Shown one piece after another: positions 1-64,000 of a DNA stretch of 64,000 bases (the stretch's first letter is position 1; every line of letters starts with the position of its first letter). A program made the translations under genes and the position numbers. The notes under the pieces were generated by a model that was given only the letters and a program-made list of their open reading frames with translations, was not told the DNA's origin and made no database searches. Origin of the DNA: Asterochloris sp. CNOR1 (Eukaryota > Chlorophyta > Trebouxiophyceae > Trebouxiales > Trebouxiaceae); contig OZ017760.1 of NCBI GenBank assembly GCA_963969365.1, forward strand, positions 434,001 to 498,000, given 5' to 3'.

Positions 1-2228
1 GCGACAAGCTTTTTGTGCTGGAGCTTTGCACGAAGGTGGGGTGCTGCTGAAGCAAACCTCCTGCAAATTTTTGAGTACATTGCTGCAACCACCAAGCCTG
101 CCTGATCTCCCAAGCCCTGTATTACAGGCTGGAGCTGCATTAGCAGTGACCATGCCACACAGCAAGCAGATGCCAGCGATGTGCTGCACAGCCTGTGTTG
201 ACATGTCACAAGGCCACCATAGGACAGACGTTGTTGGCCGAACTCCTGGCATGGTGCCAACACTTCTGCTCCTGGTTTCGCAGATGCGGAAGTTTGCTGT
301 CATCAACCGCGAGAGGGAGCAGAATTTTGGAAAGCTCATCCAGCAGTGGCTTGCAGGCATGCTGCCAGACATCCAGCTGCAACATCAGACACAAGGCGAA
401 AGGGTTTTTGACATCCAGCTGTTTGTCAAGGTAGGTGATTCTGCCTCCTGCTGGACGGCACCTGTCAGGTGCCATTGCTCATGCTGCAGTTCCGTCTTGG
501 GCACCTGAAGGGTGGGATGGCTACATTCAGGTGGAATATGTGTCCTTGTTGCAGGCTGCAGCGCTAGGGGGTCAGTGGCTGCAGGATCATGTCACCCTCG
601 TCTACATAGAAGTGAAGCGAGAGGCAGGATCTGGTGGCGATGCCCAGCAGGAGGGCATGGTGTACTATGCAAAAGACTGCCAGAGCCTGGCAGTGGCAGG
701 GACCAAGACCCTGCAGCCTGGATACTCCTCACTGTAAGCACAAGGGTGTCACTGCCATGTGCGTCTTGTTTGCAGGCGGTGCTGCAATCATTGTGCTTCT
801 TGGCATCTGCTAGCTGTGGGGCTGGCAAATGTCTGGCCCAGCCTGTTATTGCTGTGCAGCAGTTGTACATTGAGCCCTGTGAGGCTGTTCCCTGGCTCCT
901 AGGCAGACTAATCCCACAAGCAGGTGTGGTCCTGCTACAAGCCAGCTAAAGTGCTGACAACCACCCCCAACGCCTGATCTCCTTCTCCCTGCTCCCTGAT
1001 GTAGGTTGTCGGCCCCACTGTACAGGCTTTTGGCTTGTGCCTGACTGGATCGGGCACCATTGTGTGCGAGCCACTGACAGCTGCCATGGAGATGTTGCTC
1101 ATTCCACAACATGTACACCGCTTTGAGAAGCTTGTCAGCTTGTTTCGAGAGCTGCCTGTACTGGTGAGGGATGCCAGTGTCCTTTAAAGCCATGTAGCCT
1201 CCTTAGCTCCTGTGTATGCACTGCTTGTGGTGTGCAGTTGAGATTGGCACAGACCTAACTTTGCTGCTGAACAACAGCTTGATTTGTGGCAGCAGGGAGA
1301 GTCTAGCACTGAGCTTTCTGCTACCCAGCAGGTGGCTCAACTGCATGAGCACTATCGCACAATCGCTCAGCGTGACACCTCACCCAGGTTCCTGGGCATC
1401 AATGGTGCGCAGCTGCCCAGCCCCCTGTGGGACACAGAGAAGTGGGTGATGTGGAGCAGATTGGTGCTGGCAAGCTTGTCTTTTGGGCACACAGGCAGGA
1501 CCCAGCAGGGGGCCAGCAGGTGCTGGTCAAATTCACCCAGCGATATGGCAAAGCCACACACGAGGCTTGGGCAAAAGCAGGACTGGTGCCGCCCCTGGTG
1601 GGTCGAGCCCATTCAGTTGCCAGGTGGCTGGCAGCTATTCCAGATGGAGTATCTCCCTCGAGTCCTTGAGGAGGAGGTGTCAGGCTGGGTCACCTTAAGC
1701 TATCTGCTGAGCCCGTCCAAGGCCACAAAGCACCTCGAGAAGCTGCTGCCGCCCCCAGGGGACCGGCAGCTGCTGATCAATAGGGCGCAGCAGCTGCTCA
1801 ACGCAGCTCACAGCACACTGGTCAATGGCCGAAAGGCTGCTCATGGGGACGCTCGGCCAGACAACATCCTGGTCCTGATGCGCCAGGGGCAGATTGTGGA
1901 GCTCAAGCTGATTGATCTAGACTGGGCTGGCCTTGCTGGCAAAGATAAATACCCCACTCTGCTGAACACAGTGGCCATTCAGTGGTCGGACGGCGTAGCT
2001 GCGGGGCAGCCACTGGAGCAGGAACATGACATTGAGCTGCTCAACCTGCAGACTCATCCAGTAAGAGCCGCTGCCACCGTCAACTGGCGGCTCCTCACCA
2101 CACAGCCAGTAGCAGTCAGTGAAGCAATGGAAAGACTGCACTGTGCCAGAGTGATCTGTCTGAACCATCCTGTTAAAGCTTCTGCATGGTGTATAAGAAC
2201 ACCTGTAAATGTTCCTGCCAAGGAATAA
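1..2228 (+). CDS. Protein kinase-like domain protein, 5' end outside the window, two frame changes
   Basis: This is the 3' part of a multi-exon gene entering from the left edge. The kinase C-lobe is clear at about 1830-2040: a catalytic loop read as HGDARPDNILV and a metal-binding segment read as LIDLDWAG, as in kinase-like and aminoglycoside-phosphotransferase folds. The N-lobe (IGAGKLVFWAH, then VLVKFTQRYGKATHEAW) lies at about 1440-1600 in a different frame. Coding sense therefore moves one frame near 1441 and returns near 1605, the two shifts compensating. Likely upstream exons end at 429 (MRKFAVINREREQNFGKL...), cover about 561-735, and cover about 1006-1163 (VVGPTVQAFGLCLTGSG...). The stop is at 2226-2228. 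The substrate is unknown. It could be a decaying gene, contain sequence errors, or have an intron at about 1331-1434 that explains the first shift. Confidence 0.6.
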
Positions 2229-2255
2229 GACTTGAGTAGAGAAGTATTGCGCTTG

Positions 2256-2364
2256 TTACAGGGTGTCACATGGCCTGCAATAACATGACAGGTTGCAGGG
2301 TGTCACATAGCCTTGAAATTATGACAGGTTGCAGGGTGTTACATAGCCTGTGATATTATGACCT
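2256..2364. repeat. Three imperfect 36-37 bp tandem repeats between two genes
   Basis: Three copies begin at 2256, 2293 and 2329. Each starts TTRCAGGGTGTYACATRGCC and ends ATGACAGG or a variant. The array occupies most of the short gap between the kinase-like gene and the start of the PNGase-like gene, so it probably lies in the promoter or 5' leader of the latter. No function can be assigned. Confidence 0.85.
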
Positions 2365-2365
2365 G

Positions 2366-5300
2366 ATGGTCACGTCAACCATCAAAGTCGACATGCTTTT
2401 GGCTTTGGTAGTGCTTGCTATTGCAGCCACCCCATTGTCAGCCCTCATTCCAGGGGACTCTGCCCCAGGTGCAGTCTTCCCCCCAGACCAATCCAATGTG
2501 ATCAGGATGTGAAACAGCATCAGCCGTCTGCAGGGCTGTGTCTGCAGACCCTCAGTGGCCGGTTTGAGGTCAATGCTTCCACCACAGATCAGCTTCCCCT
2601 CCTGATCTATGTCTATCAGGGAAATGATGCTTCTTCCAGGTATCTGGCACTCTCACACTCAGAGGGTCAACCATACCATACGCCTTGCCTGCATTCTGAG
2701 TGCATAAATAATGCAACAATTGGCAAATCGAGTCAGGAGGTTTGCTGCCTCTGCACCACTGCAGGTTCATGTGGCAGGATGCAGCAGGTGTTCAGCAGTT
2801 TATTTCAGCAACACCAGAGCGGGCTCACTACCTCATGCTCAGCTACTCAGGCAAATTGATTTGGCAAGGGATCGCAATACTCTCTGTATCAACGCACCAT
2901 GCACAGCATCCTGTGGCAGCAAGCACTGCGCACAAACGTTGCCCCATGCGCCCCAGCAAAGACATTTGTTGCTGCACTCCCCGGAGAGAGCTGCATCATG
3001 GGACACATCCCAGCAAGCAACTGCCTGAGGACCTGACACAGCAGAGGCCTCCCCGGCCCTTGAAAGCATGAGCACCCCACATCTTGCCTGGCTGGCTCTG
3101 CAGATGATCCTGCGGGTGACGCTCACTACCTGCAGGAGCAGGTCCTGCACAACCTGCCCAAAACAGGGCAGGCTGCCACTGCACTGGATCGCATGCACTT
3201 TGCCATGGAGCCTGTCCCCCAGGGGTGGCTCTCAGAGCTGCTGGAGGCCTGGACCAGCCCCCGTAAGGTGGTGCACACAGCGGGTGAGACTTGCCCCAGA
3301 GGGGACATGCCGCTGTCCCAAGAGTGCGGGCTGCGTGAGTCCAAGGAGGAAGCAGCCTGGCTGTGCTGGTCGAGCATCATCTTCCCCTGCAGCAGACTTG
3401 AATACAACCCCCTCCAGTCTGAGCTGTGGGCTGTTGCAGCAGGGACAACAGGCTGAGGCTGTGCTGCAAGCAGTGAGGGCGTTTACTGGCTCAATGCTGC
3501 CATGCAGGCTGCAAGACCCTTCAGCACTGCATGGCATGTGTGAGAGGCTGCAGTGCCACTGACGACGCAAGGCTGCGGTGCATGCTGTGAGGATCTCTCA
3601 GGTCTCTATGACACAGCACGGCTGCTGTGCAGGTGTTGGCACTGGCAAGAACAGTCTTGGGGTGCCACACGACTGGCCTTGAGGGCTTGTATGCGCAGCC
3701 GCTGACTGACCATTTTTTGAGGCTGTCATGCAGGCAGTAGTAGCTTCAGCATCTGACTGTGCATATTGCCGAGTTCAAGCCTGCTGTGCTGTGGAACAGT
3801 CAAGGCTTTGAGTACCTGAATAGCGTCTCTGGGGAGCTGCTGCACGGCTGATTGCTTGTATAGCATTCACACGGTGCCAATCCTGGCCTGAGATGGGGGG
3901 CTAGCAGACCAAGGCTGCAGTCCAGAACACAATGTCATAAAGCTGTGACTGTCTGACCAACAGATGCAAAGCTGAGATGCAGGCAGCGAGGGCTTCGAAC
4001 GCCTGGACAGCGTGTATGGCTGGTTGCCCTGGCCTGAAATGGTCTTCCAGGGCCCTATACCCCTTCAGCTCTTCAAGGAGCCCTGCCACAATTCTGCTGC
4101 TGCTGCTGCTGGGTGCTCCCCTGGGAGCCTGCCCTGCCATAGCGACGTGGCGGGCGTTGTTGCTCTGGTGCTGCTGGAGCAGCCAGCTTCCAAACTTGGC
4201 GTTGGAGATGGCTGCTCCTTTGCAGCCATGATCTCCAATGCTCAGGTACGCCCCTGTGTATAGGGGAGGCCGTTGCAGATATACTTATGTGTGCTGCTGA
4301 TATGGGTCTCTACTGTGCACCATGGGGGACCAACCCCTGCCACTTTGACAACACATGCGCTCCTGCTAAGGTGCTGCTTGATGAGTCTTCCATGTGTGCG
4401 ACTTCATGGTGACCTGTCTTGACACCGGCAGGAGGTGCTTTCAAAACTTGCAGTACAACTGCATTGAACATGTCAGCAGTCTCTGCCTTCTGACTCGTGG
4501 GGCCTGCGCCAGTGATCTCTGCAGCAGTGCCTGGTGGCCATGTCACCTTCATTGATTCATCTGTTTGCTGTCCTGCAGGATCGCGGTGCTGCGGCTGTCA
4601 TCTTTGCAGCGGCGCCTGGGAGGGACATCGACTTGATCAACTGCACCTCACCTACCGAGTGCACGCTGCCCCTTACCATCCCAGCCACCATGATCACACA
4701 CAAGGCTGGCCAGAGCCTGCAGGTGCGGCATGCAGGTTGTCTTTGCCTGTGGAGGTAGTGGCTGTGTCGTTGTGGCGCCATAATCACCTTGAGGCTGGCC
4801 ATAGCCTCGGCTCCCTTTTTTGTTCTGCCTGTTGAACAGGCCAACTCAGTCACATACAAGGATGAAACACTGGTGATTGAGCACAGCGACGCACAAGGCT
4901 CTTAGGGCAGAGGCTGCAGTGGACTTTGAGTGGCAGGACAAAGGGGCCTTTAGTGCAGCTGCCTGCAAATACTTGTGCTTGGGCTTGGGAGGCAATGTTG
5001 AGGACAGCCTGGACTGCTTATGTCAAAGCTTGCATTGCAAATGTTTCCCCCAGCCACGGTCCCAAACTGTTGTCAGGGCCAAGGCATGGCCTTCATCAGG
5101 CATCGCTCATTCATTGCTAAGCCCAGCCTGCAGCGCACTTGGCAACTGCGCCCTCTGGCAGGGGTGGTTGCCTGTAGAGGTTTCCCTTGACAGAGCAGGC
5201 CTTTCTTGCTCGGCAGCAGGTGCGCAGCTTCATGACTGAGTCCCTACTGCTGTGCAGGCTGCCCTCCTGGCTCAGGGCCACCTCCAAGTGAGCTTTGAGG

Positions 5301-8300
5301 AGCAGCAAGTGCAAGGGTTCTATGCTGGCATCGATGAGAAGGGGCGGCTCTTTGAGATGGGCTGGACCAAGTGGCCTACGCTTATGCACCTGGCCTGGCA
5401 GGTGAGGGACACTTGACACTGCAGGTACGGTTTGTGCAGGCTGCATGCGTGAGACACACCGTCCAAGGCCATCGCCAAGCTCGGCCATGGGTACTGTGCA
5501 TGTACAGTATGCTGAGTCATGGCGCCCTTTTGGCATGAACCGGACATAGATTGTGCACCTTGCCTGGCACGTGAGCTCTGAATGCTCTGACCTCCAATTG
5601 TGACAATGTTTTGTGTGCCCCGCAGGCTCAATGGCAAGAGTATCTGCACCACCTCTACCACAATCGTAGCAGGCCGGCGCTGGAGGTACCTGTCTTCACA
5701 AAACAGGTGTGCATGTGCGACTACCTCCAGTGTGTGCACAGCCAGAGCGGTGCTGCAGTGCACTGCAAGGGGCGCCGACTTGTTGTCGCGCCATTGGAGC
5801 CCACATCAGCAGGCACGCTTCAGAAATGCCGGTCCTCACAAAGGAAGATCGCGGGGTGCACGCTTGCTGGCAAAGGAAAGAAAGAGCCCTGAAGGTCCCT
5901 GGGGCCAGCCATTCCAGTCCCATCTGGCCATTGCACATCTGTCTGCAGTTTATCTTGTCAGACGGGCTTGTCGCGTACCACTGAAGGCCAGATTGGCAGG
6001 CGTGCCTAGAGAGGGTTTGGTTCTTTAGAGGGCATCTGCCTGTTCTGCTGTGCCTGCACACCTTGAATGGTTTGCTGCAGAGCTCAGACAGCACATGGGC
6101 TGGCTAAAGGTGGAACCCATGATCCGTTGGAGGCTCCCTGCTCTGCCGGCACAGCCATATAGTGCCTGCTGTCACATGCCCTGCGCCGCAGCCCGGGTGT
6201 GCTTCAGTCCTGGGATTCCACCATGACGCTGCTGCTCATGTACACTCTGGCGACACAGCTTCCCATGTAATCTGTGTGGACGGGTGCAGAACCTGAGCGG
6301 CCCTGGGCTGACAACAACACTGGAGCTCCCTGCGGTGCACACCATGCAGTCCCACAACATACTGGAGCTCGACTTTCAGCTGGGCTGTCCCGGAACTGTA
6401 GATGCTGACTGGTGAGCCCTGAGGAACATGTCCAGCATTGCAGGGTCATGGCGCTTGCAGGCACGCTCAGCAGGCTGCTGACGGGCAGCTGCAGCCAGGT
6501 GTATGCGCAGCTGGCGAGCTGCAGAGGCCTGCACAGCCACAACAGCTTCAAGGAGGCGGCTAGCCTTGCTTTCCTTGAGCAAGGGTAGTGCAAAGGTGTT
6601 CTGCATGCCTATTTGCCTCCTGAACTGTGCACGGGGCAGGACCACGGTTCCCTCTTGCAGAGCACCTTGCTTCCGTCATCTGGGTAAGCCCACTCAGGTC
6701 GACTCTTTCCGCAATGCAGCCCCGTGTGGGACCACGTGGTGCAGCTGTTTGTCTGCTGCAATGACAGCAGCCCAGCCTGCCAGCCCTGCCAGGGGACCCC
6801 TTGGGCAGCCACACCAGATGTGGCAGGAAGCCACAGCCTCTCTCAACAAAGCAATGGAGCCAGTGTGGGAGCTCCCCTGTGTGGGCCAGAGCTGGGGCGC
6901 TGGATCACACCCTTCAGGTCTGCAGACCTGCTGTGAGCACTTCTAGGTGGACTTCAACATTGCACTTTTTGCTGTGTCATCCCTTGAGCGCAGTCTTCCA
7001 GGTTGCGGCAGTCCCTGGTGCCGGGGAGGGTGCTCATGATCAAAACTGGTGCTGACTGTCTGCTCTGTGTCAGCATAGTTGTATAAAGCACACTTGCACT
7101 GAGATCCTGCATAGAGGACACCGCAGCTGCCACCTAACACAAGCTTGGCTCATTGTGGCAGGCGGCACATCAGGCATTTGTTGACTTTTGAGCACCGCTG
7201 CTGCCTCACACAAGCTTGGCAGTATGATCATCTTGAGCTGGATGATACTGTGCGTGACTGCTGCCTGGCCTGACAGTCATACGCGGTTGCTGACAGGGGC
7301 TTGCCACAATGCTCTGCCGCTGCGCAACGACTGCTGGGTAGGCAACTGCTTTGCACTGCTCGTGCACATTGAGGAACTTTTGGCCAGGCATACCAGGCAG
7401 CATTGTAACATTGGCACCTGACTGAGAAAAGCCACCTCAACGGCTGCAGGCCTCCTGCAGAGGCTGCCACCGCTGCCTCCTGACACGAGCTGGACTCCAT
7501 GGCTTCAGGCGGCGCATCGGGCAGTGGCTGACAGACGTCACCCCACTGCTGCCCCTGCTGAGCAGCAGCAAGTGCACCTTCCACCTGCAGACTGTCTCAT
7601 GGGCCCTCACCTGGCAGCCCTCCCTCACCCTGCGCTTCCGCAACAGCACACATGCTGCCGTGGCCGCTGAGGGGGGTGGTGACTCTCAGCTTGGCGGCGA
7701 CCCAGTCAGCGATGCAGGCCTGGGGTTGAGGCCTGAGCCTGCCAACAGCACCCTGGGGGCTTCTGCACTACGCTCTGTGGCACAGAATGTGGCTGATGAG
7801 TGGGGCAAGGGCGGCTCCTCGGCCACAGCCCGGCGCCTGCAGAAAGCTGCCATCAGCAAGCTGCACCTGGAGCCTCCAGCCTCCTACACAGAGCCTGACA
7901 GCAAGGTGCCCCATGCACACAGCAGAAACACGTTGGTGGCCCTGTTCAAGGGGGGCACCTTCGACGCCTTCTACAATAGCCAGGGGAGGGAGGTGCAGCT
8001 GGATACCCCAAAGACCTACTCAGGCGCCCTCCTGGAGGCTGTCATCACAGGTCAGCTCCAGGTTACTCTAAGCTTGCCTCTTGCTGCCTGTCGCTGCTGA
8101 GCAGGAGCTTGTTTGATGTGCTGAGCCCAGCTGGCCCTGCTTTGTGGTCAGTGCCTTCTGACCTGGAGCCCTGGCCTGCTGTCTGCTTCATCCCTGTTGC
8201 TGCAGCACCTGCCAATGATATAAGGGGCATCATCTGCTGCCAGCCATCTCGATTGCACACCGTGCTGCAGGGCATGGCAGTGACGAGTTCCAGTGTGCCG

Positions 8301-8929
8301 AGTTTTGCCCGACTTCGCACCATTTCTTTGTGAATGGGGAAGAGTTCAAGCTGACTTTCAGCGAGGCAGGCACTCCATGGGGCTGTGCAAACCAGGCAAG
8401 CCCGGATGCAGTAGTGACACGTGTCAAGCAGATCTTTGCCTAGCCCAACCTCACTTGTGCTACTGACACTTCTTCCAGGTGCTGGCGGGCAGTGAGCCAA
8501 ATGAGCACGGCACCTGGCAATATGGTCGCGGTGGCTGGTGAGCTGGCGTCCACTGATAAATTAAGCAACTTTGGCCAGAGCCAACTGCAGGGAGCCCCAA
8601 AGATTAATTTAAGAGGCTCTGGCGTGCCCTGTTTCAGCTTGGTCCTGATCAGCAGTGGGCCTGAAGGCGCAGGCTCTGCAGCATCACATTGATGTAGCGC
8701 CCAGCTGCTGTGCAGGTGCGACGGCCAGCAGGTGAACCCCTGGGTGGTGGACATCAGCCATTCAATTGCCTCTATTGGTGAAATGAACAACATCAGCTAT
8801 GTGGGGCTCTTTGAGGGGCGCACACCAAACCCCTCTGCAGCACCTGGCTACGTGATGATGGAGGCCAGCTTGATCTGGTGTCACAGACATGATGCTGTTG
8901 CTGATAATAAGTCTATGTTGGGCCCCTGA
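2366..8929 (+). CDS. Secreted PNGase F-like glycoamidase with a protease-associated (PA) domain
   Basis: Probably removes N-linked glycans from glycoproteins in the secretory pathway or outside the cell. Fourteen exons: 2366-2497, 2548-2639, 2765-2850, 3104-3283, 3983-4245, 4579-4722, 5258-5401, 5626-5706, 6290-6411, 6720-6917, 7509-8050, 8271-8395, 8479-8537, 8716-8929. They give 793 aa, or 784 aa from the in-frame ATG at 2393, which would start directly with a signal peptide (MLLALVVLAIAATPLSA). A PA domain lies at about residues 215-300 (784-aa numbering). The rest resembles PNGase F: CPVWD at 406-410, LGRWITPF, GHGSDEFQCAEFCPTSHHF at about 653 onward, GTWQYGRGGWCDG and PWVVDIS. Asp410 and Glu663 match catalytic Asp60 and Glu206 of the Flavobacterium enzyme. 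The segment matching Glu118 (TETW) reads TVSW. A low-complexity insert fills much of exon 11. Introns 3 and 12 use GC donors. Confidence 0.85.
3795..3860 (+). repeat. Decayed copy of the 5' edge of PNGase-like exon 5 inside the preceding intron
   Basis: The copy contains GGCTTTGAGTACCTGAATAG, against GGCTTCGAACGCCTGGACAG in the exon just after 3983. That is 14 of 20 identical, and all six differences are transitions. It has no open frame consistent with the gene. Confidence 0.65.
5526..5585 (+). repeat. Decayed copy of the 3' edge of PNGase-like exon 7 with its donor site
   Basis: Exon 7 ends GCACCTGGCCTGGCAG followed by GTGAGG. The copy about 160 bp downstream reads GCACCTTGCCTGGCAC followed by GTGAGC. 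An in-frame stop (TAG) upstream in the copy shows it is not a second functional exon. Confidence 0.7.
7155..7222 (+). repeat. Decayed copy of the acceptor side of PNGase-like exon 11
   Basis: The copy has AGGCGGCACATCAGGCATTT, against AGGCGGCGCATCGGGCAGTG at the true exon start (7506 onward). Both are followed by a similar TTGAC/CTGAC segment. It lies about 345 bp upstream in the same intron. Confidence 0.7.
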
Positions 8930-9092
8930 TGGCATGTCCTGCTGTAACATCCTGCCTTACTGGAGCAGGGTGCATCCAGAGATGTTCAGTGGGACTTGCA
9001 AGGCAAGAGCTGAGCGCGCGGTTTGCGCTTCAGGTGAAGTCGTGTCAGGTAGGCTTCGAAAGACCCCCTGCCCTGCATAAGTGCAAAAGGCC

Positions 9093-13812
<4,720 letters not shown>

Positions 13813-13913
13813 GGCTTTCCTGTTGACGCTTTCCTTGACATTTGATCAATTTAATTGCTTCAGTCGCTTTCTTTCCCGCCCCTTTCCCTTTCTCGACAGA
13901 CGCTCTCACAGGC

Positions 13914-16900
13914 ATGGAAGTAGATGTGCTACAGACCCGTGCCAATCAACTGAGGCAGAGTCTGCGATGGAGCAAGGTGCCCTGAACTGCACAGGCCACT
14001 GTATACGCCCCTCCAGCGATCCAAAGGAGTCTACAGCTTGGCCCTGATTGTTTACAGGAGCTCACAAAGGAGGCATGCACAGTTCTGGACTCATATTGTG
14101 CCCAGGTAAATGTGCTGGACAACCTGTTGGCCCCTGTGGCCTCTAGGACGCTGGCACTCAGCCAGGCCCGGCAAAACATCAAGAAGGCACGGGAGAGGGC
14201 TGAGGAAGTGCTGGATCATCTGGACACCAGCCGCAAGGTGAGGGCTGGAGCTGCACCTTGGCTTGAGGGTCCTCGAAGGTCGTCACATAGGTAGAAGACT
14301 GAGCTCAGCAGCTGCGCAAGGCGTCGTCCTGCTGCATGGCGAGCTGGGGGCAGTAGTGTAGCAGTCTGCGTGATCAAAGACGGCTTGCTGCAAGCTTCTA
14401 AAGTGGGAAGTCAGCTGCAAGACGGCCAACCCCCGGGCTCCTGCTCCTGACAGGCACACACATGCACCACTGAGTGCCTCTCTCAGTGTCATTATATCTC
14501 AACTGGCAAGGATTGCGCTGGAGGCATGTCTTGATGCCCAGCAGATATCAGAAGAGCTGCAGTCCTGATGCGGAACACAGCATATTGCCCGCAGGTAGAG
14601 CCATGCATAATGCAAGGCCCCCAGGCAGACCTGCAAAGCTTCATGAAGGCTCTGGACCGCTTGGAGGCAGCCATCAGCTTCCTCCTGCAGCACAGGTCAG
14701 TCGCTGCGGGATGCAACGGCAGTGCTGTCACTGCAGTCTTGCCGGCAGCATCCAGGTTTTGAATTCCCCTACAAAGGATAATATGATCCAGCATATTGTG
14801 TAAAAGGCATCTTGAGCTGGCAAGACAATCCTCAGGGCTGTGTCTTATTGGCTACCCTGCATCCTCTCAGCCTGTAAAGCAACTGAGGCTCAGGATTGCC
14901 CTAGTTCATTATAGCATGGACATGTCAACTGATAAGCTGTGCCAAGATCATGCTGCATCAGGCTTCACCCTCATGCCATGTATGTGATAGGCTCCAGGAG
15001 GCGCTGAACCCCTGCCACCTGACTTTCTTGCACCCCAGTTGCCTCAATGCCCGTGCAGCAGTCTGGACACAGCGGCAAGTTCCTGCACTGCGCCACAGCG
15101 TCATGCCATCAAACTGTGCATGCACCCTCTTGGACCCTGTTTCTGTATATTTGCCCACAGACAGCAGAGAGAGACCTACATGAAACCCGCCACAGACGTG
15201 GGCAAGGTCGTGTACAGCTGTGCCAAGATTTATTACATTCCACAATTGTCTGATTCCCTGCAGCAGGCAAACATGGCACAGAAGCAGTGCTACCTGTGCA
15301 TGCACCCTTGCAGTGTCTTTCTGTCTGTACAGGAGCCTGAACACAGCCGAGAGCGCCCTCAAGTCAGCAACAGACCTGCGCAAGGACGCCATGCAGCTCT
15401 GCCTGGAAGACTTCATGTCTGGGGTGCGCGACCAGAGCGCCCTACCTGCGCAGCTGTTCACCCCTGGGCAGTCCTATGGGGCTGAGATGCAGCTGGAATG
15501 GCGCTCGCCACAGGCAGCTGCAGGTAAAGGTCCCAGCCTGCGCTATCAGCCAGTGTGTAGCACTAGTCATGCCTTGTTTGCCAGTTGTTGCCCGTGCAAT
15601 AGTGACGGCGCAGTGCTTCCCCCTGGGCAGCCCTACACGGCTGAGCTGCAACTGGAGAGGTGCTGGCCATAGGCGATTGCAGGGAAGCCAGGCCTGGAGC
15701 TTGTGTGCTGGTTGGCCGCCTCCTCCTGGCAGCGCCTGCAGGTCGGGGGGGGGGGGGGGGGGGGAGAGGCGAAGGGGGTGGGGCGAGGGGGGGCTCCTCA
15801 AAGTTGCAAAGGCTTGAGCCTGCAGGCACTTCCTGTATGCACAATAGAAGGGCACTTGCTGCCTGTAGACAGTGAGACGGCAAATGAGGGCGCCAGCATG
15901 GTTGGTGGGCCAGCCCCGGCTCCCGATAGGCAGCAGCGTCTGGAGGTGGTGCCTGCAGCCCAGCTGGTGCGCCTGCGCATGCTGGCAGAGGCCATGCTGC
16001 GCAGTGGGGACCATACCTGCTTCAAGGTGAGCTGTCTGCAACTGGCAATGTGCACAGCAGGTACCACACCTGCACACGCTGGCAGCGGCCATGTTGCGCA
16101 ATAATGGCTGCTTGAGTCTAATACAGGCATGTCCAGAGTACCTGCAGTGCTTCGTGAAGCTCTCCACAGGACTGCCTGTGCCCTGCATGTGCAATGGACC
16201 CCAGTATGGAGACCTCCAACATTGTGCCAGGCTTTCTTGTGTCTGTCCTGACTGCAGTGATGCTGAGTGCTACTCAGCTGATCTGCTGCAGGCCATTGTT
16301 GAGGTTCATGCGAAGCTGGTTGAGCAGCTGCAAGGCGCCATGCGGTCAAGTTGCACCGGCAGGTGTTGGCCCAACCATTGAAATGCCGTGTGCCGCGAAG
16401 TCAGTGGAGAGGTGCTGTACAATTGTTTCTGCAGACTTTAATGAGGTGTCCCTGGGCTACTCCCTTCTTGCAGGCCATCTATGAAGAGCCAAGCTGAGAC
16501 CATGTTGTTCTCACGGGCACCCTCAGCATGTACCTTGTGCTGCAGGCCTTCTGCGAGGTGCAGCGGGATCTGATTGAAAAGTGCCTGGCCCCCATGGGGG
16601 GCCAGAAGACGTTGGACGATGACTTTGCCAAGATGAGCTGGCCAGTTATGGAGGCCAAGATCAAGGGGTGGGTGGGGCGGCAGTGCTTGGGGAACTGATC
16701 CTGCTGCATCGCACAGTTTGGGCACCCAGACACAACATTGGTGGCATCACTCTTACGGGTAACCCATGGAGATTTCAGATAGCAGCTGCAGCTACATGCA
16801 GCACTGCAGCAGGGCGCCACAGGCTCGGCACTCAATCGTCACTTTTGCAGAACTCCTGACTGGCAGACCGCATGCTGTTCAGCTTCAGTCTCATGACTCC

Positions 16901-19900
16901 AGAGGTAAGGCACTGGCCGCATCCTCTGGCAACCAGCCTGTCAGTCAAGCAGTCTTTGTGCTGCTGTTGCATCATGGGCCCCTGGACATTGGCCTGGTGA
17001 CAGAACCAACGGCAAGGCGTGTGCACACTGCATGTGGGCCCGCAGCCTTAAGCGCATCAGCACGCCAATGCATGCACTGCAGGCGCTGTGCCTGCTGGTG
17101 CTTGCCAGGCAGGCCTTGCGCTGTAGATGCCTGACTGGTGACGGCCTAGAGCAGAGCCCTGCACATGTACTTGCACCAGGCCGATCAGCAATGCGTTCCC
17201 ACCCACTGTACAGGTGGATTCAGGCCCTCTGCCTACTGGTGCGAATAGTGATGGCCGAGAGTAAGCTGTGCTCTTGTGTGTTTGCCCCGCCCTGGAATGA
17301 CCGGGCCTTCCAAGAGGTGGTCACCAAGGGCGTCAACACCTTAAGCGTGGCTGGCATGGCCATTGCCAAGGGGAAGAGGACACCTGAGAAGGTGAGCTGG
17401 CAGGAGAGCATGGCATGCCTGGCTGCTGTGCAACAGGGCAGTGCAAGACTGCTGCGTGCCCTGGGCGCAGCCAGCGCAGCCCAGGAATGAGAGCGCTAGT
17501 GGGGGTGAGCAGCAGGGCACTACATGCCGAGCTACCCGCCAGTGCTCTTCCTCCAGCTGAGTGCCAAAGATGGGCAGGCGTTCAGCGTGATCCTGCAGGT
17601 GTGGACATCAATCCGGCAGTTCTGCCGGGGGATACTTTGCATCAATGTGAGGGTGGCCCACCAATGATTGGCCTTGCTGTGCTGCAGGTGTATGGGCTGC
17701 TGGACATGCATGAGCACCTGGAGGTGGTCCTGCCACGGGTGTGCAGCTTGCTGGCAACGCCTGGCACGGACTCCCTGCTGCAGGTGGGAGCTCTTGTTTG
17801 CCCTCCCAGTAATCTTCCTCACTGGCCGCTTACATGAAAGCTGACGCATAGCCTTGGCAGCAGACAGTGCTTGACACAAAGCAGTGCATGACCTCAATTC
17901 GATACATAGTCTGTGTCAGCTCAAGATGGTTGAGTGCAGCAGCTTGACAGCATGCCGCCCAGATGCACTTAGCAACTTCTGATACATTGATGCCAAAAGC
18001 ATGCCAGAAGCATCCTGGCAGCTGGCTCACCCGGTTCTGCCCTCCTGCAATCCAGATTGGCATGCCTGCAGGACCTGCTCCAGCTGAACGTGGCCATCCA
18101 GGTGGAGGTGCGAGACACCTTTGGCGAGTTTGAGAGCAGCATTGCGAGCGACGCCCTCAAGCATACCGGTGAGCTGTGTGCAGCAAAACTCCCTGTCGCA
18201 AGTGCTTGTGCTTCTGTTTGTAGAGTGCAGCATTGGATGTGCACTGCCAAGTACACAGAAGGGCACCTGCACCAACCAGTAACAGAGCATTGGGTGCAGC
18301 ATGCTTATGTTCAGGCATTTGTCCCCAGAGCACTGGGCACTGCATGGGCTGCATATTGTGTGCAACCCACAGAGCCAATCCTGCAAAATGGGTGGCAAGG
18401 ACCAGGAAGCTTGGTTCAGACACCTTCTGCCTTGCCTGCAGTGGTTGATGGGACAGTGCACCCTCTGTCAGCCTATACGCTGTCCTTTCTCAAGCGTATG
18501 TTCACCTTTGACAGCGCCCTGCGTGTCATCTTCAGCCAGGCTGTTCCCACGGCATCAACTACTCTGCAGGCCATGCGCAAGTGAGGCCTCTGTGACCTGC
18601 GCTTTGCCCTCTTCAAACGTGTAGGCTGTGCCCTTGGCATCACCTCCCATCCAGGCCATGCAACTGTCGGCTGCAGCTTGCAGCTGGCTGCCTCACCTGT
18701 TGAAGGCTGCTTTTAGCTTTCCAGCTGGGACGTCAGACATCAACAGTCCGGCCATTGCTGTTTTGCCGTGGACCCTGAGGCACCTGCATAGGCTGCAACC
18801 AACATAAGCCAGCTGCTCCTTGTAGCTTCTGTCCTAGCAGGCACCTTGTTGCTGTGGTGCACGTGCACCTTTGCTGTCAGCTCATGTGGGCTTGTCTGTG
18901 CAGGCGCAGTGCGCCGCAGTCTGCCGCACTGGCAATGAAGGATGCCACGCTGGTCCAGCACATGACCGCCACGCTGAAGCAGTTGCTGGAGGCGCTGCTG
19001 ACCAATCTGGAGGCCAAAGTGAGCTGTGCAACCGTCATGCTTGTCTGACTGAAGTGGAGCGCTAGAGAACGCGAGCGATACCCTCAAAGCATAGGTTTGT
19101 TGCAGTGCCACATGGACTTCCTAGACACCGGGCCCAGGGCCTTGCTTATGTGGACCGCACCAGGGTGCTAAGGCTGGTGGGCTGGCTTTGCATTGGGTTC
19201 AACGTCAGGCAGGTTCTACCTAGGACATGACGCCTTCTTGAAGGGCCTCCAGTCTGGCTCTGAGTTGTGCGCAGCGCTGAAGGTCACCGTGAGAAGGTTG
19301 TCAAGTTTACTCATATGCTTGCCAGGACTGCAAAAGGACACCAGCTGAAGCCTGACAAACTCTGGCAGACCGCTCTGCAGGCGGTGCCGTATGTGCAAGT
19401 TCCAGCTCTGCTTTACATCATCATATCCTGAACACATGATCTGCTGCTGGACATGCAGGCAGTCACCACTGCACACCTCACCTTCAGTCTGAACAATTGT
19501 CACTACAGACAATCCATGCGCTGTTATGCAGGGTAAGAACTACAAGGATCGTGCGCTGGCCATGCTCTTCCTGATGAACAACCTGCATTATGTGGTGAAG
19601 GCGGTGGAGAGTAGCCCCGCGTTGTCCCTTGTGGGGCAGGACTGGGTGGAGGAGCACAAGGATCAGGTGGGTCCTCACTTGCAGAAGCAATTCAGAGATA
19701 GCAGGGACTGCACACAAGTGACAGCACAACCTGCAACCATTGCAGTGTGCCACTAGTCATGCTCACAGCATTTGCACATGCTTTGGTGTGCTGGCCTCTG
19801 CAAATCCTGAGATGCTCTGGAATTTGCAGATTGAGCGCTATGGGGAGCAGTACCAGGACCTGTCCTGGGGCCCCATCATTGGTCTCATCAAGGAGGATCA

Positions 19901-21066
19901 GGCTGCTGCTGGCAAGCAACACCACAACGTCAGCAAGGAGAAGGCAGTCATTAAGGAACGCTTCACAACCATCAACACCACGCTGCAGGCAAGAGCGGTC
20001 TGCATCGTCATGTGTCCTGCGGGTCTTCATCTGAGTCAGGTCCTGGCTGCATGTGGGACGCTATGTGACCCCCACCATTGCGCTGCAGTCAACACACCCT
20101 GCTGTGCCATGTGTGCTGCATGTTTGCATGCCGGCAAGCCTCGGCAGCACCTCGCTGTGTTTCTTACCCAGAGCAGTGCTCCTGTATGACAGACAAGAAC
20201 ATCCACATAGGTGCCTGCCCAGAGCTGCCCAGCCCATATGGCAGCGCAACCACCAGCCGCTGGCCTAATCAGACAACAAGGCACAGACTTGTGCCCTGGC
20301 AGGGCTTGAAGGACGCTGCCCGGAAACTTGCCTTTCGCTGAAACAGGGCAGCAAAGTAAACCATGTGCCTGCAGGGCCTGCATGAGCGTCAGAGCCAGTG
20401 GACTATCCCTGACCCTGTGCTGAGGTCCAACATGAAGGACGCGATTGCACAGGACTTCCTGCCACAATACAGGGTGAGCTCAGGCAATGCTGCGTATGCT
20501 GGACTGCCGCTGTGCGCTGTCCTGTGAGCAGAGCTGCAGATGCAGGGACGCCCAACGCCATGCATGGTTGACCTATCTACTGGTAGCCCCACCAGCCTGG
20601 GCAGGTACGCTTAAGGGCGACGCTGTGCTCTGACGAGAATTAGACAAACGGTCCCTGCAGGCCTTCCTGGAAAAGCACAAGGCCATGTCCTTCACTAGCA
20701 AGCCAGACAAGTACCGCCTGCCTGATGTGGCAACAGTGCAACAGATGCTCATGGTGAGTCAGCCAGCTTGCATGGGTGCAGGCAGCATGCAGCCGCCACT
20801 GTACTGACCAAGCTCCAGCAATGCAGCTCAGCAGCAGGCTGCACACCTGAGGACAGCCTTGTCAGTTTCAGCAGCAAACAGTTGTTACTTATCTCAAGAG
20901 TGCAGCTGCAATGCTCATCAGCATGTCCACCGTATGCAGTTCTGGGTGTTGTGTGCAGGAGGATTTTTTTGAGTTGAGAACGCCCACTGACATGCCGCAT
21001 GGCTCAGCTGCCACCAGAGGGCCTGTTAGTAGCCACGTGCTGCCCAAGTCAGCACCAGTGCGCTAA
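13914..21066 (+). CDS. EXO70: Exocyst complex subunit Exo70
   Basis: Exo70 tethers secretory vesicles to the plasma membrane within the eight-subunit exocyst and binds phosphoinositides through its C-terminal end. Seventeen exons: 13914-13976, 14058-14237, 14595-14695, 15333-15523, 15869-16026, 16546-16667, 17214-17391, 17557-17598, 17688-17783, 18072-18168, 18442-18580, 18904-19018, 19532-19666, 19830-19988, 20375-20473, 20661-20753, 20959-21066. They join in phase to 691 aa, near the usual length. The N-terminus is helical (MEVDVLQTRANQLRQSLRWSK). Family-type segments include LDLLDMHEHLE-like VYGLLDMHEHLEVVLPRV, HPLSAYTLSFLKRM, LFLMNNLHYVVKAV and C-terminal PDKYRLPDVATVQQMLMEDFF. Intron 14 has a GC donor at 19989. 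Several introns hold decayed copies of neighbouring exons. Confidence 0.95.
15085..15245 (+). repeat. Decayed copy of Exo70 exon 4 with its upstream intron end
   Basis: The copy resembles 15275-15425. Shared pieces include GTGCATGCACCCT before the acceptor in both. In the exon part, the copy has CGCCACAGACGTGGGCAAGG where the exon has AGCAACAGACCTGCGCAAGG. Because intron 3' end and exon are both repeated, the duplicated unit crossed the splice junction. Confidence 0.8.
15595..15672 (+). repeat. Decayed copy of the 3' half of Exo70 exon 4
   Basis: CCCCTGGGCAGCCCTACACG and GCTGAGCTGCAACTGGAGAG here correspond to CCCCTGGGCAGTCCTATGGG and GCTGAGATGCAGCTGGAATG in the exon (about 15460-15500). The copy lies about 150 bp downstream inside the intron. 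Confidence 0.85.
15745..15764 (+). repeat. Homopolymer of 20 G in an Exo70 intron
   Basis: Twenty consecutive G are followed by further G-rich sequence to about 15793. The strand could form a G-quadruplex. The length may also be a sequencing or assembly estimate. Confidence 0.9.
16056..16120 (+). repeat. Decayed copy of the 3' end of Exo70 exon 5
   Basis: The copy reads GCTGGCAGCGGCCATGTTGC then GCAATAATGGCTGCTT. The exon (15978-16026) reads GCTGGCAGAGGCCATGCTGC then GCAGTGGGGACCATACCTGCTT. It lies about 100 bp downstream of the exon. Confidence 0.8.
17070..17115 (+). repeat. Decayed copy of the Exo70 exon 7 start
   Basis: CAGGCGCTGTGCCTGCTGGT at about 17080 matches CAGGCCCTCTGCCTACTGGT in the exon (from 17220). 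The spacing is about 140 bp and both lie behind a similar acceptor-like sequence. Confidence 0.7.
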
Positions 21067-21247
21067 ATCAGAAGTAATCTTAGGAGTTCATTTAGCTGGC
21101 AGCATGAGCATAGTCAAATCACTGCCAAACAGCTTGCAAGTACTAATTTCATGCCGACACTGCTGATGTTCGAGTTTGGAAAACTGGTTTGCTGACATGA
21201 CATGGTCCTGCTGACTTTTGCGCAGGTGGGCAGTTCCATATGATATC

Positions 21248-24200
21248 TCAGTTGAGTGGCATGCCTCCAGTGACACCAAGGATTGACCCTGAGATATAGC
21301 TTGAGTCCCGCTCGCATGCCAGGAACACTGCAGGTGGCCCATACTCTGCCGGTTGGCCTGGTCGTCCCGCTGGTGCCATGTCCTTTCCAAACTCACGAAT
21401 CATCTCTTTGGGGAAAGACTCCACCACCTGAATGCACAGATGCTTGTGTTGCCTTGCTCAACCACAATTGGGAGGTCTAGCAACAGCAACAAGAAGAGCT
21501 CACCAATGGTGTCCACACTGGTCCAGGTGCAATAGCATTGACCCTGATACCCTTTGGCATCATTGCAGGAGCCAAAGCTTTGGTCATTGTGACAATGGAA
21601 CCCTGCAGACAGGGGCACAGATTGGCTTTGCTGCTGCTTACGAAACTTTGACAAGCTTTGTCAACTTTTGCACCAACGTACCTTGGTGCTAGCATAGTCC
21701 ATGATGCCGTACATGGGCTGGTAAGCCTGCACAGGAGGGCCGCTGTCAGCATTGTATGAAATATGTGCAATGGCACATGATGCTGAGTGGCAGCAAGATG
21801 CTAAGGCTGGCTTGGCAGCAAGAGGAGCAGCCAAGATGGAGCATGCCCAGCACAGCGGGCTGACCTGAATGGACGCGATATTGATGATTGCACCACCCTT
21901 CCCCATGTGCCTGGTTGCCTTCTGTGCCAGGCTGCACGGAGGAGGAGAGACTCTGAGAACTGCCGGAAACACCAGATGTGTGCATGATTGCACGCCGTTG
22001 GAGCACACAATCACTCCTCAGCCTGTCAACAGCTTACAGCAGGCCTGGTGCCAAAGATCAGCAGTGGCACAAAAGAGCAGTGTACAACAATGCAAAGGGG
22101 ATGCAGGCAGGTGCGCCATTTCATCCCGCAGGCCACAACGAAGCAGCTGCACAGCCAGACCTGATCATGCCAATGATATTGGTCTTGAAGGTGCGCTCCA
22201 GCCGCTCACGAGAGATGTCAGCAAAGTCCTCCACCATTTCACCCTGCAAACACAGCAGTAGGCTGTGATGCATTGGAAAGGACACCACGCTACCAAGCGC
22301 TGTCCGGTTGCAGATTCCATTTGTGGGCACTGGCTTGGGCAGCTCCCCCTAAAGTTGGCAGCCACCACAACAGGCCAGGCAGGCACACTGCTCTCTGCTG
22401 TCCAAAGAGAGCACCACCCAGCCTGGCTGCAATGACAGAATGCTTGTGCAGCAACACTGACAATGTATGCAAGCTTGTCACTCTGTGCAAAGGTTCTGCA
22501 CAAGCCAGGAGTCTCCTGTTGAGCAGCAGCAGACAGGCAGCTGGGCTGCTTAGTGTGTGGTGATTGCAAGGTGGCAGACACACAAGGACGACGCTTGCTT
22601 CCATGGCCATCTACCCTGTAGCCCCTCCATGCAGTCTGGTGCATCCTTGATGAGCAAGCTGGTGCTCTTTCGAACATACAATCACCATCAGGAGCGTGTT
22701 ATCAACAGCGCGCAAGAGCAAAGGGTTTGTGTGGCAGGCCGCAGGGTCCCCAGGCATCTCAATGTGCCATGGTGGGAGCTGCCCAGCTGACTTGTGTCTC
22801 CCCAAAGTCTCAAACATCAGCTCCCAGACATGGCCTGTCTCACCTGGTAGCTGGCATTGTTGACGAGAATGTCGACACGGCCAAACTTCTTCACGGTTTC
22901 ATCCACGACCTTTCTGCACTCCACACAGTCAGTGCTCAGAAGCCATGATGCTCCAAAGGGGCAGGGCGTGCACAAGGCTGCCGAGCAGTGCATGCAGTTG
23001 CAGACAGCCAGGTCAGGCTTGCAGAACATTGAGAGATTTTGGCTGCCTTCCGCACCAACAGCATCACCTGCCGCGCCCTTGTTCAATCTCTGCTGGCATC
23101 AATTCTCCTCTGTAAGGTCCCTCTGACACCAAATTGGTGCTGGGCAGCAGCCTCTCATGATGCACTGCATACTGTGCGCCAGCCTCCCCCTCCCTGATGC
23201 CCTTGGAGCTGAAGCTCACCCTTGTAGGGTAGATGCAACTGTTTGTGCAGCCCAAAGACCTGTGATGCATGTGCTCAGGCTTGCACCCTCTCCTTGAAGA
23301 GCTCACTTGCACTGCTCCTCCTCTGCAAGGTCTCCTGGCAGCAGGATGCACTGCACGCCCGCTTCCTCCACGGCCTTCTGGGCCTCCTTGGCATCCTCGT
23401 GCTCATTCCAGTAGGCAATGGCCACATGGGCTCCCTCACGAGCAAATGCCAGAGCAATGGCGCGGCCAATGCCGGAGTCGCCGCCAGTGACAAGTGCGAC
23501 CTGCATGCAACCATGTCAGAGCTTGACTGCCTTGTTCTGCAGCCAGAGCAGCAGTTGTGCTGTTGCTGCCTGGCAGGTGTCAGTACCAGCACAGTACCAA
23601 ACACTCATACAGCAGGTCACAGCTTGAACTGGATGCCCTCAGCTGGCGCAACTCCCCTGCCAAACGTCTGGCAGGGGCCACCTGTAGCAAGAGCCAGAGC
23701 CTGAATTGAGCTGCTCTACCCAGGCAATGGTACAGACCTGCATCCAGCATTGTTGGGAGGGCTGGTGAGTGCAATCCAGCACGATGACCCTCCTATGCAA
23801 GGCTGCTTCGTGTGACAATTTCAGCCTGAAGCAGAGGGGCTGCCATCAGGGCATGACCTGCAGCTGAACAGATGCTTGCATACTGACTGTCAGGTGGGGC
23901 CTGCAAGCAGCACACTGCTGCAAGCAGCTTGGCAGGCAGATGTCCTACTGCTTTGATACCTGAGCATCAGTGATAGTTTGAGATGGGCAGGGGCAGCTGC
24001 TGCTTCGACAAAATGAAATCAAAGCCCATCATGCCATTTGCTACTTGCTGCGCCTACACGCCCTTGCAGATGTCAGTCAAGGTTGAGAGCTCACCTTCTC
24101 CTTCAGCTTGCCAGAGCCCTTGTAACTGTCATAGCCATAGTCTGGGCGGGGTCCCATCTTGTGCTCATCGCCGGGAGCTGCAGCACAAAGGGCAGTCACT

Positions 24201-24486
24201 TCTCCTCTGATAGGGCTGCAGAGATATTGACTATGTAAGGGCAGTGGCCCCAGCTTGTGGCCATGTCCCACAGCTGCGACACATGGCAGGCAGACTCTCT
24301 GATCCAGCATTGCTCCAATCATCGATGGTCCAGAATCCAACTCATGCTGTATGCGCAATGATGCATGCACAAGGATGTATATGCATTGGGACGGGTGGGC
24401 TCTCTGATCGAAGCCCCACCTTTCTGCTCAGCATTCTCCTCTGGGTAAGGGAACTTTGGGTCAGAGACCTTCTGTGGATCAGCCAT
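21248..24486 (-). CDS. Short-chain dehydrogenase/reductase of the glucose/ribitol dehydrogenase-like group
   Basis: NAD(P)-dependent oxidoreductase; the substrate is not known. The closest recognisable group is the plant seed/stress 'glucose and ribitol dehydrogenase' family. Nine exons, high to low: 24486-24420, 24177-24095, 23500-23307, 22913-22844, 22243-22161, 21931-21865, 21726-21682, 21602-21504, 21427-21248; all phases match, giving 295 aa. The N-terminal extension of about 50 residues ([19 protein letters not shown]...) is typical of that group and does not look like a transit peptide. Cofactor motif TGGDSGIG is at residues 55-62, NNAS at 133-136 where NNAG is the common form, and catalytic Ser186, Tyr199 and Lys203 (YASTK). 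The C-terminus [14 protein letters not shown] is family-typical. The gene is tail-to-tail with Exo70, 181 bp apart, and head-to-head with SDS22. Confidence 0.93.
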
Positions 24487-24924
24487 GGCTACAAGTCTGC
24501 TGAAAGGCTTTGCTCGCCTGGTCACTGCGGCCCTGCAGGCACTGGCAGTCACTGCTATGGCTTGAATGCATTAACACCGTACTGCTTCATGCATGCATTA
24601 TGCAAAAGCATCGGATGCCCACTGGTTAGATGCTTTTGATCTGAAGCAGGACTGGCCGATGGAGCTGGTGCAAGGAGGCAAGATGGAAAGCCTTGTCTGA
24701 TGGGAGCAGGTAGGCAGCTGCATGTTGCAAAGTTCTGCAGGGTCCAAGCTTGCCTGACGTGGCTTGAGCAACTCACCAAGCTCGTAAACGAACTCAGCTG
24801 GGCACTGATGAAAAGTCTAGCTAGAAGGGCAGAGTAAGCTTTGACCGTTTCATTGACTGCTTCGTGCTGTGCTGAAACCGCTCGTGCAACCTACAAAGAG
24901 AATCACTATAAAAGTGCACCGGCC

Positions 24925-27900
24925 ATGGTTGTGCCAGATGAGGCCACCACATTCATTGCTGCAGATCAGTCTGAGCTGGATCTCACCAATAGCCATCTCT
25001 CCAGCCTGGAGGATGTCCCACTACCTGCCAGCCTCAGAGTGAGGCATTGCCTCTGCAGAGTTCTGCTGTCAGCACATCATGATCAAGCTCATCACCTCTG
25101 TGATGCTGTAGTTTCTTGACTTGACGGCCAACCGACTAAAGCAGATCGAGGAGAGGCTGCTGGTGCTGCCGTGTGAGTCCCTGCTGTTGCTGTCAGGCAC
25201 AAATGCAGGCTTGTCTGACAGCAGCACCCAGCATATGACCCTCACCAAACTTTGAAGCTTCTGTTTGGGACCAGGACCAGTTGACTGCATAGGCAGCGCC
25301 CTGGCCAGCTCTCTGGCCAAGCAGCGCTGGCTGCTGGCAGGACTGGAACCCTTTCCCAAAGTGCGTGCAGGCCTGGAGACGCTGTCGCTGCGCCAGAACC
25401 TGCTGAAGGACGTGAGCCCTCTCAGCGAGCAGCTGCAGTCGGCCACTGGTGGGCTCAACACCTGCAGAGCCTGCACATCTGCTCCCGCTGCTGCATTCTG
25501 CAGTGTCTGGCCTTGGCACAGTTGGCTTGGCGAAGCAGCACCAGACAGCATGCCGCGTCCGAGAAGCAGGACTTGGCACTGAATACCAATTGACCAACAC
25601 CGCAACCATGATGCCACAGCACCTGCTGCACCATCGGAGGCAAGCCCCACACCCACAACCAGGATCAAGGCAGCCTGCTCTGCCTTGCAGGCCTTCAGGA
25701 ACTCGTTTTGCATGACAACCAGATACAGCAGGTGGGCTCTGCTGCAGACTCCCGCACCTCGTGGGGCTTGAGCTTACCTGCATAGATCCAGTGCATGGTG
25801 CCATGCAGTGACTGTGACGTCATAGTGCCAGCAATCCTCAGTGTTGCCCCGCACTGCCCTACACTCAGATGGTGTCCTGCAGTTGTGTGCTCTGTTGTGA
25901 GTCTGCCTTGCAAAGCTGTCCTGTGCCTGAAGTGCACCAAAGAGCGTGCCCTGCAGCTGCCCTCCCTGGCCGTCTTCAGCGCTTTGCAAAGGCTGGACGT
26001 ATCCTTCAACCAGTTCAGGTCGCTGCAGCCTTGCACCAGCCTGCCAGGGGAAGCCCTGACGGAGCTGTATGCCGCCAGCAACAAGATCTCAAAAATTGAG
26101 GTGCGCCGTCATGGCTTCATGCCAGCAGCAGTCTGAGCCTTGGGGTGAGCACGCACTGATCAAGGGCTGCAACATGCCAAGGCTGCTTGTACCTGCAGCA
26201 CCACCCCTGTGGAAGCGCCTCCATTGCTTGCCGACTGTGCTCTTCTTGGCCAAGAGGAGACAGGCACAGGTCTCCCCAGCATTGCCTGAGCTGCCAGCTG
26301 GGAATCCTTCTACTCTTTTTGCTGGCCCACTTCTGTGGGGTCACTCCTCACACTTCTGGATCGTGACTAGCCCCACTGCAACAAGCACCATGCACATCTG
26401 CAAGCTGCGTGCCAACATGGCTCTGTCTAGAGCTGCAGGGCCTGGACAGTCTGCACAAGCTGCAGCTGCTGGAGCTGGGGGACAATCGCCTGGCAACCAT
26501 TGAAGGCCTGGGCGCGCTCAGGCAGCTGCAGGAGCTGTGGCTGGGGCGCAACAGGATAACCCACGTTTCTAACTTAGACGGGTGCGTCTCACACAGCTTC
26601 AAGGAACAGAAAGTCAATTGCGTTGGGCACCAGCATTCGTGGCATCAGCATTGGGCCTTGGGCAGCCAATTTTCCCGTGACTCTAAGGGCATGAGGTTGT
26701 TGTTGTTGCAACTGAGGCCCGCCAGCAGGAGGACCTGCTGTGCCCAGCAGCAAACCTGGTCAAGAGTGCTTGGTGACTTAGGTGCAGTGAGCCCTTTCCA
26801 TATTGCCAGCTTGCGAGGCCTTTACCGGCATCCAAGCTCATGTCGATTTACTAGGGCTTTGCACATGCTGCCTTGTGCACCAGCAGCAGCAGATACGGCA
26901 GCAGTTTCAAAGCTACAGATCAGCAGGACAGGAAGAGTGAGGCAAATGGTGCAGCAGTCTGATCAGTACCAAGTCAGAATCTCGCTCGCAGAACAGCCAG
27001 CAACGTCCTGTGAAGCTGAATGTGCAGCCAGAGCTGACTAGCACGCGCAGGATTCACTGTGCAGGCTGACCTGGCCTGGGCCAGAGCAGTCAGCTGAGCA
27101 GCATGCTCTGCTCAACGGCAGTGTTACTGTCTGGCTGGTGCTGTGCATGCAGACCAGCCGGCACTGAACCACCTGGCGGACCAGCATGCATGGAGACTGA
27201 GCGTGGGGTCTCTGCTGTGCAGGCTGACCAAACTGCGCCGCCTCAGCCTGCAGAGCAACCGTCTGAGCAGCATGCGTGGGTTGGGGCAGTGCCTGCAGCT
27301 CCGAGAGCTGTACCTCTCTCACAATGGCATCCAGAAGCTGGAGGCAAGCTGTGGGCCTTTCTTGAAGGCTTCAGATGGCTGCGTACGCATGGGGAGGGCA
27401 TGTTCAAGGGCTAAAAGAACTGCTTGCTCTGATGAGCTTGGGCCTGCAGTGCACAGTAGCATACAGAAGCTGGGGGTAAGCTGAGGGTATGTCTGACCAC
27501 TGCGCTGGGTGGTGCTAGCACAAAGGCACCGCAGACTGGCTGAAGCTTGGAGGCAAGCAGGAGCTTCACGAGGGTTGTGCGCAGGTCTGGCACAGACAGC
27601 TGTGCCTTTGCCATGTTGGTGGCACACAACGCCCCTGCCAGCACTGCATGTTGTGAAACCTCAGCAGCAACAAAGGAGTGCTTGACTGGGCAGCTTGAGG
27701 CAGTTTCAAGGTTTGTGTGCAGGACCTGGAGCGGCTCAAGGAGCTGGAGATGTTGGATGTCTCCAGCAACCAGCTTAAACAGGTGGAGGGTTTGGATGCA
27801 CTCACTAGCCTGAGAGACCTCTGGCTCAACGACAACCAGCTGCCAGATCTGGAGGCCATCAACTTGGCGTGGGAGGCATGTAGGAACACCCTGGTGTGCG

Positions 27901-28013
27901 TATACCTTGCAAACAATCCCGCAACCTCCAATAATCCCCTGTACAAACGCTCAGTCATGGCATGGCTGCCCAAGCTTGAACAGCTGGATGCTGATGTTGT
28001 TGCAAGGCGATAG
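24925..28013 (+). CDS. SDS22: SDS22-like leucine-rich repeat protein (protein phosphatase 1 regulatory subunit 7 type)
   Basis: SDS22 proteins bind the catalytic subunit of protein phosphatase 1 and control its assembly. Eight exons: 24925-25038, 25112-25172, 25371-25448, 25691-25731, 25957-26100, 26439-26581, 27223-27343, 27723-28013, in matching phase, give 330 aa; yeast and animal SDS22 are of similar size. The protein is almost entirely SDS22-type repeats of about 22 residues, for example LQELVLHDNQIQQLPSL, LQLLELGDNRLATIEGLG, LRELYLSHNGIQKLEDLE and LEMLDVSSNQLKQVEGLD. It ends with an LRR cap (NPLYKRSVMAWLPKLEQLD). The exon 7 donor is GC (GAG|GCAAGC at 27344). Other SDS22-class LRR proteins, such as axonemal ones, cannot be fully excluded. 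Confidence 0.9.
27055..27115 (+). repeat. Decayed copy of SDS22 exon 7
   Basis: TGTGCAGGCTGACC followed by a segment containing CTGAGCAGCATGC occurs here and again at 27217-27275, where it forms the acceptor and first part of exon 7. The copy is about 160 bp upstream. Shorter echoes of the exon 7 end (AAGCTGGAGGCAAGC) occur near 27470 and 27545. Confidence 0.7.
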
Positions 28014-28112
28014 CAGATGGCAGATGCATGCACAAGTCAAGATGAAGCAGAAAACTCGAAACTTGTTTGAAGCAGCATGAAATAATCTGATGAAATGGTC
28101 AGCGAGCTTCAG

Positions 28113-31100
28113 TCAGTTTTGGTCATTGGTGGTGGGCGCTGTTATGTCATCCACATTGGATTGTCGCTGCCACATGGCAGCGTACTTGCCGCCTTGTGCC
28201 AGCAGCTCACTGTGGCTGCCAAACTCTGCAACCTGGCCCTGCATAGTGTTGAATGAAGGAGGGAGTCAACAATGGCTCAGCTTGTCAGGTCTGCAGTACG
28301 CTAAGTTGTAACTGGACTTTGTCACAGACACTCACCTGCTCTAAGACCACAATCTGATCACACTGTGCTGCTGTGGAGAGGCGGTGTGCCACAAAGACAG
28401 CTGTTCGGCCATGAGCCAGCGTCTGGAGAGCTGCTAGAATCTGCTTTTCTGTCTTGCTGTCCAGCGCACTGGTGGCCTGGAGTCAGCATCCGGAGTGAGC
28501 TGGGGATTCAAAATGCCAGGTGAAGCTGTTGACGCACTGCCTCAAAGCAGCAAGCAGCTCTTACCTCGTCACACAGGAGGATTTTAGGACTCTGCAGCCA
28601 GGGGAGATTGCTCAGCATCACTGATGCTCCAGATCGCAAAGCCAGCAGCTTGAAAGATGCCAAGAAGCATACTCCTGATCATGTCTACAGCTCATTCCTG
28701 CTCAGGGACAGGATTGAGCCGCCCCTGCTCCCCCAAGTGACCTCATGCGCCGTGACAGCAGCACCCCACCTTCAGGAAAGCCCTTGCGAGGGCAACCCGC
28801 TGCTTCTCGCCGCCACTGAGCTTGAGGCCGCGCTCGCCCACAAGTGTGTCGTACCCGTCAGGCATTGCTGTGATGGTGTCATGGATGGAGGCCTCCCTGG
28901 CAGCCCTGCAGGTGTGCAGGGACACATCATGGATTCTGATGTATGCGCTGTGATGGTGTCGTAGGGGAAAGCCTCCCAGCAAGACAAGCACCTGAATGAC
29001 AGAGGGGGACACCATGATGGCTCTGCAGTGGCTTCCAGGTTAGCTTGCCATCAGTGCCGATGCAGCATAGCAGTACGTGAGCCTGACTCAATAGATTGCT
29101 GGCAGCCAGTGTTGATGGACGCTGCAGCAAAGCAGCGTGGCTAGTCAACCCAAGTTCTTGTGCTCACAGCGACAGACACCTCAGACGGCAAGCTGCTCAC
29201 GTGGTGGAAGACACTACTGTCATCTGAAGTCAGGTACAGTCGCCCTAAGGCAGGCCCCAGCAAACTGTGCAAAACTCACCTGAACACTTCCTCCTGTGAC
29301 GCCCCCAGGCTGCCATACATGATGTTGTAGTAGATGGTCTCGTTGAAAAGCGGCACATCCTGCAACACAATGCATAGGCGTGCTTTTGGTTGGCTGTCAG
29401 CTGGCAAAGCAACAAGACCGCAGAGACGAGCAGTGCAACACTGACCATCAGCCAGACAGCACTGCAGCTTGTGGGCGTGCAATGCTGGCAGGCGTCTGTG
29501 CAGCCTGTTGGTACAGCATGCAGGTGCAGCATACTTGTCAGAAGTCAAGGCAAAGTGCTGACCTGCAGCAAGGCACATTGCCAGCACGCTGCTCACCTGG
29601 GGAACAGAGCCGACCCTGGACCGGAAGCTCTGCATGGTCAGCTCCTTAAGGTCATGCCCGCTGATGCGCACAGTGCCTGCGCTAGGGTCGTAAAACCTGA
29701 ACAGCAGGCGCAGCAGCGTGCTCTTGCCTGAGCCGCTGGTGCCCACCACTGCGCAGCTGGTGCCGGCGGGAACTGTCAGAGACACGTCCTGCAGGCGGGC
29801 ATGGCAGGCAGTGGCTGCCGGCAAGTGATGCACAGCTGTAGCCTGTTGACTGTTCCAGATTGGTGCTGCCCATCAATGCGGAGCTGATTGGGCGGGGACC
29901 ATGAAAGATGTGTCCTGCAGGCCCAAACGGTGTAGCTCAGCCAGCAGCACCCGCTGTCTACATGCAGGCTTTTGCAGGCCCGCAGTTTGTGCCGGCAGGC
30001 ACTAGGGACAGACACGTCCTGCATGCATAAACGGCATGAGTCAGCCGGCATTACCTGCTGGTCAAGGGCAGGCATCTTGTCATGCTGATGCCTACCACTG
30101 TACAGCTGATGCCAGCAGGGACCATGAGAGGTAATGTCCACCAGGCATGTATGGCAGGCGTTGGCTGCCCGCTGGATTGTTGGCAGTGGTGACCTGTAGG
30201 CATGCACTGCATACCAGCTGTCATCACAGGTCACCTGTAAGCAAATGGCGCAAGCACTGGCTGCATATCAGCAATAGTGCATATGATCAGGCCACATGCT
30301 CCGCTGGAGCTGAGCATACTTACACTCAAACCTACGAACCCATGGAGAACAATGCTGTGCAGGCACAGCACCACAAACACGAAGGTCTCAGCTGAAGGAT
30401 GGACCGGTCATCTCTGTAGCTCAACCTGACAGGGCCGGTCTCAACTCAATGGCACAGGAAACAGGAGAATCACAGAAAGCCTGGCTCTATTGTCTCAGCA
30501 CATGCTATGGTGTTGAGCAAGAAACACTTAACAGGGGTTGTGAGCCAGCAACTGCGCTGCACTCATCCTGTCCTTGCCTTCAAGAAGGGCTGGTCCTTTT
30601 TTGTTTCAATTGGGCTTGCATTTAGCTGATCTACCATGTAGCACGGGCCACAGCTCTGCAGATGCGGGGTCCTCACCTTCAAGATGGGCTGGTCGTCCCG
30701 ATAGCTGAAGTAGACATGGTCCAGTTCCAGGTCATGCCCATTGGGGGAGTCGTCTGAGCTCAGAGCAATGGCGCTGGGGCTGTCCTGCAGAGAGGCGGCC
30801 GGCGCAGCATGTGCCCTGCTCAAAGCTGGCGTGAGTTGGGTACCCACAAGAAACACATGGTTGTGAGCAGGCAGGCAAACAGGGCGTACAGAGCTGCTCA
30901 AGCAACAAGCATGAGTTGTGTGGTCGTGGCTGACGAGGCAGCCAACTTGCTGCAGAGTTTGCTGGTCCCCACCGTGACTGAGGCCTGCTGTTTCAACGGG
31001 CCCCCTTGGGCAGCAGAGCACAGCATGCTGTGCACCACCCTACCTTGACTGCAGGCTGCTCCTTCAGCAGGTTGAACATCTGCCCCATGTCAATGAGAGA

Positions 31101-34100
31101 CTGCTTGGTCTCTCGATAGACTGTGCCCAGGAAGTTGAGCGGCATGGACAGCTGCAGTGCGAGAGACACGGTCTCCCTTCTCAGACCTGACAGGCCTTGC
31201 AGGCCGGGGTGGTCGCTGAGGTAAGCAAGGCAGCAGCCTAGTCTCCTCAAAGCGCAGCCAGGCTGGGGATCACACAGGCAGCCATCCAGGACTGTGGCAT
31301 GGGTAAGCCCGTCCTCACACACAACTGCTTCTAGATCTCGCCTGGAGGCTGAGACCCTGGGGTGTGCCAGGCGCAGGCCAGATGATGCATGACACATTTG
31401 CACACCTGGGCCCGACGCACAGGACCGGTCCATGCATGCAGGCATATTGCAGTGGGACAGTGCAGGGCTCTCCTACCAAACATGGCATCAGCCACTTCCG
31501 GCAGGGATTGGCAGGGGGAAGGCAAGGGGAATGGAAGAATACACTGCCATAGGGGGCACCGCAGAAGCAGGCAGGAGGCAGTCTGGGATGCCCACCTGAA
31601 AGAGCAGGCCGTTGACCATGACCAGGTCTCCCACCGTCAAGTTGCCCTGCTTGATGCCCTCTGCTGTCAGCCACATTGCTGCCGCAAGTGTGGCGCTGAA
31701 GATTATGTTCTGCCCCAGGTTGAGCGCCGACAGGCTCCACTGAGTTTTGAGGGCAGCCTGCTCCCAGTCTGCGCAGTGCAGCACCACACAAGTTGCTTAA
31801 ACTCTTATCCAAGCACCTGAAGAGTGTTTCACCCGGTTGGGCAACCTGCGGAAAAGTTTGCAGCAGAAAAATGATGGCGATGTCCTGCTGGCAAGCTTAT
31901 AGGTCAGTATCTAGACGTGCCTTGCACCTCCAAGTAAGTCTGTTCCTGTCTATGAACTAGTGGAAGGAATCAATGGCCGTTGCCGTCTGGAGTGGTAGCC
32001 TGCCAGCCTGGCAGTTGCTATCCCTCACATTGGCCACTGCCAGCAACACAGCTGCCGTGAAATATGGCAAAACATCTCTTACCTGCCAGGCACTCATCGT
32101 AGCGCCGCTGTTCGTGATCCTCATTGCCAAAGTACTTGACTGTCTCATAGTTGATGAGGGAGTCGATGCTGCGCGAGGAGGCGTCATTGTCTGCCTTGTT
32201 CATCTGTTGGCGGAACTTGGTGCGCCACTGCAGGCAGCAGGATGCTGTTCATGGCTTTCAGTCAGCGGTATGCTGGCTGCCTCCATTATCAGGCAGCATA
32301 AGTTGGCCTGGCATTGCAGCAGCAGGGCTCGTAGTTGCACCTCTGAACAGCAGCAGGGCTCGTAGTTGCACCTCTGAACAGCAGCAGGCAGGGATGCTTG
32401 ACTGCTGGCGTATCATGGTTGCCGCTGGAGGCAGAAGAGTGATAGCCAGTCATGGCACAGGCAGTCTATGATGCAAGGTGTGAGTTCAGCATCAGCTCTG
32501 GCAGGGACTCCCTGACAGGTGCTGGGCATGATAGACGCTACCTTGCATGCAATGACAGCATGCCTCATGCTTACATGCGACGCCCTGCTGGACAGTGCCG
32601 TGCCTGTTTACAGGCACGACAGGCAGCAATGCAGGTGCACCCACAGGCAGACTGCAAGGTAAACAAGCTGGTGGGTTCAGGAGCCTGCAGGTACATCTGC
32701 CAGCCCAGCTCACCGAAGTAATTGCAAAGGTGAAGGCGGTGTAGGCTGTCAGAGTGGCTCCCGTCAGGATGGCAAAGGAGGGCCCACACTTGTAGGCCAG
32801 GATGCCTGCCACCAGTGTCACCTCCAGCAGGGTGGGCACGACGTTGAACACCTGCAGTGCACCACATGAGGACGTACATCTCACTGATACATTTCTTTGC
32901 CCTTAAGATCGCTGTCAGCAGGTTGGGCATGACACTGATCACCTGCAGGCAGTAGTCCATTCTGTCACTGCAACGACACAGTCTGGGCCCACAGTGGCAT
33001 TGCAGCCACATCAAAGACCTGCAATGCACCACTTGAGCATCAAATTCTTACAGCCAGGATGCTTGCCAACAAGTCACCTCCAGCAGGGTGGGCACAGTCT
33101 CCAAAGGTGCACCAAAATAGCATGCAGAGCTCCAAAACATAACTCCTGCCATCAAGACCACCTTCAACAACCGCAGGGCAGGAGCGCACACAGTCTGGGG
33201 TCGCATCCAGCAGCATGAGAACTACAGTAAACCCCTGGGGCCTTGTGTCTCCCCTCAAAGCGGCAGAATGACCCGCAGAGCCCATGGACCACAAGGAAAT
33301 ATCTGCAGGCAGACTTACCAGTTGTCAGCAAGCACGATGGCTGAGCGTGCATATTCACCCAGGCCGTCACCTCAAGTTAAGTGGCTGCACTGGCCCTGAG
33401 TGTGAATTGCTATGGCCCCCCACATGTTGGATGGCCACAAGTCAGTTGGGTCACCATTGCAGTCAGATTGAAGTTGATGCCCTGTGTTCTCCAGCTTTGA
33501 ATGGCAGCGAGTTCATTGGCACACCCTTGACTTCAGAATGGAGTTGTCTACCTCAACGTGAGTGGCAGCAATGTCACTGACTCCTCAAAGAATTCAGAAC
33601 AGTGTGAGTCCACTCATAGTTGAATGGCAGCAAACATGTTGGCTCACCATTGAGTTCAGAATGAAATTGATACCCCGCGTCCCCCTGTCGACCATGCGGT
33701 TGAGGGCGCCCGTCTGCCTTGAGAGGTGAAAGCGCAGGTCCAGTGCGTGCAGGTGCGCAAACACCTGGTTTGCAACATCCCGAATGGTACCCTGCACCAC
33801 CTGCAGCAGCCAGGGATACAAGTTGATGCAGCCAAAACTGTGGAGGGTATACAAAGATTGCATGGTTCTTGTGGCGCTCCGCACCACCTGCAGCAGCCAA
33901 GAAGGACCTGAAAGCAGTTTTCAGAGTAGTACCCTGGACCCCACATGCAGCAGCCAGGAGGCACCTGCTTAGCCACTTCCACCTGCCTTGCTCAGCACTC
34001 CCATGCTCAGTTGTGCACTGCATTACTTGCAGCAGAGCTGCATGTTGCTGAGGGGCCACACCTTGGCAGGGGAGATTCCAGGCCATGGTCCATGGACTCA

Positions 34101-36555
34101 GCTGCCAGGTCATGGCTCAGATAGTGGTGCGATATGTTGACAAGGCTCTGTAGCCCGACCAACACAAGAAACGCTTGTCCAAAGTTGACCTGTCCCACAG
34201 TGTAAGACACCCAGGGCTGACAATGGCAGGTGTAGCACAGCGCTGCAACTTTGCATTTTGTCAGAAGGGCTGACCGGAACAGGAAGTGCCGCGCTGCACA
34301 GTATCTCACGCATGTAGCCACAGCAGAGTGGCAGCGGGAGCACCCACAGGGGCATGTTCACACATCATGCAGGGGCTGACCTTGGCAAACACAAAATTGC
34401 GCGCCTCGTTGCACAGCGCGCTGCCAGCGCGGGCGGCCCCATACCCTAGCAGCAGTGTGGCTGGAAGGACCTCCCACAGGGGCATGTCTGCCGCAGTGGC
34501 CCCGGAGGGGTCGCCTGTCAGCCCATCGATGGCGTACTTGAACAGGAAGGGCACCTGCGGCAACATCAGGGATGTCCGGGGCAGGAGCCACAGGCAGACT
34601 TCAGCAGCCAGGACCCTGTGGCAGCTCCCACACATTGTGGGAGGTTGACTGGAGTCAAGAGCAGGCAGGGGCAGCAGGACCAAAGACAGAGATGCTTATT
34701 CACGACGATAACGGTCACTCAAAGCAGAGCAAGTCACACAGCAAGTATACTTGTCAGTCTGGCATTCAATGTGCAGCTTCACTCATGCTAGGCAGGGAGC
34801 TTTAGCAGGTGCAGTATCGCCAACATAGACCAGAGTGCCTGCCATGAGAGACAGGACACCTACCAAGACATTGAATGACTTTGAGGCAAGCAGCAGCGCC
34901 AGCGCTCCTGCCACCCGCCACCTGCAGGCCAGGCCAGAGACAGTGCAAGGTTGCCCGCATCACACTGGTGCAGGGATGCCTTGCTTGATTACCAGCAGAA
35001 ATGTGCATGGCCAAGTGCTGGAGCCCTGCCACCAGCAGGCCAAACGTTGTGGAGCTCTGCGCCACCTTCCATGATGACAGAAGTGGTTTCTACAGAGCCC
35101 TACCCTGGTGAGCTGGAGCTGGACCAACGGCAGGCTCAGAGAAACGCTTGACACTCCTACTATCAAAGTCAAAGGAAGCCCAAGCTGCTGAGCCAGGGCC
35201 AGGCTGAAACTGTGCAGCTGACTTCGCCAAGGCCCAGCTGCGCACCTGTACTCTGGGTTGTCTGGTGAGAAGAGGTAGCTGCCAAGGTGCCTGATGATCT
35301 CTGCATCAGTCATGGGTGGGATGGCTCCTGCTGGTGGCTCGGCCTGTGGCAGGTGAACATTGAGATGCTCAACAACACAATGTCTGGACCTGGTAGAACA
35401 GTCACCTCTATCAGACTCACATGCAGGCTGCGAGCTCCATCTGGGCTGCAGCAGCTGGTGCAGCAGTCTGTGGCACAGGTCTGCCCGCATCACGCAGTCT
35501 GCCAGCTGCGTCTGTGCAGGAGCTGATGGTACAATGCAGAGCTCCCATCGTCAATGACACATGATGGCTTTTGGAGTACCTGAGCAACAGCTGCTCCATG
35601 CGACGCCGCAGCAGAGGCAGGTGTCGGTGGGTCTGGTGTTGGATTCTGGGGCAGGTCGTGGTCCTTCCCCTCCTGCTGCTGCTGATCATCATGTTCTGAG
35701 CGTCCGCGCTGGGGCTTGTCCTCCTGCACCAACTGGGCTTCTTAGGCTGCAGCAGCAAAATCTGTGAACTGGCGCTTGTCAACGGCAAGGAATGTCAGGC
35801 CTCCTGCAGCAGGGTGCACAAGCTCAAGGGCGCCGACACAGGTTGACGCGTCTGGAGACTGTCAGCCGCTGATGCCAGGTGCTGGGGCCATTGACAGAGC
35901 AATCTCTTGTAAACTGTACTCCTCTTCAAATAATGGTGCCGGCTTTGTGGGACACAGGCACATTGGGGGACAGCAGTGTGCGCTGCCTTTTGCCAGCTTT
36001 TGCTGCCTTTTGGCCACCCTGGCATCTTGTCCGGCATCGAGTCAACAGGCCTTAGAATATGGGTCGCGATCACAAGCAGCATGCTGGCGGCTTAGGGCAG
36101 CAGCTAGCCTCACCTCAGGAGGTTTAGGCAACTGAGAAGCCTTGGAAAACAGCAAGCGCTCCTTGTCACCTCCGCCGGCCTTGGTGCTGTGCCAACGAAA
36201 GTGCTCCTGCAGCAGGGACTGGCACATGGTCACATGTGGTCCATGTCTCTGGGAAGGATTGCAGCAACAAAGGCCTGCACACCTGTTGTGATCGCCAACC
36301 CGTGAATTGCTTCCTGCAAGGGCTTTGCGACGGCATCTGCCCTGCCATCAGCTGGCATATGTTGCCATTTGCTACATTTGCGGTGCTCCTGAGGCCTCTG
36401 CCCCTCTGCTGCTCTGGCGATGATGCATCACTGTCAGTCAAGGTGCAAGCTACATCCTGCAATCTGGTAAGCAAGGGGGCTGCCTGATCAGACTGTCTGC
36501 CATCTGCACTGAGTCTGCGCAGCAGGCCCAGCACATGCCGGTTCCCAGATGACAT
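28113..36555 (-). CDS. ATM3: Mitochondrial ABC half-transporter of the ATM3/ABCB7 type
   Basis: Exports a glutathione-linked sulfur compound from mitochondria for cytosolic iron-sulfur cluster assembly (family knowledge). Eighteen exons, high to low: 36555-36454, 36206-36114, 35732-35580, 35343-35246, 34921-34864, 34554-34381, 33800-33648, 32851-32714, 32227-32083, 31768-31596, 31151-31044, 30784-30677, 29788-29597, 29359-29280, 28905-28770, 28591-28565, 28476-28336, 28238-28113; phases agree, 734 aa. The Arg-rich N-terminus and HFRWHSTKA suit a mitochondrial presequence, but the first two exons are the least certain. The membrane domain spans about 150-440 and includes the family segments [10 protein letters not shown] and [14 protein letters not shown]. 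The nucleotide-binding domain has Walker [10 protein letters not shown] (517-525), LSGGEKQR (621-628), ILLCDE (641-646) and His677. Exon 16 is only 27 bp. It is tail-to-tail with SDS22. Confidence 0.93.
28930..28990 (-). repeat. Decayed copy of the 5' edge of ABC exon 15
   Basis: On the plus strand GCGCTGTGATGGTGTCGTAG followed by AAAGCCTCCCAGCA echoes GCTGTGATGGTGTCATGGAT followed by GAGGCCTCCCTGGCA at 28867-28903. The copy sits just upstream (in gene sense) of the exon it resembles. Confidence 0.75.
29860..30170 (-). repeat. Three decayed tandem copies of the start of the Walker A exon
   Basis: The true exon edge on the plus strand (29750-29820) has CTGGTGCCGGCGGGAACTGT then GACACGTCCTGCAGGCGGGC. 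Copies at about 29883-29930 (TGATTGGGCGGGGACCATGA, then GATGTGTCCTGCAGG), 29985-30025 (TTTGTGCCGGCAGGCACTAG, then GACACGTCCTGCATG) and 30085-30165 (CTGATGCCAGCAGGGACCAT) follow at about 100 bp spacing. All include the acceptor region, so the duplicated unit crosses the junction. Confidence 0.85.
32317..32388. repeat. Exact 31 bp tandem duplication plus a partial third copy
   Basis: Units at 32317-32347 and 32348-32378 are identical and are followed by the first 10 bases of a third. They lie in the intron between ABC exons 8 and 9. Full identity points to a recent event. Confidence 0.95.
32900..33112 (-). repeat. Two decayed copies of the 5' edge of ABC exon 8
   Basis: The exon edge at 32818-32852 on the plus strand contains CACCTCCAGCAGGGTGGGCA. 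The copy near 33076 has the identical 20-mer, while the one near 32911-32955 is more decayed (GTCAGCAGGTTGGGCATGAC then ATCACCTGCAGGCAG). The copies sit 90 and 255 bp away, in the intron. Confidence 0.85.
33425..33625 (-). repeat. Tandem decayed copies of the 3' edge of ABC exon 7
   Basis: The exon-donor junction at about 33620-33675 reads TTGAATGGCAGCAAACATGT then TTCAGAATGAAATTGATACC on the plus strand. Related units occur near 33425-33485 (CAGATTGAAGTTGATGCCCT), 33495-33550 (TTGAATGGCAGCGAGTTCAT, then TTCAGAATGGAGTTG) and 33560-33605 (GTGGCAGCAATG, then ATTCAGAA). Spacing is roughly 60-90 bp. Confidence 0.75.
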
Positions 36556-38015
36556 GTTCTTGCCGTCTGATCTTCAGGAGTGCAAGCTGTCCAGACAGGA
36601 CAGCAGTGGTCCAAGCAGTATTGCCATCAGTGGAGGCACCATAGGTCAACATGCAAAAACCCAAAATACTCTTCACCACATTTTTATAGGCTTCCTTGAG
36701 GCTATTCATCGGACTGTTTATATTTATGATGCACAATGCACGTGACCACCGCTAAATGCCTTCAAGATGTGGGCCTATCGTCAGCCGGCCCTAGCAGAGG
36801 ACAAGCCCTGAGGCGGCTCTCGCTGCTCTCAGATGCCATCAAGGCCCGCTTTTGGTGCTATTTGCAGACCAAAGTTTTCACATCACCCTTCTGGGTGTGG
36901 GCATCTCCCCTCTACACATTTGCAGCTGATACATCCTCAAAAAGACTGAGCTGCACTTGCTGAACTCTCATCACACAGGCACAGCCTCTGGGCAGCAAAT
37001 GTAGCATCGCGCAGCAGCGATGCAGGAGCAGGGGATGATTGTGCTGCTGGCCAAGAGGTCACTGCATACACTGCTGCAGCACGGAGAAGTCTGGAGGCAA
37101 CTGCGGCCAGCAAAGCTGGATGATTAGTGCTTGTCCCTGAAAGCACAGCAGCAGCAGGGCTTGGGGCTCCAGAGCACCGCCCTGCCCAAATCAGGCTGCC
37201 TGTGCAAAAGCAGGGCAAGGGGTGAATTTGTCAGGGGCTAGAAGGAAGCCTTGGGTAAGACGAGCTTTGAGAAGCGATGCACAGCAGATTCCATACTGCT
37301 TTAATATTGTGCACAAAAGAAAGCCTGCGAAAGGTTAACGTCAACAACACAGTCACACAAGCAGCAGAGACCCTGGCAGAGGACGGGAAGGCCTTGTGCA
37401 CATATGTAGACTCGATCAGGCAACTCTTACTTGCGCCAAACCACTCTGCCTGAAAGCCATGCCCATCTGAGTGTAGATGCGCCTGCTCACATGAATGCCT
37501 GATGCGTGAGGTCCTCTTGTACATGCAGACCCCGCACAGCCTACACCCTGTCCAGCAATTCACCATCGAGCAACTCTGGCCACAGGCTTCTGGTGTCCTG
37601 CCAGCAGCTCAACAGACAAGCGCCTAGGCCAGGGTAACATGCTGCCACCTGCCGTTCCATGTCCCTCCATTGCACTGTCCACACCTCTGACTGAGGCGCT
37701 TCATGTTGTCTCATGTTACCACTGACTGAGCCTCTTCACATGCAACCCCTTGAGCTTCCTCTGCATGCAAATTAGGGTTTCATTGCGAGGTTTCAGATCT
37801 CACGACTGTTGTGAAGGTCATCACCCCTGTCACAGGACCTGGGCACAATAGTATTGCTGACCAAGAGTGGGTGCCATTGCTGCTATCAAAGTTCTAAGTG
37901 AGGTGGTACAGACCCTCTCAGACAGATATGCAACTGATCGTTGCCTGCTGGTGCGCTTGACCAGAAAGCTCAATAGCAATCTTGGCCCTGCAGGGCACAA
38001 GCAGAGCACGGGTAA
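36556..38015. other. Non-coding interval between the ABC transporter 5' end and the intronless ORF
   Basis: I see no coding exon, RNA gene or mobile element here. Open frames occur on both strands but none has motifs, splice structure or biased composition. It should contain the promoter of the minus-strand ABC gene, next to 36556. Confidence 0.5.
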
Positions 38016-38465
38016 ATGTCTGATGGACACCAAGCCCTTGAGGAGGCTTGGCAGCATTACAACCACCCTTCACACCGCGGCAGCAGAGGGCCAGACCAAT
38101 CAAGCCACCAGCCAGGATGGCAGGCATATTCCCAATGGAGGGATCCCTGTTACGTCTTAGATGGTGGTCAAAAGCGCACAGCTCCGTACGTAGAAGAGAC
38201 TCAAGAACAATTGCGGGCAACAGTGAGGGTGTTACAGGCAGAACTGCATGCGACAGTGGACGTGTTGCAGGCAGAGCAGCAGGCGACACTGAAGGTGTTG
38301 CAGGCACAGATGCAAGCAACAGTGCAGGTGTTGCAGGCAGAATTGAATGATTACAGAGATCAGCTCAGCAATATGAGGCACCGTATTCATGAAATGCACA
38401 AGGTGTGCATGTATCTTATCCTGATCGTGTTTGTTGCAGTGGTTGCCCTGATTGTTTGCTTTTGA
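38016..38465 (+). CDS. Small hendecad-repeat coiled-coil protein with a C-terminal membrane anchor
   Basis: A single-exon ORF of 149 codons in an otherwise intron-rich window. Residues 1 to about 58 are polar and without a recognised motif. Four consecutive 11-residue repeats follow at about 69-112: ATVRVLQAELH, ATVDVLQAEQQ, ATLKVLQAQMQ, ATVQVLQAELN. The 11-residue (hendecad) period with Val/Leu at fixed positions implies a right-handed or straight coiled coil. A further helix (YRDQLSNMRHRIHEMHK) leads into a hydrophobic C-terminus at about 130-149 (VCMYLILIVFVAVVALIVCF), so it is likely tail-anchored with the coil in the cytosol. The layout recalls DUF1640-type coiled-coil membrane proteins, but homology is not shown. 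The function is unknown, and the lack of introns leaves open a retrocopy or foreign origin. Confidence 0.65.
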   Translation: MSDGHQALEEAWQHYNHPSHRGSRGPDQSSHQPGWQAYSQWRDPCYVLDGGQKRTAPYVEETQEQLRATVRVLQAELHATVDVLQAEQQATLKVLQAQMQATVQVLQAELNDYRDQLSNMRHRIHEMHKVCMYLILIVFVAVVALIVCF

Positions 38466-39704
38466 GAAGATTGCAAAGCATGCTGGTCTGATAAGTGGTC
38501 TTGACTGTGTCTGCTGAGACTGGTGCAGCACTTTCACAAACTTAAGCTTGAGCTGCAAGGGGGTGTCTGACCACCTCTCCTTAGTGTCTGCAACACTAAT
38601 GTGATACATGCTGCAATATTAGCAGCCAATGCTGTACCTGCCAGCCTTCAAATATGATACTCATGAAATGTGTACCAGTAGAGGACGTGCTGTTCAATTT
38701 TGAATCAAGTACCTGGCAGCATTCAAGTAATTATTGAGTTCAGTTGATCAGCCCTTTCAATGGCTGTCAAAAACTTTGTGGGCAGAAGCCCATGCTAGCA
38801 GTATGCCTTCAAGAGGTAATGCAGCAGACTTCGAGAGGACAATCCAACTTCAGCGCCAGTCTGATGGTTGCACCTTTGCCCAGATCCATGTGGGTGCCTG
38901 GACTCTCCTCAATTGATATGGCAGCCATGCATTAGTCTGCCAGATGAAAGCAGCAATTCAAAGCTGTACATGGGAAGCAAAGCAGCTGCACACAAATGAA
39001 GCTTTCAGGAGGGTAACTCTCAAGCAGGGAAGCTGGCAAGCAAATTGAGCACTGACAGAAGTTGCTTACGGGAGATGGGCTGAGCTAGACAGCAATAGCA
39101 ATGGTCAAAAACTGGCTCAGGAAACTGATGCCATGACCAGGTCTGTGAGATATGTGTATGGAAGTGCCTGGCGCTATGTGGAGCCTGGAAGCAGAGGAAG
39201 GCTCTGACACAGGACCAGCACTTACCGGCGCATTGCGCCCAACAGGCTGCTGTCTGCAGCCCGGCTCCTAGAATTAGGGCTCAGGGCAACCATTGCATGC
39301 TGACTGGCCATCAGCTCCTACAGCATGAGAGTGTTAGCTGAGCCGGCAGAAAAGACTAGTTCCACAGCTTTGGAAAGGGGCCAATCATGATTGTGTCTGT
39401 GCATTGCTCACAGTTGACGAAATCACAGTCTGCGCCAGCAGCCGCCCCACAGCATGGCGCATGCAAAGTCAGCATGCTGTGCATAGGGGCTGGAGGAACC
39501 ACACCCTTAGCCAAGAACAGCCACATGCAATCAGTTGCCTTACAGTGTGAGGAGGCTGGTGTGCCACAGCACCACACAGTGTGAGGGCACCACACAGTGT
39601 GAGGAGGCACCACACAGTGTGAGGAGGCTGGTGTGCCATGTAAGCAGTCCTCTATCACTGCAGAGCTCGAGCACTGGTCTGCGGCATGGGTCATTCGCAC
39701 AGAC
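38466..39704. other. Interval holding the unresolved 3' end of the minus-strand coiled-coil gene
   Basis: The coiled-coil gene should end here. One possible exon is about 39257-39224 on the minus strand, with a strong GTAAGT donor, but its phase does not fit the last resolved exon. No stop codon could be assigned confidently. Otherwise I see only the short repeat array at 39543-39642. Confidence 0.4.
39543..39642. repeat. Short tandem array built on CACCACACAGTGTGAGGAG
   Basis: Four occurrences of CAGTGTGAGG with variable spacers; the outer two are followed by CTGGTGTGCCA. It lies just downstream, in gene sense, of the last resolved exon of the coiled-coil gene. Confidence 0.85.
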
Positions 39705-42700
39705 CTGCAGGCGGGATCGCTCCCTGTGGTACTCTGACGCCCTGAGCAGAGCAGTGCTGCTGTCATCCATGTTGCCCGGCCTCAAGCTCCAGGACTGCTT
39801 GGAGGCACTGCCAATGCTGCTGCGCTTGTTCCTGCAGCCAGACAGGGCAGGGCTGCAGAAGCATTACACAGCCCAGAAGGGGCTCTGCTGCATATGAGAG
39901 AGCGTAGACACATGGGCTGCGACACCAGCCCAGACACGACAATTGGGACACCGTAGGGTCGCTGCAGAGAGAAGAGCACAGGCGTCCATGTAATTCATGA
40001 TTTCTAGGCACACGCCACTCACCTCTGCAGGTGAGGCCACTCAAAGTCTGTTGCCTTGGCAGACCAGGCGCCCTGCAGTGGTCCGCCATAGTCTGAGTCC
40101 AACTGTAGGGCGTCCTGTACAGCAGGGAAAGACTTTCATGACCGAAGAATTGGTATGCTCACGACTCAGGCCACAAGAATCCCTGTGCAGCACATCAAGG
40201 CAAAGGGGGTGCTCCAGGCTTCAGGCCGCGAGGCACCTTGTGCAGCAGAGACAGCATGTACAATGGGAGAGAAGGTGCCCTGATGGCATAGCCCATGAGG
40301 CATCCTGTACAGCAGAGAGACGCAGTCACGTCCTGAGAAAGCGTGCACAGGCTCATGCTGCAAGGTCTTGCCGTGCAGTCGAAAGGGGAGCCAGGCTTCA
40401 ACAATCAAAGGAAGGCTAGACCATGAGATCTTGTACAAAATAGAGGCACTTGGCCAGCATTGCCATGAGTATCCTGTACTAATTTCTGGGTCAACGGGCC
40501 CACCTGGTGTTGGGTGGAGGGTGTGCTCAGCCCTGCCATGTAGTCCTGACCAAAGCGGTGACCCAGCAGCTGCAGCATGCCAGATGCTGGTTCTGCACGT
40601 GCCTCCTGGGAATCTGTGGCAATGTGCAGGGTCCTGTAGGGCGATTTGGCCCGAGGAGAGCGGCCAGCCAGTTCCCCCTGCGAGTCCTGCAGAGCATTTA
40701 TGCTCAGCATCTAGTCACCAGTTGCCACCGGCATGTGCTTGCTGGCAATTTGCAGGGTCTGGTGGAGCACTTTGGCCCTACAGGAGTAGCAAAGTCCTGA
40801 AGAGGAGTGTTGCTGGAGAGTCGTCCACTGTCATTCCGATGTGCACCTCGGCAATGTTCAGGATCCTGTCAGGCACTTTGCCCCAAGATTCGCTGTCATT
40901 TGCTACATCTAATTGCACATTGGCACAAACTGATTGCTCAGAGAGCAGGCAACAGGGTTGCAGGGGGATACGCTGCACAGCAATGCTTTACTGCAGCTGA
41001 GGGTATCCAGCTTTTGGAGCTGATGGTGTTGATGCATGAGGCAGGGAAAGCAGCAGCACTACCTGATGGAGGGCCAGCCAGCTGGAGCTCTCTGGGACCT
41101 CCAGCTTGGGCAAAGGGGCGTGCTCACTGCGCTCCTCCAACAGGGAGGCGCCCCCCCACGCTGCCTGCAGCTTGTCTCTGTAATGGCCTGAACCTGTCGC
41201 TTGGTGCTGCACCACTGACCGCCACAGCGAGCGCTCAGGCTGCCCCAGGCCCTCTGCTGGGCTGCTGCGTGGCCACTGGCTGGCAGGCCTCCTGTCAATT
41301 GAGGACTGCCTGGGTGAAACCTTTCCCTGGCTCCTGCGGGTATGGCGGCTGGCTGCCGGGCTGGATCCCCCATTCTCAGAGTGCTCTGAGGCCCTAGGAG
41401 GGTGCCTGTGTACAGATGCAGGGGGTGGAAGGGTGGAGGATGCTGGCTGTCCTGTCTGGCTGAAGGAACCTGGGTAATGGCTGGGCTGAGCTGCGACCAA
41501 AGGGCTTGCCATGCTGTGTAACGGGCTGCCCTTATCCTGCCTGCATGTCATGATGTTCTTGCTGAGCTGGATCAGCATGTGCAGCCACGGCAAGGACTGC
41601 AGCCCAGTGATGGCGGGCTGGAGGTCTTCTGCACTGGCAAGCCAAAACCCGTCAAGTTGTGTAGCGTGTGCACCAATCAGGGCATGCCTCAAATGGTAGT
41701 ACAGCCTGAGCTGTGCGTTCATATCAGTTGTGAGCACCTTTCCTGACTTGACATGGTGCTTGATGAGAAGCGAGGCATTCTGCATTGGCTCCAGCAGCTT
41801 GGCCCTGGAGCAGGCAGCTTGCGTGTCCAGCAGCAAGCAGACAGACAGTGTTCTCACCTGGCCTGGTGATCGATGAATGGGGAAGTGCTCTGCACTGGTG
41901 CCAGCAGCCTGGCCCTGGCGCCTCGGCCCCAGGCGCTCTGACTGGAGCTCTGGGACCGCCCAGGGCTGCGCACCGTCCTGGCAGTTACAAAGGAGGCGTC
42001 TGGGGTGCCACGCATGGAGGACTCCTGCTCCACGCGGCACATGTCGTCCTCAGCAAGATCCTGCCCATACCTGCAGGGGCAGCATGGCACGCTCACCACC
42101 TCTGAAACGCATTGGGTGACGTCATGCATGTCTTCCATTCATGGCGGCAAATGTCTTTGTCAACAAGGTCTTGCCCCCCTTTGCAGAAGCAGCATGACAT
42201 GCTGACAGGTATCATATGGGACTCTGCGCAAAAGCACGGCGGATGCCAGCGCAACAAGCCCCTCAGAGCTGCCAGGCTGGTGGCTGTCATCAGGCAGTGG
42301 GTGTGGAGGGCAGCAAGTCAACCTGGAGGCAAGTGCTTGGGAGCCCCCAAGCAGCAGCTGACATCACAGTGCACACCAGCCTATGGACAAGTCACACTGT
42401 GCTCCTGCCTCTGGCGGCTCCTTGATCAGTGGAGGAAACCAATTGTAACCACCTGCAGCCTTCAGCAACCCGTGCATGCGCCCTTTCAGGCCATGCAGCA
42501 CAATTGTAAAGGGTGATCTGGTAGGCAGTCTATGTACACATGCACCTGTCGCCGCCGGCCTCGCCTCTTGTGACCTGCGCTTCTTGGCCAATGCGCCTAG
42601 CCAGACTGTCCAAAAGAGCCCTGCAGGGCAGTCAGCCGCCGCATCAAGACACCTGGTGTCAACTGGATCTGCAGCTGCCTGCTGTGACAGCCTTCAGACA

Positions 42701-45700
42701 GCTGCTGCAGGTGATTGAGCAAGCCCTGGGGGCGAGAGGGACAAGAGAGGTGCACCCTGGACGGCAGACTGTAAGGGCACAGCGCATTGGTGCAGGGCTA
42801 TAAAAAGAAGAGACGAAGAGGAAGAAGCCCACCTGGGGCTTGCAGCGCCGTCTTGGGACCCTGCCACGGAGCCTGCAGCATCAGCTGCCGCGCGTGCAGC
42901 GGCAGCCGCAGCGTCTGCCATGTGACTCAGCGCCAGTGCATCCTGTGAGGGCGTCTGCACCGCAGCAGTCCAGTGCTGCACCACAGCAGGGTCCAGGCCC
43001 TGCTTTGCTATGGGCCGCTCTGCAGCTCCTGGCAGCAGGGCAGCGTGACTGCTGCACCCAGACCCTCGATGCTGTGGATGCTGCGGGGTGGCAGCATCGG
43101 CACTCTGGCCGATACTGCAGGCACCTGGCATGTCCTCCGCTGACCCCCGCGTGCTACAGTGCAGCGTGTTTGCGGCCTCAGGCATGCAGACTGAGGCAAG
43201 ATCGTCTGTCTGGCTGCCAGAGTTTCTCTGATGAGAGTGCGGCACAAATCCAGCGGCAGCAGCCTGGTTTGCTGCCTCCAGTCGTTGAGCTGTGCTGCTG
43301 CGAGGACTCCCCTGACTCGTTCTGATGCGCAGGCCCAGGTTTGGCAGTGAGGGTGCCTCCGCGCTGCCAGGATGCTGCTGCTGCTGCTGCTCAATTGAGC
43401 CAGTCTGCGTGCCAAAGTTCTTCAGCACTCCCTGCACATCGTCAATGGAGCGCGGCAGGTGCCCCGCCTGGACCTCAGCATCAGTGCAGGCTCCGAGCTG
43501 CCGGTCTGGGGCCGCCTGCTTCTGGGTATCTGGCTGAGCCAACCGGTCCTGATCAGCAGTCAGGGCCTGACTGCTATCAGGACCTTCAGCAGCAGAGGGT
43601 CCTGATTCCTCTGGATTGGCAGGCGGTCTGACAGCAGGCTGTTCAGGCCCTGCCTCCAGCACAGTCTGGCAGGCCACTGAGGCCATGTCAGGCCCTGCTT
43701 GCACTGAGATGCTGGACAGGCTAGCACCCTTCTCGGCAGGGCTCCGGCGGCCAGCACTCACCAGCGCCTGCCGCAACTCAGCCAGTGCAGCCTGCAGCCA
43801 TCAAGTGGGCTGAGTAGGGCAGGCACTTGGCCGAGGGGCGGCCTTTATGCAAATCGATGTTTGCAGATCAACAACATGGTGGCACTGACTCTCAAGGCTT
43901 GGTGGCACAGCCACCTAACCACACTTAGCCTCCTGTCTGTAACTTGCTCAGACAGCAGCTTGGTGTACAGGCAACTGCCTCTTCATGTACACCAAGGATC
44001 TCCGGGCCTGCTGCATAGGCTGTCACTGCAACCACACAGGCAATCACTGTAAAACACACCTGTTTGGAGGCCTCAGCCTCTCGGCGCTCCGCGTCAACTC
44101 TAGCTGCTGCCTCTGCAGCTGCTGAGGTGGCCTCTAGCAGAGCCATAGCCATCTCTGAGTCCGCCTGCAAGCCAACACGGTAGTACAAGCACTGCAGGGC
44201 TGCAATCCAATGCACATCAGCCGCAGCTGGTGCAAGCTGGATTGTGTCTGCAGCAAAGCCCCAGCACCATTCCAATGGCACCCACTTACCTCCAACTGCA
44301 GCTGTTTCCAGTGCTGCGCTGCCTGTTCCTGGTGGTGCTCCAGCTGCCGCTGCAGGTCAGCAGCCCTGGCATTTGCCCCCTCCGTCTGCTCCTGAGCAGC
44401 GATTAACTGCCTCTGCAACTCGTCCAGGCGCTGTTGCAACTGCTGCTGCAGGCTGGCTGCCTCGACTTTAGCTGCGCATGCCTGGCGCTCACCTGCCTGC
44501 AGGCAGGACGGCAGCATGCTGTGTTTCTAGTCTGTCAGGCGCCAAGGCTTGAGAGACACATTGTGCTTGCAGGCGGAGTCAATGCCAATACTTTGGCTTG
44601 CTGACCGCTACATGCACTCAAGAAGAGCTCATGGGTAGTTTTGCTTGAAGCAATGATGAACAGCCCAGCAGTGAAGGCCAGCTCACCTTCATCTGGCTCT
44701 GCAACTCTGCAACTTGATTGCGGCAAGTGCCCAGGTCTGCCTGCAGCTGCGAGGACTGTGCGTTGCACGCCTGGAGCTGCCGTACTGCAACCTGCAGGCA
44801 GACAGGTTATGAGCAGCGATGCACTACCACTCTGACCACGCGCAGACCCTGCTGCAGGTGCTCCCAGACTGCCCCTCAGGTGGGTGGCAATTGTCAAAGC
44901 TGCACACCGACTGCACAGCACAACTCAAACTCTAGGAACCTGCAGATGGCAGTCTGCAGAAACCAGTGGGTGTACCTCATGGTCAGCTGTACAGCGCGAG
45001 TGGGCTTCCCGCAGCTGCCTGGCCTCCGCATGAGCACTCCTGACCTCATCCTCCAGCCTTCCTGCATCAGGCACTGCAGACACTCCGGAACTTCTGTACT
45101 GACGAGAGACAAAACAACATGCGGCAGTAAGGACCACAGAGATTGCCGCCATGCCTCCAATGTTCGAGAATGCGGTGCGAACATGTGATATCGAGACCAC
45201 CAGGGCATACTTTTTGCAGACTGGCTCACAGTCAGGCAGCCCACTTGTGCTGCAGATAGGCAGGGCATGTATTTGTGGGCCGCCCGTGGGGGCTCTGAGA
45301 ACCCTCTTCCTGGCTGAGCTGCAGCCACATTGCAGTACTGCGGAGCCATAGTCACATCATGGGTGTCCTGAGGGCCCTGCTTGCCAGTTCTGTATCAGGC
45401 AAGCAGAGCGTCGCACAATCTCATCAGCTTGGCTGACCTGACAGTGCTGCATCAAACCCAGTGCATACCAGCGCTCCTTCGTACTGGTGTGACCCTGCTA
45501 CCATGCAGAAGATTGTGCAGCAATGGCTCACCTTGCTAAGAGATCCACCCGACAATTCCATGCAGCATCCATCCAGAGCACTATCATGCTGTGCTGCTGT
45601 TGTCAAAGCTTTGTGCAGCTGTGCCTCCTCTGTGCGCAACCCATGTGGCTAAAGCACAGATGTCCTAGCAGTAGAGCTCTGTGTGGTTTCGCCGCACCTG

Positions 45701-48700
45701 TCCGGGAGATCCACATGGCAGTGCTGTGCTGCAGGGCCTCCTCCTTCTGCTTCAGCGCAGCAGCAGCCTGCTGAGCTGCAGCCTCAGCGAGATTGTCTGG
45801 CTGCACACCTGCAGACAGTGCAACCCAGTTCTTCATGCACCTGGAGATGCCCTCAAAAGGAGGGCTGTGTGCCAAGCCTATCTCAGCAGGTCACCCTTGC
45901 AGCAAAGTGTGCCAGATCGATTATTCAATGAGGCACCTCCCCCTCTCGAAGGGGCAGACCCTGGTCAGATTTGCAATGGAATGCATGCACCTGGGTCCTA
46001 AGCCACAGCTCCAAGCGTTTCATCTAGACAAGGGTCTGTTGCTTGTACTAGATGGCCCCAGAGCGCCAGGGACTCACGTTGCTGGGCCAGGCGCTCATTG
46101 ACCTCCTTCAGCCTCAGGATCTCCTGCCGAGCAGCCGCCAACAGGCTGTCCCTGCCAGGGGCCTGCCCCATCCGTGCCAACAGGGCACTGCTAACTACTC
46201 CCTCAGTCTGCACTGCCACAGAGGCGTTTGCCACTGCTGGCGCAGGTTGCTGTGTGACAGCTGACCGCTGAGCTTCTGGGGAATGGGGCCTGGTAGCAGC
46301 AGGTGTGTCCCAGGATTTGGCATGCCTGGCCGCTGCTAGTGTGGCCTCTTCAGCAGCAGAGGTGTGGTGTGCCTGCCTGCTGCTGGCATTGCTGACAGGA
46401 TGCCGCTGACGGGAAGTCTGGTGGGTTGGGCTGGTACCAGACGAGCCAAAGGCACTGCCGCCGCTCGAGCTCTCAGCACTGCACAAAGACTCACCCCTTT
46501 GTGACTGGCAGAGCGGCAGGGACACAGCACGGCAATGGCCTGTTCAAGCCACAGGATCAGGAGGCATTCAATGGTGACTGTGAGACATGACTTGTTTGCC
46601 TCGTTTCAATAGGCGACCCAGGCAATGATGAACATCAGGCAGGCGACAAGGAGGCACACAGGCTCACCCTGAGCAGTCATCGCCGCTGAACCCCAGTGCT
46701 GCCTGCCAGTCCGGCTGAGACTGCCTGCACCGCCGCCGCTGCCTGGCCCCTGTGCGACGGCTGTGCTGGGCCGCCTCCAGCTGGGCTTCAAGCATCATGC
46801 CGCGGGACTTCTCTGCCTCCAGCTGCTGCCGTAGCTGCTGCACCTGCAGGCAGGCAGCGGCAAAGGCAGGCTTGAGAGCAGTTTGCTGAGCAGCACACCT
46901 GAGGTGCTGCTCCAATTAGCTACAACTTGAAGTGCTTGGGTGCCCACTTCAGATGTGACAGCCCTTGGCCTGGAAGCAGACCGTCAAGCTGATGATCGGC
47001 TGCCTTCAGGTGTGCTCATGGCTGCATTGAGGCAGCTGCCATTGTGAGTGACTCATGCAGCGGCACGGTGGCTGCACAGGCCGCGCTGCAAGGCTAGCAG
47101 GGCTGCCAAACGCCCTTGGTCGGCAGGGGCTGCAGTCTGTGCCAGCACAGCCCACTGTTGAGTCAACAAACAATGCAATCGCACATAAGATCCCACCTGA
47201 TGCTGGCTGCCTGCCGCTGCCTGAGCCACCAGCTGGTCCGAATCCTTCAACTGGTCAAGTTGCTGCTGCAACCTTGCCACAGTGGTCCTCTCAGCCTGCA
47301 GACCAGCCAGTGCTCTGCTCAGCTTCCCTGCTGTGGCGTGGCCTGTGCAAAGGCAGCCCTGCTACTACCTCATAGAGCAGCCACAAGTGCGCAATTCCTT
47401 GACTTGGGCTGACTCAATGTCTGCAAAGCATGTGGTAAATGTTTTTCTCATGCGTCTTGCACACTCACAATTTGCGCCAGCTGCTGCCTTGCAGGAGGTT
47501 TGCAGACCACAGCCTGTCACAGGTCTGGCTTGCAGTGGCGCTGGCACACAAGCAGTTTGCCACAGCAGCTGACCTGCAGTGTGGCCTCCCACTGCTGGCG
47601 CTCCTGCTGGGCAGACTCGCGCGCCTGGTGCAGCTGGGCTTTGAGCGGGCTGCTGCTGGCAGACTGGCGCAAGGCAGGTTGCCTGCCCCTGTTTGGGCTG
47701 ACGTTCTCCACGTCAGTAGCACCTGCAGATGGGCATGCCTGGCGCCTCAGCCTCCTGACTTGAGGACGCTGAACGCCGTCAAGCTCTGCAAACACAAGTC
47801 CCCCTGGACTGTCACAACTCCAAATGCGACCAGCCGCTGACCGCAGGGAGCTTGCTGATCCAGGAACATTGCAGGGACTGATGATGATGCACAAAAGCAG
47901 CCTGCAGCATGCCGCCCTGCTCTCTCACCAAGCATCCTGCTGCCTGCGCTGCCGGCAACTTGCCGCCCAGCTGTCTGGGGGCTGCCCGCCTGTGGATGGC
48001 TGCCAGCAGGTGACCTGGCTGCTGCGGGACCTGTGCTCTGCCTGAGCTGTTCAGTCTGTGCCTCTGCAGCCTCTCTGCGCTGGCGCTCCATGCGGAGCTG
48101 CCCCTGCAGCTCCTGCATGTGGGCCTGAGCCTGGGCCTGCACCGCTTGGAGCTCCTGGTCATACCTGCAGGCACAAGCAGACCGCTCATATTCCTGTAAC
48201 TGTGCTGCAGCTTCGCGGTGCCAGGGGTCCAAGCGCAGCTGCCCTAAAGCTCTTGCATCTGTGGCTTGGCCTGGACCTGCGCTGCCTGAAGAGCAGACCA
48301 GCAGGTGAGAACAGTGAATCCAGCACATGTTGGCTTTAACGTCTGGCATGGGCGCTCACTGCCTGCAGCTCAGGGGCTGACCTGCAGGCACAGGCAGGCT
48401 ACCAAGCGTCTGCTGAGCTGGCTGGGCACTTTATCGATGGCAGGGAAATCACGGCTGGTGTGTGCACCAGGAGCTGTAATTGCTATGTCTTGGGGGCTGA
48501 CGTGGAGGGACGCCACCATGTTTTGGCTCAGCCAAACCCAGCCACAAGCTGTCCCAGCCATCCCATGCAGCTGACCAACAAGCAGCCCACGAGCAGGACT
48601 TGCCCATACGCAGACTGCACGCGTAGTGGGGCAAGATGACTAGCTGTGAGGGGCCAGGCGAACCACCCATGTCACATTCCAGCGCTTGTGCACTCCACGC

Positions 48701-51700
48701 CATGCTTGCAGGTTTCTGAAGGTGATGCTTGCCTGCGCGCCGTCTGCATGCCGTCCTGCGAGTCCAGCTCAGCAATGCGGGCCTCCTGCCAGTCCATGTG
48801 CAGCCGCGTGTCATGCAGCGTCGCCTCTGCCATCTCCCTGCAGAAAGCAAGGGGTGGGACGTGACTTGCCCCCAGCTGTCGGTAACGCTGCAAGGGGTCC
48901 AGCTGCAGTCCAGCTGCACATGATGATGTTGGCATTGCCATAGGCCAGTGCATCATTGATGGCACCTCAGAACCCTTGGAGGTGATGCTTTCAGAGTGAA
49001 GTGCAGCCAACCGTGCAGCCAGGACCTCCCCCGTAGCCTCTACGCTTCCATGTAGTACAGCAGTGCCGCGGTCACTGGCCTCATGGGCTCTGATTAGAGA
49101 GGTGTATGGTGAGATTTCTGCAGGGTGCCATCTGAGGCTGCAGCACACCGGGCAATCTCTGCTACCGCTGCAGCCCACTACTGTGTCTGGTGAACACTGC
49201 ATGTCACGACCTAACAGTGGCAGCTGGCTTCACAATGCTGCTTTGCTTCACTGAGGTGCCTGCCAGCTGTGAGAGGCTGCGGCTCACTAGGCAGCCTACG
49301 CCTCTGCCGCAGCCCTCTGCTTCTCCAGGCATGACATGCAATTTGCTCAGCAGAACAGTGCAGCTGGCCTCATGATGCTATTGTGACTCAGCCCCCAACA
49401 GGTACTCATCAAGTGTGGTGTGAGGCTGCAGCTCACCAGGCAGTTCCCGTAGCGTCCCAGATACTTCTCCATTGGGCTACTTGCAGCAAGAAGGTATCCA
49501 CCATGAAGAGGATAGCTCACCGGGCGGCCTCCGACTGTGCTGCAGCCCTCTGAGCCTCCTGAAGCTGCAGGCGCATCTGGGCAGCCTGCTGCTGCGCCTC
49601 GTGTGCATGGCGCGCTGAGGCATCTGCTTGCAGCATGGCATCAGCCACCGCCTTGGCGGTGTCTGACTTGCCCTGCTGAAGCTCTGCTCTTGCTGCGGCA
49701 GCTGCCTCCACCTGCAAAGAGTGGTGTGGATGTCAGAGGGTTGGGCGCCCCATGCAGCATGCTGGTTGCCTGCCAAGCCTGGTGACACCATACAGGCCGC
49801 TACTTTACCAAGCTTCTGGTCGAAGGCACGAGTTTCCTTGTGATCTTCACAGACAACTATGGCATCTAGAGCTCACTCATGTTGCTAGTGACGCACTGCC
49901 ACCTCTTACACCCAATCAGTCAAGCTTGGCTAGAGGGATAATGACATGGTCAGTTCACAGCCCCTGTGCCGCTTTGCAGCCTACTTTTCTTTGCTGTGTT
50001 GCTGCATCTGAGCACTGTTGCCCCAGCGAAGGCAGTTGATGACATGCAGTTCTTCCAACACTCACGAGCCAGTGCTCAAAAGGAAAGTAGCGCTGCTGCC
50101 ATACTCTGCTGCTCTTGCCGTTGCTGTGCTTCAGTGCTGTGCTGTGCAACACCCAGACCAAGCATGCAAATGGAGTTAGCCTGCATGGGACCACCATATA
50201 CATTGCAGCTCACCTGCTCATTCAGCTTGTTTTCAAGATCAGCCACTTGTCTAGCGCGAGCCTTGCACAGCAGACGGCTCTGAGCCGCCTCCATGCTCAG
50301 GCGCTCCCTCTCTGCAGCTGCAGCCTGCAACATGGCTGATTGGTACATGGTTGTGATGCTTGCGTTTCAGAGCTGGCAGACATGGCAACACCACAGGGAT
50401 GGGCACACAGTCTGAACCTTCAGAATCTCTAACAACCCTTGATTGCTGAGCCTCCCTCAAGCAGTTCAGGACCCAGATTGTCTGTCATTGCAGCATGATG
50501 AGGCACAGGCTTACTTGCAAGCCATGTAATTGCAACCATTGCTGCACACCTGCTGCTGGGCCTGCATCTGCTGCTGCAGCCTGGCTTGCTCAGCAATGGC
50601 CTGCTGCTGAGCGATGGCCGCGGCTGCAGCAGCTGCCGCCTGAGCTTTGGCCTGCTCCTGCAGCTGAGCAATCGTGCCGCCTCGGAGAGCATCCAGGTCA
50701 CCGTGGTGCAGCTGCCCCTGGGGAAAAGGCAGAAATGTTCTCAATGCTGCCTCAGATGAGCAGAACAGGCAGGCAGGCAGCATGTGCAAAGGTGTGGATA
50801 ATTGCAGTCAGAGGCGGCTGGAGACATACATGCAAACCACCATTCGTGATGGTTTCGAGCGAGGCAGACCCTGTATCTATACTGCAGCCATGTCCTGCTG
50901 CTGAGGCAGTTGAGGTGGCTCATGCACAAGCAGTCCTGAACAGGACTGTACCTGCAGTAGAGCCATGTCCTGTTGCTGCTGAGCCAGCATCTGCCCCCGC
51001 TCTGCAGCCTCAGACTGGGCTGCGTCCCTGGACCTCTGCAGCTCTGCCACCTGCAGGCAAGAGACACACATTCTGGCATCGCAGAAGTGTGTCGTGCAGC
51101 AACTTCAAGCAAGTCAGGCACAAGGTTTAGCAGGGAGACCCAGCATAGCCATGTGCAGGCATACCAAGCGGGTAGTGCAGCACAAGCCAAGCACAACATG
51201 CAGACAACAATGTCTGTGGGCGCCCTGTGAAGTCCCTAGTGTGTGGCCCACCTGCTGCTGCGTGTAGTCCAGAGTCTGCTGTGCCTGCTGCAGGGCAACT
51301 CGCAGCCCAGACACTGTCGCATGCAGCCTCCCATCCTCCATGCTGGGCAGCAGGGGCGCCAGGAGGTCCCCCCTGCTGCCAGCCGGCCTGGTTGGCAAGG
51401 AGGGCAACACGGCCTCAGGTGGCGTCACAGCAGCAGTTGCCAAGCTGCTGTGCCCGCCTGTGCCTCCTCCCTGGCTGGCTGCAGGCTGCCCCTGGCGCAC
51501 TGGGCCTGTAACTGAGCCAGGGTTGGCTGCCGGCGTGTATGGGGAGGCAGGAAGCTCACCAGCCGCCAGACTGCCAGCAGGCCATGGCGCTGCCTGGCTG
51601 TCAATCGGGGTCTGAACTGCAGAGGTGGCCCTCAGTGAAGTGCTGGCAGCCTGCTGTCCTGAGCCAGCACCCCCCTGGGACCCTGACATGTGCTCAGCAC

Positions 51701-53006
51701 TGATACTCCTGGCAGGTGCTTGCTGTGGATCGTGACTCCTGCCATTCTGCCAGACGCTGCTGGGGGGCTCCACGCTGTAGCTCCAGCCTGCTTGCCCCTG
51801 GGGGCCTGCCCTGTGCTGCTCCCGAGCGACCCTGGGATGCTGCTGCGGGCTCCTTGTGCTCTGGTGTTCAAAGTTCTGCTGCCACTCGCTGCCCCCGCTC
51901 TGATGCAGAGAACCCTGCTGATGGCTGCCCTGGGGCTGCTGAGCTTGCTGAGCCCAAGCAGGCCCAGGCAAGGTGAGTGCTCCCTGCTGCAATCCACTCT
52001 CCCTGCTCTGGTGCGGAGAGCCCTGCTGCTGACCGCCCAGGGACGGATCAGTGTACTGAGCTCCAGGCGTCCCAGCAGCCCCAAGCAGCGCCTGCGTGCT
52101 GACGGGCTGTGCAGCATTGGGCTGCCCAGAAGCTGTCAATGCAGTGGATGCCCCTGCATGAGGGCTCAGTGCCCACGCCGCAGGCTGCTCCCTGCCACGC
52201 TGCTGCAGGCCTGCCGAGGGCTCTCCCTGGGCAGGCTGGGGTGTCAGGGAGCGGCTCCTCACATACTGCCCTGAGTAGGAGCGCAGGCTGTCAGGCAGGA
52301 TGTAGTGGTTGAGCTTGGGCGTCCCCCTGGTGCTGCATGGGGGGGCCACCTGATCTGGGCGGAACACCCAAGACACAGGGGACGGGGCTGCCCCTGCAGG
52401 GCACCCAGGGACATGTGTACAGCCAAGCTTGACTGCTGCCGCAAAACATGATGAAGGACTGCAAGCTGCTTTACAAATGGAAGCCACAGTGGCACATGCA
52501 GGAGCCTGAAAACGCATCACAACATGCTGCAGGATGCCTCCTATGATGCATGTCTCCCACCTGGCAATGATGCTGCAGCAGCAGAAACCGCTGAAGGAGG
52601 TGCCTGGCCAATCCCTGCAGCCAGTCAACACCAGGGCATCGTTGTGAAGGCCAGGGTGCCAAATCCTTTCCTGGACACTGTGGTGCTGCATGTTTGGCAA
52701 GCACTTTCTCACCTGGTGCTGGCAACTGCTGCAGTCTCCTGGCAAAGTCAGCAGCATCCTGGGGACTGTGGAGCGCTGCCTGACGGGCTGCAGCATCGAA
52801 GATGAACTCAACCCCCGACTCATTCATGCGGTGTTTATTCAGTGCCTCAGCTCCATGCGTAGACCTAGGGACTCAGAGATCACTGCGGTCAAACAGAACA
52901 AACTTTGACCCACCTGCTGCTGTGCAGGGCTGTTGTTGCTCTCAGCTTCAAAGGGTGTCAGCGTCGTGGAAGGGGCCACGAGCGTTGCAGCACTCTTCTG
53001 CGCCAT
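39705..53006 (-). CDS. Very large coiled-coil protein with multiple QT (LC8-like) motifs; not recognised
   Basis: About 25 exons, read high to low: 53006-52914, 52845-52713, 52393-51252, 51050-50952, 50717-50550, 50324-50214, 49711-49521, 48837-48733, 48164-47929, 47785-47574, 47295-47197, 46843-46668, 46478-46078, 45808-45698, about 45098-44976, 44791-44687, 44496-44290, 44164-44060, 43791-42833, 42620-42546, 42070-41858, 41804-41063, 40686-40504, 40114-40023, 39831-39705. Phases agree everywhere except the join near 45698/45098; the 3' end is open. The product has about 2,070 residues. It has a short ordered-looking N-terminus (FIFDAAARQAALHSP), a Gln/Ser/Pro-rich exon of 381 codons, long coiled coils, then disordered stretches with a folded-looking patch (LLIKHHVKSGKVLTTDMNAQ). 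Six QT motifs suggest dynein light chain binding. It could be a centrosomal, basal-body or cytoskeletal scaffold. In-frame ATGs at 53006 and 53081 are both possible starts. Confidence 0.75.
40190..40485 (-). repeat. Tandem decayed copies of the acceptor edge of the exon at 40114
   Basis: The real exon edge on the plus strand reads GGGCGTCCTGTACAGCAGGG (40109 onward). Related sequences follow near 40232 (GGCACCTTGTGCAGCAGAGA), 40301 (GGCATCCTGTACAGCAGAGA), 40428 (GAGATCTTGTACAAAATAGA) and 40470 (GAGTATCCTGTACTAATTTC), spaced about 40-130 bp. They fill most of the intron. Confidence 0.7.
40725..40895 (-). repeat. Two decayed copies of the exon at 40686-40504
   Basis: Within the exon the plus strand reads GGCAATGTGCAGGGTCCTGT then AGGGCGATTTGGCCC. 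Copies near 40745 (GGCAATTTGCAGGGTCTGGT, then GAGCACTTTGGCCC) and 40852 (GGCAATGTTCAGGATCCTGT, then CAGGCACTTTGCCCC) follow at about 105-130 bp spacing. Neither copy keeps the reading frame. Confidence 0.85.
41880..41925 (-). repeat. Decayed copy of the acceptor edge of the exon at 41804
   Basis: Plus-strand CTCTGCACTGGTGCCAGCAG then CCTGGCCCTGG resembles TTCTGCATTGGCTCCAGCAG then CTTGGCCCTGG at 41778-41810. This copy overlaps the coding exon 42070-41858, so here the duplicate is itself part of the gene. Confidence 0.6.
42165..42205 (-). repeat. Decayed copy of the acceptor edge of the exon at 42070
   Basis: Plus-strand CAACAAGGTCTTGCCCCCCT then GCAGAAGCAGCATGACATGC echoes CAGCAAGATCCTGCCCATAC then GCAGGGGCAGCATGGCACGC at 42050-42092. 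It lies about 110 bp upstream in gene sense. Confidence 0.8.
50878..50912 (-). repeat. Decayed copy of the donor edge of the exon at 51050-50952
   Basis: Plus-strand ACTGCAGCCATGTCCTGCTG followed by CTGAGGCAG resembles CTGCAGTAGAGCCATGTCCT then GTTGCTGCTGAGCCAG at 50952-50987. It lies about 75 bp downstream in gene sense, inside the intron. Confidence 0.65.
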
Positions 53007-53081
53007 CAAACTATGAGGCAGCAGCTTGACTTTTGCAGCCAGGGGACTCTGTTGCTGCTCTGCCCGCCTGCCACCTCTCAT

Positions 53082-54226
53082 TGATCTGCTGCGTGCACAT
53101 TCATGAGATATGTCAAGCTCTTTCTTGCCCCGTCCTTTCAAGATCCACGGTTGCTAGGACAGCACTGGCAAGCCATCCAGCTCAGGACATCAGCAGCCTG
53201 GATGCTGCGGCCAGCTTGTGAAAGCTGCAGGTACACTGCCAAAAGCTGCAGAGCTGTGAGCGACTGCCCTGGCCTGGATATGCAATGTTCAGGAGCTGCC
53301 TGCTGGCGTCTGGAGGGTTATGCAAGATGGTTATGCAACTGATCAGTGGCAAGTCAGATGGGTGTTTCAATTGTCTGCCTGCAGCGTGCACTTGCGGTCA
53401 GGCAAGCAGCCCTGAAACTCACAGCAGGTGTGTCTGGCCATTGAGTTTCCTCTGAAACACACATCTGTGCAGCCCCAGTGAGTTGCCTCTCTGCCTTCCC
53501 GTACCGTTGTTGCAGGCAGTCAAGTTGTCACAGTGGAGCAGCTGCAAATAGCTCTGCAGCCATTGCCTCAGCAGCCGAGAAGCATGCAGCAGCTGAAGGG
53601 GAAGTTGTGACGCATTGACACAACCTGCACAGATGCTCTTGCGTTGTTGCACGTTGTGGCTGGTCTGACATAGCCAATAGAACAGAGGATGCTGCGCGCC
53701 TGTCCACCAGGCTGGAATAACCCTCGCCATCAATGGGTAGCCACCACATGTCTCATATGGGGATTCCAAAGGCTTATTGCTCAGTGGGGGCTGTGTCCCA
53801 GCCACCTCCCCAAATGCAGATACCCTCCAGCATCTCCACTAACGCTGACAATCCTGAGCTTTCCCTGTGCCCAGTTGATTTCATGATCTTACAGTGAGGG
53901 CGTGTTCATAACACTTGAAAACATACTACAGGACATTGACTGCTGAGGAGGGGCTTTGTGACACCATTGGACATGACAGTCCCCCACTCTCATGGGGAGT
54001 AGACATCAATAACTGGCATGGGGCATTTCAGCACGTCAGTGATGTGGCAGTGTTAGCAAGCGAAGGGGGCCACTCAGAAACAAGAAAGATCAAAGCATAA
54101 GAGTTGCTATCAATGGAACAATAAAGCTGCAGTGAGGTGCTACCCCACAGTGATCTGGTTGGGACAGCTATAGCTGCGTTGGATTCACAGCTGACTTGTG
54201 ACATGTACAAATCCCAACACCTACAT
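53082..54226. other. Interval between coiled-coil gene start and permease 3' end
   Basis: No exon with convincing splice sites or family sequence was found. A 129-codon minus-strand open frame at 53805-53419 lacks recognisable features. The region should hold the promoter and leader of the coiled-coil gene and the 3' untranslated region of the permease gene. Confidence 0.45.
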
Positions 54227-57200
54227 CTAGGAAGTCGACGAAAAGGGGGTGTAGCCTTGCACATCTATGGTCAGCTGCTCAATGCTACCTGCAGAAACAA
54301 CAGGCAGCAAGTTTATGGCTCCAGTCATGCTCAGGCAGCACCCAGCCCAATATTGTTGAGCCTCATCATAGGACAGCATCAGTCAAAGACCTGCTCTCAC
54401 CAATAGCACCAGCGAGGCTGACACAGAAACAAATGACGTTGATGCCTTGCAACCAGAACCAAACTGGGGAGAACCTCTTGTAGTTATTCCTCTTGATGTG
54501 CCTGGATTCAAAGGTCACGCTGTCAGCAACTTGAATTAGGCCTGCGATCAGCAATGCAAGGGCCATATTGAGCAGTGGGGCCAAACTCACATGAGCACCG
54601 GGAAAAAGATGGTTAGAGGCCAGAACTGCAGGGTATGAGAGAGGGGAGCCCTGAGGTTGATGTTGCAATTGCAGGCTTTGCCAACGTGCTCTCAGGTACC
54701 CCAAAACACTTTGCCTGTTCTCAGACATGGCAATTGGAACACTTGGCTGCTGACTTTCCAGGCATGAATGCAGACTGCATGCAGCCAGCACTGTGACAGC
54801 CCTGAAGCTGCAGCATGATAGCCTACAGAGACACAGCAGCGTGGCTCACCCCGAGGGCACCCAGGAAACCAACAACATCGTTGAAAAATGGAATCAGTGC
54901 TGCAATACATGTGACCTGGAAAACAACAAAATCTCATGAGCAGAGGTCCAGCCAACGAGGCTCAAGCAGACAGACCTAGCTCTGCACACGCACCACATCT
55001 CAGATCTTAGCCTCATACAGCATGCAATGTAGCTTGTGCTCTCAGTCCATCAGGCCAGACACACCTGGCAATGATGCAGCATGCCTGAGCAGGCACATGT
55101 GTTGAGACAGCATCAACACAGCACAGAGCCAATGTGCAGGGCATGTGAGAGTGACATTGCACTCACCACGCAGACGTAGACTGTCCGCCAACAAAGTCTG
55201 AAGGCATTCAGGCGCATTATGCCCACCCCTGGGATTTTGACCGGCAGCTGCAGCATCAAGCATGGACTCTTGAATGTCAAGGCTGCCAGCGTGACTCAGA
55301 TCAGCATCACACCATGCAGCACAAGACTAACTTAATGTTGGCGCCCAGCAGGATTGCTGAGGCCAGGCAGTGGCCCCAGAATTGCACCCAGGCACAGTGC
55401 TATGCAGCATGGGCAGTGGTGCCTTGCAGGCCAGTGCTCTTCAAGCTGCATAGCCTGAGCACCACCAATTCAAGTAAAACTGGCCATGGCCGATTTGCAA
55501 ATAGGATCAGCAGGCCCCACGTAAGCAGGGCAGCCTGGTTCCAGAAGCTGGCAGAAGGGACACACATGCGCATGGCTGGAAGGAGAAGGGAGCCGCAGCT
55601 GTCAGCTGGTGACAAGAATTGACTTGACTGCTGTGCACTCACCTCCTTGTGCGTGAAGAAGTTTACGGGAACCTTACGGAGCAGATAACGCTCAACAGCC
55701 CCATACAAAGGTTGCGTCCAGACTTGGTAGGCTCCAATCAGGTGGATGGCAACAGCAATGTTGGCAAGCGCCACGACCCAGAAGGGGTGCTCAAAACCGC
55801 CCCCAGAAAGGATATTGCCGGGCGCTGCAAGACAGACAGACAGGCGCAGCATGAGGCGATGCTATGCCGCAATGTAAAGGCTTGACACAGGTGCAATGCT
55901 GTGTGTCAAGGAGGCAACTCAGACGGACAGGTGCAGCATGAGAGTTGCTACGGCAACCTGGAGAGGCAACCCCTCAAGAGCTACAAGACATGAGTGCATT
56001 GCTCTACAATGTTATGCTGCTCACAGGACATACAAGCGCTGCGTACACTGTATGTGAACCAAGGCACAGGAACGTATGCAGTGCATGACGTATGCCAAGC
56101 CGTGTCAACGGTCAGCCTTGCTGAAGAATTTAAGCGGGGCGATGACAGCTCATGAGGCATAGATGTCAGCAAGGCGCGGCCACGCCGTGGCTCACCTTCG
56201 TTGCCAAATCCAGCAAAGGCGACGGTGGCAATGCTCGCGTCTGCAGAGTAAAGTCTGCCATCACTAGTGAGATGTCTTAACGGATAGACTGAATACGCAA
56301 TGCACTGAGCTGAGGATGAAGCGACAGGTAGTGCAACCATGCTTTTAGCTATTGCAAATGCTCTGCAAGCGCTGCCAAACAGGTGCTGGTCACGGAACCA
56401 CATGACAGTATAATTGCAGACACAGTGCTGCACATAAAGTCAGCAAGGCAGAGCCTCACAGAACATGGTGGTCGCAGTGATACTGAAGCGAGAGGCTTTC
56501 TTCATCTGCTTGGCCTCGCTGTTGCCGGGCAGCGGCTTGATAGTGTCTTGGATCTCCACCTGCAGGCAGCAGGCACAGCTGTATGCGACTGCAGCCTTCC
56601 AGTCAGAAAGCTCAGTAAGTACCCAGACAGCGGAAGGGAGCCCTGCTGCGCAGCTGTGGCAAGCGAAAGGAAAGTCACAGGTTGAAGGGTGCTGTAGCTT
56701 CTATTTGATTGAGAAGCAGCCAGGCGGCACTTACTGCTGTGAGCACTAACAGCTCCCCCACTTCCACGCTTCACAGGAGCGCAAGCAAGACGAGCGGTGC
56801 AAGCACATTCGACTGATGAGCAACAGTGTAGGCGCCCCGCACTGCTGGCATGGATGCAGGGCAGCATGTGTGCGACGCAGCAGCATACATGCCCAGAGTC
56901 TGGGGCAGGGGAGCCACACCACAAGTAACGATCAGCAGCACCCACGCGCAGGCCAGGGCTCACCAAGATGAAACTGAAGCTGAATGCAAAAGCGATAGCT
57001 CCAAGTGCATTGAAAACCAGCCAAACTTTCCCGGCGTGTGTGGTGTCAACGCCTGCTTGAATGCCACCTGCTGTTCCCGTGGGGTGCGGCCCAAAGTGGC
57101 CTGCATGCAAGCATCAAGCATTGTGGCAGCAGGCAGCAGAAGGACAGCATCGCTGTACTGCTGTTTGCTGTGAGGTGCAGCCCAGGAGTGGCCTGCACAC

Positions 57201-60200
57201 CAGCTCAAACCAGACAGCGGCAGCAGGAGGGGCAGCAGGTTCCCTGCGTGAACAGCAGGTCCTGGCATGGTCTGGGAAGCTTCTGTCGTTTGCTGGTTAC
57301 AGTGCCAGATAAGGCGTGATGTGCTCAGAGAGCTGCACCAGAGGTGACTCCATGGCAGCAAGTGGGGAAGCAACTGCTGCACCACTGGAACAAGTCATGC
57401 AAACCAGGAATGTGACACCTGATTGGGCCTGCTTCACTCTGACATCTATTGCTTGTTTGAGCTGTGTTGGTGGACCCTCCCTGGCAGCAGAGCAGAGTGT
57501 GGTTCTCACCTGAAGCCTGGGTGATAGACAGCCCCAGTATGATGAATGAGTACAGGAAGCTCATGCATGCTGAAAGTATAGAAAGGACCCACCTGCAGCC
57601 AAGGCATGTGACATCAATATGTTATGGCTGCTGTAAGACTGCCAGCAAGCCCGGGCCTCTGAGCCTGACTGCCTCAGCAGGTAGCAGCCTCTAACACCAG
57701 AGACCAGGGTTGCCAGCACGCCAGACTGGCTGACAGGTGGTGCCTTCCCGCTGCCAGGTACAGCAATGCAAGCCCAGGTGCACTGGCGCTGCCTTGCTGG
57801 AGCAGGGCAAATAGCGCTCATGGTAATGCAGCACCAGGAACTCACAGGCGGTCCATGTCTGGCAGTTGAGAAAAAAGGATCTGGATGGCCCCAAAGATGA
57901 TGAAATACTTGTTGTTGTTGGTCTGCAGCATGGCAGAGACAGAGGGCTGATTGCACCGCCACCTTCAACAGAGAGCATAGGTTGGGGCAATGGCAGGCTT
58001 TCAGCTGGCAGCGCTTGGCTTGCACGAGATGAACCCATAACCTCCGGCAAGCAGCCCAGGCAGCAGCAGTGCAACAGGACTCTTGAGTGTGCTGACAATA
58101 TGGATGGTGGGCCGTGACCCCCAGCAGCAATCACGCACAGTGCCGGGGCAGTGCTCACCGTGCAAATGGTGGCCCCATCAGGTCCCTGAGCCTCCGCAAG
58201 CTGCCCAGGATTGTTATGGTAGCAGATCGTGTTCTTGGTGGCGGCCATACTTAGCCCAGCTGTGATGGTGTAGCCAATGGAGGTCCCAATAAAGTTTGAG
58301 TACTGCAGGCAGCACAATTTGGGTGATATACCCTCAGTGCAGTAGATGAAGTGACAATGTGCAGGGAGGGAGCGGCTGGCAAGGAGGCAAACAGAGTTGG
58401 CTGTGCACATGACGAGGTGGGCTGGATCCACCGTTGGCGGGATGTTGCATGCTACCAATGGATGCTTGAATGGACATGACTGAGCAGGACGCAGACGCGA
58501 GTCTGCAACTTGCTGACCTGGGCCAGTCCACACCAGAACATGTAGCGAGGGCCTGCAGGCAGGGGCAGGGCTGGTTTCAGCAGTGCAGCATGACCTCAGG
58601 AAATCGCGGCCAAACCTCAGCCACCAGAACCAGTCATCTCCACTGCATGCTGCAGCCGCAGGATGGCCCCATGCACCTTATCACCGCAGCCACCTGCCGC
58701 AGCCCCCTGCCATCCCCACCCTGCCAACCTCACAGCAGGCTGCAGCCTTCGACTTGTCACAATCTGCACAAGGTCTCTTGAGGGGCGCAGGCAGCAGATG
58801 TCACTGCAAAACACACCATGACACTCAAGCCAGCAACATCACAGCTCCCCAGCTGTCCCTATCAACACTGCCTCTGCACACTGCCTCTGCACACTACCTC
58901 TGTAGCAGCAGCACAGCAGAGTACAGCAAGACAGGTGACAACCCCAGAGCTCAAGGGCCGCACCAGCAGTGTACAGCACCTTCTTGAGGGCAGGCAACAG
59001 AAGCCATAGAAATCCCACTCACCAAGGATGGTCCTGACTGCATCCACATAGGTGTAGTTGCGCTGCCCCGTGTTGGGGTCAGGGTATCTGTAGCAGTCTG
59101 CCAGCATCATGGTGGTGTACCAGGTCACGGCGGCAAACAGAAACAGGATGAGGGGCGCTGCTGCCCAGCCAATCTGCAGGCAAACAAGCAGACTATTGCA
59201 CTGCTCACCCCACACAAGCAAAGTGCACTCCACACAAGCATGCTGCTGCACGCTCCTGCGGACAGCTTATTCATCTGCAGGCACACCACTCCACGCCCTT
59301 GCACGTCTACCATGCACACCACTAAAGCATCTCAAAGCACAAAGCTGTCATTCAAGCAAGCCGCCAGCATGTCTGGAGACAGCTGTGCAGCAGATGCTGC
59401 AGGCAAGTAAAATCGGAGGCACTACCAGACAACGTGCAAGTGCTCTGTGGCCTGGCAACATGTTTGGCAGCTTTGTAGACAGAACTTCAGACAGCGGTCT
59501 GGGCCAGCCCAGCTGCCACCACTGCAGAGTCTCATGGGGTCCTGCTGCCCCAGATCAACAAGAGGGATGCCACGGAAGAGGCTGAGTGGACAGTGCTCAC
59601 CTGCTGTGTATCAGCCTGAACACAGCGACTCGGGCAATGACTCACCTGTGCAAAGGACCAGGGCAGGGACAGAACCCCTGAGCCAATGACAGCCGTGATG
59701 ATGTGCCCTGACGCTGTCTTCCAATTGCCTGCAGCAGCAAAGAGCAGTAAAGTTTGTGAGAGATGACCCAGGTAAGCAGTAGAGCAGCTGCAGCACAAAC
59801 CAGAGGATCGCAAAGGCAGCACCAACACCTGCCCTGACATGCCCTTGGCAGCCCAGACACAACAGCTTGAAGCAGCAGCACAGGTGGCCTGCACCAAACG
59901 GTAGCCTTGCTGGACAGCTGGCATAACCCCCTTACAACTCCAGAGCTAGCGAAAGCTAGGGGCTGTGAACAGACATTGCTGCCGTCGTGTAAGTGCCAGC
60001 CTAGATGGCCTTGAGAGACAGCCACCACAAGCATCGTCCCGCAGACCACCAGCCCAGCCCTGCACAAAGCCAGATGGGCCCGGGAAAGCAGCAGCTGCGC
60101 CAAGTCCTAGCTAGATTGTTCTCAGCAAACAGACGGGGAGTTTCACTCAACCTCACTGCATCTCGCAGCAGTAAGGGCTTGAAAAGCAACAGGTGGCTGC

Positions 60201-60435
60201 ATGCGCATGTCCTGGCCACCACCCTGGAGGTGCGCCTATCAGCAGCAGCCAGCGCACCAACCCCCAAGACTCATAAACGGCGACAGCCGCACCTGACCTG
60301 GCTGGGCCGCCACCCCGCAGCCGGCTACTGTCTGCATGTTGACAACACACCTGTCCTGGCTACCACCCCATCGTCATCCAGGGCAACTTTGTTCGTGTCC
60401 CCTTCAGCCACATAGAAGGCTGCCCGCCCATTCAT
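54227..60435 (-). CDS. Amino acid permease of the plant AAP (AAAP) family
   Basis: Proton-coupled amino acid importer with about 10-11 membrane helices. Sixteen exons, high to low: 60435-60351, 59728-59646, 59173-59023, 58552-58518, 58302-58159, 57922-57846, 57592-57510, about 57052-56964, 56559-56460, 56240-56196, 55824-55643, 55247-55167, 54915-54850, 54625-54591, 54501-54401, 54288-54227; phases match, about 472 aa. Diagnostic AAP segments are ARTGNWKTASGHIITAVIGS, VLSLPWSFAQIGWAAAPL, QYSNFIGTSIGYTITAG, FSFILVEIQDTIKPLP, APGNILSGGGFEHPFW, IPFFNDVVGFLGALGFWPLT and the ending GYTPFSSTS. Two exons are only 35 bp. The start is uncertain: the open frame continues upstream of 60435 to an acceptor near 60525, so a further 5' exon may exist. 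The exon 8 acceptor could be 3 bp further upstream. Confidence 0.92.
55910..55955 (-). repeat. Decayed copy of the intron end preceding permease exon 11
   Basis: Plus-strand CAGACGGACAGGTGCAGCAT then GAGAGTTGCTACGGCAACC resembles CAGACAGACAGGCGCAGCAT then GAGGCGATGCTATGCCGCAAT at 55832-55873. It repeats intron sequence next to the acceptor. Confidence 0.7.
57085..57240. repeat. Imperfect tandem duplication in a permease intron
   Basis: GGTGCGGCCCAAAGTGGCCT followed by GCATGCAAGC (from 57080) is echoed by GGTGCAGCCCAGGAGTGGCC followed by TGCACACCAGC (from 57174), with GGCAGCAGG elements after each. Period about 95 bp. Confidence 0.65.
58868..58902. repeat. 13 bp tandem repeat, 2.7 copies
   Basis: CTGCCTCTGCACA occurs twice exactly and is followed by CTACCTCTG. 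It lies in a permease intron. Confidence 0.9.
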
Positions 60436-61484
60436 GGCTTGGAAGGTGCCCCCACCCTCGACCTGCTTGAGCTTGACATCGCTGGCAGAGTCCCCAGATT
60501 GCTCGAGTGACGGCCTGCAGCAGCAGGCAGCGCTGGTCCAGCGACGGTTACACGATAAGGTGGTCAGCAAACGACTGACGGCACTGGCTGACCTGCCAGA
60601 CAGCCCCAGCAGTAAGTTGCCCGGCAAGTGTCAAACCCATGTAATACATGAAGTGTCACAGCATTCAGTGCTCAAAATGTTCAGTTCATCAGCACTGCGC
60701 AGATGGGAAGCAGGTGGCTGGCCTCGGCTGCTGCCCAGATAGTGAGGCCGGCATGTGATGCTGTGGCTCTACAGGCCAGGCAGGTCAAGGACACAGCAGC
60801 CAGTCACAATGTGCAGCCCCTCCGCCAGCAAGGCTGACATAAACTGTGACCGCCTTTAAAAGGCAACAGCTGACCAATTCCGTCATGCTGTCTGCTGTGC
60901 ATACACAGCATGCACGTCAAGGCTTGCAGGCTGACATCAGATGAATATGCTGCCAGATGAAGCCAGCCCGCCTTGCTGGAAGGCAAAGGGCGATGCCGCC
61001 AACATAAAGCGGAGCCAATTAGAATCAGCAGTGTCAATCTGCGACTACTGCCGCGGCACAAATGGCTCATATGCTGGCACGCAGCCACTTTGCAACTGGC
61101 AGGTAAGGTCATTCATGAGCCTCTCTCCCCCAGGTGCACTCCCAGCTAATCTGGTTCAGAATCCTGCTGCAGTGGGAGCCTGTGCCGCCAGAACAGCTCT
61201 CACCTGGCACTCATTTTGGCCCCGGAGTGAGGGTCCTAATGTTGAAAAGGCTTGGCTGCGCGAGTGGCCTCCTTGCCGCTCCAGAAGAGATGGCTGCAAG
61301 CTGTCAGCAGCAACTGCGAGTTTGGGAGCGTTAGTCAGGCTAATGTGTGAAGAAGGAGAAGAAGTTGTCACATGGCAGCTTACTCATAGCCACTGAAAAG
61401 ACAGGCCCTGTGCACCCAAAAACAAACAGCTTTGCTGGCGTGATCTCTTAGACGTAAGTTCAGTTCATAGCCTCCAGCATGCGG
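60436..61484. other. Interval upstream of the permease gene
   Basis: It contains a possible non-ATG continuation of the permease first exon to about 60525, and beyond that no supported exon. An additional 5' exon of the permease may lie here. No RNA gene or mobile element was recognised. Confidence 0.4.
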
Positions 61485-63656
61485 TCAGGAGAGTTGCATG
61501 TACAGAAGTTGCGCTTCGCTGCCTGCCAGCGAGGTAGTGCTCTTATGCAGGCGTGTGAGGGCGGCAATGATGCTGACCCAGGGACTGGAGGCACTGGCCC
61601 ATATCCTCTTTGCAAGACCTGCAGTGCAGTGTGGCAGAGTGCTGCTGGAGGAGAGCCACAGCCTCGACACAAGCTGCCCAGATTGTGCAAGAGAAAAGCT
61701 CTGAGCAAGGCCTGCAATGCAGAGGTGAGGCTGCCGTGCAGCAGGCATAGCGCTTTGCTGATCCTGCTCAGTAAGCGTACCTTGCTGCAATCCCAATTCT
61801 GCTGGGCGGCCACCACGCGTCTGGCAGTTCCCTTTAGACCAGGTTGTGCGCCTGCCCTCTGCACTGTTTGTGCATACCAGCCCAGCACAAAGGTGTCAAA
61901 ACTGCTGTGACTTCAACTGCCAGCCCGACCTGCTGCCCCTGCTGTAAGTGGCAACTTCGAGGCCGAGGCTCTGCAGCGCACACAGAAGTTGGCAACAGAC
62001 AGCGTGCACCTGGTTGCTGAGCCATGTATCAGACCTTGAGAGGGTATCCAGCAGTGGGCTTGGTCAAGAGGGTGCCGGCCTACCAGAACCGCAACTGCTG
62101 CCGCCTCAGACGCAACGCAGATGGCTTGAGGCCCCAACCATGGTCATGCCTCTGCAGCCCCTGGGCACCCACCTGGAGGCTGTGGACAGCTGCCTCCAGG
62201 GTCCACCTTCCGCAATGTGCCAGAGGCTTGGAGGCGGTCTTGACTGAAAGCTTGGTCACTGCAGCCCTGTTCGGAGCACGGTGCACACCTGCAGCCTGTG
62301 GGCAGCTGCCTCCAGGTTGCCCTCTCCACGTCTGCCAGGCGAGACTTCAGCTGCCAGCATTCAGCAGCTATGGCGGCAGCCACCAGCACAATGGGGCGCA
62401 CCACCAAACTCAAGCAGCCCTCAGCTGAAGACATACCCATTACAGCCCTGTTCAAAGCATGGTAACCACCGTCAGGCTCTTAAACAAGAGCCTCCTGGAA
62501 CCACCCCGCGCAGATGAGTTGACAGCCTCCAGCATGAGCAAGTCTGCAAGCACTGGATGGCCCCAATGCTTTTGAAGGAGTGGCTGCATGAGACGAACTG
62601 TGTGCAGTCCCAAAGTGTGTACACTGCCCAGTGAAGGCCGATACTAAATCTGCAGCACTTCGCCATGCATGTCAGATGTGCCGGGTACATGCATCTGCAC
62701 ACTGCACAACGTGCCAGCCATGGGGTGCATGACTTGTGATGGCAGCGGGCACCAGCCGCGCTCACCTGTTGAGACATTGGCACTGCGCAGGCCAGGTACG
62801 ACTGACTAGCCGCAGTCAGGGGGCCTGCGGAGTTGATACAGCTGCCTCCCAGCTGATCCAACCTGGCTCTCTGGGCCCTGGCATCCCTGAAGCCAAGCTC
62901 TTTGCTGTTGCTTGCCCACACCAGCCACTTGCCTGTATGAAATCCTTGACTGCAAGGCAAATGCTTGGCCAAGACAAGGTGAAAGAGGTCGGGTTTGCTG
63001 CAGACGCTTGCAGGGCTTCAGAGTGCAACGTCCTGAAGCCAGCACCCAATTAGTCTTTGCTGCAGTGCTGCTTTAGTGGCAACACAAACATCCCCTTTTG
63101 TGGTGTTGCTCAGCCTATCAGCTTGCAAAGGCCCAGAGCGCTCGAGGAGCAAGAAACGCCTTTCAAGTACTCACTGGGCAGCCATGAAAATCTGAGGACC
63201 AGCCGCCGGCTGCTCCAGCATTGAGCACAGTGGATTTGTCCTGAGAGGTTGGCAGTAAAATGTGGTTGTTGCAGCATGCTCCATGGCAGACTGCACTGCT
63301 GTGGCAGTGCCTGGATGGCTATGAGGAGCGCAGCAGGGAGCTTTGCCCAGCACTCCAATCCCCGCTGCTGCTGCTCCACAGTCTCTGGTGACGTCTAGTT
63401 GTCCGGCCACATCACTGCCACGCACATTGCTGGCTGCAATGCCTGGCTGCGGCTTACGATGATACAGCTGTATGGCTGACAGGACTTGAAAAGCGTCCTC
63501 AAGCCACACTGCCTGGCAAAGGCCCAGCGGCAGGCCCAAACGCACGTAGAAATTTCCACCCCAGCACGCCAGAGTTGATCAGGCTGCGTCCAGGTGCCTC
63601 CATGCTGGATTCTCACTCCTGAAGCTCATATATGGCGGCTTCAAAGCTGGGACGCC
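61485..63656 (-). CDS. Unrecognised multi-exon gene
   Basis: Several minus-strand segments look coding and have good splice signals, but I could not join them in phase. From the 5' side: a possible first exon near 63656-63606 (MLVWRPSFEAAIYELQ, strong GTGAGA donor). Then about 63560-63175 (VRLGLPLGLCQAVWLEDAFQ...). Then about 62950-62765, ending ASQSYLACAVPMSQQ with donor GTGAGC. Then about 62440-62335 (LSLVVRPIVLVAAAIAAECW...). Then about 61850-61780 (LKGTARRVVAAQQNWDCSK, donor GTACGC). Last is a candidate exon at 61721-61485 (SQLVSRLW-like GQLVSRLWLSSSSTL to AQLLYMQLS). The product seems helical with hydrophobic patches. No family is recognised, and the exon edges are approximate. Confidence 0.4.
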
Positions 63657-64000
63657 ACACAAGCATCCCCAGAGGTGAAAGCGGAGCCCCCTAACTCCTG
63701 CTCTGCCAGTGCCATCATCCTCAGTCCGGCTCCCTGTGATTCCACTGAATCAACCCACCAAAATAGAAAGCCAATGGCTTCTATTTGCAGCCGGCCACGT
63801 AAATCATACTTTATCGAGCTCAAAACCTCTGTAGAAGGCCGCCATGGCCCACAGAACCGAACCCATGGGGCAGCTGCAGCTGCACGGCCCTGGCAAGCAG
63901 GCTGTTGCCAGTGGCGTCCGCCGAGCGGCCTGCAGGTGTGCCAAGCTGGCCGCATCGGCTGCCCCTGCATCGCACGGGGTTCACCGATGCTGCTGTGGCA
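63657..64000. other. Right-hand edge, no supported feature
   Basis: A minus-strand open frame covers most of this stretch but has no motif or clear splice structure. It may be the 5' region of the gene to its left or part of a gene continuing outside the window. Confidence 0.4.

Follow-up and report, generated by a model that had tools for sequence, protein, structure and literature searches.

Internal gene duplication in eukaryotes can include exon–intron borders. The copies described here share with it that parts of genes were duplicated together with such borders, but most of them appear to be old, decayed and intron-lengthening, and hardly any makes an intron. Vaughn and Bennetzen are said to have linked patch-mediated repair in 2014 to small tandem duplications that are polymorphic in rice. 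Small tandem duplications are also described as products of CST/Pol-alpha-primase fill-in and NHEJ joining in mouse and human cells (PMC8355091). Such repair products and our copies are alike in being short and direct, with lengths from tens of bp upwards, and break repair may likewise be the mutational source of the latter. In the potato case of AG|GT intron gain, the duplication, as described, covers the 3' part of an intron and the 5' part of the adjoining exon sequence (PMC3443670; PMC4974935); this is the same kind of mutation, but its defining in-register homology occurs here in 1 of 442 introns only. LRR genes of Tetrahymena carry exon/intron tandem repeats with intact 90-bp exons, attributed to ectopic recombination in one family (PMC6564038). 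Repeated exon–intron units within genes are thus found in both systems, whereas in our case the genes are many and unrelated and the copies decayed. Border-induced selection on intron length explains how insertions survive between conserved exons (PMC9748784), but as outlined there it is a model of selection that leaves their source unnamed. Each step considered below is a known kind of mutation, which here is easily seen and roughly datable. Among the licensed PMC papers matched, no title or abstract start listed names the pattern in a green alga, which we do not take to mean that it is unreported, and the intron, exon and tandem passages of the Coccomyxa genome paper (PMC3446292) do not mention it.

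We analysed a window of 64,000 nucleotides from Asterochloris sp. CNOR1 (contig OZ017760.1, positions 434,001 to 498,000) together with 18 loci outside it, one per large contig. An annotation-free scan at score ≥30 found 51 direct repeat pairs in the window, compared with 2 inverted and 1 shuffled direct, and 111 direct, 7 inverted and 3 shuffled pairs in the 18 loci. The resulting predominance of direct over inverted pairs in 244 kb (162 vs 9) is as expected of short tandem duplication. Because Blast self-alignment conceals lags below ∼50 bp, we wrote our own ungapped diagonal scan; at score ≥17 it yielded 238 direct, 12 inverted and 7 shuffled pairs in the same 244 kb, compared with 4 and 1 in 50 kb of E. 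coli. Exon–intron pairs were present in 14 of the 18 loci and missing from four, one of which (L018) has 26 introns. The original prediction that copies of exon edges lie in introns, in the same orientation and throughout the genome, is confirmed; the predicted spacing was 80–250 bp, and the quartiles of the distance between copies are 99, 141 and 260 bp. In the diagonal scan the lags peak at 60–140 bp, the lower edge of which may reflect poorer detection of short old units; for this reason we claim no characteristic unit size. Minisatellites, with several near-identical tandem units, do not account for the window pairs: Tandem Repeats Finder reports 10 rows in 64 kb, and only about three places (2255, 38213 and 39542) overlap the 48 window pairs listed. 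A search of the window against Rfam matched no family.

Gene models were self-trained (43 models, 444 introns) on the same 244 kb to which they were applied; they merge neighbouring genes, and one of them mistook a decayed copy for an exon at a place that was checked. After 34 of 888 edges with exons shorter than 25 bp had been left out, 49 of 854 exon-only edges matched their own adjoining intron at score ≥28, compared with 1 for the reverse complement, 2 for shuffled sequence, as the prediction had asked, and 0 for one unrelated intron each. For the window alone the figures are 20 of 238 and 0, 0 and 0. The intron holding the copy directly adjoined the copied exon in 69 of 76 exon–intron pairs (37 on the acceptor and 32 on the donor side). 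Identity runs on from exon into intron at 31 acceptor junctions and 23 donor junctions, and inclusion of the splice site in many copies had been expected. At score ≥24 an edge copy was found in 65 of 444 introns, by reverse complement in 12; for exons of at least 240 bp, copies of the edge (2 of 64) and of the middle (1 of 64) are too few for a conclusion. Introns with a copy have a median length of 407 bp vs 244 bp for those without (p=3e-8), in line with the proposed lengthening by duplication. To call introns built from exon-edge copies was overstated, since detectable copies make up 6.6% of intron bases.

Nine multi-exon genes can be distinguished in the window and not eight, and seven of them hold an exon–intron pair. 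Exon–intron pairs number 2 in the PNGase-F-like gene, 2 in SerRS, 3 in Exo70 (the latter two identified by Pfam), 1 in the LRR gene, 11 in the ABCB-type transporter gene and 8 in the coiled-coil gene; an amino-acid transporter gene is the seventh once an exon is corrected, and the first gene of the window has an intron–intron array only. One to four copies per edge had been expected, and three lie beside a single true edge of the ABCB gene on the minus strand. Its acceptor and exon start (29735..29822), where the alignment to PDB 7n58 runs across the exon junction without a break, recur in the intron at 29864..29922 (73%, CTGCAG kept), at 29981..30026 (80% over 46 bp, TGCAG kept) and at 30084..30172 (74% over 89 bp, acceptor lost). 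In the same gene the exon end and donor at 33619..33675 are copied at 33497..33546 (78%) and 33426..33482 (75%), the acceptor and exon start at 32825–32857 at 32916..32948 (85%), and an exon segment at 32796–32839 at 33053..33095 (91% over 44 bp), all on the minus strand. The lag of the last pair is 257 bp, and therefore no full-length tandem is visible. On the plus strand, SerRS repeats an exon start (12159–12221) at 11960..12022 (81%), Exo70 an exon end and donor (15448–15527) at 15608..15686 (76%), and the LRR gene an acceptor and exon start (27215–27275) at 27057..27106 (72%). The PNGase-F-like gene, also on the plus strand, has copies of an acceptor and exon start (7453–7532) at 7105..7185 (73%) and of an exon end and donor (5382–5406) at 5551..5575 (88% over 25 bp). 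On the minus strand, the coiled-coil gene repeats an exon segment (48064–48151) at 48205..48291 (73%) and an acceptor and exon start (48129–48180) at 48346..48397 (75%). An acceptor and exon start at 42034–42096, also on the minus strand, has an intronic copy at 42144..42206 (73%). The short-chain dehydrogenase gene (21248..24486, minus strand) has no detectable copies, as stated originally, but it is a weak contrast because it has 9 introns only.

Repeats within exons tend to keep the frame while those between exon and intron do not: exon–exon lags are divisible by 3 in 28 of 41 pairs (p=6e-6), or in 20 of 32 if lags below 60 bp are excluded (p=0.001), in comparison to 32 of 87 exon–intron and 38 of 96 intron–intron lags. 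An example is the exon–exon copy at 51876..52075 on the minus strand, in frame with a lag of 108 bp or 36 codons. The mismatch at codon positions 1, 2 and 3 (0.16, 0.155 and 0.245), with its excess at the third, is as expected for a constrained exon paired with a drifting intronic copy. Decay of the intronic copy is visible as in-frame stops or frame-changing gaps in 36 of 76 exon–intron pairs (6 with stops, 34 with gaps); over the short aligned parts, the prediction that copies carry such damage thus holds for about half of them.

We regard local direct duplication at the DNA level, followed by decay of the intronic copy, as the likely origin of these pairs; the events would be mostly old and readable chiefly beside a conserved exon. 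At many places in the genome, short segments would have given rise to a neighbouring copy of the same orientation, typically ∼60–250 bp apart. Inside an exon such a duplication would survive more commonly when its length kept the frame. Where it spanned a splice junction, the outer site would have stayed in use, and since splicing kept using that site, the extra exon edge would have turned intronic and decayed. Inside an intron it would merely have lengthened the intron. Copies would remain recognisable mainly where one member is a conserved exon, and this may produce the apparent concentration at exon edges.

The age of the events is judged from their identity. Among 56 long pairs only 4 reach 85% identity, where a constant rate predicts ∼20; most events therefore look old, at roughly 0.25–0.35 neutral substitutions per site per copy under a rough fitted model. 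That fit is imperfect, predicting 69 exon–intron and 24 intron–intron pairs vs 56 and 37 observed. As a rough estimate it suggests that about 22% (17–35%) of intron DNA may stem from copies, detectable and hidden, a value that leaves out the oldest fitted age class (t=0.5, 1230 events), which is not identifiable. It is conceivable, and we put it forward only tentatively, that local duplications of ∼100 bp came in a wave in this lineage's past, which has since largely ended and was the source of at least a fifth of its intron DNA, with the exons keeping pairs readable and so providing a datable record of intron growth from an intron's own exons. The origin of intron sequence not derived from transposons is poorly known, and this genome makes it measurable, since even without any relative one can count the copies, date them roughly and trace them to their source exon. 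As a general feature, the nuclear genome is compact, and stretches of genes often appear duplicated beside themselves, mostly long ago.

Most events would have been full head-to-tail tandems, a structure that is clear in some pairs only. Of the four pairs that reach both 50 bp in length and 85% identity, three have an alignment length of about the lag or above (133/68, 121/119 and 62/65), while with the length limit lowered to 40 bp the most similar pairs are near full length in only 3 of 8. An overlap at the junction can be read in a single clean full-length pair above 85% (121 vs 119), where it amounts to ∼2 bp. The 15 near-full-length pairs displayed had been picked for near-full length. 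The ratio of length to lag drops with rising identity, and its overall median is 0.37 compared with at least 0.49 in simulations. Alternatively, many events may have been short local pastes of ∼20–50 bp, placed 60–250 bp away in the same orientation as in templated break repair and younger than the tandem model says. In 34 pairs with at least 85% identity and lags of 60–250 bp, length divided by lag has a median of 0.24, which no simulated age class reaches (lowest 0.36), and both the ABCB pair 32796/33053 (44 bp, 91%, lag 257) and the pair 1866/2097 of locus L017 (47 bp, 91.5%, lag 231) look like such pastes. However, the pattern is partly one of selection, because the score cut-off favours short, very similar alignments. 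Clear full-length tandems occur in L008, L013 and L003, and pastes are not expected to keep direct orientation as constantly as the diagonal scan found it. We therefore consider short pastes rather unlikely as the source of many events.

Local duplication at random positions also bears on whether exon–intron junctions were preferred targets, breaks at splice sites being one conceivable cause. A preference is suggested by the 76 exon–intron pairs vs 55 expected from random shifts (a number reached in 0 of 1000 shifts) and by 45 pairs containing a junction vs 33 (P=0.008), and on the former comparison it may exist in a mild form. However, no special targeting of exon edges is required, as the enrichment can be reproduced by a simulation with uniform duplication if the events are old. 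Its ratio of exon–intron to intron–intron pairs is 0.75–0.94 for t up to 0.2 but 2.6–3.4 at t=0.25–0.3 (observed 76:46), because in the simulation the exon preserves one copy and old exon–intron pairs outlast intron–intron pairs. From t≥0.25 onwards random events thus enrich more strongly than observed, and the fitted model likewise predicts too many exon–intron pairs; young events would leave the enrichment unexplained. A targeted process is accordingly improbable in our opinion.

Edge copies resemble not only targeted duplication but also intron birth, although survival beside conserved sequence can give the same pattern. In the Rogers model, tandem duplication of an exon segment with AG|GT creates introns, in which case the copies would mark intron births; the original prediction named this possibility beside the lengthening of introns. 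One intron fits closely, at 7327–7701 of L008, where donor and acceptor regions match in register. At 41743..41921 (minus strand) a predicted gene model places a 53-bp intron between two in-frame coding copies (lag 110 bp, coding shift 57 bp), a candidate for imprecise intron gain, and a 21-bp exon–intron pair at 50591..50905 (minus strand), with a lag of 294 bp equal to the predicted intron length, is a candidate for a weak trace. In three pairs the junction image comes to lie 12 bp or less from the opposite splice site, two of them within 1 bp. Against this stand the size of these numbers, three of 69 adjoining pairs and 1 of 442 introns with homology in register (∼0 expected), and the median lag of 0.32 of the intron length, according to which most copies lie within longer introns. 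Intron birth is almost absent, and this part of the prediction is mostly refuted; that it was the main route is highly improbable.

We hold it to be just as doubtful that the copies persist because of a role of their own, for instance as decoy splice sites (acceptors or donors) that tune splicing. Of the acceptor copies, 33 of 39 have retained AG, vs 72% of control dinucleotides (p=0.098), and scores beyond the 10th percentile of real sites are still reached by 16 of 29 acceptor decoys and 13 of 23 donor decoys. However, AG retention is not significant, which leaves such a role unproven, GT retention (17 of 26, 65%) equals that of controls (64%), and the copies decay in frame and sequence. Dispersed introner-like elements or insertions of spliced mRNA can practically be discounted, as nothing was found in their favour: similar copies are not dispersed over many introns according to the comparison of each edge with one unrelated intron, where none of the 854 edges matched at score ≥28, and to two window DNA queries that match only themselves in the genome, and the junction profile shows identity on both the exon and the intron side, so that the copies do not derive from spliced RNA.

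Splice-site motifs persist in decayed copies, and at least one gene model here was led astray by such copies. In the amino-acid transporter gene, the copy at 57158..57230 (minus strand, 73%) of the acceptor and exon start at 57068–57143 was partly called an exon by the gene finder; we read this call as wrong, the exon at 57068–57143 being supported. A DNA search of the genome for a close paralogue of this gene returned the gene itself only. Its domain family, Pfam Aa_trans, has 27 matches listed, the window's own among them.

The excess of direct over inverted and shuffled repeat pairs, both in the window and in 18 further loci, shows that the pattern is real and not confined to the window. 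The original observation, introns carrying decayed copies of exon edges, is confirmed and is genome-wide. In a self-comparison without annotation (pairs scoring at least 30, with dinucleotide-shuffled sequence as control), the window gave 51 direct vs 2 inverted local pairs (shuffled, 1 direct) and the 18 loci 111 direct vs 7 inverted (shuffled, 3 direct); the 162 raw pairs were reduced to 152 once overlapping hits were merged. In an independent ungapped scan (score at least 17), direct pairs numbered 238, compared with 12 inverted and 7 shuffled; 50 kb of E. coli had 4 direct and 1 inverted. An exon-intron pair is present in 14 of the 18 loci and in 22 of the 36 gene models that have three or more introns.

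All statistics are based on 244 kb, i.e. the window (C15:434001-498000) and 18 loci of 10 kb, one from each of contigs C1-C18. The genome spans 56.4 Mb on 21 contigs; it is nuclear eukaryotic and probably that of a green alga, judging by its intron-rich genes, its G+C content of 57% and the closest PDB match of the ABCB-type transporter. A purpose-written, self-trained exon-intron hidden Markov model gave 43 models with 444 introns (median 258 bp), some of which are intergenic since the models fuse neighbouring genes. Its predicted introns follow the consensus CAG|GTGAGC at the donor and CTGCAG|G at the acceptor; in the window and loci L002-L019 the latter is strict before AG|G (T 0.89, G 0.91, C 0.97), although self-training may inflate these values. 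Loci L002 and L014, where only 9 and 4 introns are predicted, have no classed repeat pairs scoring at least 30.

When exon bases only were matched to the adjoining intron (score at least 28), 49 of 854 exon edges found a copy, compared to 1 for the reverse complement, 2 for shuffled introns and 0 for one unrelated intron of equal cut length. At a score of at least 30, donor-side and acceptor-side edges were about equal (22 and 21), and the intron directly adjoining the copied exon hosts 69 of the 76 exon-intron pairs. Duplication as the source of the copies was upheld, as was the lengthening of introns by it: introns with a copy have a median of 407 bp vs 244 bp without (p=3e-8), although such a difference is expected either way, as copies add length or long introns give more room.

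Plain head-to-tail duplications were found in three of the 10-kb loci, as an array of about three units in L013, as 121 bp at a lag (distance between copies) of 119 in L008, and as 62 bp at a lag of 65 in L003; only these three of the 8 pairs with at least 40 bp and 85% identity are near full length. A serious partial alternative to full tandems is that short local copies were pasted nearby, and in the 34 pairs that reach 85% identity the alignment length has a median of 0.24 times the lag, below every simulated age class; however, the score cut-off selects short similar alignments and explains part of this low ratio, and L013, L008 and L003 are plain tandems. In L012 a 404-bp tandem duplication (6184-6987, 81% identical) takes in a complete predicted exon together with its two splice sites. 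At L017 1787-2145 and L013 1982-3721, several copies that resemble one another cluster at differing lags; these clusters may be arrays preserving successive duplications.

A mild preference of duplication for exon-intron junctions would agree with the 76 exon-intron pairs vs 55 under random shifts (0 of 1000 shifts reached 76), but uniform duplications simulated along the same genes, with exons constrained, introns free and identical detection, also enrich edges when events are old. The simulated exon-intron to intron-intron ratio is 0.75-0.94 at t≤0.2 (t, neutral substitutions per site per copy), then 2.6 at t=0.25 and as much as 3.4 at t=0.3, compared with 76:46 (about 1.65) in the data. With uniform placement the exon would serve as a preserved reference keeping old exon-intron pairs readable, while intron-intron pairs of equal age would have decayed past recognition, and targeting of exon edges would be unnecessary if the events are old. 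An origin of the copies from spliced RNA is rejected, since identity would then end at the junction, yet it continues through, both in acceptor copies (0.83 over the first five exon bases, 0.86 over the last five intron bases, and 0.66, 0.59 and 0.50 deeper in the intron) and in donor copies (0.82 on the exon side and 0.76 on the intron side, then 0.55, 0.43 and 0.42).

Lags of exon-exon pairs are divisible by three in 28 of 41 cases (p=6e-6), in 20 of 32 if lags below 60 bp are excluded (p=0.001), and in 11 of the 18 pairs found by blast (p=0.02); for exon-intron and intron-intron pairs the counts are 32 of 87 and 38 of 96. Mismatch rates at codon positions 1, 2 and 3 were 0.16, 0.155 and 0.245, as expected for a constrained exon with a free intronic copy.

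Duplication must once have been more frequent, unless copies were imperfect at birth or young short pastes were missed by the length filter, because loss only thins older copies, yet pairs of high identity are few: 4 of 56 pairs of at least 50 bp reach at least 85% identity, where a constant rate predicts about 36% (p=8e-7). Fitting simulated ages to the 93 observed pairs at lags of 60-250 places nearly all events at t≥0.25 and gives about 237 intron-lengthening events. These would make up 22% of the bases in introns (bootstrap range 17-35%) when ages are counted up to t=0.4, beyond which the class is not identifiable in the fit. As the fit is imperfect (69 exon-intron and 24 intron-intron pairs predicted vs 56 and 37 observed) and real alignments are shorter than simulated (0.37 of the lag vs at least 0.49), these 22% are a model figure and no measurement. 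The share of bases lying in a detectable copy is 6.6% in introns, 6.4% in exons and 2.0% in intergenic DNA.

It had also been proposed that duplication of AG|GT creates new introns, in which case donor and acceptor regions of the same intron should be in-register copies. This turned out to be rare: such homology was seen in 1 of 442 introns (L008 7327-7701), and among the 69 adjoining pairs only 3 place a junction image 12 bp or less from the opposite splice site, two of them 1 bp or less away (window 50591/50885 and L008). The typical lag is one third of the intron length. Mostly, duplication extends pre-existing introns.

Vaughn and Bennetzen reportedly traced small tandem duplications in rice to break repair. 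Such duplications form when paired nicks or 3' overhangs are filled in and then joined (PMC8355091), and the same fill-in and joining could be their source in this genome. That such insertions persist between conserved exons is consistent with border-induced selection (PMC9748784). Each ingredient is already known; novelty may lie in the density and age of the duplication record.

Of 39 acceptor copies, 33 retain AG (control 72%, p=0.098), and of 26 donor copies, 17 retain GT (control 64%); these copies gave no significant evidence of selection to retain or purge decoy splice sites. Among the decoys, 16 of the 29 acceptors and 13 of the 23 donors have scores that exceed the 10th percentile for real sites. 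Decoys can mislead gene prediction: the amino-acid transporter model read a decayed copy (57201-57243) as an exon and truncated the next one; correction extended the Pfam match of the submitted fragment, from 25.8 to 52.7 bits.

The clearest case is an exon start of the ABCB gene that recurs three more times upstream within its own intron; two of these copies retain a usable-looking acceptor, which the third has lost. The ABCB exons with copies (29735, 32796 and 33619) align unbroken to PDB 7n58 across the relevant junctions, and their copies are therefore outside the protein. In the PDB, this ABCB-type transporter matches most closely 'ABC transporter B family member 25, mitochondrial', the Arabidopsis protein. 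One upstream exon carries an 11-residue insertion relative to 7n58 and may be mis-spliced in the model. In the same gene region, a perfect 31-bp tandem repeat (32317-32388, 2.3 copies, 100% match) is much younger than the surrounding decayed copies.

Pfam supported 7 of the 8 window proteins submitted, namely PA + PNGase-F-like, SerRS, Exo70, short-chain dehydrogenase, LRR, ABC transporter and amino-acid transporter; the first window gene had no Pfam match, and the coiled-coil gene was left out of the submission. The predicted gene at 3104-8877 (+) combines a PA domain with N-terminal and C-terminal PNGase F-like domains. At 38016-38465 (+), called an opposite-strand intron by the gene finder, lies an open frame of 149 codons with in-frame, coiled-coil-like 33- and 66-bp repeats and a hydrophobic C-terminal tail.
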